From the NCBI RefSeq assembly GCF_026625745.1, contig NZ_CP113061.1:1-64000 (forward strand): a stretch of 64,000 nt of DNA, given 5' to 3'. The translations under genes and the position numbers were made by a program. Numbering within the stretch: position 1 is the first letter of the stretch; each line of letters starts with the position of its first letter. The notes beneath the pieces are model-generated. The model was not told the origin of the DNA, did not search any database, and saw only the letters and a program-made list of their open reading frames with translations. Shown here one piece after another: positions 1 through 64,000 of the stretch. Origin of the DNA: Asticcacaulis sp. SL142 (GTDB taxonomy: Bacteria > Pseudomonadota > Alphaproteobacteria > Caulobacterales > Caulobacteraceae).

Positions 1-177
1 TTCATGGATTTTATCTGTCGTGTTTAATTTTAAACTATTGATTTATTTAATATATTTTTGAGTTGTCATAAATACTTCAAGGTAATATTGTAATTGAGCG
101 GAGTTTGGGGTTGTCCTGTTGGGGTTTCATTTAGGACGCTCATCTTTTTTATTTAATTCTACTCCGAGGGTTCTTGA
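1..177 (+). promoter_or_regulatory. AT-rich leader of the TPS operon
   Basis: This stretch is clearly richer in A and T than the coding DNA that follows and has no convincing reading frame. It ends in a purine-rich ribosome-binding stretch (CCGAGGG) shortly before the ATG at 178. It probably contains the promoter of the two-partner secretion operon, but I could not assign -35 and -10 boxes, and the window starts inside it. Confidence 0.35.
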
Positions 178-1734
178 ATGCTTTCGAATAAGTGGCTTTT
201 TGCCAGTGCGATAGCGCTTGGCTGTGGCTTGGCTGTGTCTGTACAGGCGCAGGAGGCGGTTTCAGAGCCGGTGGGTGAAGCTGAGGCCTCTGCAGAAGAT
301 GATGATCGTCGTCTTGACGTTATGAACTACCGGATTGAAGGCAATACGGTTCTGACGCGGATGGATATTGAGGGTGCGGTTTTGCCGTATCTGGGCCCGC
401 AGCGGAAGGTATCTGATGTTGAGGCCGCGCGTCTGGCGCTGATGAAGGCCTATCACGCCAAGGGCTTTGAGACGGTTGATGTGCGCATCCCTGAGCAGGA
501 CGTGCGGGGCGGGATTATCCGGTTTGAGGTGGTTGAACTGAAGGTCGGGCGTCTGCGGGTTAATGACAGCCGTTACTTCTCGCCGGAAGATATCAAGGCG
601 CAACTGCCGTCATTGGCTGAGGGCGGCGTGCCGAACTACAAGAATGTGGCCAGCGAGATCGCCGGGGCCAACAAGTCGGCGGATCGTATGGTTACGCCGA
701 CACTGCGGGCGGGTGATACGCCCGGCACGGTCGATGTCGATATCAATGTCGAAGATAAGCTGCCGCTGCATGGCTCAATTGAGATCAACGACCGGGCGTC
801 AAGCCGCACCAAGCGGGCGCGCCTTTCGGCCGGCATCAGTTATGGCAACCTGTTCCAGATGGGCCATAGCCTGAACCTGCAGGCCCAGGTGACACCGGAG
901 AAGCCGGAAGAATCGTGGGTGGTATCGGCCTCCTATGTGGCGCCTATCCGCGACACCCCGTGGACGATTGTCGGCTACGGCGTTCACTCAGACAGCGACG
1001 TGGCCGCTCTGGGCGGGATCAATGTTCTGGGGTCGGGCGATATTTTTGGTCTGCGGGGTATCTACACCAAGATCACCGGCGAGGCCGAGACGGCGCGGGT
1101 GCATCAGATTACGATGGGTATCGACTACAAGAGCTTCAAGGAAGATCTGGTTCTTGGAGACAGCACAGGCAAAACGCCGATCGACTATATTCCGCTGACT
1201 GTACAGTACACGCAGTCGCAGCGGACTGAGGATTTTGATTTTGACTTCAGCGTCGGGGTCAATCTGGGTCTGCGCGGACTTGACGCTACTAACAATGAGT
1301 TTGCGCTTAAGCGTTATGGTGCCAAGGCCAACTGGGTCGTTTTGCGCTCTGACGTGGGCTACCGGCACAAGTTTGACAATGACTGGCGCGCGGGTGCCAA
1401 GGTGGCGATGCAGTTTGCGGGTCGTCCGGTGATCTCGAACGAGCAGTTCTCGGCGGGCGGTCTTGATAGTGTCCGTGCCTTTTATGAAAGCCAGGACTTA
1501 GGCGACGACGGCATCTCGGTGCAGTTTCAGGTCGATACACCATCCTTCCATAAAAAAGCGGGGACATGGCTGAACGAGGCGCGGGCGTTTGCGTTTGCCG
1601 ACGATGCGGCGCTGCGCATTTATAAGCCGCTGGCCGGTCAGGCTGAGACCACGGATCTGTCGAGCATTGGGGCGGGTATTACCGTGCGGGCGCTGGAGCG
1701 GCTTAACGCCTCGGTGCTTTTGGCGCACCCCTGA
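178..1734 (+). CDS. Two-partner secretion transporter TpsB (ShlB/FhaC type), 3' end out of frame
   Basis: Outer-membrane Omp85-superfamily pore expected to secrete the giant exoprotein encoded at 6860. A signal peptide ends near residue 24 (VQA-QE). A POTRA-type domain spans roughly residues 48-120 (motif YRIEGNTVL), and the beta-barrel occupies about 195 onward. The conserved hairpin tip of the family (VRGF/Y) is present as VRAF at 432-435. The frame stops at TGA 1732-1734, just before the final strand. The missing C-terminus is intact in the frame starting at 1731 (separate entry), so the gene has a one-base frameshift in a run of four C. Family identity is clear. Whether the break is real or a sequencing error is open. 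Confidence 0.88.
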   Translation: MLSNKWLFASAIALGCGLAVSVQAQEAVSEPVGEAEASAEDDDRRLDVMNYRIEGNTVLTRMDIEGAVLPYLGPQRKVSDVEAARLALMKAYHAKGFETVDVRIPEQDVRGGIIRFEVVELKVGRLRVNDSRYFSPEDIKAQLPSLAEGGVPNYKNVASEIAGANKSADRMVTPTLRAGDTPGTVDVDINVEDKLPLHGSIEINDRASSRTKRARLSAGISYGNLFQMGHSLNLQAQVTPEKPEESWVVSASYVAPIRDTPWTIVGYGVHSDSDVAALGGINVLGSGDIFGLRGIYTKITGEAETARVHQITMGIDYKSFKEDLVLGDSTGKTPIDYIPLTVQYTQSQRTEDFDFDFSVGVNLGLRGLDATNNEFALKRYGAKANWVVLRSDVGYRHKFDNDWRAGAKVAMQFAGRPVISNEQFSAGGLDSVRAFYESQDLGDDGISVQFQVDTPSFHKKAGTWLNEARAFAFADDAALRIYKPLAGQAETTDLSSIGAGITVRALERLNASVLLAHP

Positions 1735-1808
1735 CCAACCGTAAATCCGTAATCGAAGACATCGAAAACAACCTGCGTGTGCAGGCGCGCATCTGGAGCG
1801 AATTCTAA
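1731..1808 (+). other. Displaced C-terminal tail of TpsB
   Basis: Reading from CTG at 1731 gives 25 residues ending ...RVQARIWSEF and then TAA. It looks like the last strand of a TpsB barrel, with the terminal phenylalanine that outer-membrane proteins need for assembly. It joins the upstream frame if one C is added to the CCCC run at 1728-1731, or if the ribosome slips back one base there. Confidence 0.7.
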
Positions 1809-1840
1809 TTCTAATTTTCTGAGCAACGCGAATTCTAATT
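1798..1840. repeat. Short direct repeat GCGAATTCTAATT
   Basis: The 13-mer GCGAATTCTAATT occurs at 1798-1810 and 1828-1840. The first copy overlaps the end of the TpsB tail. Both lie in the gap before the ExbB-like gene. The function is unknown. It could be a leftover of a small local duplication. Confidence 0.5.
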
Positions 1841-1866
1841 TTTAGTGAGTGATGAGGACGGCTGAT

Positions 1867-3648
1867 ATGGCTTTCAAGAAGTTTTTAGTGGCGGCGGTGG
1901 CGGCGGCGGTATTGCCGACCTCGGCGATGGCGTGGTGGGATGAGGGCTATGCTGAGCGTCGTTCGGTCACGCTGAACGCCGGTGCGATCAAGGGGCTGAC
2001 CTCTGAGGTTAAGCGCGCGCCGGTACTGGTGCGGTTGCACAGCGGGGTGCTTGATTTTACGCAAACCAAGCCCGATGGCAGCGATTTGCGCTTTGTGGCG
2101 GGCGACGATAAGGCGCCGCTGAACTACCACATCGAACGCTTTGATCCTCTGGCAGAGCTGGCGCTGATCTGGGTGGACGTGCCCACAGTGGCGCCCGGTG
2201 CCAACCAGACGATCTGGCTTTACTACGGTAACGAAACGGCCAAGCCGGTGTCGGATGCGGGCAAGACCTATGACGGTGAATATAGCCTGGTTCTGAACCT
2301 GAACGAGAATGCGGCGGTGCCGGTTGATCAGACGGCCAATGCCAATCGCCTGAGTGCGGCCAATACCAAGCCAACGCTGGAAGGCCTGATTGCCGGGGGG
2401 TTGAGCCTTAACGCCCAAAGCCAGGTGCGAGTGGCCCCCAGTGCGTCGCTCAATGTGCCCGCGGGCGGCAAGATGACGGTCTCGGCCTGGGTTAAACCGG
2501 CGGCCGGTGTGGCCGTGGCCGGAGATACCGTGCTCTACACCAAGCTGAGCGCGGGTGGGGAAGGGGCACCATCGCGCCTGACCGTCGGGCTTCGCGACGG
2601 TGCGCCTTTCGTGCGTCTGGGCGCCAATGAGGCGGTCGCGGCAACCCCTTTGCCGGAAGGCACCTGGGCCCATGTGGCGGCCACGGCCGATGGCGAGACG
2701 GTGACACTTTACGTCAATGGCGCACCCGCCGGATCGTTTGCCGCGGCCTTACCTGAACTGGGCGGCGAAGAGGTTATTGGTACAGTCTCAGGTGTCACGG
2801 GCTTTAGCGGCGATATCGACGAAGTTAATCGTGCCAATGCCGCCCGCTCGGCGGCCTATATCGCCCTTCAGGCCCAGTCTCAGGGACGCTCGTCCGGGTT
2901 TGCCACTGTGGCGACCGAGGCTGAGGATGCCGGTGCGGCTAATCACGACTACATGCGCATCCTGATCAGCGCCCTGACCCCGGATGCCTGGGTGGTGATC
3001 ATTCTGCTGACGATCATGTCGGTGCTCTCCTGGATCATCATGGTCATGAAGGGGCAATTGTTTGGCCGCACCAACCGGGCCAACCGCAAGTTCCTTGAGA
3101 TCTATCAGACGGCGACGCGCGGCCAGGGGGCTCATACGGGCCTGACCAATAAGGATCTGTCGTCGCAGCACCCTAACGCCTCTGTGGCGCGTCTGTTCTC
3201 GATCGGTCAGGACGAACTGCGCCAGCGGATGGCAGAGGCCAAAGATCTGGGCTCAAAATATGCCATTGCCCCGCAATCGGTGGCGGCGATCCGCTCCGCC
3301 CTTGATGCCGGCCATGTGCGCGAAGAACAGCGCCTGGCCAAGTGGATGGTGCTGTTGACCATTGCGATCTCCGGCGGTCCGTTCCTGGGCCTTTTGGGGA
3401 CGGTCTTGGGGGTTATGATCACCTTTGCGGGTGTGGCGGCGGCCGGTGAAGTCAATATCACCGCCATCGCCCCGGGTATTGCGGCCGCTTTGCTTGCGAC
3501 CGTGGCCGGTCTTGCGGTCGCGATCCCGGCCCTGTTTGGCTACAACTATCTGACCAGTCAGCTTGATAATATCTCCGCCGACAATCAGGTGTTTGTCGAC
3601 GAACTGGAAAAGCGCATCGCCGAAACCTACCGCAACAGTGACCGGTAA
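1867..3648 (+). CDS. DUF2341/LamG-ExbB fusion (MotA/TolQ/ExbB proton channel)
   Basis: Inner-membrane proton channel subunit with a large N-terminal periplasmic extension. The start at 1867 is preferred to 1849 or 1852 because GAGG lies just upstream and it opens a clean signal peptide ending AMA-WW (residue 22). Residues about 23-120 match DUF2341 (WWDEGYAERR). About 130-325 look like a LamG/concanavalin-type lectin fold. A membrane segment lies near 370-390. The ExbB core follows, with two more membrane segments (GPFLGLLGTVLGVM and APGIAAALLATVAGL). With ExbD and the TonB-like protein it should form an energy-transducing complex. The lectin-like part suggests glycan contact in the periplasm, which is inference. 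Confidence 0.85.
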   Translation: MAFKKFLVAAVAAAVLPTSAMAWWDEGYAERRSVTLNAGAIKGLTSEVKRAPVLVRLHSGVLDFTQTKPDGSDLRFVAGDDKAPLNYHIERFDPLAELALIWVDVPTVAPGANQTIWLYYGNETAKPVSDAGKTYDGEYSLVLNLNENAAVPVDQTANANRLSAANTKPTLEGLIAGGLSLNAQSQVRVAPSASLNVPAGGKMTVSAWVKPAAGVAVAGDTVLYTKLSAGGEGAPSRLTVGLRDGAPFVRLGANEAVAATPLPEGTWAHVAATADGETVTLYVNGAPAGSFAAALPELGGEEVIGTVSGVTGFSGDIDEVNRANAARSAAYIALQAQSQGRSSGFATVATEAEDAGAANHDYMRILISALTPDAWVVIILLTIMSVLSWIIMVMKGQLFGRTNRANRKFLEIYQTATRGQGAHTGLTNKDLSSQHPNASVARLFSIGQDELRQRMAEAKDLGSKYAIAPQSVAAIRSALDAGHVREEQRLAKWMVLLTIAISGGPFLGLLGTVLGVMITFAGVAAAGEVNITAIAPGIAAALLATVAGLAVAIPALFGYNYLTSQLDNISADNQVFVDELEKRIAETYRNSDR

Positions 3649-3659
3649 GGGGCGCGTTT

Positions 3660-4066
3660 ATGAAACTTCAATCCAAGCGTAAACCCTACGACGACATCAA
3701 CATTACGCCGATGGTCGATCTGACCTTCGTGCTGCTGGTGATCTTCATCCTGATGACGACGGCCGCCATCCAGGGCGTCAAGGTCAACCTGCCCAAGGCG
3801 TCAAGCTCGTTTAGTCTGGCCCAGCCGACGACCAAGGCGATCACGGTCGATAGTGCCGGCCAGATCTATCTCGACACCTTTCCGGTGACGCTGGATGAGC
3901 TGGAATCCGAGTTGCGACCCTGAAGTCCACCACGCCGGAGTTTCCCGTGGTCATCAAGGGGGACCGTGTCTCTCAATATGGCCGCATCATGGAAGTTCTG
4001 GATGTGTGCGGTCGTGTCGGTATCACCCAGATCGGTCTGGTCAGCGAACGCGTACGGAGTTCGTAG
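3660..4066 (+). pseudogene. exbD: ExbD/TolR-family transporter subunit, frameshifted
   Basis: Partner of the ExbB-like channel. The N-terminus has a single membrane segment with the proton-carrying aspartate (PMVDLTFVLLVIF, about residue 20). The frame closes at TGA 3921-3923 after 87 residues. The rest of the ExbD domain continues in the frame from 3920 (LKSTTPEFPVVIKGD ... QIGLVSERVRSS) to TAG 4064-4066. The full product would have about 135 residues, normal for ExbD. One C missing from the CCC run at 3918-3920 would explain it. The conserved second half argues for a recent or artefactual break. It lies 11 bases after the ExbB-like gene. Confidence 0.8.
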
Positions 4067-4069
4067 GTC

Positions 4070-4756
4070 ATGATTGAACCTCCCAAGTTCAGGCTGCGGG
4101 ACAACGTGCCGGTGATCCTGCTGGGCGTGATTGTTCTGGCCGCCCTGGTTCTGGCCGTCATGTACTTATGGCCCAAGGGCGACGCGGTGCGCACGGAGCG
4201 GGTGATCCAGGAAATTGCCCTGGCCACCCCGCCACCGCCGCCGGAGCCGCCCAAGCCGGAAGAAAAGGTGATTGAGGAACCCGAAGAAGTTGCGCCGGTT
4301 GAGCAGCCTTCGCCGCAACCGCCGTCGCCCACGCCGTCTGAGCAGCCTTCAGACGCACCACCGTCACCCTCCACAGAAGCCGCCGGTCTCGACCGGCTGG
4401 CGGATGCGGGATCTGACAGCTTTCGCCTGAGCTCCGGCAAGGGCGGGGGCCTGTTTGGTCGCGGCGGCGGCGGGGGCGGCGGTGACTGGGATGCGGCGGT
4501 GGCCCTCCACATCACCCGCGCCCTGCAACGCGATCCGCGCACCCGAAGCGCCAAAGGCAGTGTCAGGGTGGCGGTCAATATCGATGCGAAAGGCCAGTTC
4601 ACCTCAGCGCGTTTGTTATCCAGTACAGGCGATCCGGAGCTTGATGCGCACATCCGCGCGGTCCTGTCCGAGATCGCTCCCATGAGCCGTGGGCGTCCGC
4701 CCGGCATTAGCGGTTCGACCAATCTCACTATCAATCTGAAACGATCCGCCGGTTAA
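4070..4756 (+). CDS. TonB-like energy transducer
   Basis: A 228-residue protein with a short cytoplasmic N-terminus, one membrane anchor (about residues 14-33), a long proline/glutamate linker (PPPPPEPPKPEEK, about 50-105), a glycine-rich stretch, and a C-terminal TonB-type domain (about 140-225: AKGSVRVAVNIDAKGQ, LDAHIRAVL). This is the standard TonB layout. It sits three bases after the ExbD frame, so the three genes form an ExbB-ExbD-TonB cassette. The cassette lies inside the secretion operon and not beside a TonB receptor, which suggests that it serves the exoprotein, TpsB or the porin. Confidence 0.85.
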   Translation: MIEPPKFRLRDNVPVILLGVIVLAALVLAVMYLWPKGDAVRTERVIQEIALATPPPPPEPPKPEEKVIEEPEEVAPVEQPSPQPPSPTPSEQPSDAPPSPSTEAAGLDRLADAGSDSFRLSSGKGGGLFGRGGGGGGGDWDAAVALHITRALQRDPRTRSAKGSVRVAVNIDAKGQFTSARLLSSTGDPELDAHIRAVLSEIAPMSRGRPPGISGSTNLTINLKRSAG

Positions 4757-4783
4757 GCCGCGCGACTTAAAGGAAACCTGACC

Positions 4784-6337
4784 ATGTCTCTTCGTACCTC
4801 CCTTTTTGCCGGCAGCGCCTTGCTCCTGTCGCTGGCGGTCACCACACCGGCCCTGGCTCAGTCCAGCGATGTCGGCATTGAAATCCTGCAGTTGCTGGTC
4901 GATGAGGGGGTTATTCCTCATGCCAAGGCTCAGGAGATCCTGACCAAGGCCCGCCAGGCTGATGCCGCCAAGCGCGAAACTGAGGCCGCCAAGACCGCCT
5001 CCACGACCATTGACGTCGCCTATGTGCCGGAAACCGTGCGCGCGCAGATCAAGGCTGAGGTCAAGCAGGAAGTGGTCGCTCAGGCCAAGTCCGAAGGTTG
5101 GGTGGCACCCAACACTCTGCCGGATTGGGTGGACCGCATCAAGATCAGCGGCGACTTCCGCGCCCGCTTCCAGAATGAAGACTTCCCGACCTCGGTCATC
5201 ACCAACGGGATCGTGGTCGAAGGCAACCCGCCGGTATTCCCGAATGCCGCCGCTATCAACCGCGCCGGTGGCGTTAATATCGCTGACGGCTTTCCTTTGT
5301 TGAACTCAACCATCGACCGTCGCCGTTCCAACTACCGCGCCCGTCTCAAGTTCGAGGCGGACATTAATGACAAGGTGTCGGTGGGCTTACGTCTGGCGTC
5401 GGGCAATGACAACAATCCGGTAACGACCAACACCAGCTTTGGCGACTACTTCTCCAAGGATGAAATCTGGATCGATCAGGCCTATGTCAATGTCAAGCCG
5501 ATCAAGGGCCTGACCCTGACGGCGGGCCGGATGCCCAATCCGTTCTACGCGACCGATCTGGTCTGGGATGCGGACATCAATCTTGAAGGTCTGGCTGTGT
5601 CTGGTGACTATGGCTTTAATGACAGCCTGAAGATCTTTGGCACGGCGGCGGTTCTGCCGTTGCAGGAGCGCGAAATCTACGACGACAGCTACCTCTATGC
5701 CGCGCAGGCCGGTGTCGGCGGCCAGTTTGCCAGCCAGTTCGGCTACAAGGCCGCCGTCAGCTATTACGACTTCAGCAATGTTCAGAGCACGGTCAATGCG
5801 CCGAACTCGCGCCTGACCGACTGGTCAGCGCCGAAGTACCTGTCCAAGGGCAACTCACTGGTCAATCTGCGCACCGATGGCACGACCTTCCTCGCGGGTC
5901 TGGCCTCCAAATATGAACTGATGGCGTTTACCGGTCAGCTTACTTACGGCACAGGGCCGCGTCAGTACCGCCTCTCCGGCGAAGTGGTCAAAAACCAGGG
6001 TCACGACACGGCGGAACTGCTGGCCCTGGGCCTGCAGGACTCCGGCGATACCGGTTATCAGATCCGCTTTGATGCCGGTTATCCGGTTGTCTCTGAGCGT
6101 AACCAGTGGCGGGTAGCGGCAGCCTTCAAGCATGTCGAAGCCGATGCGGTTCTGGACGTGTTTACCGACTCCGACTTCGGCCTCGGCGGCACCGACAGCG
6201 AAGGCTACATCCTTGAGGGGGAATACGGCGTCTATAAAAACTCAAGCGTGAGCGCGACCTGGCTGTCGTCGGACTCGATCGACGGCCTGCCGTTCTCGGT
6301 CGATGTCCTGCAACTCAACTTCAACACCCGCTTTTAA
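4784..6337 (+). CDS. Putative outer-membrane porin
   Basis: Signal peptide ending ALA-Q near residue 26. Residues about 30-100 are a charged, probably helical periplasmic region (EILQLLVDEGVIPHAKAQEI), and the rest alternates as expected for a beta-barrel (ISGDFRARFQNEDF, RRRSNYRARLKFEADIN), ending in NTRF with a terminal phenylalanine. This matches the putative-porin family that often accompanies DUF2341-ExbB and large TPS genes. It follows the TonB-like gene by 27 bases and has a good GGAAA-type ribosome site. The substrate is unknown. A glycan or oligosaccharide would fit the lectin-like ExbB fusion. Confidence 0.8.
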   Translation: MSLRTSLFAGSALLLSLAVTTPALAQSSDVGIEILQLLVDEGVIPHAKAQEILTKARQADAAKRETEAAKTASTTIDVAYVPETVRAQIKAEVKQEVVAQAKSEGWVAPNTLPDWVDRIKISGDFRARFQNEDFPTSVITNGIVVEGNPPVFPNAAAINRAGGVNIADGFPLLNSTIDRRRSNYRARLKFEADINDKVSVGLRLASGNDNNPVTTNTSFGDYFSKDEIWIDQAYVNVKPIKGLTLTAGRMPNPFYATDLVWDADINLEGLAVSGDYGFNDSLKIFGTAAVLPLQEREIYDDSYLYAAQAGVGGQFASQFGYKAAVSYYDFSNVQSTVNAPNSRLTDWSAPKYLSKGNSLVNLRTDGTTFLAGLASKYELMAFTGQLTYGTGPRQYRLSGEVVKNQGHDTAELLALGLQDSGDTGYQIRFDAGYPVVSERNQWRVAAAFKHVEADAVLDVFTDSDFGLGGTDSEGYILEGEYGVYKNSSVSATWLSSDSIDGLPFSVDVLQLNFNTRF

Positions 6338-6349
6338 GGAGGGATGATC

Positions 6350-6802
6350 ATGACCTTTCTCTCCAAACTTCTCATGGTATCGTCGGCCCTTGTGGTGATC
6401 TCAGGCGCGCCCGCCTACGCTCAGACATCGCCGGCCCCCAAAACCGTGGCCCAGCTTGAGGCCGATCTGCGCCAGCAGACCACGGTGGCCAGTAACGCCC
6501 GTCAGGAAGTCGAGCGCCTGCGGGCGGAACTGGCTCTCAAGGACGAACTGATCGCCCTTGGGGTTCAGCGTAATGCTGAACTCTATGCGATTGCCTCCGA
6601 GATCGCCGACAAGGGTCTGAGCAAGCACTCGTTAGAGCCCTTCGTGCAGGCCCAACGCGTCAAGATGGAAAACCTCAAGCAGTCCTATGAGGATCGTCTG
6701 CGGGCCGCGCGTGTCTACGACACCACCCTGCCACCCAGCGTTCAGGCCCGCATGGAACAGGATCTGGCCAAACCCAAAACTGATGGCGCGGGTTCTGAGT
6801 AA
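6350..6802 (+). CDS. Small exported coiled-coil protein
   Basis: About 150 residues with a signal peptide (ending AYA-Q), then a helical heptad-like region (AQLEADLRQQTTVASNARQEV, about 33-75) and a charged C-terminus. The ATG at 6350 is chosen over 6344 because the AAGGAGGG ribosome site would touch 6344 but is properly spaced from 6350. I do not recognise a named family. Its place between porin and exoprotein, 12 bases after the porin, suggests a periplasmic helper for the exoprotein. Confidence 0.7.
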   Translation: MTFLSKLLMVSSALVVISGAPAYAQTSPAPKTVAQLEADLRQQTTVASNARQEVERLRAELALKDELIALGVQRNAELYAIASEIADKGLSKHSLEPFVQAQRVKMENLKQSYEDRLRAARVYDTTLPPSVQARMEQDLAKPKTDGAGSE

Positions 6803-6859
6803 CCGCGCCGCTACCCCTGATATGTTCGCCATATAATTTTTGATTACAGGAAGTCTTCC

Positions 6860-9800
6860 ATGTCCCGCATCGCCGCCTCCGCCCGTACCGGTCTGACCGG
6901 TTCACGCCGGCTTAAAGCCAGCGCCAGCCTGATGGTTCTGGCTCTGGCTGCCAGCGTCTCGTCCGCCAGTGTCTCGCCCGCCCTTGCCGCGGAACCCTTT
7001 GCCAACATGGTGGGCATCCAGGCCGGACGGATCATCGGCACCGGGCCTAATGCGCAGGTCGCTCAGTGGACCGGCGCCAACGCCCCGGTCATCGGCACGG
7101 ACGTGGATGGCCGCGCGCTCATGACCATCCAGCAGACCCAGGCCAAGGCCCTGCTCGACTGGGAAGACTTCCGCCTGCAAACCAATGAAGTGCTGGAGTT
7201 CCAGCAGCAGTCGGCCGACTGGATCGCCGTCAACCGCGTCCACGGCAATCAGGCGGCCGAAATCAATGGCGAAATCAGGGCCATCGGTAAGGTCTTTGTC
7301 CTCAACGACAACGGCGTCCTCATCGGCAAAGACGCCAAGATCAACACCCGCACCCTCGTCACCGGTCAGGGCGTCTCTGACGTCCTGATCGACGGCAAAA
7401 CCACAACCCTCGTCCAGTCCAGGGAAAAAGCCATCCTCGACTGGTCCGACATGTCCTTGCAGGCCGGTGAAGTCCTCAAGTTCCAGCAGCAAAAATCAGA
7501 CTGGGTCGCCCTCAACAGGTCTTATAATGCCGACAAAACCGTTCTGGCCGGGGATGTCAAAGCCGATGGCCACATCTATCTGGTCGCGCCCCGCGGTCTT
7601 GTGGTTGACGGCAAGATCAATGCTCAGCAAGTCGTTCTCTCGTCGCTGTTTATGCGTAACGATCAGTTCCTTGGTGACCCTGATCAGGCGTCGGCCACCG
7701 GCGGGTTGATTTCCTATACCCGGCGTCAGGAGCAGGGCTCAAACATGAACCCGACCTTCAGTAATACTGATTTGGCCGGTTTTGACCTCAATCCAAACGG
7801 CGAGGGCTATAATCCGCTGGGTTGGAAAGACACGATTATAAGCTTCAACGGGACTCAGTATGGTGCCGGTCCCTACTACAACGTAACCAAGCCCGGACCA
7901 GAAATTGTCGATGCCAATGATCCGCTGAAGTACAATGTCACCATCGGCAAGACCGGCTCGGTCACCACGGGCAAGTTCGGTAAGGTGATGCTGTTCGGCC
8001 CGAAGGTCACCAATCTCGGCCAGATCAACATACAGGATGAGGGCCAGGTCATTATGGCCGCCGGTGAAAACGTCTGGTTGCAACCCGCGGGTTCCGGGAT
8101 GTTGGCCGCCGGAAATGGCCGGCTGGATGCCTATGTCGGGGCTTTTTATCCGCTGGGCGTATCCTTGGGGAATATTCCCTATTATCGTGGCCCGCAGCGG
8201 GCCAATACAGAAGAGTGGCGCGCCTTTTATTCGCTGCTTCTGGGCCGGAATATCGCGCTGAATCAAAACCTGAGCACGGCCGACTTTAACAAGCTTTACG
8301 CCGCCGGTTATGTTTTCGTAAATGGCCAATATGTCTATCAGCCTAGCCTGATTGAGACCTATGTCCGCAACAATCAGGCGCAGCGTGCGCAAACCTATAC
8401 CGCGCGCAACGAAGGCATAATTACTTCAAAACGTGGCGGCAGCGTGGTGATGCGCGGCCTGAATCTGGAGCAGATGGGGGCCATCGACATGACCTCCACC
8501 GCTCTGTTCCGCAGTGACATCAGTCTGTTCGCGTCGGTCTGGGACTGGCGCGGCGGGCCGGGGACCGAATCCGATGGCCGCGCCGATGCTGTGCCGGGGC
8601 ACGGTACGGTCGTGTTCGGTGAGGGCAGCCTGACCCAGATCACGCCTGACCTCGACTCTACAGACAAGATCCCGGTTTCTTCCGGGGCTCAAAGCGTTGG
8701 CCAGGTCAAGATCAACGCCCGCAGCGTCCACATGCAGGAAGATTCGATCATTCACATGCCAAGCGGCAATATGAATGTCCTGCTCGATGCCGGGGCTCAT
8801 ATCTTTGACAACAATCTCGGCGCGGGTGCCAATCAGGGCAACGAAGACGGCACGCGCTTTTTGATGGAGCGCGGGGCGACCATCGATCTGTCTGGTTGGG
8901 AAACCACGCTTGAGATGGGTTACCATCAGGTAACGGGTAAGCTCTATGCCGCGCAACTGGCTGACTCGCCGCTGCAACGTGACGGCGCGCTGTATCGTCA
9001 GGAAATCTCCGTCGATCGCCGCTATGGGACCAATCTGGCCAACTGGCAGGGTCTTGATAATTTGTCACAAGGCACGCTGGGTCAGTTCCTGACCAATGGC
9101 GGTACGCTCAACATGGATATCGGCGATGACTTCATCATGAAGTCAGGCTCGGTGATCGACGTGTCGGGCGGGGTGACGACCTATAAGGACGGCTATGTCT
9201 ACACGACCTTGCTGCGTCGTCTGGATGGCTCGATCATCGATATCCGCGAAGCTGACCCGGATGAGCTCTATATGGGGCTGGCCAATCAATGGACGGTTTA
9301 TGACACCAAGTGGGGCAAGCAAACCACCTACAATATTCCGTTGATGACGGCGACCCAAGGCAAGTTCGAGACCAGCTATCAGCACGGTGGCACAGGCGGT
9401 AAGGTTGACATTATGGCTCCTGACAGCGTGCTGCAGGGTACGCTGAAAGGCGAAACCGTTACGGGCCGGTATCAGCGTCAGGCGGGCACCATACCGACTG
9501 GCGGGGCGTTTATCCTTAATAATGCCGGGGAATCCGAGGGCGAGTATGTCAGCAACAATATCCTGATCACCGCACGCGAAACGGCCCTTAATGCCAATTT
9601 TGGCTTTAAAGACAAGCTGAGCGACACCTACGGCGAACTGTTCGGGGTGGAGTTTGACGCGGCCACGGATCCGATCAGCAGCGATAAGATACGTAGCGAC
9701 AACACCACTCTGGTGTCGGCAGACTTTTTCAACCGTTCCACTATGGGCAGCTATGCCCTTAATCAGGTCGGGGTCTCAGGGGATCATGTTGCGGTTCAGG

Positions 9801-12800
9801 TTGAAGAGGGTGTGAACCTGAACCTGAAAAACGGGGCCTCGTTTAGCCTGGCGGCAGACCAGCGCATAGAGTTTTTAGGCTCCATCCGCACCGAAGGCGG
9901 TGACGTTTCCTTAAGCGGTATGTCGCTGACATTGGGCGGCAGCACCAAGATCGACACACGCGGATCATGGTACAGTGATTACGAAATCGATCAGTACATA
10001 GCCCTCGATACCCTGCCACGTATTCATGGCGGGGATATCACGCTATCGGCCAACGGCGATCTTTTGAATAATGCCGACAATGTCGGACTGGTGCTGCCGG
10101 ACACGGTTGTGCTGGACTTGAGCGGCGGCGCCTGGGTGGAGCGCAGCGGCAAACTCAATGGCGGCAAGGGGGGTAATCTCACTATCAATGCTCTGTTGGC
10201 TGAGAAGGATGAACTGGATCTTAGCGGCTTGCCAAGTGCACGGGCTTACGGTCTGGGTGGGAACGGCGCGTTCAGCCTGACCTTTGGTGACGCCATCATT
10301 ATTGGCGCAGCGCTGCCAGTTGCTGATGAGGAGGCCACCGGGCGGCCACCACTTTTGTTTACACCGGATTTCTTTGAAAACAGCGGGTTCTCGGCGATCA
10401 ACCTGATCGGCAAGTCGGTTGAAGTGCTGGACGGTGTGCAGGTTCACGCCACCAGTGCGTCGCTTCAACTGAAAGAACCGGCACCGCTTAGCGGCAAGCC
10501 ACCCGCGTTCTGGGCCCCGTCGGGCACTGATATCTATGACGTGGCCGAAGCCCGTTATCTGGCGCCTGAATTGCGCAGCCCGTCTCTGCGTAGCGGCATG
10601 GCGATCAATCTTAGTGCGCAGGGCGTGACTGCAGGTGCAGAACTGGGCGACGTCCGTATCGGTGAAGGCAGCCTGTTGGCCACTGAAGTGGGCGGCAAGA
10701 TTTCCCTGCGCGGCAATACAACGGTCGCCGGGACTATTCTGGCCCCGGCAGGCGCGATTAGCCTGTCATCAAATGCAACCACAGGAAATTTTGTTCATGT
10801 GACGCCGACGGGTAGCCTTTTGGTGCCGGGCGTGGCGATGATCACCTCGCGCAATGTGGTCGCGGGACGTGAACTGATTAATGGTGAGATCTATGATGGC
10901 GGCAAAATCACGCTGACCGCCAATGAAATCAAGCTCGACCAGGGCTCAAAGCTTGATGTGTCGGGCACGGCGGCCACCTTCGATCTGCAGGACAGCAATC
11001 GCAGAGGTCTGTATACCCCGGTAACGCTGGCCTCCAATGGTGGCGCTATCGAAATCAATGGTCAGCGCCTGGCGATCAATGACACGACCTATAAGGCTAA
11101 TGCGGGCGGTGCCGGTGCCCGCGGCGGCAGCCTGACGCTGAACTGGACGGTGCAACTTGGCGGCGGAGGTAACACGGGCGGCACCACACCGACATCGGTG
11201 CTTGAGCAACTGGAGCAGTATGTTGAGTGGGGCTATGTCACCGACAAAGACTTTAACCCAATCACCAGTCTTTATGGCATCGATCTGAGCACCATAGGCT
11301 GGGAATATTTTGTCGGGCCGCTCGATTTCCCGCCGGGCTATGTGCTGAATAGCCGGGCAGAGGCCGTGGCGCTGTTTGACGCCTATGGTGCGGCGGCGGC
11401 CGGGCCCGCGCCGATGCTTATCATTGGCGAGACATTCTCCGGTGGCGGCGGCGGTGCGCCGGACATGCCGAGTGCCTTGCTAGAACTGTTCACAATGGTC
11501 GGTTATCAACCACCGACGCCGTCAACCGAAGCGCCTATCATCACCACCCTGTCACCGGATAAGATTGCGGCGGGCGGCTTCTCGGCCCTGACCATTAACG
11601 CCTCTCCGGGTGTTGTGTTTAATGGCGATGTCAATCTGGGCGGTAAAAAAGCTGACGGCTCCTATATCTTTGATACGCTGAATATCAACGCCAGCCAGAT
11701 TGTCGGTAATACTGGCTCAACTGTGCGGCTTGAAGCGGGCGTCGTGGGCCTGGGTCAAAACGAAAACATCCTGCCCATGGCGAGCTATGGATCGCTGCTG
11801 GGCATAGACCCGGCCGGTCAGGGCACGACGATCACCGTCTCAGCAGGCACTCTGCTTCAGGTCGGCAATGCCAGCTTCCATGGCTTTGAAGATACCCGTC
11901 TGAACTCCGGTGGCGATATCCGCTTTGCGGGTCTCAGACTGGCGACAAATCAGGCGCCGGCAGGGTCGCTCTATTCAGCCGGTAAACTGACGCTCAAAGC
12001 CGATCAGGTCTATGCCGGTACGGGGCGTATTTTTTCGGTGACCTCGGATACCGCCATTGAAATTCTGGCTCAGGATGATGGCGGGCCGATCAATGACAGC
12101 CCTTACGAAGCGGCGGCCAAACTGACGTTGAAGGCCCCCACCATCATTCAGGGCGGCACATTGCGCTCGCCTTTGGGCACCCTGACCCTGGAAGCCTATG
12201 ATAACGGCACGCAAGGATCAGGTGATCTGATCTTTAAGGCTGGCAGCCTGACCTCGGTGTCGGGTGACGGCAAGTCGATCCCTTATGGTTATACCGCTAA
12301 CGGCGATAGCTGGACCGATCCGTTTACCGGTCTTGAACTGACCAACCTGCCGACCAAGGCACTAAACCTGACCGCAGATAAGGTCGATCTGCAAGCCGGA
12401 TCCGAAATCGACGTCTCCGGTGGCGGTGATCTGTTTGCCCGCGAATTTGTTCCCGGGGTAAACGGTACGCTTGACTGGCTGACCGGCTATCGCGACGTCG
12501 ATTACAACTGGGTTTCGGACCCCGGCAGTATCTATGCGGTTATCCCTGATTTTGAGGGCAATATAGCGCCGCTGGGCTTTGGCTCATCGCAGATCGGCAT
12601 AGGCGACAAGGTCTATCTGTCTGGTGGCTCCGGCCTTAAGGCGGGCTACTATACGCTTCTGCCGGCGGAGTATGCGCTCATGCCGGGCGCTTACCGGGTC
12701 ACCGCCCAGCACCGCTACAGCAACAGCTTCGTCGATGCCAGCCTGGGCACCAGCCGCCAACTGACGGATGGCTCATCGGTGCAGGTAGGCTATGTGGTCG

Positions 12801-15800
12801 CCGGGGCCTCCGGGGCGCGTGATCAGCGCACCCAGGGCTTTCATGTGATGTCAGGCCAGACCCTGCGCACACGATCATTCTATCGCGAGACCAGCGCCAA
12901 TACCTTCTTTGTGTCGGATGCGTTCCTCAAGAAAGCTCTGCGCACCAACCGTCCGGTTGGCGAAGTGCCGCGCATCCCGCTTGATGGTGGCTCGGTGGTC
13001 TTCAAAGTGGCCGAAACCCTCAACCTCGATGGTAAACTGATTTCGGGTGCGGCCAGTGGTGGTCGCGGTGGTTTCGCCGACATCGCCTCATCCAAAGTGG
13101 TCGTGGCGGGCACAAATACCGATCTGTCGCAATATGACGGCTACCTGGTGCTCAAAAGCGATCAGTTGTCGGCCTTCGGGGCGGACAGCCTTTTGATCGG
13201 CGGCACGCGCCAGCAGGGCGCCGTCAATATGGAGCTTTCGGTATCGGGGACAGACATCGTTGTCGATAATACCGGCTCGGTGCTGTTTGGCCCGGAACTG
13301 TTGTTTGCCTCTACCGGTAATATCGACGTCAAGGATGGCGCAAAGCTTGAAACGCGCGGCAAGATCAGTGGTGTGTCCGGCGATCTGCGGGTGCTGGCCA
13401 ATATCGCGGCCCTCATCGATAACAACGGCACACCCACGGACCTCAATGACGACATAACCATTCATGGTGTGCTGGATCAGGGCACCGTCCTGCGGTTATC
13501 ATCCGGCGATCAGGTTGATATACTGCGCGATACCGACGCGGTTAATGCCGCCAATGCGCTTCGTAATGATCCGGCAGCGCTTGCGATCGTTAACAGCCAA
13601 CGCGTTGCCAAGGGGCTGGCACCCCTCGACCTCAGGCAGGGCCTATTGACCATTGCCGATGGCGCGTCACTCAAGAGCAGTCGCTCGGTGGCCCTCGATG
13701 CGACGAACAATACCCGTCTGGGCAATCTGGTGACGCTTGAGACCCAGCAACTGAGTGCCTCGGCCTCACGGGTCAGCATTGGGGCGGTGCCGGCGGGTGT
13801 CGATGGGCTGATCTTTGCCGATGGCTCACTGGGCGCTCTGGCTAAGGCCGCTGATCTGACGCTCAAGTCGTATTCGACACTTGATCTTTACGGCGGTGTT
13901 ACGTTGGCGGCAACGGGCGCTTTACGTCTTGATACCGGTGAGGTGCGGGTGATTGACGCTAACAATCAGCCGACGACCCTTAAGGCGCAAACCCTGACCC
14001 TGACCCATACCGGCAGCGCTAAGTCAGTTGCGACGACGGGCTCTGCGTCACTGATACTTGATGCCACCAATGTCTACTTCGAAGGCAATGATAAGTGGCT
14101 GTCGGGTATTAATAATCTGAGCATCACGGCGCGCGAGCGGGTGATCGGTCGTGACGACGGTACGCTTTATATCCCCGGCGCACTGTCCGTTACGGCCGCG
14201 GGGCTGACGACCGAGAGTGGCGCGCGTCTGTTCTTTGATGCCACGGGGGCGATCAATGTCACGTCAACTGCCAATGCTACCCTTCCGGCGTTCCAGTCCT
14301 TCGGCGGCACACTGGGTCTGACCGGGGCTTCGGTCACCTATGCCGGTCAGTCACGCCTGACGGGCGGCACCATAAACCTTCAGGCCCGTACCGGCGATGT
14401 AGTGCTGGCCCAGGGCGCGATATTGGATGTCACCTCTAATGCCAGCCAGTTCTTCGATAAGACGGTGGGTGTGGGTGCAGGTTCGGTCAATCTTGTGGCT
14501 GATCTGGGCGATGTCAATCTGGGCACAGGCTCATTGATCGACGTTTCGGGCTCTGCCGCAGGCGGTGATGCCGGTACGCTGACAATCAAAACCGGCGTTG
14601 GCGAGGCGATCCTGAATGGTACGCTGAAAGGCACATCGGCTGCGGGTTCACGCGGCGGTTCGTTCAACCTGCTGACGCAGTCCCTGACCAATTTCGGCAC
14701 CTTTAATACGGTGCTTGATACGGGTGGCTTCCGCCAGTCGCGCCGCTTTGAGATCAACTCAGGCGATGTGACGGTTGATGGCACCGTCAATGTGCAGGAC
14801 TTTGCGGTCATCGCCAATGACGGCTCCGTCAATGTCACCGGCACAGTTAAGACGACCGGTGATAATGGTGGCCGCATTCAGGTATCCGCGGCGGAGAACG
14901 TGACCGTATCCGGCACCGGTAAATTGCTGGCCAGCGCCAATGCGACCGGCGGTGCAGGCGGCACGGTCATTGTTGAAACCACAGGACGTAACGGCGGGCA
15001 GATCAGCACTCAGACCGGTTCGGTCATCAATGTCAGCGGCACGGGTGAGGGCGGGCGTCTGGTCCGTTTCCGCGCCCCGCAAGTCGGCAACGATGTCGCC
15101 ATCGGTCAACTGGCCGGGACGATCACCGGGGCGCGTTCGGTTCTGGCCGAAGGCTTCAAGGTCTATGATGGAGTTTCTATCATCGATCAGGGTGTGATCA
15201 CTCAGGTGTCTAATGACGCCACGGCCTTTATGACGGCGAACGGCACGGCCATTCGCAATCGTCTGGGGGCAGGCGTTACGCTGGTGGCCGGTATTGAACT
15301 GCGCAGCGACAGCGATATGGAGCTTAAAGACGCCTGGGATCTGTCGGGTCTGCGCTTTGGCGGTGCGGCCGGGGTTCTGACCCTGCGGGCGGCGGGTGAT
15401 TTGCTGATCAATGCCAACCTGAGTGACGGGTTCAATGGCGACCGCTTACTGGACGGCGAAAGCTGGGCCTTTAACCTGACGGCGGGTGCCAATACCCAAA
15501 GCCCGGACACCCTGGCCGTGCTTAGCGCCGGTCAACTGGCGGCGGGTAAGGGCTCAGTGAAGATCGGCGGCACCGCTGATACGCTCGAATACTTCTATGA
15601 CCCGGCCTATGGCAATGAAAACCGGCTGTATGTGATCGGTGAAGATGGCCGGTTCGTAAATGATCCTTCCGGTGGTCGCGAACAATTCCTTGAACTTCAG
15701 CGCGACGCCGCGACGGGCAAATATATTCACCCCATCACGGGCGAACTGATCGAAAAAGATCCGGTCACCGGCGACTATGCTGACACAGGCATTTATGCCC

Positions 15801-18800
15801 GCCGTCCGCTGCCGTGGCTGTTCGGTATTTACCGGGCCGACGGTTCATCGGGCAATGGCGGTCTGGATGGCAATGGCAATCCACGCGGCGGCTTTGATCC
15901 ACGCGAATATCAGCAATGGGATAATTCGACGGGCTATGTGGTTCGCACCGGTACGGGTGCGATCAATGTCGCCTCGGCGCGTGATCTGGTGCTTCAGGAA
16001 CGGGCGTCGGTCATCTACACAGCGGGTAAAAACGCCGCACCTCTGGCAGGCTTTTATGTGCCAACGGGTTCCTTGCGTATTTCCACCAGCAATGACACGC
16101 CGATCCTGACGCTGCGAACCGTCCAGTACGGCGAAGGCGGCGGCGATGTTACCTTGCGGGTCAGTGGCGATATCCTCGCCAGTTCGCAGACTCCGCAATT
16201 GCCGTCCGGCTATCTGTTCCAGCGTCGAAGCCTAGATGAGACGACCGGATTGTTCGCGTCTGCCCCTGACCGTGCGTATGATCAGACGTCATGGTGGGTG
16301 GATTACAGTCTGTTCCAGGGCGGTATCGGCGCTTTGGGTGGCGGTAATATCGCCATCGACGCGGGCGGTGACATCGATAATCTCGGCGTCAGCATCCCCA
16401 ACAGCGGCCGCGTGACCGGCAACACCGGATCAGGTGATGCCATTGCCTTGACCTTGACCGGCGGCGGCAATCTCAGCCTGAGAGCCGGCGGTAATATCAA
16501 GGGCGGCGTTTTCTATGTCGCCGACGGCAAGGGTGACCTCACCGCGGGCGGCAGCTTTACGGCGGGCTCAAAGGCCAAGGTCTATTACGATCCGTCCTGC
16601 ACGTTCTCCAACAGCCCGACCTGTTACCTGCACTATGATCCGCGCGGCAAAAGCCCTGAATACGACGTTTATTCGATGTTCTTCACCTCATCGGGTCAGT
16701 TCGACATCAAGAGCGGTGGCGATCTGAATATCGACGGGGTCATGGACCCACTGCTGGCAGGCTCAGTGTCTGAATACCGTGGTTTTAACTTCCTCAGCTA
16801 CACCGACGAAGCCAGTGTGCGCCTGTTCTCAGCGGGCGGTGACGTCAATGTCTGGAACAACGGCCTCAACACCTCGATTGCTTTCTATAGTTCCGGCAGC
16901 AATGTGCCTAATCCGGGCGCGGACCCCCTGTGGTACTACGGTCGTATTGATGCGATTGATGACGGTCGGGATTCCATGGCCTGGGATCTGCGCCCCTCCA
17001 GTTTCAGCGCGATCGCGGCTACCGGCGATGTGCGGATTGTGGGCGGCATGATGCTGATGCCATCGGCCAAGGGTAATCTTGAGCTTTTGGCGGGTAATAA
17101 CGTCATCATTGGCTATGGCACTCAGTCGGAGCAGGGACGAAATGCTGAGCGTGGCCTTGATGGGGCGTACTTCACCAGCCAAAGAGACGTGGAGAAAAAC
17201 CAGCGCGGGGCGACCATTTATGAAGGCATCTTCATGAGCCAGGCCGATATGACCTATCTGCCAACGCCGACCAATTCGGTATCGTTCGTCAGAAATATAG
17301 ACCGGGTACATCTGCGCAGCGCCGGGGTTGGCAATACCTACTTAGGCGTACGGCCGTTCTCGGTTGATGCCCTGCCGGATCTGCATGCCGGTGATCATGA
17401 GCCTGTGCGGATATATGCTGCCAAGGGCGATATCGTTACTGCCGGACGCACCGTTATGAACCTGCCCAAGCAGGCCTGGTTCCAGGCGGGTGGAAATATC
17501 TACTTCCCGTCTTATGACATCCAGCACAATAACCCGAATGACCTTAGTCTGGTGCGAGCCGGTAAGGGGATCTACTTTGATATCTCCGGCCAGTTTGGAA
17601 ACTCAAATGACAGGATTGTGGACTCATACGGGCATCTGACCGTTTCCGGCCCCGGCCGTCTTGAGGTCGAAGCCGGCACGGACATCTATCTGCCGAGCAA
17701 CAGCTACGGGATCAGCAGCCGACGTATTACCTTAGAGCCGGGTGCGCAGTTCTGGAAGCCGGAAGAGAAGGCGGCCGACATCGCTATCTCGACCGGGTTC
17801 AACCAGACGCCGTCCTATGCCGCGTTTGAGGACGCCTACCTCAATCCGGAAAAAGCCGGTGAGATGGCGGATTACCTCAAGGATGACAGCGGCAAGTCGC
17901 TCTACCTGTTTGACCGCGACTATGACCGCGCCAAGGGGGCCACCGGTGAGTTTGCCGTTCCGGAACCGCGTGAGGGTCTGGTCAACTATGTCCGTCGTTT
18001 ACAAGGGCTTGCGCCGCTGAAAACACGGGCTGAAGAGGTCGCGTACCTCGACACCGCCTGGACCTACTGGAAGGCTCTGCCGACCGACTACAAGACGCCG
18101 TACTTCCGCAGCGTCCTGTTCCTGGAACTGCGCACCACTGGGCGCGAAGCCAATGACGCGGACAATGAACGCTATAACACTACCTTCCGCGGTTATAAGG
18201 CGATTGAGACCCTGTTCCCCGGTGCTCAAAAAGAGACCATTGAAACTCTGGTTGAAGGTGAATCGCTCTGGAAAGGTGACTTTGAAACCTATGCCAGCCG
18301 GGTCATCTCCAGCGGCGGCGGCAAGATAGAGTTCGTCATTCCTGGCGGTGCTATGACTCTGGCTAATGTCTCGGCCCAGCCAAGTGAGACTGGTCAGCCG
18401 ACCCTTGACCCGGCGACGGGCAAGCCAGTGCAGGTCTATAATCCGAACACCGGAATATATGAAGACGACCGGGGCAACGCCCAACGGGCCGGGATTCTGA
18501 CGACCGATGGCGGTGAGATCAATGTTCTGTCTCATTCCAGTGTGACCCTAAATCAGTCGCGCCTGCTTACGGCAAAGGGTGGCAATGTCATGATCTGGTC
18601 GTCATGGGGCGATATCGCGGCGGGTAAGGGCGCACAGACCTCGCTCAGCCCGGCCTTCTTTGACTATGGCCTGGACCTTCTGGCGCGGATGAAGCGTGAG
18701 CCCGCAGGTCTGCCGACCGGGGCCGGTATCGGCACCTTGTCCACTCAGGACGGCACACCGCCCGCCGACGTCGATTTGATCGCACCGGCCGGGGTGGTGG

Positions 18801-19423
18801 ATGCCGGTGATGCCGGTATCCGTGTCGCGGGCAACTTCAACGTCTTCGCGATTGAAGTTCTGGGTGCCGATAACATCGATGTCGGTGGGGTAACATCAGG
18901 TCTGCCGGTGCCGCCGGCCGCACCGCCGACCTCGCTTGATATCGGTTTGTCGTCGACAAACGATCTTGTGGCCAAGTCTCTGAAGGATGCGATCTCAAAC
19001 GTTCAGAAGGACAAATCGATCGTGCCGCCATCGCTGATCGAAGTGAAGGTGACCGGCTATGACGAAGACGCCTGCGGTACTGACGAAAACCCATGTCCCG
19101 ATGAAAACAACGTTCAGCCACAAGCGTCGGTTTCCAGTGAGGCGCCTGCCTTTACACCGGTCAAGGTCGCCGTGCGTTATGTCGAACCACGCATCGACTT
19201 CAAACTGCCAGCCCTGATGCTGGACGATGCCATCCGCAGCGTGGGCCAGTTTTCCGGAATGACGATCATCTACGACTCGGCAGTTTTACGAAACCGTATG
19301 GCGCCTGCCTTAACGGGCAAGATGACCGCTGGTGAAGCGCTGGAGCGTCTGCTCAAAAATGAAGGGCTCACCGCCATTCGTGTCGGGCCGCGCTCCATCC
19401 GTCTGGAGCGGGTTCAGGGTTGA
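6860..19423 (+). CDS. Giant TPS exoprotein (filamentous haemagglutinin family) with C-terminal STN domain
   Basis: A 4187-residue secreted protein. After a long signal peptide (about 43 residues) comes a TPS domain with FxxxxxxxWIAVNRV and LNDNGV, equivalent to the family's NPNGI. The unit is duplicated: residues about 96-168 (KALLDWEDFRLQ...) and about 190-262 (KAILDWSDMSLQ...). Most of the rest is irregular beta-helix-type repeats (GG.I.L.A....GS.IDVSG). Cysteines are nearly absent except C3247/C3255 and C4072/C4079. Residues about 4112-4187 form an STN (secretin/TonB short N-terminal) domain (FKLPALMLDDAIRSV, GKMTAGEALERLL). The STN at this end is unusual. The expected role is surface adhesion or glycan capture, exported by TpsB. 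The substrate is not deducible. Confidence 0.92.
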   Translation: MSRIAASARTGLTGSRRLKASASLMVLALAASVSSASVSPALAAEPFANMVGIQAGRIIGTGPNAQVAQWTGANAPVIGTDVDGRALMTIQQTQAKALLDWEDFRLQTNEVLEFQQQSADWIAVNRVHGNQAAEINGEIRAIGKVFVLNDNGVLIGKDAKINTRTLVTGQGVSDVLIDGKTTTLVQSREKAILDWSDMSLQAGEVLKFQQQKSDWVALNRSYNADKTVLAGDVKADGHIYLVAPRGLVVDGKINAQQVVLSSLFMRNDQFLGDPDQASATGGLISYTRRQEQGSNMNPTFSNTDLAGFDLNPNGEGYNPLGWKDTIISFNGTQYGAGPYYNVTKPGPEIVDANDPLKYNVTIGKTGSVTTGKFGKVMLFGPKVTNLGQINIQDEGQVIMAAGENVWLQPAGSGMLAAGNGRLDAYVGAFYPLGVSLGNIPYYRGPQRANTEEWRAFYSLLLGRNIALNQNLSTADFNKLYAAGYVFVNGQYVYQPSLIETYVRNNQAQRAQTYTARNEGIITSKRGGSVVMRGLNLEQMGAIDMTSTALFRSDISLFASVWDWRGGPGTESDGRADAVPGHGTVVFGEGSLTQITPDLDSTDKIPVSSGAQSVGQVKINARSVHMQEDSIIHMPSGNMNVLLDAGAHIFDNNLGAGANQGNEDGTRFLMERGATIDLSGWETTLEMGYHQVTGKLYAAQLADSPLQRDGALYRQEISVDRRYGTNLANWQGLDNLSQGTLGQFLTNGGTLNMDIGDDFIMKSGSVIDVSGGVTTYKDGYVYTTLLRRLDGSIIDIREADPDELYMGLANQWTVYDTKWGKQTTYNIPLMTATQGKFETSYQHGGTGGKVDIMAPDSVLQGTLKGETVTGRYQRQAGTIPTGGAFILNNAGESEGEYVSNNILITARETALNANFGFKDKLSDTYGELFGVEFDAATDPISSDKIRSDNTTLVSADFFNRSTMGSYALNQVGVSGDHVAVQVEEGVNLNLKNGASFSLAADQRIEFLGSIRTEGGDVSLSGMSLTLGGSTKIDTRGSWYSDYEIDQYIALDTLPRIHGGDITLSANGDLLNNADNVGLVLPDTVVLDLSGGAWVERSGKLNGGKGGNLTINALLAEKDELDLSGLPSARAYGLGGNGAFSLTFGDAIIIGAALPVADEEATGRPPLLFTPDFFENSGFSAINLIGKSVEVLDGVQVHATSASLQLKEPAPLSGKPPAFWAPSGTDIYDVAEARYLAPELRSPSLRSGMAINLSAQGVTAGAELGDVRIGEGSLLATEVGGKISLRGNTTVAGTILAPAGAISLSSNATTGNFVHVTPTGSLLVPGVAMITSRNVVAGRELINGEIYDGGKITLTANEIKLDQGSKLDVSGTAATFDLQDSNRRGLYTPVTLASNGGAIEINGQRLAINDTTYKANAGGAGARGGSLTLNWTVQLGGGGNTGGTTPTSVLEQLEQYVEWGYVTDKDFNPITSLYGIDLSTIGWEYFVGPLDFPPGYVLNSRAEAVALFDAYGAAAAGPAPMLIIGETFSGGGGGAPDMPSALLELFTMVGYQPPTPSTEAPIITTLSPDKIAAGGFSALTINASPGVVFNGDVNLGGKKADGSYIFDTLNINASQIVGNTGSTVRLEAGVVGLGQNENILPMASYGSLLGIDPAGQGTTITVSAGTLLQVGNASFHGFEDTRLNSGGDIRFAGLRLATNQAPAGSLYSAGKLTLKADQVYAGTGRIFSVTSDTAIEILAQDDGGPINDSPYEAAAKLTLKAPTIIQGGTLRSPLGTLTLEAYDNGTQGSGDLIFKAGSLTSVSGDGKSIPYGYTANGDSWTDPFTGLELTNLPTKALNLTADKVDLQAGSEIDVSGGGDLFAREFVPGVNGTLDWLTGYRDVDYNWVSDPGSIYAVIPDFEGNIAPLGFGSSQIGIGDKVYLSGGSGLKAGYYTLLPAEYALMPGAYRVTAQHRYSNSFVDASLGTSRQLTDGSSVQVGYVVAGASGARDQRTQGFHVMSGQTLRTRSFYRETSANTFFVSDAFLKKALRTNRPVGEVPRIPLDGGSVVFKVAETLNLDGKLISGAASGGRGGFADIASSKVVVAGTNTDLSQYDGYLVLKSDQLSAFGADSLLIGGTRQQGAVNMELSVSGTDIVVDNTGSVLFGPELLFASTGNIDVKDGAKLETRGKISGVSGDLRVLANIAALIDNNGTPTDLNDDITIHGVLDQGTVLRLSSGDQVDILRDTDAVNAANALRNDPAALAIVNSQRVAKGLAPLDLRQGLLTIADGASLKSSRSVALDATNNTRLGNLVTLETQQLSASASRVSIGAVPAGVDGLIFADGSLGALAKAADLTLKSYSTLDLYGGVTLAATGALRLDTGEVRVIDANNQPTTLKAQTLTLTHTGSAKSVATTGSASLILDATNVYFEGNDKWLSGINNLSITARERVIGRDDGTLYIPGALSVTAAGLTTESGARLFFDATGAINVTSTANATLPAFQSFGGTLGLTGASVTYAGQSRLTGGTINLQARTGDVVLAQGAILDVTSNASQFFDKTVGVGAGSVNLVADLGDVNLGTGSLIDVSGSAAGGDAGTLTIKTGVGEAILNGTLKGTSAAGSRGGSFNLLTQSLTNFGTFNTVLDTGGFRQSRRFEINSGDVTVDGTVNVQDFAVIANDGSVNVTGTVKTTGDNGGRIQVSAAENVTVSGTGKLLASANATGGAGGTVIVETTGRNGGQISTQTGSVINVSGTGEGGRLVRFRAPQVGNDVAIGQLAGTITGARSVLAEGFKVYDGVSIIDQGVITQVSNDATAFMTANGTAIRNRLGAGVTLVAGIELRSDSDMELKDAWDLSGLRFGGAAGVLTLRAAGDLLINANLSDGFNGDRLLDGESWAFNLTAGANTQSPDTLAVLSAGQLAAGKGSVKIGGTADTLEYFYDPAYGNENRLYVIGEDGRFVNDPSGGREQFLELQRDAATGKYIHPITGELIEKDPVTGDYADTGIYARRPLPWLFGIYRADGSSGNGGLDGNGNPRGGFDPREYQQWDNSTGYVVRTGTGAINVASARDLVLQERASVIYTAGKNAAPLAGFYVPTGSLRISTSNDTPILTLRTVQYGEGGGDVTLRVSGDILASSQTPQLPSGYLFQRRSLDETTGLFASAPDRAYDQTSWWVDYSLFQGGIGALGGGNIAIDAGGDIDNLGVSIPNSGRVTGNTGSGDAIALTLTGGGNLSLRAGGNIKGGVFYVADGKGDLTAGGSFTAGSKAKVYYDPSCTFSNSPTCYLHYDPRGKSPEYDVYSMFFTSSGQFDIKSGGDLNIDGVMDPLLAGSVSEYRGFNFLSYTDEASVRLFSAGGDVNVWNNGLNTSIAFYSSGSNVPNPGADPLWYYGRIDAIDDGRDSMAWDLRPSSFSAIAATGDVRIVGGMMLMPSAKGNLELLAGNNVIIGYGTQSEQGRNAERGLDGAYFTSQRDVEKNQRGATIYEGIFMSQADMTYLPTPTNSVSFVRNIDRVHLRSAGVGNTYLGVRPFSVDALPDLHAGDHEPVRIYAAKGDIVTAGRTVMNLPKQAWFQAGGNIYFPSYDIQHNNPNDLSLVRAGKGIYFDISGQFGNSNDRIVDSYGHLTVSGPGRLEVEAGTDIYLPSNSYGISSRRITLEPGAQFWKPEEKAADIAISTGFNQTPSYAAFEDAYLNPEKAGEMADYLKDDSGKSLYLFDRDYDRAKGATGEFAVPEPREGLVNYVRRLQGLAPLKTRAEEVAYLDTAWTYWKALPTDYKTPYFRSVLFLELRTTGREANDADNERYNTTFRGYKAIETLFPGAQKETIETLVEGESLWKGDFETYASRVISSGGGKIEFVIPGGAMTLANVSAQPSETGQPTLDPATGKPVQVYNPNTGIYEDDRGNAQRAGILTTDGGEINVLSHSSVTLNQSRLLTAKGGNVMIWSSWGDIAAGKGAQTSLSPAFFDYGLDLLARMKREPAGLPTGAGIGTLSTQDGTPPADVDLIAPAGVVDAGDAGIRVAGNFNVFAIEVLGADNIDVGGVTSGLPVPPAAPPTSLDIGLSSTNDLVAKSLKDAISNVQKDKSIVPPSLIEVKVTGYDEDACGTDENPCPDENNVQPQASVSSEAPAFTPVKVAVRYVEPRIDFKLPALMLDDAIRSVGQFSGMTIIYDSAVLRNRMAPALTGKMTAGEALERLLKNEGLTAIRVGPRSIRLERVQG

Positions 19424-19436
19424 AAAGAAAAATAAG

Positions 19437-19463
19437 CCGGTGGCCGCAGTCTTGCGGCCCCGG
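19437..19463 (+). terminator. Intercistronic hairpin after the exoprotein gene
   Basis: GGCCGCA and TGCGGCC (19442-19448 and 19453-19459) pair around a 4-base loop, and flanking CCGG arms extend the stem with a bulge. There is no T-run right after it, and SapC follows at 19494, so it is more likely a partial terminator or a 3' stabiliser that sets lower expression of the downstream genes. Confidence 0.45.
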
Positions 19464-19493
19464 TGATATCTCAAGTTTATGTAGGAATTTTTT

Positions 19494-20258
19494 ATGTCTG
19501 ATACTGTCACCAATCCGTCGGGTCTGCCTCTGTTTTACCAAAAGCCGCAACCGCTGGCGTCCGGCATACACGGGGCGTTGCGCATCAAGGACGGCGACTA
19601 TGGCTTTGCCGCCGATACCGCCTGTATTCCTTTGATGCTCAGCGAATTTGCCTTTGCCGCGCGCGATTATCCGGTTCTGTTTGCGGTGCAGACCCTGGCA
19701 CCGGTCGCCCTGATGGGACTGAAAAACCAAAACCTGTTCGTAAGCGACGGGGCCTGGGACGAAGACGCCTATATTCCGGCCTATGCCCGCAGGTATCCGT
19801 TCAGCACCCTTCGCCTTGAAGAGGACAAGGGCTTTGCCATGGTCATCGACATCGCCAGCCCACGGGTTAGCGATAATGCCGACGAAGGCATAGCCCTGTT
19901 TGAAGGTGATGAACCGTCGGCTTACACCAAACAGGTTCTGGCTTTTTGTGAGCAATTTCACGCCGATGCCCTGATGACCGAGGCCTTTAGTGCGGCCCTG
20001 AAAGCGCAGGATCTCCTGATTGAGCGCCGCGCCGATGTTGTGCTGCCCAATGGCGAAAAGCTGGGCGTCAATGGCTTTCTGGTTATTGATCCTGAACGCT
20101 TCTCAGCCTTGGACGAAAAGCTTGTCATGGAATGGCATCGTAAAGGCTGGCTGGGTCTGATTCACTTCCATCTGGCCTCGCTGGAGCGCTTTCAGAATCT
20201 TCTGAAGCGTCAGTCACGACGCCCGAATTCACCTGATACACAAGACAAAGCCGCTTAA
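19494..20258 (+). CDS. SapC-family protein
   Basis: A 254-residue protein without a signal peptide that matches the SapC family throughout (PLFYQKPQPL near the start; FAARDYPVLFA; LGVNGFLVIDPERF; LIHFHLASLERF near the end). SapC was named from S-layer and surface-protein loci and is often beside TonB receptors in Caulobacterales. Its biochemical activity is not established. It lies 70 bases after the exoprotein gene, preceded by TAGGAA. The location suggests a cytoplasmic role linked to the exoprotein or the captured nutrient. Confidence 0.85.
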   Translation: MSDTVTNPSGLPLFYQKPQPLASGIHGALRIKDGDYGFAADTACIPLMLSEFAFAARDYPVLFAVQTLAPVALMGLKNQNLFVSDGAWDEDAYIPAYARRYPFSTLRLEEDKGFAMVIDIASPRVSDNADEGIALFEGDEPSAYTKQVLAFCEQFHADALMTEAFSAALKAQDLLIERRADVVLPNGEKLGVNGFLVIDPERFSALDEKLVMEWHRKGWLGLIHFHLASLERFQNLLKRQSRRPNSPDTQDKAA

Positions 20259-20274
20259 TTTTTAGGAAAACACA

Positions 20275-20871
20275 ATGACCTTTCGTATCCATAGCCTGAT
20301 CGCGGTGTCGTTTCTGGCAGCTCTGGCTGGCTTGCCTGCTCACGCCCAAACGCCCGCCGCGCCACAGACAGGGCTTGGCGGCCCCGTTATTGCCGGGGTT
20401 TGCCTGATGTCGCGTGAAGCGGTGCTGGTCAATTCCAAGGCCGGGGTTGCGGCCACAGCCCGCTTGCAGCAATTGACCACCGAAGCGCAGACTGAAATCG
20501 TGAACTTACGGAAGCCGGTTGAGCTTGAGGCCGAAGCCCTGCGCAAAGAGCAGGCAAAGCTTTCGGCCGAGCAACTGGCCACCCGGCAAAAGGCTTTGGG
20601 TCAAAAACTTCAGACCGTTCAAATCCAGGCGGAGCATCGCGGGCGTGAGATAGAGGCCACCCGTCAGAAAGTCCTTGATAAGATCAGTACCGAAGCCCAA
20701 CCGGTTATCGCTTCGGTTTATAAGGCCAAGGGCTGTGGGCTTCTGGTGGATCGCAATAGCGTGCTGGGTGGCAACCTCACCAATGACATCACCGCCAGCG
20801 TCGTGGCGGCCCTGGATACCAAGTTGAGCACCGTGACCTTCAACCGCGAAGTTCTGCCGGTATCGCAGTAA
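20275..20871 (+). CDS. OmpH/Skp-family periplasmic chaperone
   Basis: A 198-residue protein with a signal peptide (ending AHA-Q), the OmpH signature region near the N-terminus (GVCLMSREAVLVNSKAGVAA) and a long helical arm (about residues 65-130) typical of the jellyfish-shaped Skp trimer. Skp holds unfolded outer-membrane proteins in the periplasm. A dedicated copy directly after the exoprotein and SapC genes suggests that it chaperones the 4187-residue TpsA or the TpsB/porin barrels. It is 16 bases after SapC with a TAGGAAAA ribosome site, and it is the last gene of the operon. Confidence 0.85.
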   Translation: MTFRIHSLIAVSFLAALAGLPAHAQTPAAPQTGLGGPVIAGVCLMSREAVLVNSKAGVAATARLQQLTTEAQTEIVNLRKPVELEAEALRKEQAKLSAEQLATRQKALGQKLQTVQIQAEHRGREIEATRQKVLDKISTEAQPVIASVYKAKGCGLLVDRNSVLGGNLTNDITASVVAALDTKLSTVTFNREVLPVSQ

Positions 20872-20892
20872 GCGAGCGGCAGAAATCATAAA

Positions 20893-20925
20893 GTGGTGTT
20901 GGTGTCTCAATGGCGTCAACACCAC
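20893..20925 (+). terminator. Hairpin at the end of the TPS operon
   Basis: GTGGTGTTG (20893-20901) and CAACACCAC (20917-20925) form a perfect 9-bp stem with a 15-base loop, 22 bases after the OmpH stop. No T-run follows, so an intrinsic terminator is only probable. Confidence 0.4.
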
Positions 20926-21053
20926 CGTTCAGGTGACAATACTGGCTGGAAACCGAACCCGCGTTAGGCCTTTGACGTCAGGTCAAGGACGTTGCCACGG
21001 ACCCCTGAACGGTAGAATAGTCCGACAATAATCTTTCCCGGCAAATATTTTTG

Positions 21054-21067
21054 TGATAGCGCTATCA
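21054..21067. promoter_or_regulatory. LacI-type operator palindrome
   Basis: TGATAGCGCTATCA is a perfect 14-bp palindrome with the central GCGC step typical of LacI-family operators. It lies 60 bases before the GH3 start, the only gene it could control locally. The regulator is not encoded in this window. Confidence 0.7.
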
Positions 21068-21126
21068 TAGCGACAGAAAAATGTCGAACAGACGCGGCCT
21101 CGTATGCCGTGCCCAGGGAAGAGACC

Positions 21127-23814
21127 ATGACGCCAATATTTTTGCGGGTGCAGAACCTGCTGGGATGCCGTGCGGGTCACAGCGCTGTCTTGACGGTAAC
21201 GTCGGTGCTGCTGATGCTGGCCGGATCGTTACAGCCTGCTGCCGCCCAGAACCCACTGGAAACTCAAGGCTATCAGGACACCTCGCGTCCCCCTGAACAG
21301 CGTGCCGCTGATCTGGTGTCGCGCATGACCCTGGAGGAAAAAGCCGCTCAACTGGTCAATGATGCGCCGGCGATCCCGCGGCTTGGAGTGCGCGAATATA
21401 ACTGGTGGAACGAGGGGCTGCACGGCGTGGCCGCGGCAGGCTATGCCACCGTTTTCCCGCAAGCTATTGGTATGGCGGCGACCTGGGACGAGCCGCTGAT
21501 CCATAAAACGGCCGATATGGTCAGTATTGAGTTCCGGGCCAAATATCTGGAAAGCCAGCACCGGTTCGGCGGTTCCGACTGGTTCCGCGGGCTGACCGTA
21601 TGGTCGCCCAATATCAATATCTTTCGAGATCCGCGCTGGGGCCGGGGGCAGGAAACTTACGGCGAAGACCCGTACCTTTCGGCGCGCATGGGAGTGGCCT
21701 ATGTCAAAGGGCTTCAGGGCACTGATCCGACCTATTACCGCACGATCGCCACGCCCAAGCACTATGCTGTCCACAGCGGCCCCGAAGTCAGTCGGCACAG
21801 GGATAACTATATCCCCTCCGCGCGCGACCTTGAGGAGACCTATCTGCCGGCCTTTCGGGCCACGATAACCGAGGGCAAGGCGGCATCGATCATGTGCGCC
21901 TATAATGCCATCAATGGCCAGCCGGCCTGCGCCAACGAAGATTTACTGATCAGGCATCTGCGTCAGGATTGGAAATTCAACGGGTTTGTAGTCTCTGATT
22001 GCGATGCGGTCGGCGACATCTACTATAAAACCTCTCACCACTATAAGAAAACGCCCGAAGAAGGTGTGGCGGTCGCTCTGGCGGTCGGCACCGATCTGAT
22101 CTGCGGCAATGCGGTTGAGGCCGACCATCTGACCCGTGCCGTCAAAAAGGGGGTGATGCCCGAAAGCGCATTGGATACGGCGCTAAACCGTCTGTTTGAA
22201 GCCCGCATCCGTCTGGGGCAGTTCGATCCGGCCGCGCGTGTTTTCCCTGGCATCACTGCCCGCGACTATGACACCCCTGCCAATCGTGATTTTGCGCAAG
22301 AGGTGGCCGAAAAGTCGATGGTGCTGCTGAAGAACGATAATTTACTGCCGCTGAAATCCGCGCCACGCACCATTGCCGTCATTGGTCCGAATGCGGCGAC
22401 CAAAGCGGCGCTTATAGGCAATTACAATGGTGAACCGTCTCATCCGGTGACGGTGCTGGACGGCATCCGCGCCCGCTATCCGGACGCCAAGGTGGTTTAT
22501 GCCCAGGGCTCAGGCCTGATTGATCCGGTGCTGAGGGCGATCCCCGACAATGCCTTGTGTCAGGATGCCAATTGCACGCAAAAGGGTCTTAAGGTCACTC
22601 AATTCGCCACACCGGCCATGACCGGTGATCCGGTTAGTCGCAGCACATCCCCAAGTGCGGCCCTGAAATGGGAGGGCGAAAACCGTGCCGGGGCTATCCG
22701 CTTTGAAGGCTTTATCACCGCCCCTGAGACCGGCGCATACCGTTTGCGCTATGAGGCCAATGGCGGCTACCGCGTCTTTATCAATGATAAGCTGGTCGTC
22801 GATGCCTGGGGCGTCGATTGGCGGCCCTCTATCGCGACCGGCGCGATCACGCTTGAGGCCGGAAGCCGAAATGCCGTCCGTGTCGAGGCGTTTCAACGCC
22901 AGACATCGGGCGATGAAAAGCTGGTCTGGGCATTGCCATCGGATACGGGAGCGTCTGAAGCGGTGACGGCGGCAAAATCAGCCGATCTGGTTATCTTCGT
23001 CGGGGGCCTGACCTATGAGGTTGAGGGCGAGGAAATGCGCGTTGAAACGCCCGGTTTTTCCGGTGGTGACCGCACCAGCCTTGACCTGCCGCCAGCCCAG
23101 CAAAAGGTACTGGAGCAGGTTCATGCCGCCGGAAAGCCGGTCGTGCTGGTGCTGATGAACGGCAGCGCGTTGAGTGTGAACTGGGCCGATAAACATGTGC
23201 CGGCCATTATCGAGGCCTGGTATCCGGGCGGGCAGGGTGGGACGGCCATTGCGCGCCTGATCGCCGGGGACTACAGCCCCGCCGGTCGCCTGCCGCTGAC
23301 CTTTTATCGCTCAGTTGACGATCTGCCACCGTTCCTTGACTACAGCCTGAAGGGCCGCACCTATCGTTATTTCACGGGTGAAGCGCTTTATCCCTTTGGC
23401 TATGGCCTGAGCTATACGACCTTCAGCTATGGGCCGGTGAAGCTGTCGTCCAAACGCATACGTGGCAACCAGACACTGACCGCCACAGTCAATGTCACCA
23501 ATAGCGGCAAAACGGACAGTGATGAGGTTGTGCAGCTTTATCTTAGCCACCCGGATCAGAAGGGCGGCCCTATCCGCACCCTGACCCGCTTTGAGCGAAT
23601 TCACCTTAAGGCCGGAGAGACTAAAGCGGTGCGCTTTGAATTGGACAGCCGGGCCTTATCGATCGTTGATGATCAGGGCCTTCGTGCGGTGCGTCCGGGC
23701 AAGGTCGATCTGTGGATCGGCGGCGGGCAACCCGTTGGCCGTGAGGGGCTGACCCAAGCGGCTGGAACCTCAGCCGCGATCACCATAACCACAAGTTACC
23801 CGTTAGAGAAGTAG
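21127..23814 (+). CDS. Secreted GH3 glycosidase with PA14 insert (beta-glucosidase/xylosidase)
   Basis: Periplasmic or secreted exo-glycosidase of about 895 residues. ATG 21127 is used because AGGGAAG is properly spaced from it (the GTG at 21109 would precede that site). The signal peptide ends near residue 34 (AAA-Q). The GH3 N-terminal barrel covers about 60-350, with the nucleophile Asp about residue 291 in SDCDAVGD. The C-terminal GH3 domain (about 400-755) carries a PA14 insert (about 505-600), followed by a fibronectin-III-like domain (about 780-850). YNWWNEGLHGVA resembles the xylosidase/arabinosidase-like branch, but the substrate cannot be fixed from sequence. It probably forms an operon with the esterase 56 bases downstream. 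Confidence 0.88.
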   Translation: MTPIFLRVQNLLGCRAGHSAVLTVTSVLLMLAGSLQPAAAQNPLETQGYQDTSRPPEQRAADLVSRMTLEEKAAQLVNDAPAIPRLGVREYNWWNEGLHGVAAAGYATVFPQAIGMAATWDEPLIHKTADMVSIEFRAKYLESQHRFGGSDWFRGLTVWSPNINIFRDPRWGRGQETYGEDPYLSARMGVAYVKGLQGTDPTYYRTIATPKHYAVHSGPEVSRHRDNYIPSARDLEETYLPAFRATITEGKAASIMCAYNAINGQPACANEDLLIRHLRQDWKFNGFVVSDCDAVGDIYYKTSHHYKKTPEEGVAVALAVGTDLICGNAVEADHLTRAVKKGVMPESALDTALNRLFEARIRLGQFDPAARVFPGITARDYDTPANRDFAQEVAEKSMVLLKNDNLLPLKSAPRTIAVIGPNAATKAALIGNYNGEPSHPVTVLDGIRARYPDAKVVYAQGSGLIDPVLRAIPDNALCQDANCTQKGLKVTQFATPAMTGDPVSRSTSPSAALKWEGENRAGAIRFEGFITAPETGAYRLRYEANGGYRVFINDKLVVDAWGVDWRPSIATGAITLEAGSRNAVRVEAFQRQTSGDEKLVWALPSDTGASEAVTAAKSADLVIFVGGLTYEVEGEEMRVETPGFSGGDRTSLDLPPAQQKVLEQVHAAGKPVVLVLMNGSALSVNWADKHVPAIIEAWYPGGQGGTAIARLIAGDYSPAGRLPLTFYRSVDDLPPFLDYSLKGRTYRYFTGEALYPFGYGLSYTTFSYGPVKLSSKRIRGNQTLTATVNVTNSGKTDSDEVVQLYLSHPDQKGGPIRTLTRFERIHLKAGETKAVRFELDSRALSIVDDQGLRAVRPGKVDLWIGGGQPVGREGLTQAAGTSAAITITTSYPLEK

Positions 23815-23870
23815 ACGTAAAACCGGCATGTTTTTAAGCCGGATAATCAATAATCAGGAAGGAAACAGAT

Positions 23871-24827
23871 ATGACTCATACCCTTAAACACCGCCTGGCC
23901 CGTTTGGTCCGAAGCAGTCTGGCTGCCGGTGTGGCCGCTCTGGCCTGTTTGGCCGGGTCACCCGCATTGGCGCAACTGGATCACACCATGACGCCGATTG
24001 CGATCCCGGCGCAACCCAACGCCATTGAGCTGGGCACGGGTCCTCTGCCGGGAGCGACCGCACCCGAAGCCTGGCACAGCCAGTACGGCAGCGTCTTTGC
24101 GCGCAATGTGACCGTAGCCACCTTGACGCCGTTCCTGCCTGATCCTACCAAGGCGACCGGTGCGGCGGTCATTGTGGCCCCCGGTGGCGGGTTTCGCACC
24201 CTGTCGATGAATAATGAAGGTTGGGACGTGGCGCAGGCCTTGGCTGACCGGGGTGTGGCGGCGTTCGTGCTGAAGTACCGCCTCAATCAGACGCCGCAGG
24301 ATATGCCGGCGTTTGAACGCTCAATGGCCGAAATGTTCTCAGGTACCGCCCGCCGTCCGCCAGCCCCGCAGGATGCTTCGGTGACCCTAGCCCCTCAGAT
24401 TGCCGATGCGCGCGCGGCGTTTGCGCTGGTGCGGTCGCGAGCGAAAGAGTGGAAAGTGGATTCTGACCGCATTGGCATGGTGGGTTTCTCGGCGGGGGCT
24501 ATGCTGACCATGGCCACGACGCTTTACGGCCAGGACGCCAAACCGGCCCACATCGCCAATATCTACGGTCCGCTGGCAGCCGTTGAGGTTCCGGCAGAGG
24601 CACCGCCGCTTTTTATCGCCCTGGCGGCGGATGATCCCTTTTTCGCCAATGCTGGCTATGGGCTGATCGATAGCTGGCGCACCGCCAAGCGCCCGGTCGA
24701 GTTCCATCTTTATGAACAGGGTGGCCATGGCTTTGGCATGTACCCCAAAGACACCACCAGCACCGGATGGTTCGACGCTTACGTGCGCTGGCTGGCCATG
24801 CACGGTTACCTTAAGCCAAAACCGTAA
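23871..24827 (+). CDS. Exported alpha/beta-hydrolase, probable carbohydrate esterase
   Basis: A 318-residue serine hydrolase with a signal peptide ending ALA-Q (about residue 35). The oxyanion strand is IVAPGGGF, the nucleophile elbow GFSAG (Ser about 207), acidic candidates are in LAADDPFF (Asp about 254/255), and the histidine is in GGHGFGM (about 286). This arrangement is common in acetyl-xylan and related esterases annotated as XynB-type or dienelactone hydrolase-like. Coupling to the GH3 gene fits removal of acetyl groups from oligosaccharides before exo-cleavage, which is inference. Confidence 0.82.
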   Translation: MTHTLKHRLARLVRSSLAAGVAALACLAGSPALAQLDHTMTPIAIPAQPNAIELGTGPLPGATAPEAWHSQYGSVFARNVTVATLTPFLPDPTKATGAAVIVAPGGGFRTLSMNNEGWDVAQALADRGVAAFVLKYRLNQTPQDMPAFERSMAEMFSGTARRPPAPQDASVTLAPQIADARAAFALVRSRAKEWKVDSDRIGMVGFSAGAMLTMATTLYGQDAKPAHIANIYGPLAAVEVPAEAPPLFIALAADDPFFANAGYGLIDSWRTAKRPVEFHLYEQGGHGFGMYPKDTTSTGWFDAYVRWLAMHGYLKPKP

Positions 24828-25024
24828 GATTGGGTACTCGGTACTTATGGATGTAGTTCTCAAAGGCATCTTCATCGTGAGTTTTTTCTTTGAAAGCGTT
24901 GTGTATTCACGGAGCGCCTCGTCACTCAATACGTCGGCGTCATTTGCGGTTTTGAGCCACAGACATCGGGCGGAATTGCGAATACTCGCATTTTTGAAAT
25001 GTGATGATGATTACGTCATATAAT

Positions 25025-25052
25025 AAAAAGGCCCCCGCAATGTGCGGGAGCC
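25025..25052 (-). terminator. Rho-independent terminator of the RcnB-family gene
   Basis: GGCCCCCGCA and TGCGGGAGCC (25030-25039, 25043-25052) pair with one mismatch around a 3-base loop. On the minus strand the stem is followed by TTTTT (25029-25025). It serves the gene ending at 25176 and may also stop plus-strand transcripts from the esterase. Confidence 0.7.
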
Positions 25053-25082
25053 TCAAGTTTAGGGCCATGACCTGCCCATTGG

Positions 25083-25158
25083 AGCGCATTCCGAAAAGTT
25101 TGAAACGGTTTTGGCTACGCCGAAATTCGTTTCGGACTCAAATGCGCGTTAAAGCAAA
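25083..25158. repeat. Dispersed intergenic repeat, copy 1
   Basis: The segment starts AGCGCATTCCGAAAAGT and ends near TCAAATGCGCGTTAAAG. It shares its flanks and the inner CGGTTTT with the copy at 30591-30646 (opposite orientation), but carries extra central bases. It resembles a widespread alphaproteobacterial intergenic palindromic element. It is non-coding and lies in the 3' region of the RcnB-family gene. Confidence 0.6.
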
Positions 25159-25175
25159 ACTTCAGAGTCAGGTGA

Positions 25176-26039
25176 TCAGAATATGTCGAAAAACACATCC
25201 AGAATAATGCCGGTCGTCAAAGCCACCAGGATGATGTCGCTGCCGCTATAGACATATTCATAGCCATAAGGGGCGGCGGGCAGATCGTAATAGTACGGAT
25301 CATAGACCCTGTAGCTGTAGTAATAGCTCGGCAGACGCTGACCCCGGTTCCAGCGGTGGCCGTAATACTGGGCGGGCGGGCGGTAGTAGCCATAGCCCGG
25401 TGCGTAATAATAACCACGTCTTACGCCCTGATAGTCGCGCCAGTCACGATCGTTGCGATAGGTGGGACGGCGATAGCTCGACCAGTTGTGGTTACGGGTC
25501 CACTGCTGCTGGCGGGCATAATCACGGCGGTCGTCGCGGCGGTCAGCGCGGTAGTCCTGACGATCATCACGACGATCGTGACGATAGTCGGGACGGCTTG
25601 GGGTCGGGTCGCGGCGATAATCCTGACGGTCGTCGCGACGTTCCTGACGAAAGTCCTGCCGGTCATCGCGGCGCTCTTGCCTGAAATCCTGACGATTATC
25701 TTGTCGCTGCGCCTGCGGAATCTGCGGACGCAAAGGCTGGGTGCCGGGGCGGCCCTGCGGGCGCTCGATCTGTGGGCGCGGCTCTGACTGGCGGTTTTCA
25801 GCGCGTTGGCCGCGGTTTTCCTGACGCTGTTGCGGACGCGCCTCGCGGCGGTTATCGCGATCATCGTCACGATTATCGCTGCGTTGGGCGACGGTGACCG
25901 GTGCCTGACGGTTCTGATTGCGGCGCACTTCCTGCTGCTGGCGCTCGGACGGGCCGATGGCGGAGCCAGCCAGCGCGTCGGCGGCAAAGCCTACCCCCAT
26001 GAGGAAGGCAAACGCAGCGGCGGTTTTGCGGGTCTTCAT
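25176..26039 (-). CDS. RcnB-family exported protein with Arg/Asp/Gln-rich repeats
   Basis: Start at 26039 (MKTRKTAAAF), because GAGG is 8 bases before it and lies inside the longer reading frame from 26054. A signal peptide ends ALA-G (about residue 24). Residues about 35-185 are low complexity, with repeated RRDDRQDYR/RQERRDDRQDF units. The C-terminal 90 residues are tyrosine-rich and end in a form of the RcnB domain (YVYSGSDIILVALTTGIIL). RcnB proteins are periplasmic and linked to nickel/cobalt homeostasis in E. coli. Alphaproteobacterial relatives with long basic linkers are mostly uncharacterised. It is monocistronic with its own terminator. Confidence 0.8.
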   Translation of the reverse strand: MKTRKTAAAFAFLMGVGFAADALAGSAIGPSERQQQEVRRNQNRQAPVTVAQRSDNRDDDRDNRREARPQQRQENRGQRAENRQSEPRPQIERPQGRPGTQPLRPQIPQAQRQDNRQDFRQERRDDRQDFRQERRDDRQDYRRDPTPSRPDYRHDRRDDRQDYRADRRDDRRDYARQQQWTRNHNWSSYRRPTYRNDRDWRDYQGVRRGYYYAPGYGYYRPPAQYYGHRWNRGQRLPSYYYSYRVYDPYYYDLPAAPYGYEYVYSGSDIILVALTTGIILDVFFDIF

Positions 26040-26545
26040 AACAAAAGTCCTCACTCACTACGGAGTTAAAAAGGGAGCCGTGTCAGCGCGATTGCGGGTT
26101 CGGGCCTTTAAAACCAATTCTGCGGAAATATTTTTCCGGATTGAGACCACTATGGCAGGGCGTGGCTGAATGGAACCTGAACGGTTTCGTCAGTATTATT
26201 TTTCGCGCGCGCAAGCTGAATCGCGGATGAAACCTTTGGGATGCCGTCGGTGTTTGCTTTGGTGTGTTGGGAAATTCAATGTGTATTTGGATAGGTTAAT
26301 AAGCTTAATATGAATTATTAACGATAATTTCTGGTATATTTACGAATATATCTAATTATATATTTTGAAATTCTGTAATTTTTAATGATTATGTATCAAA
26401 TTGTGAACGAATGTATTAAAATTAACTTTGTTTTTACATAAAATATTTGCTCAAAAATGCGCTATTAACCTTAACTTCACTTGCTGATGGAAAACTCGAC
26501 TTATCAACAGCAAGGGAACGCGCAAAATGCGCGGGTTTAAGTTCA
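26040..26545. other. AT-rich gene-free stretch
   Basis: No supported gene lies here. The part from about 26285 to 26460 is strikingly rich in A and T compared with its surroundings. It must hold the promoters of the minus-strand RcnB-family gene and of the small plus-strand Sel1-like gene. A short frame at 26527-26562 has a good ribosome site (AAGGGA) but only 11 codons; see the Sel1-like entry. Confidence 0.5.
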
Positions 26546-26833
26546 ATGACGATCGCAGCTAATGAAATGGCTCCACTGCCTCTGCCGACCCCGGATATGG
26601 GGTCTGACGACCTGATGCGCCTGGGCATGATGTATTCCACCGGCTCCGGCGGTGCGCCGGTTGATCTGGTGTCGGCGCACATGATGTTTAATCTGGCGGC
26701 CATGCGCGGCAGCCTGGAGGCCAGCGTCTATCGCCGTGAACTGTCAAAAGAGATGGAACGCGAAGATGTGGCCGAAGCTCAGCGCTGCGCCCGTCAGTGG
26801 CTGGATCAGGGCCGTATTGGTCTGGTGGCCTAA
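26546..26833 (+). CDS. Small Sel1-like repeat protein
   Basis: About 95 residues with one Sel1-like motif (DLMRLGMMYSTGSGGAPVDLV, then AHMMFNLAAMRGSLEA) and a C-terminal helix (EDVAEAQRCARQWLDQG). Similar short cytosolic proteins are common in Alphaproteobacteria. Their role is unknown. The start is uncertain. ATG 26546 has a weak ribosome site, while ATG 26527 in another frame has a strong one and gives MRGFKFNDDRS before stopping, so the N-terminus may be frameshifted. It overlaps the end of chrA by 4 bases on the opposite strand. Confidence 0.6.
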   Translation: MTIAANEMAPLPLPTPDMGSDDLMRLGMMYSTGSGGAPVDLVSAHMMFNLAAMRGSLEASVYRRELSKEMEREDVAEAQRCARQWLDQGRIGLVA

Positions 26834-28017
26834 AACGGCAAGAGCGCACTCGCCATATAGACAGCAATGATGGCGCCCACGACCATGAGGGGCGGAGTCT
26901 TAAGCCGTTCCAAGGCGAAGACGCCCGCGACCGCGATCAGCGCATCGCGTGGGCTTAAGATGGCTGAGGTTCCGACGGGACTATAGAGGGCGGCGGCCAG
27001 TATGCCGACCACGCCCGCATTGATCCCCATCAGGGCGGTTTGCGCGGCCGAATGAGACCTGATCCATGTCCACAGCGGCGCACCGGCTATGGCCAGCAGC
27101 AGTCCGGGCAGGGACAGGGCAATTAGCGCGCTCAACGCCCATAGAGGGGCAGCGCCCGCAGGCGCAGACATCGCCCCAAGATAGGCGGCCAGCGTAAACA
27201 GCGGCCCCGGCACAGCCTGAGCCCCGCCATATCCGGCCAGAAAATCGGCATCGCTGATCATACCCTTGGCCACCATCGGCTCATGCAGTAGTGGCAGCAC
27301 CACATGGCCGCCGCCGAAAACCAAGGCTCCGGCGCGGTAATGAATGTCGATCAGGCCGAGCAGCCGGTCATGGCCCGCCACAAGCGGCAATCCCACCATA
27401 AAGATGGCAAATGCGCCAAGTGCTATCAGGCCGGTTCTGCGGCTGATAGGCAGGCTAAGGCCCGTGGCGGTGATTTCAGTTGCGCGGCAAAGGATAAGGC
27501 CCGCAATGGCCGCCACAGCAATAGCGCCAACCTGCGCCCAGACACCGCCGATCATAACCACGCCAAGCCCGCACACGATTGCGATCAGCAGGCGTTGAAC
27601 ATCGGGACACAGCTTACGACCCATGCTCAACACGGCTTGCGCGACCACGCATACCGCCACCAGTTTGAGGGCGTGAAAGATCGGCTCAGCCAGCGGGCCG
27701 TTCATATGTGGGGCGGCGACGGCCAGCCCGTACATCAACAGCGCCGACGGCAGGGTAAAACCGATCCACGACAGGATCGCACCCCACGCACCCGCCCGCT
27801 GCCAGCCGATCAGGAAGTTGGCCTGAGAACTGGCCGGGCCGGGGAGTAACTGACAAAGGGCGACAATCTCGCCATAAGTCTGCGGCGTCAGCCAGTTCAG
27901 GCGGCGCACATAGGTATTTTCAAAATAACCCAGATGGGCAATCGGCCCGCCGAACGAGGTCAAACCCAGCCGCAGGGACACTGAAAACGTCTCCCAAAGG
28001 CGGGCGACATTTGTCAT
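26830..28017 (-). CDS. chrA: ChrA-family chromate/ion transporter
   Basis: A 395-residue polytopic membrane protein with two homologous CHR halves. The first begins FGGPIAHLGYF and holds the family motif LCQLLPGPASSQ. The second begins near residue 205 and has FGGGHVVLPLL and GGAQAVPGPLFTLAAYLG. This is the long-chain type of ChrA, reported to export chromate. The in vivo substrate here is not known. Its ATG overlaps the hfsD stop (TGATG at 28019-28015), so its translation is probably coupled to hfsD. Confidence 0.85.
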   Translation of the reverse strand: MTNVARLWETFSVSLRLGLTSFGGPIAHLGYFENTYVRRLNWLTPQTYGEIVALCQLLPGPASSQANFLIGWQRAGAWGAILSWIGFTLPSALLMYGLAVAAPHMNGPLAEPIFHALKLVAVCVVAQAVLSMGRKLCPDVQRLLIAIVCGLGVVMIGGVWAQVGAIAVAAIAGLILCRATEITATGLSLPISRRTGLIALGAFAIFMVGLPLVAGHDRLLGLIDIHYRAGALVFGGGHVVLPLLHEPMVAKGMISDADFLAGYGGAQAVPGPLFTLAAYLGAMSAPAGAAPLWALSALIALSLPGLLLAIAGAPLWTWIRSHSAAQTALMGINAGVVGILAAALYSPVGTSAILSPRDALIAVAGVFALERLKTPPLMVVGAIIAVYMASALLPF

Positions 28018-28745
28018 CAGTTAGAATTATACAGCAGATAGGTCATGATCCCCGACGGGATCAGGTCATTGACGTGCTGCTGCACCCATATACCGGCTTC
28101 GGCAATGTTGGAGCGCGGCACAAAGATGATGTCGTTGCGGCGAATGGCAAATAACTCACCTCCACGCCCATCGATGACGTTTTGCAGGTTGATGATCCGG
28201 CGCATGGCTTGCCCGCTGGGGCCGCGACGGATGATGACGACCTCTTTGCGGCGCGCCGCGGGCGTGAAGCCACCGGCGGCCATCACCGCCTGAAGCGCAT
28301 CCATATCGCCGGACATATCAATCCAGCCGCCACCCTTGACTTCACCGCCGACAATCACCCGCATCGGGGTATCGGTCGGCAGCACATTGACGGTAGTGTT
28401 GCGCAGATACGGCGCATAGGCTTTGGCGATATCGGCCTCTAGCTGCGGCACGGATTTGTGGGCGGCCATGACCTGACCGGCCATAGGGAGTGAAATGCGG
28501 CCATCCTGACCGACCGTGGCTTGGCGGTTTAATTCAGGGGCGGAGGGCACCTGAATATCCAGCTTATCGGTCGGGTAAAACGCATAACCAGCATCGCTGT
28601 CCTGCCAGTCCGCAAAGGCGATGGGTTCGGCCAGCGGTTGCGTTTGGCTGCGGTTACTGGCTGGGCCGGTAGCACAAGCGTTCAGGGCCGGTGTCGCAGC
28701 CAGCAGGGTTAACGCGCCTTTGAGGATGTGCCGACGTAAAAGCAT
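28017..28745 (-). CDS. hfsD: Outer-membrane polysaccharide export lipoprotein, HfsD-like
   Basis: A 242-residue lipoprotein (lipobox LNAC, Cys about 24) with a Poly_export/Wza-like domain (YAFYPTDKLDIQV ... DGRISLPMAGQV, about 50-130) followed by an SLBB-type beta-grasp (VGGEVKGGGWIDM, about 130-200) and RNDIIFVPRS. It should form the outer-membrane channel through which holdfast polysaccharide leaves the cell. It diverges from the HfsA-like gene at 29062, as expected for a holdfast locus. It is short for a Wza protein, as HfsD is. It shares a transcript with chrA. Confidence 0.8.
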   Translation of the reverse strand: MLLRRHILKGALTLLAATPALNACATGPASNRSQTQPLAEPIAFADWQDSDAGYAFYPTDKLDIQVPSAPELNRQATVGQDGRISLPMAGQVMAAHKSVPQLEADIAKAYAPYLRNTTVNVLPTDTPMRVIVGGEVKGGGWIDMSGDMDALQAVMAAGGFTPAARRKEVVIIRRGPSGQAMRRIINLQNVIDGRGGELFAIRRNDIIFVPRSNIAEAGIWVQQHVNDLIPSGIMTYLLYNSN

Positions 28746-28784
28746 TAAAAGCGCCCGGATAAACTAAAATGAATCGAAAGTTCA

Positions 28785-28860
28785 CTAGTATCGTGAATTC
28801 GAAGTTCGCCCCATTTCGATATCAGTCGCAAAGCGAACTTCGAGTTCAAAACGATACTAG
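28785..28860. repeat. Long imperfect inverted repeat 1 (CTAG-ended)
   Basis: The left arm 28785-28809 (CTAGTATCGTGAATTCGAAG...) pairs with the right arm 28833-28860 around a 23-base loop. Both ends are CTAG. The transcript would fold into a strong hairpin. It belongs to the same family as the repeat at 28873. Confidence 0.8.
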
Positions 28861-28872
28861 ATTTATTAGTTT

Positions 28873-28947
28873 CTAGTGTCCTGTTGAATCTGAAATTCGC
28901 TAAAGCTTGATATAGCCCTGAGACGAATTTCAGATTCAGGACACTAG
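28873..28947. repeat. Long imperfect inverted repeat 2 (CTAG-ended)
   Basis: The left arm 28873-28899 (CTAGTGTCCTGTTGAATCTG...) pairs with the right arm 28924-28947 around a 24-base loop, with 3 extra bases in the left arm. The arms resemble those of repeat 1 (CTAGTRTC.T, GAARTTCG), and both loops hold GATAT. The two elements are 12 bases apart in the divergent hfsD/hfsA intergenic region. Confidence 0.8.
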
Positions 28948-28969
28948 CATTAACAATCTTTAGAAATAG

Positions 28970-28984
28970 GTAAGGTTTGGTTAA
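28970..28984 (+). promoter_or_regulatory. Possible CtrA-like box
   Basis: GTAA-N7-TTAA differs by one base from the Caulobacter CtrA consensus TTAA-N7-TTAA. It lies about 80-110 bases upstream of the HfsA-like start, a reasonable place for cell-cycle control of holdfast genes. A single imperfect match is weak evidence. Confidence 0.25.
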
Positions 28985-29061
28985 TGGCTTGCCGCCAAAC
29001 TTCACCCAAAGCCTAAAATGCGACCAAGATTTGAGTCGTTGAGGCAACTAAGAACAGGCAA

Positions 29062-30588
29062 ATGGTGGCAGATACCGGCAACAGGGCAGGGCGCATGCAG
29101 ACGGCTAAAACCGTCGATAGCCGCCGTGTGTCCAAAATCCAGTCCCACGCCTTTATGCAATATGATGTCAGCGATATTTTCGCCCTGCTGCGGCGGGAAA
29201 TCTGGCTGATGCTGATTGTGTTTGCGGTTATTTTTGGGGCCGGGGTGTTTGTGGCCCTGCGCATGACTCAGACCTATACCGCAGGCGCGTCGCTGTTGAT
29301 GAAGGTTGGCGAAGACTATGCCTATGTCCCGCGCACCGGCGATCCATCGCGCGGCACCATTGCGACCATTGACGAAGTGGTGCAGTCCGAGGTCGAAATC
29401 CTTAACTCCAACGGCCTTAAACGCCGGGTGATAGAAAAGCTGGGCTACGGCGCGATCATTCCTGACCTGCCGTCCGCTTGGGTGCCGCGTAACGAGGCCG
29501 ATAAGCTTGAGGCCGATAAACAGGCGATGAAGATTCTGTACGGTGGCTTCGAGACCGGCACGACGCCGCAGATCAATGTGGTGCGCTTAAGCTTCAAACA
29601 CGAAAACCCGAATACGGCGGCGCTGATCCTTAACACCATGATTGACGAATATGTCAGCTATCGCCAGCAGGTGTTTTCGGATGTGACCGCCCCCGTACTG
29701 GCCGAACAGAAAAACGCTTTTGACCGTAGGCTACACAGTGCCGATGTGGCGTTTGAAAACTTTCTGACCCAAAACGGTGTCGGTGATTTTCAGGCGGCTA
29801 AGACGACCTATGCCAAGCTGCATGAAACCGTGCTGGGCCAGCTTTATGACGCCGAGTCGCGCATCGCTGAGGGGAATGCGAGATTGTCGGCGCTGAATGC
29901 GCGGGTGCAGCGTCTGGCGCCGGAAATCAGTTTGTCGCGTGATCTTGATTTGTCCATTCCGTCAAAGCTTCTGGCGCTCAAGGCCCAGCGCGAGGACCTG
30001 CTGGCGCGCTATCAACCCTCGGCACCGCCGGTCAGGGATATCGAGGCCCAGATCGCCCAGTATGAGCAGATGATGGCCTCTGGCCGCGGGGTCGGTGAGC
30101 GCGAGCATCGGCTTGGGATCAACCCGATCTATCAGGACCTGCTGACCGAAAAGCTGCGGCTGGAGGCGGAACTGGCGTCGTTGGGTGGCAGGCGTGCGCA
30201 ACTGAAGGCCCAGGTCGATCACGTCAACACCAAGATGCAGAGCCTGATGGGGCTGGAAGGCGAATATAACAGCCTGTCGGCTGAGCGCGAGGCCCTGCAA
30301 ACCAATATCCGCGCCTTCACCAACCGCATTCAGGATACCGAAGCCGCCGCCGAGATCGCCAAGGTCTCCGAAGAAACCGTGCGCGTGGTCGATCGGGCTG
30401 AGCTGCCGTTGACGGGTAAGAGCCTGAAAAAACTGGTGCTAATCGGGTCGTTCCTGTTTGCTGGCTTTACCGCCCTGTGTGCGGGCCTGGCCATGGCCTA
30501 TAGCCGCAAAGGATTTGTCAGTGCGCGCTCAGCCTCACGGATGCTCGACCTGCCGGTGCTGACCACGGCGGGCGCCAAAAGAGCGTAA
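29062..30588 (+). CDS. hfsA: Polysaccharide co-polymerase (Wzz/GumC type), HfsA-like
   Basis: A 508-residue inner-membrane chain-length/export protein. The first membrane segment is about residues 47-70 (IWLMLIVFAVIFGAG), followed by a Wzz domain (YTAGASLLMKVGEDYAYVPR), a long coiled coil (about 215-430, with GNVR-like QREDLLARYQPSAPPVRDIE) and a second membrane segment near 455-478. It links the inner-membrane synthesis machinery to the HfsD channel. ATG 29062 gives the full frame; ATG 29095, after AGGGCAGGG, is an alternative start. There is no C-terminal kinase domain. The separate ATPase-like protein at 30713 plays that part. Confidence 0.82.
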   Translation: MVADTGNRAGRMQTAKTVDSRRVSKIQSHAFMQYDVSDIFALLRREIWLMLIVFAVIFGAGVFVALRMTQTYTAGASLLMKVGEDYAYVPRTGDPSRGTIATIDEVVQSEVEILNSNGLKRRVIEKLGYGAIIPDLPSAWVPRNEADKLEADKQAMKILYGGFETGTTPQINVVRLSFKHENPNTAALILNTMIDEYVSYRQQVFSDVTAPVLAEQKNAFDRRLHSADVAFENFLTQNGVGDFQAAKTTYAKLHETVLGQLYDAESRIAEGNARLSALNARVQRLAPEISLSRDLDLSIPSKLLALKAQREDLLARYQPSAPPVRDIEAQIAQYEQMMASGRGVGEREHRLGINPIYQDLLTEKLRLEAELASLGGRRAQLKAQVDHVNTKMQSLMGLEGEYNSLSAEREALQTNIRAFTNRIQDTEAAAEIAKVSEETVRVVDRAELPLTGKSLKKLVLIGSFLFAGFTALCAGLAMAYSRKGFVSARSASRMLDLPVLTTAGAKRA

Positions 30589-30590
30589 GG

Positions 30591-30646
30591 CGTTTTTTGG
30601 CGCGCATTTGATTCCAAAAACCGGTATCCACTTTTTGGAATGCGCT
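30591..30646. repeat. Dispersed intergenic repeat, copy 2
   Basis: An inverted copy of the element at 25083. Its reverse complement runs AGCGCATTCCAAAAAGT...CCGGTTTTTGGAATCAAATGCGCGCC. It is itself palindromic (TTCCAAAAA.../...TTTTTGGAA) and fills most of the gap between the HfsA-like and HfsB-like genes. Confidence 0.65.
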
Positions 30647-30712
30647 TGGCGTTCCGTATCGCCTCAAAAGTCCCTAAGATAGCTCAGATGTGATTCGTAT
30701 CGTACGGGGCCT

Positions 30713-31405
30713 ATGGTCGATCTGACGCGTGAAATGGCGGAACTGATGCAGGGCCTTAATCGGGCGATGGGTAAGCCATCGGCCACGATGGGACGAGCGA
30801 TCCTGTTTGTGTCGGCCTATGACGGTGAAGGCGTATCGACCGTGGCGCGTGAATTTGCCCGCACCGAAGCCGCCTTTGCCAAGCGTCCGGTCTGGCTGGT
30901 CGATGCCGACCTCAAGGCGCAGGGCCAGTTGGTGGCGATGGGGACAGAGCCCAAACGCTTTGGTCCGGCAGGGCCGCTATGTGCGGCTACCCCGGATGGT
31001 TCGGCCTTTTTCGCCATTACCCCGCCCGCCCGCGACCGTGATGGCCATATGGTGCCGGATGCGAAGTTTTTGGTGGCCCGTCCGTTCTTTGACGGCAAGC
31101 TGTGGGTGACGCGCTTTCGGGAGCAAAACCTCACACGCGGCCAAACCGTCAAGCTGTTCCCGCAGACGACCTACTGGCAGGCTTTGCGCCAGCACGCCCA
31201 GACGATTGTTGTCGATGTGCCGTCGATTGAGCGATCCGACGCAGCCCTTAAGCTGGCGCCATTAATGGACGCGGTGGTGATGGTGGTGTCGGAACCTGAT
31301 GGCGACCTGTCGGCGCGGCTGGCGCTCAAGGCCGATATCGAAGCCGCGGGCGGGCAATTCGCGGGCATGGTCTATAACCGCGCCCGTGAGGTGAAACGCG
31401 CTTAA
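30713..31405 (+). CDS. hfsB: ParA/CpsD-like ATPase homologue with degenerate Walker A, HfsB-like
   Basis: A 230-residue cytoplasmic protein with the fold markers of the exopolysaccharide autokinase ATPases (ILFVSAYDGEGVSTVAREFAR about 29-48; VWLVDADLKAQG about 62-73; IVVDVPSIERSDAALKLAPLMDAVVMVV about 165-195). The P-loop reads GEGVST where active family members have GEGKST, so the ATP-binding lysine is missing and catalysis is doubtful. It follows hfsA by 124 bases and most likely regulates or scaffolds the polysaccharide export complex. Its stop overlaps the convergent gene by 4 bases. Confidence 0.75.
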   Translation: MVDLTREMAELMQGLNRAMGKPSATMGRAILFVSAYDGEGVSTVAREFARTEAAFAKRPVWLVDADLKAQGQLVAMGTEPKRFGPAGPLCAATPDGSAFFAITPPARDRDGHMVPDAKFLVARPFFDGKLWVTRFREQNLTRGQTVKLFPQTTYWQALRQHAQTIVVDVPSIERSDAALKLAPLMDAVVMVVSEPDGDLSARLALKADIEAAGGQFAGMVYNRAREVKRA

Positions 31406-31785
31406 GCGGTTGCGGGGGCCGCCACGCATAGTATCCCCAGCACGATAAAGCCGACACCTATCGCTTTGGCGACGCTGATGGTTTCGCCAAACATGGTCAT
31501 GCCTGCCGCCACCGTGACGACGATACCGAGGGCCACGAACGGATAGGCCGACGACAGCGGCACTTTGGACAGCACAAATAACCATACAATGGCGCTGAGG
31601 CCAAAGCAGAACAGGCCCCCGATTACCAGCGGCGAGGAGATGATCGCCAGCGCAATCGTCAACATATTGCCGCTTTGCAGGCTGGATTGCATGGCCGGAT
31701 CGACCATGCCTTTTTTCAGGATGATCTGGGAGCCGGAGGACAGGGCCACGCTCAGCAGGATGGGGGCGACAAGTTGCAGGTTCAA
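31402..31785 (-). CDS. Small EamA/SMR-like membrane transporter
   Basis: A 127-residue protein with four predicted membrane helices in the style of half-size DMT transporters such as ArnE/ArnF (LKKGMVDPA after helix 1; LSSAYPFVALGIVVTVAAGM). Small proteins of this kind can flip lipid-linked sugars. It is the last gene of a minus-strand set with the GT-C-like protein (33 bases upstream) and the UbiA-HAD fusion, which favours a flippase role for a polyprenyl-phosphate sugar. A multidrug-efflux role is less likely in this context. Confidence 0.7.
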   Translation of the reverse strand: MNLQLVAPILLSVALSSGSQIILKKGMVDPAMQSSLQSGNMLTIALAIISSPLVIGGLFCFGLSAIVWLFVLSKVPLSSAYPFVALGIVVTVAAGMTMFGETISVAKAIGVGFIVLGILCVAAPATA

Positions 31786-31818
31786 AGCGGGTCTTTCACG
31801 GTATCAGAGGGCAGATTA

Positions 31819-33270
31819 TCAGAGGGCGCGGCAGCGTTCGATGTCAGCCGTGGGCAAGGGCGGATAGGTCTTGGCGGTATCGCGTGACGGTTCGGTCTTG
31901 ATCAGGTCCCAGGACTGGTAGGTCTTAACGGAATTAAGCTGCGACAGGCATCCGGCAGTAGTCACGGTCGCTTGCAGGCGGTGGACATTGTTGATGCCGC
32001 CAAAGATGATGACGGTGACCGCCAGCCCGACGGCGACCCAGCGGTAGCGGCTGAACCACGAAAACGCCGCGACCAGCACAATCATAGGCATAAAGTGCCA
32101 GCTATAGAGGAAGGTGACTTCGCCGTAGACCGAATGCAGCAGGGTCTGAAAGGCCAGCATGACGCCGACCCCGATGGCCACTGTGCGCAAAGGCCGATGA
32201 CTGATGGCGCCCCAAACCCCCAGACCGAACAATACGACCCAGGCGGCGGTGGCGATAACCGGTGAGATTTCGCCCTTGGGGAAGCCTGACGTCTGGTTGG
32301 TGGTGACCAGTTCTATGGTGTTTTGCTGCTCGACCTCAGACGGCATGGCGACCACCGTGGTCACATACAGGCTGCGCAGATTGGTGAGCGGGTTCCAGCC
32401 GGCCTTATAGTCGCCCTTGGCCTGCATCGACGGCTGGGTGAAGTTGGTTTCGCGCATCAGCGGGATGGGATTGAAGAAATAGGCGGATTTTTCAAACAGA
32501 GGATGCTGCACAACCGCCAACACGCCCACGGCCCCCAGCGCGATGGTGGCGATGGCAAAGAAAGATTTCAGCCGGTGGCGTGCGGCGGTGGCGATCAGGC
32601 CTGCCGTCCAGTTGGTGGTGGTGATCCCCAGCGTCAGGACATTCAGCACCACCCACCAAACCGCCTTAAGCGGGCGGGTATAGGCCAGCAGAAACAGGCT
32701 AAGGATGATGGTAAAGCCTGCAAACGGGAACAGCTCAATTACTGAACTCCAGAACACGAAACAGGCACTGGCCATAAACAGGGCGGTAAACAAAGCCACC
32801 GCATAGCGGGGCAGGCCCAGCAGTCGCACGGTGGCGGCAAACAGGGCGACATTGGCCCCGCAGATGGCCACGGTCATGGCCTTGGCGGCGGCGATGGGCG
32901 ATAAGCCTATGGCGGTCAGCACATAGCCGATCGGGGTCAGCAGAATTGACGAAATCGGGTGCACCGCCGTGCGCGAATGGTTGCCCGAAGGGGTGACCAG
33001 ATTTTCCGCGACCCGCCCGACGTCCGATTGCAGGAAGATACTCATATAGGTGTTAATACCCGGCACGCGCTGCGTCTGGGCAAAGGCCCACAGTGAAATC
33101 ACGATGCCGATGACGCCCATGACGGCGCATAAAATGATATCGGCGCGGCTTAAGGTTGTGGCGTCGTCCGCGACCTTGCGATCAAGCCGGTCCCACAGCG
33201 CATTGACCGGGTGAGGTTCGACATATTTGTCGTAATATTTGCTATAAATATTTGAAAATGTTGAAAACAT
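31819..33270 (-). CDS. Polytopic membrane protein, candidate GT-C glycosyltransferase
   Basis: A 483-residue protein with about 10 hydrophobic segments from residue 45 onward, a sizeable first periplasmic loop (about 65-110, with SDVGRVAENLV and NHSRTAVHP) and a soluble C-terminal tail. I do not recognise a Pfam-level signature with certainty. The layout resembles GT-C enzymes, which take sugars from polyprenyl-phosphate donors on the periplasmic face. The neighbours (a UbiA-type phosphoribosyltransferase 15 bases upstream and a small EamA transporter downstream) support this reading. The acceptor is unknown. Confidence 0.55.
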   Translation of the reverse strand: MFSTFSNIYSKYYDKYVEPHPVNALWDRLDRKVADDATTLSRADIILCAVMGVIGIVISLWAFAQTQRVPGINTYMSIFLQSDVGRVAENLVTPSGNHSRTAVHPISSILLTPIGYVLTAIGLSPIAAAKAMTVAICGANVALFAATVRLLGLPRYAVALFTALFMASACFVFWSSVIELFPFAGFTIILSLFLLAYTRPLKAVWWVVLNVLTLGITTTNWTAGLIATAARHRLKSFFAIATIALGAVGVLAVVQHPLFEKSAYFFNPIPLMRETNFTQPSMQAKGDYKAGWNPLTNLRSLYVTTVVAMPSEVEQQNTIELVTTNQTSGFPKGEISPVIATAAWVVLFGLGVWGAISHRPLRTVAIGVGVMLAFQTLLHSVYGEVTFLYSWHFMPMIVLVAAFSWFSRYRWVAVGLAVTVIIFGGINNVHRLQATVTTAGCLSQLNSVKTYQSWDLIKTEPSRDTAKTYPPLPTADIERCRAL

Positions 33271-33285
33271 GATGGCCTGAAATCT

Positions 33286-34746
33286 CTATAGTCTGATCAT
33301 GGCGGCCAGCATGACCACGCCGCAGGCCGCTACCGTCAGCAGGCTGTTGCGGTCTTTTAAGGCAAATACAATCGGGTCATCGTTCATATCGCGGCGGTGG
33401 GCCAGCATCAGGCAGCGGCCCAGCCAATACAGCAGCAACGGGCAGATCAGCCACAGCAGCTTAGGGTTGGCATAAAGCTGGCTGATCTTGTCATCGGACA
33501 CATAGAGCGCAAACACGGTGACGGCATTAAAGCCTGCGGCGGCGGCCAGTGCGGCGACAATCGGCAGATCGGCCTTACGGTAGTTACGGTTGGTCGGGTC
33601 GGGCAGATCCTGATCGAAGCGCACGGTCAGTTCGGTATAGCGCTTAATGAGCGCCAGCGCGGTAAAGACAAATACCGAAAAGGCCAGCAGCCATTCCGAC
33701 ACGACGACCGAAATCGCCGCTGCCCCGCCGACGACGCGAATGGTGTAAAGTCCGGCCAGCGCCACGACATCAACCAGCAGTTTACGCTTAAGGCTAAAGG
33801 TGTAGAGCGTGGTCAGCACCAGATATCCGGTCAGAACTGCCAGAAACAACGGGTTGACCAGAAACGCGCCGATGAGTGACGCCAGCAAAAGTATGGGGGC
33901 GGCAATCATGGCAGGCAGGATCGGCACGGTGCCGGCGGCGAGCGGTCGACGCTTTTTCGACGGATGCTGACGATCCGCATCAATGTCAACTAAGTCATTG
34001 ATAATATAGATCGAGGAGGCTGCCAGCGAGAAGGCAAAAAAGGCCGCGACCGCCTGGGTGATCGAGGTGACGCTAAAGCTTTGCGAGGTCAGGACCGGCA
34101 CCATGACCAGACCGTTTTTGGCCCACTGGTGGACGCGCAGCAGTTTGATCCACGCCTTACCCTGCTTGGGCAGGGTCTTGAGGACGACCGCATTGGGGCT
34201 GAGTTTTTTAAGCTTTGAGCGCACGGCCCCCGGCGCATTGACGGCGATACATTCGCGCGCTTGCGGCCAGACCTTAAGGTCGATGGCGTCGTTGCCGATG
34301 TAGTCAAAGCCCTTTTCGCCAAACTCTGCGACCAGACGGGCGGCTTTTTTTGAACCTGACAGGTTGATGGTTTCATCTGAGGCGAACCAGCCGGTAAATA
34401 CGCCCAGATGGTTGGCGACGGCTTCGACATATTTCTTATGGGTGGCCGAGGCCAAATAAACCTCGCGGCCGTCATTGCGTGCCTGCTGTATCAGGGCCAG
34501 CACTTCGGCGTCATAGGGCAGGTGGGCGACATCAATATCGGTGCGTTCGGCGATGTAAGATTTGAGCGCCGGTTTTCCACGCAGGTAAGCGCCTAACATG
34601 CCAAATAATGACGCAGGGTTATTACCGAGGGCGGCGAAGGCGGACTCGATCAACAGGTCGGATTTGACCAGGGTGCCGTCCAGATCGACCACCAGAGGCG
34701 GGGCCTGAACCACGGCAGAAATATCTTTAAGCGCATCAAATTTCAT
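33286..34746 (-). CDS. HAD phosphatase-UbiA prenyltransferase fusion (decaprenyl-phosphate phosphoribosyltransferase-like)
   Basis: ATG 34746 (MKFDALKD) is preferred over 34791 because GAGGGG is properly spaced before it. Residues about 20-195 form a HAD phosphatase (VVDLDGTLV, LASATHKKY, SGSKKAARL, YIGNDAIDLK). Residues about 200-485 form a UbiA domain with NDLVDIDADRQHPSKKRRPLAAG, the polyprenyl-phosphate and metal site. Related fusions are annotated as 5-phosphoribosyl-monophospho-decaprenol synthases. The HAD part could remove the 5-phosphate to give polyprenyl-phosphate-ribose. No DprE1/DprE2 epimerase is nearby. Confidence 0.8.
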   Translation of the reverse strand: MKFDALKDISAVVQAPPLVVDLDGTLVKSDLLIESAFAALGNNPASLFGMLGAYLRGKPALKSYIAERTDIDVAHLPYDAEVLALIQQARNDGREVYLASATHKKYVEAVANHLGVFTGWFASDETINLSGSKKAARLVAEFGEKGFDYIGNDAIDLKVWPQARECIAVNAPGAVRSKLKKLSPNAVVLKTLPKQGKAWIKLLRVHQWAKNGLVMVPVLTSQSFSVTSITQAVAAFFAFSLAASSIYIINDLVDIDADRQHPSKKRRPLAAGTVPILPAMIAAPILLLASLIGAFLVNPLFLAVLTGYLVLTTLYTFSLKRKLLVDVVALAGLYTIRVVGGAAAISVVVSEWLLAFSVFVFTALALIKRYTELTVRFDQDLPDPTNRNYRKADLPIVAALAAAAGFNAVTVFALYVSDDKISQLYANPKLLWLICPLLLYWLGRCLMLAHRRDMNDDPIVFALKDRNSLLTVAACGVVMLAAMIRL

Positions 34747-35056
34747 AAATAACCCCTCTTGCACATAAATAATCGATAAAAATTTGTGCACTGCGCCATA
34801 GGCAAGTTAGTTTTAAAGCGGTCGGGCAGCAACCTTAAATTGGCAGCCGCACCTTATACACTGATACTGTAACGTGTGCGCCACAAAGACCGGCGTTATC
34901 TGATGTGTCGTTTTAAATCGCCCACACCTATCTGGTCTTCGCCACTGCAAAAATTCCGCCAGTCAAAAGGCTCAAAAAACATATCGCGGCGGTGGCATTA
35001 TGCTAAACTGAAGCGGGAATGGTCGGCAAGGCTGCGCAAACAGGACGAGATTTTTC
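34747..35056. other. Gene-free divergent intergenic region
   Basis: This stretch separates the minus-strand UbiA-HAD operon from the plus-strand lipoprotein and must hold promoters for both. I see no repeat, RNA gene or clear operator in it. Confidence 0.4.
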
Positions 35057-35491
35057 ATGACTCTATTACCCCTCAAACGCGCGAATATGGCCGCGGTCAT
35101 GTTCGGACTTGGTCTGGCGATGAGCGCCTGCTCACGCGCGCCGGAGCCACCGCAAAACCCGCCGGAATTACCGCCAGTCAGTGCGGAAATGCCCGCATCT
35201 GCGACGGCGGCACTGCCATCTGTGCCCGACTGGACTGGAAAATGGACAGGGCCTGAAGGAACGTGGCTGGAGGTTAAACCCCTAAACGGTGGGTTCGAAG
35301 TGGCGATCCAGAACCTTGACGGGGTGCGCACCTTTCCGGGGGCGGTCAAAGAAGGCGGTCTGGCCTTCACGCGCGATGGGGCGGAATATATCATCCGCGC
35401 CGGCAACGGTTCTGATACCGGCATGAAGTGGCTGGCGGATAAAACCAACTGCCTGATCGTCATGACCGGCGAAGGCTATTGCCGTGGCTAG
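35057..35491 (+). CDS. Small lipoprotein of unknown function
   Basis: A 144-residue protein with a type II signal (MSAC, Cys about 25), a proline/alanine-rich spacer (about 28-55) and a compact C-terminal domain (WTGKWTGPEGTWLEVKPL ... FPGAVKEGGLAFTRDG) that looks like a small beta-barrel. Two later cysteines (TNCLIV, GYCRG) could form a disulfide. I do not recognise a named family. The ribosome site AGGACGAG precedes ATG 35057. Confidence 0.65.
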   Translation: MTLLPLKRANMAAVMFGLGLAMSACSRAPEPPQNPPELPPVSAEMPASATAALPSVPDWTGKWTGPEGTWLEVKPLNGGFEVAIQNLDGVRTFPGAVKEGGLAFTRDGAEYIIRAGNGSDTGMKWLADKTNCLIVMTGEGYCRG

Positions 35492-35537
35492 CCGGATCGG
35501 TTAGCAGGGCGGCATCTGCTGAATAAAGGAGCCGCCC

Positions 35538-35771
35538 ATGGCTGATGATGACGATATCGTAGTAAAAGATGCCAATGGCACCAAACTGTCCGATGGCGAC
35601 AGTGTAACCCTGGTCAAGGATCTTAAGGTCAAGGGTTCCGGCGGCGTGACATTGAAGCGCGGCACGCTGATCAAGAATATCCGCCTGACCCCCGATGAGG
35701 ACGAGATCGAGTGCAACCACGAAAAGGTGCGCGGTCTGGTGCTGCGGACCGAGTTTGTGAAGAAAGCCTGA
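35538..35771 (+). CDS. PhnA/YjdM-type domain protein lacking the zinc ribbon
   Basis: A 77-residue protein that matches the C-terminal domain of the PhnA (YjdM) family (VVKDANGTKLSDGDSVTLVKDLKVKGSG ... IRLTPDEDEIECNHEKVRGLVLRTEFVKK). The usual N-terminal zinc ribbon is absent. The name alkylphosphonate utilisation protein is historical, and the true function is unclear. It has a good AAGGAG site before ATG 35538. A perfect hairpin follows at 35790. Confidence 0.85.
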   Translation: MADDDDIVVKDANGTKLSDGDSVTLVKDLKVKGSGGVTLKRGTLIKNIRLTPDEDEIECNHEKVRGLVLRTEFVKKA

Positions 35772-35789
35772 TCGGCTAATATTTAAATT

Positions 35790-35812
35790 CCCGCAGAGTA
35801 AGACTCTGCGGG
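35790..35812. terminator. Bidirectional terminator hairpin
   Basis: CCCGCAGAGT and ACTCTGCGGG form a perfect 10-bp stem with a 3-base loop between the convergent PhnA-like and catalase genes. T-rich bases follow loosely on both strands, so it probably serves both. Confidence 0.7.
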
Positions 35813-35821
35813 GATTTCACA

Positions 35822-37342
35822 TTATTGCGCCGGCGTTGGAATAGCATCCGACCCAAAGGTTACCGTATCATTCTTCACCGGCCGTTTCAGGGCGGCGCGG
35901 ATGCCATTACCGTAATCGGGGTGAATCTTGTCAAAGTGACCAAGAGCCCGCTCGATAATAAACTCTGGCACCCCGTCCATGGCCGCCGCGATATTGCTAA
36001 ACAGGCGCGCTTTCTGGTCAGCATCGAACAGGTTGAACAGCGCCCGTGGCTGCACATAATCATCATTGCCGTCGCGGTGGTTATAGCGGTCGGCATCGCC
36101 TGAGATTTTCAGCGGTGGCTCAGCATAGGCCTCCGTCTGAACCGGCCCACCAAAGCTGTTGGGCTCATAATAGACATCCGGGTTACCGGTATCGTTCTGG
36201 AAGAAGCGCATGGCCCCGTCCTTGTGGTAGTGATGGACCGGGCATTTCGGCGCATTGACCGGCAGCGCCTCATAATGCGTACCCAGACGGTGGCGGTGGG
36301 CATCGGCATAGGCAAAGATGCGGCCCTGCAAGACCTTATCCGGAGAGAAACCGATTCCCGGCACGATGTTGGACGGCGAGAACGCGGCCTGTTCGATTTC
36401 CGCGAAATAGTTATCAGCGTTGCGGTTAAGCTCCAGCGTACCCACCGGAATGACCGGATATTCGTCGTGCGGCCACACCTTGGTCAGGTCAAACGGATTG
36501 TAGGACGTCTTATCGGCGTCCTCTTCCGGCATGATCTGCACCTGCACGTCCCAGCGCGGGAACGCGCCGCGCTCGATCTTGCCGAACAGGGCTTCCTGAT
36601 AGCTTTCACGGGACTGGGCGATTACATCGGCGGATTCGGCATTGGTATAGTGCTTATGACCTTGCTGCGTCTTAAAGTGAAACTTGACCCAGAAGCGTTC
36701 ATTCTGCGCATTGATAAAGCTATAGGTATGGGAGCCGTAGCCGTTCATATGGGTCGGATCGACCGGAATACCGCGGTCTGACATCAGTATGGTCACCTGA
36801 TGCAGGCTTTCGGGGCTGAGCGACCAGAAATCCCACATGGCAGTAGGCGACCGTAAATTCGTGCGCGGATGGCGCTTTTGTGTGCGGATGAAGTCCGGGA
36901 ACTTATAGGGATCGCGAATGAAGAATACCGGCGTATTGTTGCCAACCAGATCCCAGTTGCCTTCTTCGGTATAGAATTTCATGGCAAAGCCGCGCACGTC
37001 GCGCTCGGCATCGGCAGCGCCTTGTTCGCCGGCGACGGTCGAAAAACGCAGCAGCATGGGGGTCTGCTTGCCGACCTCAAACACCCTGGCGCGGGTATAT
37101 TTGGTAATGTCGTGGGTGATGGTAAGCGTCCCATAGGCGCCCCAGCCCTTGGCATGCACGACCCGTTCGGGGATACGCTCACGGTTTTGGTGGGCCAGCT
37201 TTTCCAGCAACTGATAGTCTTGCAGCAGAACCGGCCCGCGCGCACCAGCGGTTAAGCTGTTCTGGTTGTCGGATACCGGCGCGCCAGCGGTGGTCGTCAG
37301 GCCGGTTACCGGGCATTTAGGGGATGGATTATCTGCGCTCAT
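35822..37342 (-). CDS. katA: Haem catalase, KatA-type monofunctional
   Basis: Detoxifies hydrogen peroxide. About 506 residues from ATG 37342 (MSADNPSPK), chosen for the GGAG site 9 bases upstream. ATG 37384 and longer starts are possible but give an atypical N-terminus. Hallmarks are the distal histidine in [12 protein letters not shown], the asparagine region in [14 protein letters not shown], and the proximal haem tyrosine in [14 protein letters not shown]. The size fits the small-subunit clade. It is monocistronic and convergent with the PhnA-like gene. No OxyR site was identified. Confidence 0.93.
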
Positions 37343-37552
37343 GGGGGTATCTCCGTCGTTTCTGCTGATCGCAATCTCAGACATGGGTTGTCTTAAGCCG
37401 GTCAGCGAGTGGATATTGCGCCGGCTAAGCGAATAAAGAAATTCAATTATAATTGAAATTTGGATAAGCAAAATCTATGAAAACGGGGGTGAAATGGGGG
37501 ACTGTGCGCGGCCCAGCTATCGCGCTATGCTGATCTTTTGAAGGGGTGGGGC

Positions 37553-37993
37553 ATGGTTGATATCGCTTATGCGCAGGGCGCCGATAAAGCGGCGTGGCTG
37601 CCTTTATGGCACAAATATCTTGAGTTTTATCAGCAGGATCTGCCGGCTGAGGTCACCGATCTGACCTGGGGGCGTTTTCTTAATCCGGATGAGCATATGT
37701 ATCTGCTGATCGCGCGGACGGGGGATGAGGTGACCGGTTTTGTCAGCTTCATGTTCCATCGCTCGACTTGGGCGCGCGGGGGCTATGTCTACCTCGAAGA
37801 TCTGTTTGTGAGTGAGGGCCATCGGGGGAAAGGCATTGCCCGCGCCCTGATCGATGGCGTCACCGCTCAGGCCCGTGAACTGGGTGCCGAGCGGGTCTAC
37901 TGGGTCACCCATACCCACAATACTAACGCTCAGGCCCTGTACGATAAGGTCGCCACCCGCACCGACTTTTACACCTATCATAAGGTGGTTTAG
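37553..37993 (+). CDS. GNAT-family N-acetyltransferase
   Basis: A 146-residue acetyltransferase with the acetyl-CoA-binding motif A (YLEDLFVSEGHRGKGIARALI, about 80-100) and motif B (NTNAQALYDKVA). ATG 37553 is used because AAGGGG lies 7 bases upstream; the earlier TTG is unlikely. The substrate is unknown. It diverges from katA and ends 6 bases before the convergent hemN stop. Confidence 0.88.
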   Translation: MVDIAYAQGADKAAWLPLWHKYLEFYQQDLPAEVTDLTWGRFLNPDEHMYLLIARTGDEVTGFVSFMFHRSTWARGGYVYLEDLFVSEGHRGKGIARALIDGVTAQARELGAERVYWVTHTHNTNAQALYDKVATRTDFYTYHKVV

Positions 37994-37999
37994 GGGGCT

Positions 38000-39379
38000 T
38001 CAGGCCACGCGCGAATAGCGGTTGGTGCCGCCCTCCTGCGCATAAAGATCAAAGATGCACGCCACTGACCGCGCCAGCATTTTAAGCGGCGAATGAAAGC
38101 GGACGTGGCCCCCGCGAACACTGACCAGACCGTCGCGGATAAAGGGCGAAAGGGCGGTCAGTTCGGCATCGAAATAGTCGGCTGGATAGCCAAAACGCGC
38201 CAGAATGGCCGCCACATCGGCTTCGAAATAGCACATCAGGTCGCTGATCACGGCCTTACGCAGCTTGTCATCCGCGTGGTAGGCCCAACCGCGTTTGGTG
38301 GCCAGCGTCCCCTGACCGATAGTGTTCTGATAGGCGGTGCTTTGGGGGATGTTCTGGGCGATGCCGTCATCCAGTTCGCTGATTGATGAGGCCCCAAAGG
38401 CAATCAGCCGGTCATTGGGCATGTCGGTATAGCCCATGAAATTCCGGCGCAGGGTGCGGTGGGCTTGGGCCTTGCACAGGCCGTCGTCAGGTTTGGCGAA
38501 ATGATCGATGCCGAGGCTCTGATAGCCTTGGGCTTCCAGCGCGTGGCTCAGGGTCAGGAAATAGTCGGCCTTGGCCTCCACACCCGGAATATCCTCATCA
38601 CGGATCAGGGTCTGGTGCTTTTTGAACCACGGCACATGGGCGTAGGAAAAGGCGCTGATGCGATCGGCGTCCAGCCCTTTGACATCTTTCAATGTCGCCT
38701 CAAGGCCCGCGCGCGTCTGCATCGGCAGGCCGTAGACCAAATCGATGCCGAGTGCATTCAGACCATAGCTGCGCAGTAGGTCGGCGGCGCGCTGGATGAC
38801 TTCGATCGGCTGGACGCGGTTGATAGCCACCTGAACCTCGGTCTGGGTGTCCTGAACGCCCATGCTGACGCGGTTAAAGCCCAGGGCGGCATAGGTTTGA
38901 GCCTTGACGGCCGTGATCCGGCGCGGGTCAAGCTCAATGGAGACTTCCGCGTCGGGGGCTATCTCAAAGCGCGCGTGCAGGGTCTCGAATATCCGGCCCA
39001 TATCGGCCGGTTCCAGTATGCCCGGAGAGCCACCGCCAAAATGGACGCTATGGACGCGTGGCTTAAACGCTATCCACTGACCAGCCATGTTGATCTCCCG
39101 GATCAGGCAGTCAACATAGGACGCCACCGGATCATAGCGCTTTGTGATCTGGGTGTTGCAACCGCAGAAATAGCACATCTGCGGGCAGAATGGTACATGC
39201 AGATAAAGACCTACGCTCTGGTCGGGTGTGAGTGTTTCGAGCCATGACCCGTAGGTCTGCGGGCTTAAATCACTGAAATGATGGGCCGATGGATAGCTGG
39301 TATAGCGCGGCGCCTCGCGGCCTAGGTAGCGCAGAATGTCCTGATCCTGCCATGATCTCTGTAAGGTCTGCACACCCAT
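38000..39379 (-). CDS. hemN: Oxygen-independent coproporphyrinogen III oxidase
   Basis: Radical-SAM enzyme that converts coproporphyrinogen III to protoporphyrinogen IX without oxygen, in the cytoplasm. The 459 residues match full-length HemN. The 4Fe-4S site is FCPQMCYFCGC (about 65-75), followed by SVHFGGGSPG, SIELDPRRI, FNRVSMGVQDTQ, and a HemN C-terminal domain. It is probably induced under low oxygen, but I found no FNR/Anr-type site in the 89 bases upstream. Confidence 0.93.
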   Translation of the reverse strand: MGVQTLQRSWQDQDILRYLGREAPRYTSYPSAHHFSDLSPQTYGSWLETLTPDQSVGLYLHVPFCPQMCYFCGCNTQITKRYDPVASYVDCLIREINMAGQWIAFKPRVHSVHFGGGSPGILEPADMGRIFETLHARFEIAPDAEVSIELDPRRITAVKAQTYAALGFNRVSMGVQDTQTEVQVAINRVQPIEVIQRAADLLRSYGLNALGIDLVYGLPMQTRAGLEATLKDVKGLDADRISAFSYAHVPWFKKHQTLIRDEDIPGVEAKADYFLTLSHALEAQGYQSLGIDHFAKPDDGLCKAQAHRTLRRNFMGYTDMPNDRLIAFGASSISELDDGIAQNIPQSTAYQNTIGQGTLATKRGWAYHADDKLRKAVISDLMCYFEADVAAILARFGYPADYFDAELTALSPFIRDGLVSVRGGHVRFHSPLKMLARSVACIFDLYAQEGGTNRYSRVA

Positions 39380-39468
39380 AGCCTTCGCTCCGCGCCTGTG
39401 ATGCCGGGCTTTTATACCGGAATGACCTTAGCGTTTATGTGGCCTTTGGTCGCGGGCGTAGGGGCAGC

Positions 39469-40716
39469 CTAATAGGCTCTGTAAAAGGCTTCGCGATCCC
39501 AGGCGGTACATTCCTGACGGGTGTGGTCTGCGATCTTATCTCCGCGCAGGAAATAGAGTTTGCACTGAATAAGCGTGTCATTACCGCCGGAGATATAATG
39601 ATTGTTCTTTGCCGCCTCGGCTCTTTCCGTAGTCATTTTGACCATCACCCGATCATACCACATCAGTGCGGCGGCGGTGTCTTTGGGTACGCCCCGGCCA
39701 TGCTCATACACCCGCGCCAGAAACAGCATGGCATTTTCGTCATTCTTTTCGGCGGCTTTGTTAAGGTAAGCGATGGCTGCGTTTGGGTCAGGCTTGGCAT
39801 CTAGTTTTGCCATGGCGCCTTCATCAAGCAGAGATATGCCCCAGCCAGCCTCAGCCGCGGTCACACCTAATTCAGCCAAGGCTTTAATTTGTAAAAGTGC
39901 GGCTTTTTTCAAGTATTCCGAACAGGGAAGGGTTTCGTTCTGGTCACAAGAAAGAATGGCCTCCGCTTTCCTGTACTTTTGGAACCTTTGTTCATCAATA
40001 ACTTCATCAAGACTCATGCGGCTGATGGCTTCAATCTCAGCCTCAGCTTCGCTATTCCCATTTTTCAGGGCAGCTTTGTGCCATTCAATAGCTTTGGCTT
40101 TGGCGGCTTCGGGAGATAGGTCCAGATCACCACCCAAGATCAGCCATGCACCTAAAACGCTGCTGTCACCCTGATCTGCTGCTTTTTTAAACCAATACAG
40201 CGCTTGTTGATCGCTTTGCTCGAAACCATTCCTGCCTTCGAGATAAGCTTGTGCCAGTTCGTTTTGCGCATCCAGATCGCCATTTTCAGCTAATCTGAGC
40301 TTTTCGTCACGTTCACGGGCTTCGATTTTGTTGTAGTGCGCTCTGATGTGCCCGTATTTTTCCGGATGGATCATCTCATCCAGAGTTTTTTCCATGGCTA
40401 TGGCTGCGTAGTGTTTGGCTTTTTCGGCATCTTTGGGGACACCTTCGCCTGTTTCGTACATCTTAGCCAGACCGCCATAGGCCCAGTGCAGGCCGCTATC
40501 TATGGATTTCTGATACCACTTTGCGGCCTGGGCTTTGTCCACTTCCACGCCCTGACCAAGTTCATAGTCCAGGCCCATTTGAAACTGGGCAAACATATCT
40601 CCGGCCTCAGCTTTGGCCACAGTCTCCTGATGGGTTTGCGCCAGGGCGGGCAGGGCTGCCATGACACAAATGGCAGTAAACATGCTCAAAACAAGACGCT
40701 GAATGGTTTTGAGCAT
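39469..40716 (-). CDS. Exported Sel1-repeat protein
   Basis: About 415 residues from ATG 40716 (MLKTIQRLVL), supported by GAGAGGGA upstream. The longer frame from 40758 overlaps the neighbour. A signal peptide ends ALA-Q (about 27). At least five Sel1-like repeats follow (FQMGLDYELGQGVEVDKAQAAKWYQKS; YGGLAKMYETGEGVPKDAEKAKHYA; AQAYLEGRNG; MLFLARVYEHGRGVPKDTAAALMWYDR). Sel1 repeats bind partner proteins, and the partner is unknown. It lies behind the lipoprotein and M48 protease in the same orientation. Confidence 0.85.
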   Translation of the reverse strand: MLKTIQRLVLSMFTAICVMAALPALAQTHQETVAKAEAGDMFAQFQMGLDYELGQGVEVDKAQAAKWYQKSIDSGLHWAYGGLAKMYETGEGVPKDAEKAKHYAAIAMEKTLDEMIHPEKYGHIRAHYNKIEARERDEKLRLAENGDLDAQNELAQAYLEGRNGFEQSDQQALYWFKKAADQGDSSVLGAWLILGGDLDLSPEAAKAKAIEWHKAALKNGNSEAEAEIEAISRMSLDEVIDEQRFQKYRKAEAILSCDQNETLPCSEYLKKAALLQIKALAELGVTAAEAGWGISLLDEGAMAKLDAKPDPNAAIAYLNKAAEKNDENAMLFLARVYEHGRGVPKDTAAALMWYDRVMVKMTTERAEAAKNNHYISGGNDTLIQCKLYFLRGDKIADHTRQECTAWDREAFYRAY

Positions 40717-40741
40717 GGCTTTCCCTCTCCGTCTGGCCGAC

Positions 40742-41347
40742 TTAAACCTTAGCCCCATCCATAACGGCGACGGCGTCTTTCAGGCTGGCGTCAAAATAGT
40801 GCTCGGCCGGGGCCAGATAGATGATGTAGTAGTTCAGACCGCCCTTGCTGACCGCCTGAGCGACGCCCTTGATATCCAGCCCGTCCGAGGTCTTGGCGGT
40901 GAAGTCAAAGCGCACGCCGCGGGAATCGCCGACGGTGACCGGCTTGGGGTTATCGGTCTCGACCTTTTGGTACTCAAGCACATTCAGGCTGGTGGTCACG
41001 AACTCGATCTGCTCGGACAGGGACATGTCCTTTTTGCCGCGCGGGGCGGGGGCGTTTTTGCGGTCGCCAGCGGTGGGCGACACCATCAGCGGGTCATCGC
41101 TGGTCAGGCCTTCCGACACATAAAGCCGGTTCAGGCCCGGCCCGTCGATCGACAGAATTTTGACCTTCTTGGCCTTGTGATAGGACAAAACCCCGATGTC
41201 GGACCAGTCGCGGCTTAAGGTTACGCTGGCATTGCCGACGGCCAGCTTGCCCGCTGGCACCAGTTTCGGGCCTGACGCACAGGCGGCCAAAACCGCCACG
41301 GATGCGCCGATTACGGCCATAGTTTTCAATGTTGAGTTAAGGTTCAT
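40742..41347 (-). CDS. Lipoprotein of unknown function
   Basis: A 201-residue protein with a lipobox (VLAAC, Cys about 23) and a single soluble domain (VTLSRDWSDIG, YVSEGLTSDDPLMV, GVRFDFTAKTSDGLDIKGVAQAV, LAPAEHYFDASL). No named family recognised. The stop of the M48 gene is one base from its start side (41349 against 41347), so the two are probably co-translated. The likely site is the outer-membrane inner face. Confidence 0.7.
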   Translation of the reverse strand: MNLNSTLKTMAVIGASVAVLAACASGPKLVPAGKLAVGNASVTLSRDWSDIGVLSYHKAKKVKILSIDGPGLNRLYVSEGLTSDDPLMVSPTAGDRKNAPAPRGKKDMSLSEQIEFVTTSLNVLEYQKVETDNPKPVTVGDSRGVRFDFTAKTSDGLDIKGVAQAVSKGGLNYYIIYLAPAEHYFDASLKDAVAVMDGAKV

Positions 41348-41348
41348 A

Positions 41349-42704
41349 TCACGCGCCCCCCTTATTTAATGTCGCGATCTGGTCTTCGACCATCCAGGCG
41401 TCTTCGGCGTCGGGATGGGCCTTGATATAGTTAGTCAGTGCCTCGATGGCATCGGTTTTGCGCTCCAGCTTGCGATAGACATCGCCAAGCTGGCGGTAGG
41501 TTTCAGCGGGCGCATCGGCATGTTGCAGCGCGGTTTTATAGGCCGTGGCGGCGGCCTCCAGGTTCTGCGTCTTATCGACCTCAAACCGGTCGAGCTTATC
41601 GGCATTGGTCTCGGTCGTTTTGGCTTCCTTGACCCGCAGACGATAGGCTTCACCGGCATAGAAGTTGAGCAGGCCTAGATCCTCGCCGTCGCGGCTTAAG
41701 CGCTTGATGGTAAACAGCGTCTGGCCATAGTCCATCCGGCGCAGATCGTCCTTCAGCCAGTCACCCAGATGGGCGCGGATATGGGCGCGGTAAGCGGCAC
41801 GGGCGGGCTTGAGTGCCGCGTCATCAAAGGCGCTGGCCTTACCGCCATTCAGCGCCTTATCATAGCCCTGAATGGCGGTGATCCGGTCGGTTTCCAGCGG
41901 ATGAGAGCCAAAGATATTGATGCGGGTCGGGGAATTGCGCACCCGGCGGTAATCAGAGGCGGCGGTTTCATCCAACAGGGTGCGCCACAATTGCGCGCCG
42001 GCCATAGACGTGTAACCGGCCTGATGGGCGTACTGGCTGCCGAAACGGTCAGCTTCGGTTTCCGTCTCACGCGAATAGCCGAAATAGGCGGCGATCGATC
42101 CGAGATAAACTACGTCGATCAGGCCACGCGTCAGGTTTGAGATATCGCGGGCGGCGGCGTAACTGCCGGCATTGCCTGCGGCCGCCGCACCGGCCACGGC
42201 AATTAGCATGGTGGCCGCCAGTGCCGCATCGCGGTTTGACTTAAAGTTCTTATAGGCCTGAAGCGAATGGGTGTGGCGAAAGTGGGCGAATTCGTGGCCC
42301 AGCACGAAGGCCAGTTCATCCTCGGTTTCCGCCCGCAGCAGCAGGCCCGACCACACTTCGGTATAACCGTTGGGGGCCATGGAGGCGTTAAAGAACGGCC
42401 GGTCCATGACATAGACCCGCACATCGCCGCTGTAAGGGCCGGTGACCTTATCAACCACGCTGTCGACATAGGCATTAAGCGCCGGATCGCGATTGCGTTC
42501 GCCGGAGGTTTGGGCCTTGTATTCAGCCTTTTCTGACTGGTCCCACAGGCTATGCTCCAGGCTGTTATCAGCCGGTTTTTGGCCGGGCGTGCGCTCATCA
42601 AGGTCTTTGGCCGGTTTGGCAGCCGTTTGGGCCAGCACCGGTGCGGGCAGGATCGCGCAAATGGCGACCGCCGACATCAGCGCGCTAAGGGTTAAGCGTT
42701 TCAT
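41349..42704 (-). CDS. M48-family metalloprotease with TPR-like C-terminus
   Basis: A 451-residue exported protease. The signal peptide ends VLA-Q (about 26). The M48 catalytic domain covers about 70-300, with the zinc motif HEFAHFRHTH (HEXXH) and the downstream glutamate region ETEADRFG. A TPR-like region follows (about 340-445: AATAYKTALQHADAPAETYRQLGDVYRKL). This resembles BepA/LoiP-type envelope proteases that clear misassembled outer-membrane proteins. It is co-oriented with the lipoprotein and Sel1 gene and follows the broken gene at 42714-43431 by 9 bases. Confidence 0.88.
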   Translation of the reverse strand: MKRLTLSALMSAVAICAILPAPVLAQTAAKPAKDLDERTPGQKPADNSLEHSLWDQSEKAEYKAQTSGERNRDPALNAYVDSVVDKVTGPYSGDVRVYVMDRPFFNASMAPNGYTEVWSGLLLRAETEDELAFVLGHEFAHFRHTHSLQAYKNFKSNRDAALAATMLIAVAGAAAAGNAGSYAAARDISNLTRGLIDVVYLGSIAAYFGYSRETETEADRFGSQYAHQAGYTSMAGAQLWRTLLDETAASDYRRVRNSPTRINIFGSHPLETDRITAIQGYDKALNGGKASAFDDAALKPARAAYRAHIRAHLGDWLKDDLRRMDYGQTLFTIKRLSRDGEDLGLLNFYAGEAYRLRVKEAKTTETNADKLDRFEVDKTQNLEAAATAYKTALQHADAPAETYRQLGDVYRKLERKTDAIEALTNYIKAHPDAEDAWMVEDQIATLNKGGA

Positions 42705-42713
42705 GACGCGACC

Positions 42714-43431
42714 TTAGATCGGCAGCTTTTTGAACAGGCGGGTAACCGTCGCGGTCGCCCCCTCAGGCGTGCGAATGTCTTCGCCGGTCGGCACCTTATC
42801 GAATTCGTACCACACGACTTTCCCCGTTTTGAGGTCAACCAGTGTCGCCTGTACGAACTGCCCGCCCAGAGGCACGCCTGCCCCCAACAGGGCCGCACCG
42901 ACGGCTAAGGCCGCGCGTCCGCCGCTGGAGTAAGACCCCGTAGCGCGCAGGAAAATCACATATTGCGGGGCGGCGGTACCGTCCGCGACCTGCGGAATCC
43001 AGAACCTGTGTGCCTTCGCCCAGCGTCCAGTCGAACGCCGTCTTGGTGGGCAGGCGCATCATCGGCCATTCCTGCATGGCGATGGAAGAGGTCACGACCG
43101 TATTGAGCTTAACCAGTTGGACGGCGCGTGGTTCCTGATAGGATTCGATCGGCACGGCATGGGTGGTGTAGCTGCGGGCCTTGACGGCCGTCTCTAGCGC
43201 TTCGGCCAGATATTTTTCGGCATTATCCGACCATTCGACCTTGGGTTCAGTCACCCCGGATGCCGTCAGCATGCTGAGATCCGCATCCGGCTTGATCAGC
43301 AACACGGGCGTGCCCGCCGCCGGTTTTTCGATTTTTACAAAAGTTTCGGCCTTGGCGGCAAAGGCCTGCGGCGCGCACACGGCTACAGCGGTCGCCAGAG
43401 TGGCGGCGGCCAAAAAACGGTTCAATTTCAT
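42714..43431 (-). pseudogene. Exported protein of unknown function, frameshifted
   Basis: Starts at ATG 43431 (MKLNRFLAAATL) with a signal peptide ending AFA-A. The frame is good through FDWTLGEGTQ, then changes near 42998-43006. The continuation is in another frame: FWIPQVADGTAAPQYVIFLRATGSYSSGG, then a glycine/alanine-rich hydrophobic stretch and VDLKTGKVVWYEF ... TRLFKKLPI to the stop at 42714. Two missing bases (or one extra) explain it. The product would be about 240 residues and envelope-located, probably working with the downstream M48 protease. A sequencing error is possible. Confidence 0.7.
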
Positions 43432-43595
43432 AAGGTTCCCCCAACAGTCTCCCGGCGGCATTTATATATCACATATGGCTTTAGTCAACAGAGGGTTGAG
43501 ATATGTAGCCGATACGTTACGGTTATTTCCTGTGGATATGCTATGAAGGCTTTATCGGCTATAGTCTTATGTCAAAAATATCAGGGGGATTTGCG

Positions 43596-44132
43596 ATGTT
43601 GAATGTCAAAAGCGTAATGGGCGCCGTGGTCGCGTGCGCCGCCGTTTTGAGCTTTGCGGGCGGCGCCCTGGCCCAAGGGGGCAAGGGATACCCCAAGCCG
43701 GTGGCGGATCACCTCAAATCCCTGTCGCTCATGTGCGCGGAGGTCGGCGGACGCTTCCTTGATCCGGCCTCGGCCATGCGGGTGGCCGATTTCAACGGCG
43801 ACGGACGGGCGGATTACGGCGTCTATCAGGGCGAGCTGATCTGCGACGGCGCGGCCTCCCTTTATGGTGGCAATGCCGGATCACCGCTGACGGTTTTTGT
43901 GTCCGGGCCTTCGGGCTATAAAGAGGCGTGGGGCGGCTATGTCTACGCGGCCAACCTCGATAAATCCGCCGCCAGCGCCAAGCTGTGGGTCGATGTGGCA
44001 GGTGCTGATTGCGGCACTACGGTCAAGCGCAGTTTCGCGACCGAAGTGTTCTGCTCACGCGGTCTGATGTGGTTGCCGGCCAAGGGTAAGCTCGATTTTG
44101 AACCTTTGGCCAAGATGCGCAAGATTCAGTAG
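43596..44132 (+). CDS. Exported small protein with an FG-GAP-like calcium motif
   Basis: About 178 residues from ATG 43596 (MLNVKSVMG), chosen for AGGGGGA six bases upstream. A signal peptide ends ALA-Q. The motif ADFNGDGRADYGVY (about 65-78) is the DxNGDG pattern of FG-GAP/dockerin-type calcium loops. Four cysteines (SLMCAE, ELICDG, GADCGT, EVFCSR) may form two disulfides. Family unknown. It overlaps the 3' end of the convergent hfsH-like gene by 7 bases. Confidence 0.65.
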   Translation: MLNVKSVMGAVVACAAVLSFAGGALAQGGKGYPKPVADHLKSLSLMCAEVGGRFLDPASAMRVADFNGDGRADYGVYQGELICDGAASLYGGNAGSPLTVFVSGPSGYKEAWGGYVYAANLDKSAASAKLWVDVAGADCGTTVKRSFATEVFCSRGLMWLPAKGKLDFEPLAKMRKIQ

Positions 44133-44890
44133 GTCGCGCGACTGACACCCTCAGCATAGGTCACGATCTCAAAGTCATGGTCGCGGGCGGTTTTGACCAG
44201 ACGCTCGAACGTTTTGATGGTGCAGCCCCAGGTGCTTGGGGTTTCGCGGACATCGTGGGTGTAGAGCACCAGCCACGCGTCTTTGGTGGCGCGGGCGGCT
44301 TCGATCCATTTCAGTCCCACCGCTTCGCCGTTTTCGCCTTCAATACCAATGGCCGGGGCCTGATTGAGGTCTGTGCCGGTGGTGATCAGGCCGTGATGCA
44401 GGGCGCGGGCGGAGGCGTAGGTGCGGCTTAACACTGACTTGGCCTGCGGGGAGACGTCACCATAGGGATAGGCGAAGGTGCTGATGCCGGTCACGCCAAG
44501 GGCCGCCAGTTCGGCGCGGTTGCGCGCAAGGCTTTGGGCGATGGTTATGGCGTCGGCGCGCCCGCAATCGAGATGCTCATAGGTGTGGCAGGCGATTTCG
44601 TGGCCGCGGTCTGACAGGTCGCGCACCTCATCGCCGGTCAGGTATTTTCCCAGATGGCTTTCATTACCCATCAGACCGGTCGAGATAAAATAGGTGCCGC
44701 GCGCGCCGTAAGCTTCCAGAATCCGCGCTCCTTCCGTCAAGGCCGACTGCGGGGCATCATCAAAGCTGAAGGTGATCAGGGGACGTTTCAGCCCCTCAAG
44801 CCGCCCGGGCTTGCGGTAGATCAGCTTTGAGGCGCGCCGCCTTAGTTTGCCGTACACAGATCGGTCGGCACTATAGATCGGCTCACTCAT
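44126..44890 (-). CDS. hfsH: Polysaccharide deacetylase, HfsH-like
   Basis: A 254-residue NodB/CE4 deacetylase that would remove acetyl groups from N-acetylglucosamine in holdfast polysaccharide, which is needed for adhesion in Caulobacter. Motif 1 is FSFDDAP (catalytic and metal Asp; the family usually has TFDDG). Motif 2 is HEIACHTYEHLDC (two metal histidines). Motif 3 is FAYPYGD. The late histidine is in LVLYTHDVRETP. There is no signal peptide, so it is expected in the cytoplasm. It overlaps the upstream glycosyltransferase by ATGA. Confidence 0.85.
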   Translation of the reverse strand: MSEPIYSADRSVYGKLRRRASKLIYRKPGRLEGLKRPLITFSFDDAPQSALTEGARILEAYGARGTYFISTGLMGNESHLGKYLTGDEVRDLSDRGHEIACHTYEHLDCGRADAITIAQSLARNRAELAALGVTGISTFAYPYGDVSPQAKSVLSRTYASARALHHGLITTGTDLNQAPAIGIEGENGEAVGLKWIEAARATKDAWLVLYTHDVRETPSTWGCTIKTFERLVKTARDHDFEIVTYAEGVSRATY

Positions 44891-45843
44891 AAGGCATTGG
44901 CATAGATGGCGGCGCGGTAAAGCCTAAGCGCAAAGGCGCGGGCTTTCAGCGGCAGGCTCTGGCTTTGCACGGTCGATTTTAGTGCGCCGCGCAAGGAGCC
45001 ACCAAACGGTAATGCCTTGATCAGGCGGGCCATTTTATAGCTGGGGTAGCGGGTGACGATCTCAGGGTGTTTGCGCACGACACGGGCGAAATTAGCACCG
45101 GATTGCTCATATTTCGACAGCAGGACATCAGCAGTATCCAGGCCCATGTGGGTGGCGGTATTGTCGATATGGTCAATGCCGAAATCGGCCGAGACGCGCA
45201 TGGCCCATTCAACATCTTCCCAGCCCCAGCCACGGAATTCCGGGTCAAAGTCGTGGGTTTTAAACACGTCCTTGCGCACCAAAAGGTTCGACGTGAACAC
45301 ATATTTTTCAGGCGCTTCCAACCGTTGGGCGGCGCTTAAACAGTCACTATAACCGGCCATCTGGGCATGGAGGGCAAAGGCTTTCGATTTGGGCGCTTTC
45401 AAAAGCGAAAAACCGCCAAACACGACCGGGGCTTCGGCGCGGGTCATATCGACCCAGCGTTCCAGAAAATTGTCCTGATCCGGCAGCATGTCGGCATCGA
45501 GAAACAGCACATAGGGCCCACGCGCGGCATCAACCAGGCGATTGCGGCCCTTGGCGCGCCCGACATTGTGCTTTAGCTCGATAAAGCAGATGGCGATATT
45601 TAAGGTATCGAGCAGGTCCATGACCTCAAGGCTTAGTTCCGGGCGGCGCGACCCGTCATCCAGCACCACGACTTCGATCTCATCACGCACATCGGTGGCG
45701 ATGGCGTTCAGCGCCTTCATCAGTTCGGCGGGGGATTCACGGAAAAACGGGATCAGCACCGACAGGCGCGGTGACACGCGCTCATGCACGCTGTTGAAAA
45801 TCAGCGTCGCTTCGATATCGAGGCGGGTGTCCTGCATGATCAT
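44887..45843 (-). CDS. hfsG: Family 2 glycosyltransferase, HfsG-like
   Basis: A 318-residue GT-A transferase expected to add sugars to the lipid-linked holdfast unit on the cytoplasmic side. Visible motifs are SVLIPFFRESP, VVLDDGSRR, KHNVGRAKGRNRLVD, the metal-binding LDADMLP (DxD) and the acceptor-side GWGWEDVEWAMRV. It is the middle gene of an overlapping trio: its start overlaps the flippase stop by ATGA, and its stop overlaps hfsH the same way, so translation is coupled. Confidence 0.83.
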   Translation of the reverse strand: MIMQDTRLDIEATLIFNSVHERVSPRLSVLIPFFRESPAELMKALNAIATDVRDEIEVVVLDDGSRRPELSLEVMDLLDTLNIAICFIELKHNVGRAKGRNRLVDAARGPYVLFLDADMLPDQDNFLERWVDMTRAEAPVVFGGFSLLKAPKSKAFALHAQMAGYSDCLSAAQRLEAPEKYVFTSNLLVRKDVFKTHDFDPEFRGWGWEDVEWAMRVSADFGIDHIDNTATHMGLDTADVLLSKYEQSGANFARVVRKHPEIVTRYPSYKMARLIKALPFGGSLRGALKSTVQSQSLPLKARAFALRLYRAAIYANAL

Positions 45844-47297
45844 ACGCCGAGTTTAGCGCGAAATAGATTATAAAATCTTAGTAAGTGTGCGCGAATACCG
45901 TGTAAATTGCAAAAATACGCGCAAAATCCGTAGATAATCGCACCTGTTGCCGATTTCAGCATCAGTTCGATGATACCGCCATGTGACGGCAGGACGGCAA
46001 TCATTGCCATCATGGCGGCTGTACAGAGGCCGGTTTTGGCCAGATCTGCGGTCGGTACGGGCAAGGGCAGGGTGCGCAGGCCCAACAGCCACGAGCCGAT
46101 CAAACCGGCCCCGAAACTCAAAGCGCACGCCCATGCCGCCCCGATTAAACCCATGCGCGGGATGAGGATAACATTGAGCGCGATATTGGCGACCGCCGGG
46201 ATCAGCATGGCGACCACCAGCAGGCGGGTTTTCTTGGCCAGCGTAAAGGCCTGAAGGAAGTAATAGGTATTCAGGCCCGAAAACAGTGCCCCCAAGGCGA
46301 CAAGTGTGGTGATGCTTACCGCTTTGGCGCGCAGGTCTTCGCCGATCATCAGTTCCCCAAAGGCAGGCGCCACCATGATCAGACCGCCGACCGCCGGAAA
46401 CAGAATAAAGCTCATGGTTTTGATCTGTTCGGTGGCGGTGGTTTTCAGCGCTTTTTCACCGTCGGATTCGAGCGCGTGTACCATCGCGGGTGTGCCCGCC
46501 GCCCCGAACCAAATGAACAGCACGTCCAGTATGCGCGACGCCAGACTATAACCGGCATGGTAGGCTCCGGCATCGGCTTCACTTAAGTAATGCGCGATCA
46601 AAAAACGGTCGGCGGTGTAGAGCGCCAGAGTCAACACCAGAGAGGCGGCAATCGGAAACCCGTAATGGGCATACTGTCTGGCGCGTTCGGCATCAAACCG
46701 GCCACGGACGGCACGGCCCCAGTCCTCACGCGCAAAAAACGGCAAGCAGATCAGGGCGATAACGGCAGCCCCTAACAATGGCGATCCGCCGCCGGTGCCG
46801 AGCAGCGCGAACGCGACCCCGAAGCCGAACCCGCCTGCGGTTTGCAGCATATCAAGGATCGACGCGGCCCTGACCCGGCCCTCTGAGCGGCGCTGTTCCT
46901 GAACCAGCTTGATCAGGCTGCGGAAGACCACGGCCCCAAGTCCGTAACCGACGGCGATTTTCAGCGCCGGATCATCGCCCGCCGGCCATAGCCACAGGCC
47001 TATCGCGGTTATGACCGCAAAGACGACCGTCACCCCAGCGAACAGCCGATAAACGCTGCCGTACAGGGCCGGGGCGGTTACATCGTCTCTGGCTTCGGCG
47101 GGATAAAAGCGCGCCATCGCCGCTTCCAGCCAGGTGAAACATACCGTCTGGGCCAGCGACGATACCCCGAACGCCAGCGCATAGCGGCCATAATCCTCTG
47201 GCGACAGGATGCGCGTGAACACCATCAATGTGGCGAACCCGATTATACCTTGCAGAATATTGGCGGGCAGATAGCCGATCAGGCCTTTGCGGAACAT
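45840..47297 (-). CDS. hfsF: Wzx-type polysaccharide flippase, HfsF-like
   Basis: A 485-residue MATE/Wzx-superfamily protein with about 14 hydrophobic segments. It begins GYLPANILQGIIGFATLMVFTRILSPEDYGRYAL, the standard opening of O-antigen flippases. It would flip lipid-linked holdfast repeat units to the periplasm. First gene of the hfsF-hfsG-hfsH transcript, divergent from the AsmA gene with 132 bases between them. Confidence 0.83.
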   Translation of the reverse strand: MFRKGLIGYLPANILQGIIGFATLMVFTRILSPEDYGRYALAFGVSSLAQTVCFTWLEAAMARFYPAEARDDVTAPALYGSVYRLFAGVTVVFAVITAIGLWLWPAGDDPALKIAVGYGLGAVVFRSLIKLVQEQRRSEGRVRAASILDMLQTAGGFGFGVAFALLGTGGGSPLLGAAVIALICLPFFAREDWGRAVRGRFDAERARQYAHYGFPIAASLVLTLALYTADRFLIAHYLSEADAGAYHAGYSLASRILDVLFIWFGAAGTPAMVHALESDGEKALKTTATEQIKTMSFILFPAVGGLIMVAPAFGELMIGEDLRAKAVSITTLVALGALFSGLNTYYFLQAFTLAKKTRLLVVAMLIPAVANIALNVILIPRMGLIGAAWACALSFGAGLIGSWLLGLRTLPLPVPTADLAKTGLCTAAMMAMIAVLPSHGGIIELMLKSATGAIIYGFCAYFCNLHGIRAHLLRFYNLFRAKLGV

Positions 47298-47429
47298 GCG
47301 GGATCTTACGTGTGAATGGTCACGCCACTATGGCACGGAGATGTTTAAAAGACTTGAATATGCAAGGGTTTATATGACGCAAAACTAACCGGATCGATTT
47401 CTGATGATCTGTATGTCTAAGTCGGGAGT

Positions 47430-49502
47430 ATGTCAGTCTGGAACAAAGACCGCTTCGGCCAGATGATAAAGGCCACCAAGACCCGACTAGCCACAGGTGC
47501 TGCGTGGTCTCGGCAATGGGCGGGTGTGCAGGCCGTGCGGGTGCAAAATCGTGTTTCGCATGTGCCTCGCAAGGTGTTGTGGGGGATTGGTGCCCTGCTG
47601 GCCGCTCTGCTAGCGATCATCATCTTTCTGGCCCAACCTAACTGGAACTGGTTTCGGCCAACCTTGTCGTCGATTGTGTCGGATCGGCTTAACCGCCCGG
47701 TCGAGATCACCGGCGATTTGCGGGTAAAGCTGTTTAGTTTCACCCCCGAAGCCCGGGTCGGTGGCTTGAAAATCGGTCAGCCGAATTGGGCAAAAAGTGC
47801 TGTCAAAACCGCCCACATGGCCGAGGCACAGCAGTTTAATATTTCAACCGAGCTTATGCCGCTGTTTATCGGGCGGGTGGTATTGCCGCACGTTGAGATT
47901 ACTAAACCTGTTGTCACGCTGTTTCAGGATAAGGGCGGGCGCGCCAACTGGAATTTCAGCACGGGCGCCAAATCCGCTGAAGCCTTTAAGCTACCGCCGA
48001 TCAAGACCTTTATCATCCGCGATGGCCAGATCAGCTATAACAGTGTCAGCCTTGGTCTGAATTTCAAAGGCACGGTCAGCGCTCAGGAAAGCGCAGGTGC
48101 TGGCCGTAAATATGCCTTCAATTTTGATGGCGACGGTCGGCTCAATGGTCAGGTGTTTGACATGGCCGCGACCGGCGGGCCGCTGCTGAATGTGCGCACC
48201 GATAAGCCCTATCCGTTTGATCTGACGGTGCGGGCAGGCCCAACGCGGCTGACCGCCAAAGGCCGCGTGCTAAAACCGTTTAATCTGGGCCAGCTTGACG
48301 GCGATGTCTCGGTCACAGGGCGCAGTCTGGCCGAGCTTTATGAGATCACCGGCCTGACCCTGCCCAATACACCGGCCTATAAAATCACCGCCCATGTAAA
48401 TCGTAATGAGCGGGTCTATCATATCAATCGCATCAATGGCCGCGTCGGCGGCAGCGATGTGGCGGGCGACCTCAAGGTCAATCTGAATAATGAGGGGAGG
48501 CCCTATCTGACCGGCGACATCAGTTCAAAAATGCTCGATTTTCAGGATCTGGGCTCACTGTTTGGGGCGACGGCGGCTAACCGGCCTGACGCGCCTGAAT
48601 TATCGGCAGCCCCCGAAGAGGCTGCGGTCACCGCGCGCCGTTTGCTACCCGATGTACCTCTTGATGTCGCCCGTGTACGCGGCATGGATGCCAAGGTCAA
48701 CTACAAGGCACTGTCAGTTAAGACGCGGCCCAATTGGCCGCTGCGTCAGGTTAATCTGGGGATTGTGCTCGACAAAGGCCGTCTGACGCTAAATCCGGTT
48801 GAGTTTAATTTTCCGCATGGTCGCCTGACCGGTATGGCTGATATTGACGCACGCACTGACGTTCAGACCAACCATATCGACATGCGCCTGACGGGCCTGC
48901 GCATACAGGATTTCACCCCCTCCATCGGCGGTGCTGAGCCGGTCGAAGGACTGCTGGATGCCCGCATTCGCGCCACCGGCACCGGCCACACGGTTCATGA
49001 TGCGGCATCGTCGGCTAATGGCGATTTCGCGCTGGTCATGCCGCAGGGCACCATCCGCCAAAGCTTTGCGGAACTGATGGGCGTCAATGCCACTAAGGGG
49101 CTGTTTATGTTGATTTCAAAAGACCCAAAGGAAACGCCGGTGCGTTGCGCCATCGCCGGGTTCAAGATCACAGACGGCGTCATGCGGGCGCAGAACATCG
49201 TCTTTGATACCGAAGTCGTGCGGGTCAGCGGCTCAGGCCGTATCAACCTTAAGGACGAAAGCCTTGATCTGGTGTTTGAGGGCAAGCCCAAGACATTTCG
49301 TCTGGTGCGGGTTGATGTCCCGATCGTTATCGGCGGCAACCTGACCCAGCCAAAGATTGGCTTAGACGCAAAGACCGCGATCGCTCAAGGCGGGCTGGCG
49401 GCGGCGTTCAATACCGTCCTGCCGTTCGTCAATCTTGACTACGCCGGTGACGCCAATTGTGCAGCACTTGAGGCGCAGACACACTCCAGAGTCCGTAACT
49501 GA
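47430..49502 (+). CDS. AsmA-family protein
   Basis: A 690-residue protein with one N-terminal membrane anchor (about 52-70: LWGIGALLAALLAIIIFLAQ) and a long periplasmic part with AsmA motifs at the start (RPVEITGDLRVKLFSFTPEARVGGLKIGQP) and end (FAELMGVNATKGLFML, SGSGRINLKDESLDLVFEGKPK). AsmA-like proteins bridge the envelope and are linked to phospholipid transport and outer-membrane assembly. Its stop at 49502 directly abuts the convergent hfsE stop at 49503. No functional link to holdfast is shown. Confidence 0.85.
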   Translation: MSVWNKDRFGQMIKATKTRLATGAAWSRQWAGVQAVRVQNRVSHVPRKVLWGIGALLAALLAIIIFLAQPNWNWFRPTLSSIVSDRLNRPVEITGDLRVKLFSFTPEARVGGLKIGQPNWAKSAVKTAHMAEAQQFNISTELMPLFIGRVVLPHVEITKPVVTLFQDKGGRANWNFSTGAKSAEAFKLPPIKTFIIRDGQISYNSVSLGLNFKGTVSAQESAGAGRKYAFNFDGDGRLNGQVFDMAATGGPLLNVRTDKPYPFDLTVRAGPTRLTAKGRVLKPFNLGQLDGDVSVTGRSLAELYEITGLTLPNTPAYKITAHVNRNERVYHINRINGRVGGSDVAGDLKVNLNNEGRPYLTGDISSKMLDFQDLGSLFGATAANRPDAPELSAAPEEAAVTARRLLPDVPLDVARVRGMDAKVNYKALSVKTRPNWPLRQVNLGIVLDKGRLTLNPVEFNFPHGRLTGMADIDARTDVQTNHIDMRLTGLRIQDFTPSIGGAEPVEGLLDARIRATGTGHTVHDAASSANGDFALVMPQGTIRQSFAELMGVNATKGLFMLISKDPKETPVRCAIAGFKITDGVMRAQNIVFDTEVVRVSGSGRINLKDESLDLVFEGKPKTFRLVRVDVPIVIGGNLTQPKIGLDAKTAIAQGGLAAAFNTVLPFVNLDYAGDANCAALEAQTHSRVRN

Positions 49503-51065
49503 TTATCGGATCGCCTTACGGTCGCCCAGTATACACGGCAGGGTCATCATCATGATATAGAGATCCAGCCAGAACGACTGCCGCTCAATGTAATCGACAT
49601 CAAGGCTGATCCGCCGGCGCACATCGTCGGCATTATGCAGCGGACCGCGGGAGCCATTAACAGCGGCCCAGCCGGTCATGCCGGGTTTCATGCGGTGGCG
49701 CCAGGCGTATTCGGCCACCAGACGCGCCGACTCGTCCGGGCCGGTCTTCATGCCAATGGCGTGGGGGCGAGGGCCAACCAGCGACATTTCACCCATAATC
49801 ACATTGAACAACTGCGGCAGTTCATCCAGGCTGGTCTTGCGAATAATGCGGCCGATGCGGGTCACGCGCTCATCACCGGCAGTCACTTGCTGGGACGCGG
49901 TCGCATCTTCGGCATCCTGACGCATCGAGCGGAATTTCCACACCATGATCGGCTCATTATTAAAGCCGTGGCGGCGCTGACGGAAGAAGACCGGGCCGGG
50001 GCTGTCTAGCTTGATCAGGCCGGCGATCAGCACCATAACCGGCGCAAATACAATCAGGGCCATCAGGCCGATAATCATATCCTGAATACGCTTATTAAAG
50101 GCACGCTTGTCGTCTTCGGTGATGCCAGACACGCGCGCCAGCGGCTGATCAGCCATGCGCGACAGGGCGGCTTGCCGGCCTTCGTCATTATGCATGTCAA
50201 CCAGCAAAGAGACTTCGTTGGGCAGGCTTTTGAGGCGGGTTATAATGTCCTTGACGCGGGCCTTGGCCGAGGGATCAACGGCGACGACAATCTGATCGAC
50301 ATAGGGGGTGATCTTATGGCTGAGCAGGGCCTTGGTGTCGCCCAGCACAGGCACACCCAGAACGGTATCAGGATTACGTGCCAATCGGTCATCGAAAATG
50401 CCCAAAATATTGACATCGCGCCGCGCCAGAGCCCCATCAATCAGGCGCTGGGCGTGTTTGGTCGCGCCCACAATCACGATGTTGGGCGTCAGGCGACCCT
50501 GCTTGCGCCAGCGTGCCACGGTGGTAAACCACAGCAGATGCAGCAGGCTGAAAAAGGCCAGACAGGCCATGGACCACATTTCCAACGCGGGCGGGAAGGT
50601 GGAAGTCCCCTTGATCAGGCAGGTCACCGCAAAGCCGGCCACCGCGCCCATCCCAATTGAACCCGCAACCTTCAGCAGTCGCTCCCACAGCTTTTCGGTA
50701 CGGTTCAGCCGGTACAGCCCAAAGGCCGAAAGGGTCATGGCGACCGCGACCGTGGCGCACAAAAACGGCAAAACCTCGCCGACCGGCAGCGACAGCATAT
50801 GCCCGCCGGAATGGGCACCTACGCCCAGAAATCCGAAAAACGCCAGGGCACAAATATCAACCATGCGAAAGATATAGGCCGCCCAGTACCCGCTTTTGCG
50901 TTCGCGTAAACTGACCAGTCGCTGGGGGCGAAACGGGCCACGGCGGACGTGCAACGCCTCCGCAAGGCCTGCCCGCGCGGCTGGGCGTTCGGGCTTTAGT
51001 CCGTCGTCGTGACGTAAACTATCGCCCGTCCTGGCGGCATCGGGCCGAATAAGGTCGATTAACAT
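49503..51065 (-). CDS. hfsE: Undecaprenyl-phosphate sugar phosphotransferase, HfsE-like
   Basis: A 520-residue initiating glycosyltransferase of the WcaJ/PssY type, which transfers a sugar-1-phosphate to undecaprenyl phosphate to start holdfast repeat synthesis. The N-terminal half has about four membrane segments, then a Rossmann-like CoA_binding_3 domain (IVIVGATKHAQRLIDGAL). A further membrane segment (about 340-360) leads into the catalytic C-terminus (KLDSPGPVFFRQRRHGFN, KFRSMRQDAE, KTSLDELPQLFNVI, GPRPHAIGMKTG). Paralogues often exist elsewhere in such genomes. Confidence 0.85.
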   Translation of the reverse strand: MLIDLIRPDAARTGDSLRHDDGLKPERPAARAGLAEALHVRRGPFRPQRLVSLRERKSGYWAAYIFRMVDICALAFFGFLGVGAHSGGHMLSLPVGEVLPFLCATVAVAMTLSAFGLYRLNRTEKLWERLLKVAGSIGMGAVAGFAVTCLIKGTSTFPPALEMWSMACLAFFSLLHLLWFTTVARWRKQGRLTPNIVIVGATKHAQRLIDGALARRDVNILGIFDDRLARNPDTVLGVPVLGDTKALLSHKITPYVDQIVVAVDPSAKARVKDIITRLKSLPNEVSLLVDMHNDEGRQAALSRMADQPLARVSGITEDDKRAFNKRIQDMIIGLMALIVFAPVMVLIAGLIKLDSPGPVFFRQRRHGFNNEPIMVWKFRSMRQDAEDATASQQVTAGDERVTRIGRIIRKTSLDELPQLFNVIMGEMSLVGPRPHAIGMKTGPDESARLVAEYAWRHRMKPGMTGWAAVNGSRGPLHNADDVRRRISLDVDYIERQSFWLDLYIMMMTLPCILGDRKAIR

Positions 51066-51303
51066 CTGGGGGCGAAACCATCACAAGTATTTTTTATATA
51101 TAACGCAGTAACATACATCCCTTAGAGGGGCGTTAACGCACATTCGTCAGGGGAATTTCTGCAATTTGAGATTGTTTTGCGCCGCCCCCAAGCGCTGAGG
51201 TGATAGCACAGGTGTTGAGTTTGAGAAAACTGAAACGCGACTTGTGCACAATTTGACGCGAGGCGTTGCCTTTTGGAAACGGACACGCTAAATCAGCCAT
51301 AAC

Positions 51304-51395
51304 GGAGACGTGGCCGAGTGGCTGAAGGCAACGGTTTGCTAAATCGTCGTACCCTGTAAGGGGTACCCAGGGTTCGAATCCCTGCGTCTCCGCCA
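51304..51395 (+). tRNA. tRNA-Ser(GCT)
   Basis: The acceptor stem GGAGACG/CGTCTCC closes a class II tRNA with a long variable arm. The anticodon loop TTGCTAA holds GCT at 51338-51340 on the stem ACGGT/ATCGT. The T-arm contains GGTTCGAATCC. Discriminator G and an encoded CCA end it at 51395. It decodes AGC/AGT. Confidence 0.95.
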
Positions 51396-51548
51396 TTTGT
51401 TTTTGCCTTATAATTCAATAGATTGAACGTGTTTTGGCGTATCGCTACATAGTGCGTGGCCATGTCGCGCGGCAGTTTATAAGTGAATCGAATGATGCGT
51501 AAGGCCGTGGGGCGAGGGCGGGTCGGTAAAGACGTAATCCCATAACAA

Positions 51549-51580
51549 AAAAAGAGCGCCTTCCCAAAAAGGAAAGGCGC
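51549..51580 (-). terminator. Rho-independent terminator of the nag operon
   Basis: GCGCCTTCC and GGAAAGGCGC (51556-51564, 51571-51580) pair with one bulge. On the minus strand the stem is followed by TC and a run of T. It lies 57 bases beyond the nagA stop and closes the operon that starts at 60316. Confidence 0.8.
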
Positions 51581-51637
51581 CAAGGATCTGAGGTCTCGAA
51601 AACCCTGAGAGTGACGGGGTAAACGCTTCGTGAGACT

Positions 51638-52795
51638 TCAGGCCGGAGTTACAAACTGTGCAGAGGCGCCCTCCTGCCACACGCCTTTGAGATTCAGGTC
51701 ACGATCCAGCCAAACGAGGTCAGCACGGGCCCCCGCGGTGAGGGTGCCGTAGTGGGCATCAAGGCCTAAGAACCGGGCGGGGGCGCTTGAGGCCATGACG
51801 GCGGCCTCATCAAGCGTCAAGCCGACCATTTCCACGGCGTTCTTCACGGCGGTGGCCATGTCGAGGTCAGAGCCCGCCAAGGTGCCGTCAGGGCCGACAC
51901 AGACGCCGTCCTCAACCCGGATCAGCTTGTCCTGCAGCATGAAGGTTTTGGTCTTGGAACCGACCGTCGGCATGGCATCAGTGACGATCATGAAGCGGTC
52001 GTGGGGGCGGCAACGCACGGCGATTTTGAGCGCCACCGGATCGACATGGCGGCCATCGATGATCAGCCCGCAATAGACGGATCGGTTCTCCAGCGCCGCC
52101 CCGACCACACCGGGCGCGCGGTGGGTGAACGGCGACATGGCGTTGAACAGGTGGGTGATCCCCGTCACCCCCTCATCAAAGGCCTGATGCATCCGGCCAT
52201 AGCTGGCATCGGTATGACCGGCGGCAACAATCACGCCCGCCTGCGTCAGGGTACGGATATCGTCCGACGTGGCCGTCTCAGGTGCCAGGGTAACCAGCGT
52301 CTTGCCGTGTTTCAGGCTGGACAGCAGTTTCAGGCTTTGTTCGGTCAGGGTGCGGAACTTGGCCGGATCGTGGGTACCCTTGCGGGCCTCATTGATGAAC
52401 GGGCCTTCGATATGGATACCGAGCACGCCGGGCACACCGTCCTCGATCGCCTGTTCAACCGCGCGCATGGCCGCATCAATGACCTCAAGCTCATCAGAGA
52501 TCAGGGTCGGCAAAAAGCCGGTTGTGCCATATTGTCTGTGGGCGGCGCCAATAGCCGCAATGGCCTCAGACGAGGTGTCGTCATTGAACAAAACCCCGCC
52601 GCCGCCATTGACCTGAGTGTCAATGAATCCCGGCAGCAGGTAGCCCCCATCAAGGTCAATGACCTCACCGGCAGACGCGGATTTTGACGCCTCAAGGCTT
52701 GCGATCCGGTCGCCCGCTATGGTCAGGACATGATCAGTGACAAAGCCTTCGGGGCTGAGGATCGATCCGTTGCGGAAGGTGGTCTTGGGACTCAT
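51638..52795 (-). CDS. nagA: N-acetylglucosamine-6-phosphate deacetylase
   Basis: A 385-residue cytoplasmic amidohydrolase that converts GlcNAc-6-phosphate to GlcN-6-phosphate and acetate. It shows the NagA barrel with FIDTQVNGGGGV near the start, the metal-site HIEGPFINEARKGTHD, AGHTDASY, THLFNAMSPFTHR, and the catalytic Asp in MIVTDAMPTVG. Its ATG overlaps the stop of the deaminase gene by ATGA. Last gene of the nag operon, followed by a clear terminator. Confidence 0.95.
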   Translation of the reverse strand: MSPKTTFRNGSILSPEGFVTDHVLTIAGDRIASLEASKSASAGEVIDLDGGYLLPGFIDTQVNGGGGVLFNDDTSSEAIAAIGAAHRQYGTTGFLPTLISDELEVIDAAMRAVEQAIEDGVPGVLGIHIEGPFINEARKGTHDPAKFRTLTEQSLKLLSSLKHGKTLVTLAPETATSDDIRTLTQAGVIVAAGHTDASYGRMHQAFDEGVTGITHLFNAMSPFTHRAPGVVGAALENRSVYCGLIIDGRHVDPVALKIAVRCRPHDRFMIVTDAMPTVGSKTKTFMLQDKLIRVEDGVCVGPDGTLAGSDLDMATAVKNAVEMVGLTLDEAAVMASSAPARFLGLDAHYGTLTAGARADLVWLDRDLNLKGVWQEGASAQFVTPA

Positions 52796-53841
52796 ACGGT
52801 TCGGGTCACTTTGTTGAGGTTCGGCGGGGCGTCGGGGTTAAGGCCACGGCGCAGGGACAGGGCGTTGGCGAAGCGGTAGAAGCTCTGGATCATCAGGATC
52901 GGCTCCAGAGCGGGCTCAAAGCGGCCCGCAGGCAGGGTTGAGGTCGCGCCACCACCAGCATCAGCCAGTTCGACCTTCGCCCCCCGCGACAGGAACTCGG
53001 CGGCGACCTCGCGTACCCCGTCGCCAGCCGTATCGGAGGTGGCAAAGGCCAGAATGGGGAAGCCTTCGCGGACAATGGCCATCGGGCCGTGACGGACCTC
53101 AGCCGAGGAGAACGCCTCGGCATGGAGGGCGCAGGTTTCTTTGAGCTTAAGCGCGGCTTCCTGGGCGATGCCAAAGCCATAGCCACGACCGATGACAAAC
53201 AGGTTGGTGGCGTCTTCAAGGGGCGGCAGGGCGTGGGACCAATCCCGATCAAAGGCGGCACGCAACTGATCGGGCAGGGCGTGGACGCTGACTTTCAGGC
53301 CGTCATCACCGGCCCATTCGGCCACGAGGGCCGCCAGAGCCGCCAGCGACACGATATAGGACTTGGTCGCCGCCACGGACAGCTCCGGGCCCGCGCACAA
53401 CGGCAGGGCTTCGTCGGCAAGGTCTGCCAGCGGCGAGGTCACGTCATTGACGAGGGCGACCACAAACGCACCGGAATCCTTATGGGCCTTGACCGAAGTC
53501 AAAAGGTCCGGGCTGCGGCCAGACTGGGAAATGGCGATGCACAGGGTCTGCGCAGCCTTGACCGGGGCGTCATAGATCGACGCCACCGACAGCGCCGCCG
53601 TTGAGGTCGGCACCCCGATCAGGGTCTCGATCAGGTACTTGCCATAGGTGGCGGCATGGTCGGATGATCCGCGCGCGCAGGTCGTAACCCCTTTGGGAGG
53701 ATCGGCCCGCAAACGATCCGCGATCCGCGTAAGCGTTGACGCGTTGGCCTCTAAAAACCGCGCCACCGCATCGCCACCCTCGCCCGCCTCACGGTGCATA
53801 AGCGTGGTATTGGCGGGCTGAACTATCGATGTATTCATCAT
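52792..53841 (-). CDS. GlmS-type isomerising GlcN-6-phosphate deaminase (NagB-II)
   Basis: About 349 residues from ATG 53841 (MNTSIVQ, with an adjacent second ATG), supported by GAAGAG upstream. Two SIS domains match the isomerase half of GlmS (CARGSSDHAATYGKYLIE; SQSGRSPDLL; AEAFSSAEVRHGP; ending NLNKVTRTV), but the glutaminase domain is absent. Such proteins act as GlcN-6-phosphate deaminases giving fructose-6-phosphate and ammonia and replace classical NagB in many Proteobacteria. Its position between nagR and nagA supports this. No classical nagB is seen. Confidence 0.9.
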   Translation of the reverse strand: MMNTSIVQPANTTLMHREAGEGGDAVARFLEANASTLTRIADRLRADPPKGVTTCARGSSDHAATYGKYLIETLIGVPTSTAALSVASIYDAPVKAAQTLCIAISQSGRSPDLLTSVKAHKDSGAFVVALVNDVTSPLADLADEALPLCAGPELSVAATKSYIVSLAALAALVAEWAGDDGLKVSVHALPDQLRAAFDRDWSHALPPLEDATNLFVIGRGYGFGIAQEAALKLKETCALHAEAFSSAEVRHGPMAIVREGFPILAFATSDTAGDGVREVAAEFLSRGAKVELADAGGGATSTLPAGRFEPALEPILMIQSFYRFANALSLRRGLNPDAPPNLNKVTRTV

Positions 53842-53873
53842 GTTAAACTCTTCAAAAACAGGTGGGCGCGCCG

Positions 53874-54674
53874 TCAAAATCCGTAGGTCAGATTGCCCAG
53901 TTCATTGACTTCGGCGATCACGTCATAGGCGTCGCCGCGATAATAGGAGTGGTTAAGCTCACAGGTCAGGCCATCGCTTAAGAACCCGCGCCGTTCGATA
54001 AACAGACCGGGGGTGCCGGGGGGCACCTGAAGGCGGTCGGCCTGTTCGCCGGTCAGGGCGACGGCGCGCAGACGCTGCAAGGCGCGCACGGGGCGGTGGC
54101 CGGTGCGGCTCAAGGCCTCATAGAGTGAATCCCCGACCTCATCGAGGGTCGGCAGGGCAAAGGCGGGCAGGGTGGTATATTCCAGCGCCATGATCGCGGC
54201 ATCGGCATAGCGCAGACGCTGAAAGCGGCAGACCTGAGAGCCCGGTGACAGGCCTAGCGACAGGGATTCTTCGGGGGTGACGACGCCGTGGGTCTTGCTG
54301 ATCCACTCCGAATGGGGCTTGCGCCCGCGCGAAATCATGTCCTCAGAGAATGACGACAGGCGCGACAGGCTTTTTTCAAACCGGCTGGCGACATAGGTGC
54401 CGGAACCCTGACGGCGAACCAGCAGACCTTCGGACACCAGCCCGTCAATGGCCTTGCGCACGGTGATGCGCGACACGTCGAAATCATAGGCCAGATCTCG
54501 CTCCGGCGGAATGGCCTCAGACGCGGTAATGATCTGGCTATGGATTGCGGTGCGCAGCCGTTTTTGGAGTTGCTGATAGAGCGGGGTCGGCTCGTCCTTA
54601 TTCAGCGTACCGATCTGGTGCGCGAAGGCGGGACGGGCGACCTGCAATCTGGCGGCGGGTGTATGATGTATCAT
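53874..54674 (-). CDS. nagR: GntR/HutC-family regulator of GlcNAc genes
   Basis: A 266-residue repressor with an N-terminal winged helix (TPLYQQLQKRLRTAIHS, then SRITVRKAIDGLVSEGLLVRRQGSGTYVA, about 28-100) and a C-terminal UTRA effector domain (about 120-260: SLGLSPGSQVCRFQRLRYADA, LFIERRGFLSDG). HutC members of nag loci sense GlcN-6-P or GlcNAc-6-P. It starts 5 bases after the kinase stop and lies inside the operon it probably controls. I could not assign its operator. Confidence 0.88.
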   Translation of the reverse strand: MIHHTPAARLQVARPAFAHQIGTLNKDEPTPLYQQLQKRLRTAIHSQIITASEAIPPERDLAYDFDVSRITVRKAIDGLVSEGLLVRRQGSGTYVASRFEKSLSRLSSFSEDMISRGRKPHSEWISKTHGVVTPEESLSLGLSPGSQVCRFQRLRYADAAIMALEYTTLPAFALPTLDEVGDSLYEALSRTGHRPVRALQRLRAVALTGEQADRLQVPPGTPGLFIERRGFLSDGLTCELNHSYYRGDAYDVIAEVNELGNLTYGF

Positions 54675-54679
54675 GTGAG

Positions 54680-55591
54680 TTATGCCGGAATACGCGCAGA
54701 GCCGAGACCGGTGCCTGCCCCTTGCGCCAGTAGCAGCGCGCCTTCGACGGCGTCGCTTTCGGGCTCACTGAGCAGGGCAGCGTCACGGCCCGACAGCCAC
54801 GGCCGGATCGGTTCGGACAGGCCGCCGACGAGGGCGATCTTGGCAGCCCCCAGGGCATGCAGCCGTTGCAGGTAAAGGCCGATCTCGCTGGCCACGGTTT
54901 TGACCAGGCCAACCGCCACCGGATCGCCCTGTTCGGCATAGCTCATGATCAGCGGGGCCAGCGCGCCGTAATCGCTGGGGGTGGCGGTATCGACAAAGGC
55001 GATGACATCGGCGGCATGGCCCCCGAAGGAGGCGATGATTTCCTGCGTAAAATCGGTGGACGGCGCGATCTTATCATAGCCACGCAGAGCGGCCCGCAGG
55101 GCTTCGCGCCCCAGACCGGCGGCGGAACCGTCATCGCCGACTTCAAAGCCCCAGCCGCCAATGCCGCGGCCGATGCCATTGTTAAAGATATAGCCTGCCG
55201 AGCCGGTGCCGGAAATCAGGATCGCGCCATCCTTACCTGAAAAGGCCCCAAGGCAGGCGGCGTGGGCGTCGCTGGAGGCGCGGATCGCGCCGAAATTAGG
55301 ACCGGAATCGATGGTGACCTGCGCGCCGGTGGGCGAGGAAATCCCCGCCAACCCCAGACCAATATGAATGTCGGGCAGGTCGGCATGGGTAAGCTCTGCC
55401 AGAGCCAAGGCTTCATCGACCGCGGCCATGATATTGCTCCAGACCAGACCAAGGCCCAGACGGATATTGCTGGCACCGCCATAGCCTTCGCTTAAGGTTT
55501 GGCCCGCGCGGGTCTTGAGACGCGCCCGGCAGCGGGTGCCGCCGCCGTCGATGCCGATGTAATAGAGAGGAGGGGGGGCAAGGTCTTGCAT
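54680..55591 (-). CDS. nagK: N-acetylglucosamine kinase, BadF/BadG type
   Basis: A 303-residue ASKHA kinase that would phosphorylate imported GlcNAc to GlcNAc-6-phosphate. ATG 55591 (MQDLAPPPL) is used; the longer frame would overlap the transporter gene. Visible motifs are the phosphate-1 loop YIGIDGGGTRCRARL, GLAGIS, phosphate-2 ISGTGSAGYI, GWGFEVGDDGSAAGLGREAL, and adenosine-loop KIALVGGLSE. The non-PTS permease upstream requires a kinase of this kind. Confidence 0.9.
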   Translation of the reverse strand: MQDLAPPPLYYIGIDGGGTRCRARLKTRAGQTLSEGYGGASNIRLGLGLVWSNIMAAVDEALALAELTHADLPDIHIGLGLAGISSPTGAQVTIDSGPNFGAIRASSDAHAACLGAFSGKDGAILISGTGSAGYIFNNGIGRGIGGWGFEVGDDGSAAGLGREALRAALRGYDKIAPSTDFTQEIIASFGGHAADVIAFVDTATPSDYGALAPLIMSYAEQGDPVAVGLVKTVASEIGLYLQRLHALGAAKIALVGGLSEPIRPWLSGRDAALLSEPESDAVEGALLLAQGAGTGLGSARIPA

Positions 55592-55613
55592 GAAATCTAA
55601 CGCGATAAGAGGA

Positions 55614-56903
55614 CTAATAATTAACTGAGGCGGCTTTGGCCTTGGCGCTCTGTGTGATGGCAAACAGCGCAAAGACCAGAATATAGAGATAGGCGGGGAT
55701 CATAATGACGGCAAAGACGGCTTGAAAATCAAAGCTGCCTTTGAAGTGGGCGAACAGTTGCGGCAGGACGGCCCCGCCCGCAATGCCCATGATCAGGATG
55801 GCTGAGCCGGTTTCGGTAAACTTACCCAGCCCCTTGATGCCGAGCGGGAAGATCGCGGGCCACATCATGGCATTGGCAAAGCCAAGCGCCGCCACAAACC
55901 CGACCGAGACCAGACCGTGGGTCAGATACGCACCCAGACAGAACGCAACGCCTAAGACCGCTGAGATCGCCAGATAGCGTTCCTGCGAGATAAGGCGCGG
56001 GATGATGATCAGACCGACGACATAGCCGATCAGCATACCGACCAGAGTGAACGAGGTGAAGTATTTGGTGATATCGAGCGGGATACCAAAGGCCGCGCCA
56101 TAGGTGCCGATGGCGTCACCGGCCATGACTTCGACGCCGACATAACAAAACAGCGCCACGAAGCCGAGCCACAGTTGCGGAAAGGCAAAGATGCTCTTGC
56201 CCGTCGTGTCGGAGGCTTTGGACTCATTGGCTTGATCGCTGATTTCAGGCAGGGGCGATTTGGCGACAGCAAAGGCTAGCACGGCCAGCAAAGCCGCCAT
56301 GCCGAGATAGGGCAGGTGGATCTTTTGCGCAAAGGCATCAAGCAGGGCTTCGCGGGCAACGGGATCGGTGGCGGCTTCGACCTGGGCTGCGAATTCCCCG
56401 ACGCCATTGAGCACCAGACCGCCGACGACGATGGGGGCCAAAATACCCGCGATCTTATTGCAGATACCCATGAAGGCGATGCGTTGAGCGGCGGAATCGA
56501 TGGGGCCAAGGATGGAGATATAGGGGTTAGACGCGGTTTGCAGCAGGGCCAGACCCGCGCCAATGATAAACAGGCCGGTCAGCGCGCCTTCAAAAATGCG
56601 CATGGTGGCCAGTTGTCCGAAGATTGCCGCCCCTACGGCCATGACCAAAAGCCCCAGCGCCATGCCTTTTTTCATGCCGGTCTTTTTCAGGATCGCCGCG
56701 GACGGCAAGGCCAGAAAGAAATAGGACATGTAAAAGACCGTCACCACCAGAAAGGCTTCGACATCCGACAGGGTGAAGGCCAGTTGCACAAAGGTGATCA
56801 GCGGCCCGTTCAGCCAGGTGACAAAGCCGAAGATAAAGAACATGCCGCCAATAATGCTCATGGCGAGTAAGGGAGATCGGGTAGTTTCAGACGGTGGCGA
56901 CAT
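55614..56903 (-). CDS. nagP: GlcNAc permease NagP, FucP-type MFS transporter
   Basis: A 429-residue proton-coupled sugar transporter with 12 predicted membrane segments. It opens GGMFFIFGFVTWLNGPLI, the FucP/NagP hallmark, and has LLQTASNPYISILGP and FANAMMWPAIFPLGIKGLGK in the two halves. It imports GlcNAc across the inner membrane without phosphorylating it. The AGGGGA ribosome site lies upstream of ATG 56903. It follows nagX by 12 bases. Confidence 0.92.
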   Translation of the reverse strand: MSPPSETTRSPLLAMSIIGGMFFIFGFVTWLNGPLITFVQLAFTLSDVEAFLVVTVFYMSYFFLALPSAAILKKTGMKKGMALGLLVMAVGAAIFGQLATMRIFEGALTGLFIIGAGLALLQTASNPYISILGPIDSAAQRIAFMGICNKIAGILAPIVVGGLVLNGVGEFAAQVEAATDPVAREALLDAFAQKIHLPYLGMAALLAVLAFAVAKSPLPEISDQANESKASDTTGKSIFAFPQLWLGFVALFCYVGVEVMAGDAIGTYGAAFGIPLDITKYFTSFTLVGMLIGYVVGLIIIPRLISQERYLAISAVLGVAFCLGAYLTHGLVSVGFVAALGFANAMMWPAIFPLGIKGLGKFTETGSAILIMGIAGGAVLPQLFAHFKGSFDFQAVFAVIMIPAYLYILVFALFAITQSAKAKAASVNY

Positions 56904-56915
56904 AATGGTGATCCC

Positions 56916-58034
56916 CTAAAGCTTAATGATGATGTTTTTACGATCCATCCACCAGCCCAGCAGCCAGCAGACGAGCATGTAGACAATGGCGCAGACCAGT
57001 GAGCCGATGGCACCGGGCAGAATAACCTGAAACAGGTGGATGCCCACCCAGTCATAAAGTTTGGTGCCAGCCGGTGTGGTGAAGGTTTGCAAGCTGATGA
57101 CCAGCAGTTCCGAAAACAGATAGATAACGAGCGGATTCTTGCCGAAAATCTCAAAGAATTTGACGCCGAAATTGAGTTTCTGAAGCTCGGTATAGGTGAT
57201 CAGGGCCGCCAGTATCAGGCAGTCGATGCCGATGGTCAAAAGCACAAACGACGACGTCCAGATGCGCTTGGATAACGGAAAGAACAGGCTCCAGATCAGG
57301 CCCGCGGCCACAAGGGCCATACCCGCCACCAGCATCTTCGAGACGGCGGTTCTGTGATCGGTGGTTCGGGTAATGAACAGCCCCGCCAGATATCCGGCCA
57401 GCACATTGACGATGGCGGGCACAGTCGAAAACAGCCCTTCGGGCTCATAGCCCTTGGCCCCGCCGCGGTACATGTGATCGAGGCCGAGGACGGCGCGGTC
57501 GATCTGGGCGCCGATATTACCGGCCATGCTGAGTTGCTCACTGGCAGGCCCAAAGGCCATCAGCGCGCCCCAATAACCGAACAACAGGGCGACACACAGG
57601 GCGATGATGCCCTTGACTGGCAGATAACGTGCGGCAAGGGCTGCGGCACCGTAACAGAGCGCAATCCGTTGCAGCACGCCCATGATGCGGGTTTGGCCAA
57701 TGTCATTAAACGCCCACGACCCGTCGGGAAGCTGATGCACGAACGGGAACCAGTACATCAGGTAGCCGAGCAGAAAAATCAGGGCCGTGCGCTTGGCGAC
57801 CTTAAGCAAAAACTGATCATTCGGCAGGGTACGGCGTGACGCGAACGCCATCGAATTGCCGACCGCAAACAGGAACGATGGAAACACCAGATCAGCCAGC
57901 GTAAAGCCAAACCAAGCCGCGTGCTGAAGCTGATAGAACGGCTCAGCGCCAGCACCTGACGTATTGACGACGATCATCACGCAGACGGTCAGGCCGCGAA
58001 ACACATCCAGAGCGGTAAAGCGCATCCGGTCCAT
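56916..58034 (-). CDS. nagX: NagX, HGSNAT/DUF5009-type membrane protein
   Basis: About 372 residues with about 10 membrane segments. It opens RFTALDVFRGLTVCVMIVVNTSG, the signature of the family that includes human heparan-alpha-glucosaminide N-acetyltransferase and bacterial NagX. Other markers are FTLADLVFPSFLFAVGNSMAF, GVLQRIALCYG and FGKNPLVIYLFSELLVI. ATG 58034 overlaps the GH89 stop (TGATG). NagX is repeatedly found in proteobacterial GlcNAc loci. Proposed roles are inner-membrane transport or acetylation of amino sugars, not settled. Confidence 0.88.
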   Translation of the reverse strand: MDRMRFTALDVFRGLTVCVMIVVNTSGAGAEPFYQLQHAAWFGFTLADLVFPSFLFAVGNSMAFASRRTLPNDQFLLKVAKRTALIFLLGYLMYWFPFVHQLPDGSWAFNDIGQTRIMGVLQRIALCYGAAALAARYLPVKGIIALCVALLFGYWGALMAFGPASEQLSMAGNIGAQIDRAVLGLDHMYRGGAKGYEPEGLFSTVPAIVNVLAGYLAGLFITRTTDHRTAVSKMLVAGMALVAAGLIWSLFFPLSKRIWTSSFVLLTIGIDCLILAALITYTELQKLNFGVKFFEIFGKNPLVIYLFSELLVISLQTFTTPAGTKLYDWVGIHLFQVILPGAIGSLVCAIVYMLVCWLLGWWMDRKNIIIKL

Positions 58035-60316
58035 CACGCCTCACTCAGGCGCTTAAGGATCTGGCGCGACAGGGCAAAGGCATCCTTGGGGCGGCGACGG
58101 GTAAAGGTCGCGTTTGTCTTGACCCAGGCCTGCTCCCATGCCGTAATGTCGCGGGTAAAGGCTACCTGATCAAAGGCCTTGCCGGTCACCGCACTGTGGC
58201 GGACAGCGGCCAACAGCTTGGTCCAGCGCGGCAGGTAGAAATCCTTATACATCCCCTGCCATGCCTTGGAGGCATAGTCGTTGAGATTGCCAAGCCCGCC
58301 CCAGACGGTGACCTGCGCCTTGGCATTGAGGACGTAATAATCGGATTCAGGCTTGGTGTCGCCGTAAGCGCGGGCCTCATCGATCCAACTCGACAGGGTG
58401 TCGGGCTGATCCCCCAGCAGGCTATCGACCATGAGCATCAGCTCGGTGAATTTGGCGCGTTTGGCATCCCCGGCGGCAAGGTCGCCCTTTTCGTAGTCGG
58501 TGATGGCCCGCATCAGGAGATAGTCGATTGCTTCTGACGCCAGATGGCGGATGGCATCGATGACGTCGTGGCGATAAAGCGGTGAGCCTTCAAAGCCTTT
58601 GAGCGACAAAAATTCCGTCACGGCCTTATGCAGCAAAGCGCGGTCACCGGGATGGCCCTCAAAGCTGGTGATGGCGGCCTGCGGGCGTTTAAAGACCATG
58701 TAGGCGCCGGCGGCCTTGTTCCACCAGCGCGGCGTCCAGTATTTAGTGGTATAAACTGACCTGCGATAATCACTCCATGCACTCAAAAGCGCAGGTGTCA
58801 CGCGGCCATAGCGGCCCTTCAGATAGGTGGCGATCCAGTCATCGACGGAACCCTTGCCGCCGCCCCACGCGATGTCATAGCAATATTCATAGGCGATCGA
58901 GTTATTGTGCAGGCCTTCGGGGAACATGCCAAAGCCCTTGAGCGCGCCGGTCTTCGGATTGCCCTCCAGCCCGCCAATGTCGGCCTTATAGAAATCAAGA
59001 TCGGCATAGACCGGGTTTGAGGCCCCATAATTATGAACATATCCATAGATCCACGGCTTGCCCTGAAAGGCGTCGGTCGTTTGCCACACGCCCGGATAAC
59101 GGTCATTGCCGATATCGAGGATCATCAGCTTATCGTCCGGCACTTTACTTAAAAACGCACCAATGGCGTCCGCCGACCAGAAATGCTTATCGGCCCCGAA
59201 CAGCCAGCCCTGCATGACCCAGACGGCGTCAGGGTTAGCGCCGCGAATGGAGTCGTAAATCGCCTGCCCGTAGGCGGCCAGTCGCTCAGATTTCAGCGCC
59301 GGATCGACGACGGTTTCGGTTTCCTTGGTATTGGCCGTGCCGTCGCCATATTTGGCGTTTTTCACGTCCGAGCCGTCTTTGGAAATCGGCGGCAGCATCT
59401 CATTGAAGCTGTCGGCCAGATAATACTGACCCTCGCCGTAGGTCGCCGTATAAAGTTCGATAAAGCGCTTGGCGATCACGGCAAACAAGGGATCGGCCGG
59501 ATCAAGCCAGTAGGTTTCATGAAAGCCTTCCCACGGCCGCATGGGATAGATGCGGGCCTCCGGGTGCTTTTGCGCAAACGCCTTGGGGACATAGCCGCCA
59601 AAGGCCGGCAGGATCGGCGTCATGCCGAGATCACGCATGGATTTCAAAAGCTTGACCTGAAGGGCGCGTTTCTTTTCGATCCACGCTTGCGGCACCGGGG
59701 GCATGTAGCCTTCGATATTGCCCATGCGGTGCCAGGGCGTGAACGCCGGGCCGGAGAAATAGTCGCCCAGTTCGGTATCGCTAAGACCCAGTTCACGCCA
59801 CAGCGATTGCCAGACAAATTCCTGACCTTCCATGGCCAGCGGCATGTCGATGCCGTGCAGGGCCATCCAGTCGAGTTCCTTCTGCCAGCGCGCCCAGCCC
59901 CAGAACGGCGTCGTATAGCCAAAGGTGCAGGTGTTCATATAGACGCGGTGGGCGAATGGGGTGGTCACTTTTCCCGTATCGGCGGCGGGCAGGGGGCTAA
60001 GCAGAGCGACGCGGTTGCCTTCCCAGCTTACATTGGCCGCTCCGATAGAGGTCAGGTAGCTGTACGCACCGCGGGTCAGGGCCACCGGCGATGAGCCTTC
60101 GATGGCGACCGTGTCCTTGGCGGATTTAACGGCAAAATAGGGTTCCGCCCCGCCGGTAAGCTTAAGTTTTATGTCCTTGGCGCGCGTGCCCATCAGGCGG
60201 CCCAAAACCGCGCGGGCGGCGGTGGTTTTGTCCTCAGCCGCAAAGGCGGGTGCCGTGGTAAAGGCCATGGCAGCCAGTGATTGCATCAGGGCCTGACGGC
60301 GGGATACAGCAGACAT
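58034..60316 (-). CDS. GH89 alpha-N-acetylglucosaminidase
   Basis: About 760 residues from ATG 60316 (MSAVSRRQAL), which has AAAGG five bases upstream; ATG 60334 is an alternative. The signal peptide has twin arginines (SRRQALMQSLAAMAF) and ends AFA-A. The NAGLU N-terminal domain is about 30-110, the catalytic barrel about 120-450, and the C-terminal helical domain beyond. Probable catalytic glutamates are in YLADSFNEMLPP and GMFPEGLHNN. The enzyme releases terminal alpha-linked GlcNAc. It heads the nag operon and would feed GlcNAc to NagP in the periplasm. Confidence 0.92.
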   Translation of the reverse strand: MSAVSRRQALMQSLAAMAFTTAPAFAAEDKTTAARAVLGRLMGTRAKDIKLKLTGGAEPYFAVKSAKDTVAIEGSSPVALTRGAYSYLTSIGAANVSWEGNRVALLSPLPAADTGKVTTPFAHRVYMNTCTFGYTTPFWGWARWQKELDWMALHGIDMPLAMEGQEFVWQSLWRELGLSDTELGDYFSGPAFTPWHRMGNIEGYMPPVPQAWIEKKRALQVKLLKSMRDLGMTPILPAFGGYVPKAFAQKHPEARIYPMRPWEGFHETYWLDPADPLFAVIAKRFIELYTATYGEGQYYLADSFNEMLPPISKDGSDVKNAKYGDGTANTKETETVVDPALKSERLAAYGQAIYDSIRGANPDAVWVMQGWLFGADKHFWSADAIGAFLSKVPDDKLMILDIGNDRYPGVWQTTDAFQGKPWIYGYVHNYGASNPVYADLDFYKADIGGLEGNPKTGALKGFGMFPEGLHNNSIAYEYCYDIAWGGGKGSVDDWIATYLKGRYGRVTPALLSAWSDYRRSVYTTKYWTPRWWNKAAGAYMVFKRPQAAITSFEGHPGDRALLHKAVTEFLSLKGFEGSPLYRHDVIDAIRHLASEAIDYLLMRAITDYEKGDLAAGDAKRAKFTELMLMVDSLLGDQPDTLSSWIDEARAYGDTKPESDYYVLNAKAQVTVWGGLGNLNDYASKAWQGMYKDFYLPRWTKLLAAVRHSAVTGKAFDQVAFTRDITAWEQAWVKTNATFTRRRPKDAFALSRQILKRLSEA

Positions 60317-60360
60317 GAAAACCTTTTTTTGCATATGAGTACCCGGCAACGAGTAATAGT

Positions 60361-60410
60361 AAAAAAGGTGCGAGACTTAAATCTTGAGGGTAAAGTTCAG
60401 GTCTCGCACC
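60361..60410 (-). terminator. Terminator/attenuator between the TonB receptor and the nag operon
   Basis: GGTGCGAGAC (60367-60376) and GTCTCGCACC (60401-60410) form a perfect 10-bp stem with a 24-base loop. On the minus strand it is followed by CC-free T6 (60366-60361). It stops transcripts of the receptor about 45 bases before the GH89 start and could work as a leaky terminator. Confidence 0.75.
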
Positions 60411-60415
60411 AGTGT

Positions 60416-60451
60416 AAGGCGGGCTTTCGGGAGGGAGATCGTGCCCGCCTT
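60416..60451 (-). terminator. Second hairpin after the TonB receptor gene
   Basis: AAGGCGGGC (60416-60424) and GCCCGCCTT (60443-60451) form a perfect 9-bp stem with an 18-base loop, 15 bases beyond the receptor stop. No T-run follows it on the minus strand. It probably protects the 3' end or works in tandem with the next hairpin. Confidence 0.5.
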
Positions 60452-60466
60452 ATTATCAGAAAACGT

Positions 60467-63142
60467 TTACATTTTGTAGGTAAAGCTTAGCTGGTAGCTT
60501 GGGCCGAATACGCCCAGTTCCTGCCAAATATTTTCGTTGTCCTTATAGGCTTCTTCTTTTTTATTGAAGATGTTCTGACCCGTAAGTGTAAAGCTGGCAT
60601 GATCATTGACGGTGTAGCCGAGTGAAAAATCAACCTGAGTACCTGCTTTGATGGTGTGTCCTTCACGGGCGAAGAAGCTGTCTACACTGGTCTGCTCGTA
60701 TTCGCTTCTATAATTCGCCGACACGCGCGCACTGAAGGTTTCATTTTCCCAGTAACCTGTGACGTTACCGGAATTTTTCGACAGGTTACGCAGCGAGAAG
60801 CCCGTGTTGGAATATTGTGGATCAACATAGGTATAGTTAGCAATGATGCCAAAACCTTCGATCGGTAAAATGGCATCCAGCGACTGCTGCCAATTGACTT
60901 CTGCCCCTTTCAACTTAACCACAGAGGGGTCATTCTGGGTTATGTTGATGTCATAGATCTTGCCGTCTGTACCCATACAGTCGTTAGTCTGGGCATCCAG
61001 CGAAAGGCTGGTGCCATCCCACGAACCCGGACAGGTCAGGGTCGTAAAGGTTCCGTTTTTGACGTCCTTGGCGAACAAACCAAGGCTCAGACCGGCATCG
61101 CGGCCATAGTACCATTCAAGACTGATATCGTAGTTCTTGGCCGTCAACGGCTTTAAGTAGGGCGTGCCCTGATTTACGAACACGGTCGTGATGCCAGAGG
61201 TGTCGGTTGCCTGATACTGGGTCGTATTCAACCGTGAACTGTTATCCAGAATCGGCCGTACAAGCGTTTTGGCTGCGGCCAGTCGCAGAATAAGCGTATC
61301 GGTCAGATCGAATACGACGTTCGCGCTGGGCAAAGTGTTGTTGTACTTAAATGTTGTGGTTTGAACGCCAATAAGGTTCTGGATATCGCAATCACAGCCA
61401 TCCGTCAGGTTTGAGGTCACGCTCTGGTTTGTGACTTCATGACGAATACCGACGTTAGCACGGAACGGTACAACACCGATGTTACCTGAGAAATCTGCCA
61501 TAGCGTAGACCGAGTCGATCGAACGCGTCAGCGAATATGAGTCTTGTGGGTTGTACAGGGCGGGCACCACAATACCTGCATCAGACAGTGCCTTGCGGTA
61601 GGCATTGATGTCTGGCGTAAGCCAGCTTGAAACGCCGGAGACGTTACCATCAAGGAAGCCTGAGACCTTTGGGCCGCTATTGGTATAAGGCGGGATATAG
61701 GCGAAATTATCATCGAAGAAGTCACGGCGTGTAACATATCGATCGAAGTTTTCTTCCTTGGTTTTATATCCGAATTTCAACTTTTGCAGCATGCCGATAT
61801 CAGCGTTGTAGAGCAAGTCAATCTGAGCTGACGTAGAGTCGGTGACCTGGCTGTTCTGGGCGCCATTGGGGTATGATGACCAGGTCAGATTGGATGTTGC
61901 ATACTGGCTGGCGCTGGCGGGATCGCCGGATACATTGAATTTGATATTATCGGAGTCGCTGATATCCAGAGTTCCGGTGGCTTCTCCGGCACCCGTGATG
62001 GCCGCTTCTTCGGTCAGATAGCCATCACCCTTAGTATAGTGAACGGCGGCGTTTAAAACCAGACTTGGCGACAGGTTCCAGCGGGCATATGCGGTATAGG
62101 CCTGGGTTGATAAATCGCGGGTTTCGAGTTGACGGTTGTTATCATAGGCGAAATTGGTCAGGTTGACGACCTTGGCCACGCCGTCTTCGACCACTACGGG
62201 CGTGATGGAGCTTTGGGAGAAGTTGCCGAACACGAGTTGCGTGACGTCGTAATTGGTCTCATCCTTTGAGTACACGCCCGCAAACCCAAGTTTCAGATCT
62301 TCGGTAGCCTTGTATTCCAGGCCGAAGTTGAACTGTGTGCGGTCAGAGGTGCGGTCAATGCGGCGATAACGGAAACGGCGTGGCACCAGCGTACCTGCGG
62401 GGGTAGCGACACCGCCATTGAATTCACCGGTCGTACCGGCGGCGGTGTACCAACGGTCCATAAACAGGTAGTCGGCGCGGTCATCAAGCTGCTGAAAGTT
62501 AAGGCCAGCATAGATGCCCAGCTTGCCATCCAGATACTGGTTCGCATAGGTCAAGCCCACGGCAGGGTTAACGCCTGCATCTGCCAGAGTGGCTTGCTGC
62601 GCCTTTACTGAAACGATCAGCTTCTCGCCCTTGATGTCGAGGGGCTTGGCAGTCGAAATATCAATCGTGCCGGCAAGTCCGCCCATGTCCATGTCAGCGG
62701 TCGGTGACTTATAGACCTGAACACCGCTGGCCAGCTCGGTTTGAATGATGTCGAAGCGGAAGCCGTCGATGAAGTTCGGGTTGGCAAAGTCCTGGCCGTT
62801 GATGGTGACCTTGGCGTATTGTGGCCCAAGGCCGCGCACGCTGATGGTTGCCCCGCGGCCGTTGACGTTCTGAATCTGCACGCCCGGAATGCGTTGAATG
62901 GCTTCGGCGATGTTATCGCTGGGGAACTTACCCAGATCTTCGGCAGATATGCCGTCCGAAACGCGAATGTCGTTTTTCTTAGTCTGAAGTGCGGTGGCGA
63001 GGCTTTTTCTAAAGCCGGTAACCACCACTTCCTGTACGGGCTCATCGGCAGTGGTAGCTGCCTGATCCTGGGCCATGGTTGCGGAGGTCGCCAGAAGCCC
63101 GGTCAGGGCGGTACTCACTAAGACATAGTGCTTGAAAGTCAT
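60467..63142 (-). CDS. TonB-dependent outer-membrane receptor
   Basis: About 891 residues from ATG 63142 (MTFKHYVLVS), chosen for AAGGGGA seven bases upstream. A signal peptide ends TMA-Q. The likely TonB box is EVVVTG (about 38-43). The plug domain covers about 45-165 (SDGISAEDLGKFPSDNIAEAIQRIPGVQI, ISVRGLGPQYAKVTINGQ), and the 22-stranded barrel ends YQLSFTYKM. This is the large Caulobacterales-type receptor used for oligosaccharides. Location next to the nag operon suggests GlcNAc-containing glycans. Its upstream operators suggest hexuronate control instead, so the substrate is open. Confidence 0.92.
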   Translation of the reverse strand: MTFKHYVLVSTALTGLLATSATMAQDQAATTADEPVQEVVVTGFRKSLATALQTKKNDIRVSDGISAEDLGKFPSDNIAEAIQRIPGVQIQNVNGRGATISVRGLGPQYAKVTINGQDFANPNFIDGFRFDIIQTELASGVQVYKSPTADMDMGGLAGTIDISTAKPLDIKGEKLIVSVKAQQATLADAGVNPAVGLTYANQYLDGKLGIYAGLNFQQLDDRADYLFMDRWYTAAGTTGEFNGGVATPAGTLVPRRFRYRRIDRTSDRTQFNFGLEYKATEDLKLGFAGVYSKDETNYDVTQLVFGNFSQSSITPVVVEDGVAKVVNLTNFAYDNNRQLETRDLSTQAYTAYARWNLSPSLVLNAAVHYTKGDGYLTEEAAITGAGEATGTLDISDSDNIKFNVSGDPASASQYATSNLTWSSYPNGAQNSQVTDSTSAQIDLLYNADIGMLQKLKFGYKTKEENFDRYVTRRDFFDDNFAYIPPYTNSGPKVSGFLDGNVSGVSSWLTPDINAYRKALSDAGIVVPALYNPQDSYSLTRSIDSVYAMADFSGNIGVVPFRANVGIRHEVTNQSVTSNLTDGCDCDIQNLIGVQTTTFKYNNTLPSANVVFDLTDTLILRLAAAKTLVRPILDNSSRLNTTQYQATDTSGITTVFVNQGTPYLKPLTAKNYDISLEWYYGRDAGLSLGLFAKDVKNGTFTTLTCPGSWDGTSLSLDAQTNDCMGTDGKIYDINITQNDPSVVKLKGAEVNWQQSLDAILPIEGFGIIANYTYVDPQYSNTGFSLRNLSKNSGNVTGYWENETFSARVSANYRSEYEQTSVDSFFAREGHTIKAGTQVDFSLGYTVNDHASFTLTGQNIFNKKEEAYKDNENIWQELGVFGPSYQLSFTYKM

Positions 63143-63265
63143 AGATTTATCCCCTTTTGGCGTCTGGACACGACCGCTCACATGGAGACAGCGTTGTCCC
63201 ATCACTCGACACCGTTAAATATTAGCTGTGCGGGCAATGCCCTTCCGTGAATACCACTTTGTAGG

Positions 63266-63279
63266 ATTGGAAGGCCAAT
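63266..63279. promoter_or_regulatory. Operator candidate 1 (ATTGG-N4-CCAAT)
   Basis: ATTGGAAGGCCAAT, perfect half-sites with 4-base spacer, 124 bases upstream of the receptor start. Confidence 0.6.
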
Positions 63280-63306
63280 TGCTGAGTTTAGACTATGGCT
63301 TGAAAA

Positions 63307-63320
63307 ATTGGCCTGTCAAT
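63307..63320. promoter_or_regulatory. Operator candidate 2
   Basis: ATTGGCCTGTCAAT, one mismatch in the right half. The flanks extend the symmetry to AAATTGG and TCAATTT. Confidence 0.6.
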
Positions 63321-63344
63321 TTCAATGTCGATTCTGTGAACTTT

Positions 63345-63358
63345 TTTTGTCAGCCAAT
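63345..63358. promoter_or_regulatory. Operator candidate 3 (weak)
   Basis: TTTTGTCAGCCAAT keeps only the right half-site CCAATTT well. It may be a weak or accidental match. Confidence 0.35.
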
Positions 63359-63544
63359 TTTGCGGCTTCGAAAGCTTTGAGATATCGTCTATAAAAATAA
63401 TTATTTATATACAGACTATTATTTGAAATATTTCAGATTGTGGGAATGAAATTCGCAGCTTTATTGGTTGATGTGTGTGATAATTATGTAACTTTAATTG
63501 AATGGAAGAGTCTGGCGGTAAGGTCTGCCGTGTTGGGTTTTGAA

Positions 63545-63558
63545 ATTGGTTGGCCAAT
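63545..63558. promoter_or_regulatory. Operator candidate 4
   Basis: ATTGGTTGGCCAAT within AAATTGG-N4-CCAATTT, an 18-bp perfect palindrome apart from the spacer. It is about 400 bases from the receptor start and 43 bases from the end of the regulator gene. Confidence 0.6.
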
Positions 63559-63600
63559 TTTCAGCGCCAAAATCACTTTGGTATGGTGCGAAATGCCGCC

Positions 63601-64000
63601 TTATTCATCCACTAGGGCGATGGTTTTAATATGCTCGAAATGCTGCCACATGGCAAAGAAGGCCCCGCCCTGATCGCGCCGTTTCAGGGCGTCAACGATT
63701 TTGCGGTAATTTTCAGCCTGGGTGGATTTACGCGGGTCGTCCGGGGTGCGCGCCATCAGGCTCATCCACAGCGGGTTGTTGTCGCGGCGGTGCCACAGGG
63801 CGGCCACCATGCCGGTAAACTCCGGGTTCTGGGCGCCGCGGCTTATGGCCAGGTGAAAGGCCATATCCAGCCGCTCACGGACTTCGCGCAACTGGGCCAG
63901 CACGTAATCATCATAGGCCTTTTCGAGTATCCGCAGGTCGTCATCGGTAATTTTGGTAGCGGCGATCTGGGCAATATGGCTTTCCAGCCACTGCTGCGCT
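63601..64000 (-). CDS. FCD-domain (FadR-type) GntR regulator, partial
   Basis: The C-terminal 133 residues only. The frame stays open to the window edge at 64000, so the DNA-binding domain lies outside. The sequence is helical and matches the FCD effector domain (AYDDYVLAQLREVRERLDMAFHLAISRGAQNPEF, a metal-site histidine in MAFHLAI, then ENYRKIVDALKRRDQGGAFFAMWQHFEHI). FCD regulators commonly sense organic acids or sugar acids. It lies upstream of the TonB receptor in the same orientation and is the natural candidate to bind the ATTGG-N4-CCAAT sites. Confidence 0.85.
   Translation of the reverse strand, partial: AQQWLESHIAQIAATKITDDDLRILEKAYDDYVLAQLREVRERLDMAFHLAISRGAQNPEFTGMVAALWHRRDNNPLWMSLMARTPDDPRKSTQAENYRKIVDALKRRDQGGAFFAMWQHFEHIKTIALVDE

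What the first reader, a model, noticed from the sequence alone, without database searches (positions are those of the whole stretch)
178..20871. A Ton-powered two-partner secretion locus
One operon joins TpsB, an ExbB channel fused to glycan-binding-like domains, ExbD, TonB, a porin, a coiled-coil protein, a 4187-residue TpsA, SapC and Skp. Classical TPS needs no energy module. A dedicated ExbB-ExbD-TonB set together with an exoprotein that ends in an STN domain suggests that surface display, retrieval or nutrient uptake by the exoprotein is coupled to the proton-motive force. I know of no characterised system with this composition.
Basis: partly seen in the sequence, partly recalled or inferred. 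Interest (0 to 1): 0.9.

Follow-up and report, generated by a model that had tools for sequence, protein, structure and literature searches.

The report
Secreted giant adhesin wired to sigma factor
An Asticcacaulis bacterium carries a giant secreted surface protein whose tail bears a signalling domain best known from iron-siderophore receptors, beside its own energy module and a sigma-factor switch, so the cell may sense what its own exported protein is doing.

Summary
The locus is real: TpsB, a DUF2341-LamG-ExbB fusion, ExbD, TonB, Porin_5, a small protein, a 4187-residue TpsA ending in DUF3739 and STN, SapC, OmpH-like, in Asticcacaulis. (1) ECF sigma and FecR genes lie upstream, across the contig ends. 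(2) A second such locus shares a 99.95% identical 7.5-kb block but has another exoprotein; the window's tpsB and exbD are frameshifted, copy 2's are intact. (3) The composition resembles P. aeruginosa pdtAB-exbB2D2-tonB4-porin with VreAIR. New is the STN on the exoprotein. In 44 loci, ECF+FecR accompany every STN carrier (TpsA-fused 13, separate VreA-like 21) and are absent from the 10 loci with neither. FecR of STN-TpsA loci and of VreA loci are different lineages (p-AU 0.0007). Best reading: this TpsA is also a cell-surface-signalling transducer. The Ton set occurs without signalling too, so it serves this secretion type; what it energises is unproven.

The parts
178..1734 (+). tpsB (POTRA_2 + ShlB barrel); frame cut short near the 3' end in this copy, intact in the second locus
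1849..3648 (+). DUF2341 - Laminin_G_3 - ExbB fusion, 599 aa; signal-peptide-like start (by eye); Ala where TolQ has the conserved Glu
3661..4066 (+). exbD, interrupted by a frameshift in this copy; Asp of the NITPMVD motif kept
4070..4756 (+). TonB-like, 228 aa (TonB_2; weak match to HasB)
4784..6337 (+). Porin_5 outer-membrane porin, 517 aa
6344..6802 (+). small protein (coiled-coil-like by eye), no Pfam family; relatives in the same place in other loci
6860..19423 (+). tpsA, 4187 aa exoprotein: TPS domain, long body, DUF3739, tail motif, STN
18578..18910 (+). DUF3739 of TpsA
19037..19063 (+). TonB-box-like tail motif IEVKVTGYD (residues 4060-4068)
19259..19408 (+). C-terminal STN (transducer-type signalling domain)
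19494..20258 (+). SapC family protein
20275..20871 (+). OmpH/Skp-like protein
1..7521 (.). block 99.95% identical to the second locus (G000:C1 about 988.8-996.3 kb, minus strand); contig base 1 is exactly where the block begins

Best explanation
A Ton-associated two-partner secretion system whose exoprotein doubles as a cell-surface-signalling transducer. TpsB exports the TPS-domain-led protein. The C-terminal part (DUF3739, tail motif, STN) stays or pauses in the periplasm (inferred). There the STN touches the periplasmic part of the FecR-type anti-sigma encoded just upstream and so reports the state of the exoprotein (export finished, anchored, bound or under load) to the adjacent ECF sigma, which most likely controls the tps operon (inferred). 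ExbB-ExbD-TonB is a shared part of this TPS type even where no signalling genes were seen. It most likely acts on the outer-membrane end of the system; in the STN clade a TonB-box-like tail motif makes TpsA itself a candidate target (inferred, weak). Shown here: anatomy, conservation, co-occurrence, separate FecR lineage. Not shown: secretion, topology, STN-FecR contact, regulon, energy use.
For: STN type: 12 of 12 PDB hits up to E 1 are TonB-dependent transducers; Pfam STN above its cut-off; only the STN is confidently modelled in the C-terminus. Of 44 DUF3739-TpsA loci with fetched neighbourhoods, ECF+FecR lie in the fetched stretch of 13 of 13 with STN on TpsA (directly before the unit, for the window locus only across the contig ends) and of 21 of 21 with a separate VreA-like protein, and of 0 of 10 with neither; no locus showed both carriers. 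On the ExbB tree the STN-TpsA loci are one clade (SH-aLRT 98). The FecR proteins of VreA loci (100/99) and of STN loci (86/70) are separate, and holding them together is rejected, p-AU 0.0007: the anti-sigma partner differs with the STN carrier. In the own genome each locus has its own ECF (61% identical to each other) and FecR (44%) while the export block is 99.95% identical. Tail motif E-V-x-V-T-G in 12 of 15 STN tails, 0 of 61 others; its only place in the 4187 residues.
Against: The association rests on few independent events: 3 of 3 independent pairs on starred branches agree, which cannot reach significance. The FecR split was tested after a first tree had shown it, and the STN-locus FecR group has only 86/70. 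In P. aeruginosa, deleting vreA did not change pdtA/phdA promoter activity (PMC4971064 passages), and tpsA, tpsB, tonB-homologue and PA0696 mutants were as virulent as wild type in zebrafish (PMC2729926 passages), so an STN carrier beside the sigma pair need not be its switch. No STN-FecR contact was modelled. The TonB-box reading is weak: the matrix puts the tail first or second in the window TpsA, copy 2 and L074-L076, but its best window lay in the tail in only 9 of 54 C-terminal pieces, two of them not at the motif, and three same-genus orthologues read KATGSD. This ExbB subfamily lacks the conserved Glu (0 of 37 readable rows). Ton and TPS also go together without signalling genes.
Confidence: 0.6

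Rival explanations
1. Plain Ton-energised two-partner secretion: ExbB-ExbD-TonB drives a step of TpsA export, anchoring or release, or gates the Porin_5; the STN is a docking or anchor domain and the sigma pair only happens to sit beside it.
For: The Ton set is in the fetched stretch of 9 of the 10 loci that show no STN carrier and no ECF/FecR. Of 398 genomes 13 hold both DUF2341 and DUF3739, 1 DUF3739 alone, none DUF2341 alone. In G1030 the ExbB-ExbD-TonB stretch is 99.47% identical between two loci over 2834 bp while TpsB is 54% and FecR 40% identical.
Against: It leaves the STN/FecR/ECF pattern (34 of 34 against 0 of 10) and the different FecR lineage unexplained. Type V secretion is held to use no energy source (PMC5422565 passages).
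Confidence: 0.25
2. Nutrient or phosphate capture: the exoprotein binds a polymer or ligand at the surface, the Porin_5 takes the product in, and the Ton set powers uptake; the STN reports the substrate as in FecA.
For: A Porin_5 gene sits in the unit in most loci; the P. aeruginosa counterpart is expressed under phosphate limitation (passages of PMC7035377 and PMC4971064).
Against: No TonB-dependent receptor among the unit's genes; no Pho-box-like site at up to 3 mismatches upstream of either own locus; no catalytic domain found in TpsA by Pfam at E 0.01.
Confidence: 0.1
3. The window copy is decaying: frameshifts in tpsB and exbD mean that only the second locus works, or the frameshifts are sequencing errors in a repeat.
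For: Only two differences before window position 7501, both single-base indels in the window copy. Contig base 1 coincides with the start of the repeat, as expected if the repeat was handled as one piece in assembly (inference).
Against: TpsA, SapC and OmpH of the window copy are open and match their families. This rival concerns the copy, not what the system is.
Confidence: 0.05

Closest known systems
P. aeruginosa PdtA/PdtB with ExbB2-ExbD2-TonB4, PA0696 porin, under PUMA3 (VreA-VreI-VreR)
   Same: TpsB, ExbB, ExbD, TonB and putative porin in one transcription unit, a large TpsA nearby, and an ECF sigma with anti-sigma (passages)
   Different: There the STN-like domain sits on a separate periplasmic protein, VreA, with a TonB-like end; here it is the C-terminus of TpsA, no VreA is seen, and the FecR belongs to another lineage than that of VreA-type loci. 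P. aeruginosa sequences themselves were not compared.
FecA/FecR/FecI-type cell-surface signalling (also FpvA, PupB, HasR)
   Same: STN signalling domain, FecR-type anti-sigma, ECF sigma, Ton genes
   Different: The carrier is a TPS exoprotein, not a plugged beta-barrel receptor; TonB-box-like motif and STN are at the C-terminus in mirrored order. PMC7186176 (abstract and passages) says all STN domains found in SMART were N-terminal to other domains, PupR being a new C-terminal case.
Classical two-partner secretion (FhaB/FhaC, HMW)
   Same: TPS domain and TpsB with POTRA_2 and ShlB
HxuCBA of Haemophilus influenzae
   Same: A TPS pair in an operon with Ton-dependent uptake (PMC5422565 passage)
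   Different: A three-gene operon whose third gene is a TonB-dependent transporter; no energy, STN or sigma genes in it as described

Membership tests
Two-partner secretion (type Vb) | TpsA with N-terminal TPS domain and nearby TpsB with POTRA and ShlB barrel | tested here: met
Two-partner secretion (type Vb) | TpsB-dependent secretion of TpsA | not testable with these tools
   needs experiment
Pdt/PUMA3-type TPS cluster | tpsB with exbB, exbD, tonB and porin in one unit | tested here: met
   composition of the reference from paper passages
Pdt/PUMA3-type TPS cluster | separate VreA (STN + TonB-like end) | tested here: not met
   none in the fetched stretches of 13 of 13 STN-TpsA loci
Pdt/PUMA3-type TPS cluster | anti-sigma of the lineage found in VreA loci | tested here: not met
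   p-AU 0.0007 against one clade; P. aeruginosa VreR itself not in the tree
Pdt/PUMA3-type TPS cluster | PhoB control | tested here: inconclusive
   no Pho-box-like site (recalled consensus) at up to 3 mismatches upstream of either own locus; one 3-mismatch site in G435
Cell-surface signalling system | STN of transducer type, FecR-type regulator and ECF sigma together | tested here: met
Cell-surface signalling system | transducer is a TonB-dependent beta-barrel receptor with plug | tested here: not met
   Pfam finds TPS, DUF3739 and STN only in TpsA
Cell-surface signalling system | TonB box | tested here: inconclusive
Ton energy complex | ExbD membrane Asp and ExbB pore Thr residues kept | tested here: met
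   38 of 40 ExbD frames have the motif with Asp, 2 did not fit the pattern; GTV motif in 38 of 40 and the AT-ending motif in 37 of 40 ExbB rows, the rest unreadable by the pattern
Ton energy complex | conserved ExbB Glu (E. coli 176) | tested here: not met
   Ala at that place in 37 of 37 readable rows of 40; alignment to TolQ; importance of Glu-176 from PMC8599685 passage

The most novel reading that the evidence does not exclude
The exoprotein is a Ton-pulled, self-reporting surface fibre. Its C-terminal TonB-box-like strand is gripped by its dedicated TonB in the periplasm, so proton-motive force is applied along the filament, and the STN beyond it reports engagement or load to FecR and the ECF sigma: an adhesin that feels attachment and switches genes. 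VreA (STN + TonB-like end) would be the two-piece version that docks on the TpsA tail.
Probability: 0.2. Interest if true: 0.95.

Novelty: new variant of a known kind. Interest (0 to 1): 0.75.

Why it matters
It joins two textbook-separate systems, passive two-partner secretion and Ton-powered cell-surface signalling, in one polypeptide, and suggests a testable role for the P. aeruginosa exbB2-exbD2-tonB4 set, called still uncharacterised in 2020 (PMC7035377 passage). If right, exoprotein status is a transcriptional signal, and type V secretion is not always energy-free.

Tried and rejected
Programmed frameshifting in exbD: considered, rejected because copy 2 and two other genomes of the genus have an open exbD.

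STN derived from VreA: the STN tree makes TpsA-STN one clade (98/97) and VreA-STN a weak one (60/79), with no support for one inside the other; 86 columns only. Not shown.

TonB-box matrix as proof: made from 29 of the 60 plug matches in the own genome (30 loci fetched, one segment too short); not specific over all loci. The E-V-x-V-T-G expression and the loose tail expression (53 of 54 tails against 316 of 4000 control windows) were written after seeing the tails. One search dropped tails that lack its anchor expression or are under 70 residues. The Fisher values ignore relatedness and are not used.

Independent-pairs test: I gave the same 0/1 vector for 'STN carrier' and 'ECF+FecR', because the two agree in every row.

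AlphaFold of the C-terminus with 8 rows: the DUF3739 part is under pLDDT 50, only the STN usable. Structure comparison not available. The second structure job was not used.

Pho box: none near the own loci. Sphingobium SYK-6 Ton paper: no hit for hemagglutinin, two-partner or DUF2341.

Literature (open-licence library only): no paper holds 'DUF3739'. In the listings of the other searches I saw nothing on an STN-bearing TpsA: 20 of 27 papers shown, 20 of 44, 6 of 6, 20 of 23, 2 of 2, 3 of 3. Papers were seen as passages, none whole. P. aeruginosa sequences were not compared.

Rows set aside: G429 (4.3-kb contig) and G786 (the fetched upstream stretch showed no TPS operon genes). Not every DUF3739 hit had its neighbourhood fetched. 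G200, G379 and G268 are missing from the ExbB tree, and the window row was identical to copy 2 and entered once. In one search four FecR rows of two STN loci were labelled 'other' by mistake; one search mends this.
Full report
What is there. The window begins with a + strand unit, 178-20871, whose parts match their families: TpsB; a DUF2341-LamG-ExbB fusion; ExbD; a weak TonB; Porin_5; a small protein without family; a 4187-residue TpsA with TPS, DUF3739 and STN; SapC; OmpH-like. A GH3-like enzyme gene follows at 21109 (named by eye). The genus is Asticcacaulis: the closest named matches over the TpsA C-terminus are Asticcacaulis sp. UBA2476 (95%) and A. endophyticus (94%), and the contig of the latter has the length of that of G420, which is told as same genus.

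Defects. exbD is split over two frames and tpsB is shortened near its end. The second locus in the same genome has both intact; both frames are full length in G420 and G435. The two loci are 99.95% identical over window 1-7521, with only two single-base indels before position 7501, both in the window copy. Contig base 1 is exactly where that identity begins, so the assembler may have treated the block as one piece; the identity may be overstated and the frameshifts may be errors (inference). Beyond the TPS domain the exoproteins fall to 44-65% identity by segment; SapC is 61%, OmpH 52%, ECF 61%, FecR 44%.

Missed genes. At the far contig end, same strand, lie an ECF sigma (Sigma70_r4_2 5.7e-10) and a FecR protein (4e-21). 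If the contig is circular they are the first genes of the unit. G420 and G435 show ECF, FecR, then tpsB on one contig with like spacing. The second own locus has its own ECF and FecR in the same place.

Conservation. DUF3739 marks this TpsA type: 14 of 398 Pseudomonadota genomes, 24 of 390 genomes of the own family. DUF2341 is found in 13 of 398, all 13 among those 14. In the genus the ExbB fusion is in 4 of 25 genomes, the four with DUF3739. Of 46 loci with fetched surroundings two were set aside; in the other 44 the ExbB fusion, ExbD and TonB were in the fetched stretch in 41 (G200 cut by the stretch, G379 and G268 not seen there). So gene content is conserved far beyond the strain. Order varies: in some sphingomonad genomes TpsB follows TonB (L191, L195, L199, L201).

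STN pattern. 13 loci carry STN on TpsA: own genome 2, G420 and G435, S. gei, two further Sphingomonas records (L075, L076), and six loci in five genomes of the scan around S. gei. All 13 have ECF+FecR before the unit (12 seen on one contig, the window locus across the contig ends) and none shows a VreA-like protein. 21 loci have a VreA-like protein (STN plus TonB-like end); all 21 have ECF+FecR in the fetched stretch, none STN on TpsA. 10 loci show neither carrier and no ECF/FecR. Pfam on three VreA-like proteins gives STN in all three, in one below its cut-off, and TonB_2 in all three below its cut-off. The ExbB tree (quick method) puts the STN-TpsA loci in one clade (98) beside twelve VreA loci; the three states need 5 changes, and the independent pairs, 3 of 3, are too few for a test. 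FecR proteins of the two kinds are separate lineages, p-AU 0.0007 against one clade, tested after a first tree had shown the split; the STN-locus FecR group itself has 86/70 support.

What the STN is. Sequence search of the PDB gives 12 hits up to E 1, all TonB-dependent transducers, best FpvA 0.0008 and PupB signalling domain 0.0017. AlphaFold models it at block pLDDT 64-87; the rest of the C-terminus is not modelled.

Tail motif. 53 of 54 distinct DUF3739 tails fit a loose expression for a short alternating hydrophobic strand in a variable linker (control 316 of 4000 windows). In the STN clade it reads P-S-[LI]-I-E-V-x-V-T-G-[YF] in 12 of 15 distinct tails; E-[VI]-x-V-[TV]-G is in 0 of 61 others. 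The latter expression occurs in 10 of 29 own-genome receptor pre-plug segments and once in the window TpsA, at this place; in 16 ORFs over 2000 residues (several cut before the tail) there are 5 hits in 52,301 residues, all at the tail. A matrix from receptors ranks it second in the window TpsA, first in copy 2, L074 and L075, second in L076, but not across the whole set. The nearest STN-less tails differ little (PSIIEVKVLGYG). The motif is specific to the STN clade; TonB-box identity is a guess.

The energy module. ExbD keeps its Asp in 38 of 40 frames; ExbB has Ala where TolQ has Glu in 37 of 37 readable rows. In G1030, two STN-TpsA loci share an ExbB-ExbD-TonB stretch at 99.47% over 2834 bp while their TpsB is 54% and FecR 40% identical: a second case in which shared machinery is alike while other parts differ.

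Known relatives. P. aeruginosa: pdtA, pdtB, exbB2, exbD2, tonB4, a putative porin, and VreA-VreI-VreR, phosphate-controlled; associations in other genera were noted in 2009 (passages of PMC2729926 and PMC7035377). VreA is described as lacking the barrel and seemingly periplasmic, and its deletion left pdtA and phdA promoters unchanged (PMC4971064 passages). Type V export is said to use no energy source (PMC5422565 passages). PMC7186176 (abstract and passages) states that all STN domains it found in SMART were N-terminal to other domains, PupR being a new arrangement. A C-terminal STN on a TPS exoprotein was not seen in the listings named under Tried and rejected.

Judgement. The new and testable point is a two-partner exoprotein that carries the transducer domain of a sigma-factor switch, with an anti-sigma of its own lineage beside it.

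Noticed in passing
window 1-7521 and G000:C1 about 988.8-996.3 kb (L002, L003): Two TPS loci share a 99.95% identical export block but differ in sigma pair and exoprotein; the contig begins exactly at the block edge.
   Followed up: partly
L189 14603-17436 against L191 (G1030): Two STN-TpsA loci in one genome share an ExbB-ExbD-TonB stretch at 99.47% DNA identity while TpsB is 54% and FecR 40% identical.
   Followed up: partly
window 3001-3645 and the other rows of the ExbB set: The DUF2341-LamG-ExbB subfamily has Ala in place of the conserved Glu in 37 of 37 readable rows of 40.
   Followed up: partly
L003 5116-6294: A transposase-like frame (by eye) lies about 2 kb upstream of the sigma pair of the second locus.
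   Followed up: no
L119 and L203 (G778, S. gei): One genome holds both kinds: a locus with STN on TpsA and another with a separate VreA-like protein.
   Followed up: partly
window 21109-64000: Downstream ORFs look like a GH3 enzyme, exopolysaccharide functions, catalase, an N-acetylglucosamine cluster and a TonB-dependent receptor (60467-63205) with an EVVVTGFR box; named by eye only.
   Followed up: no
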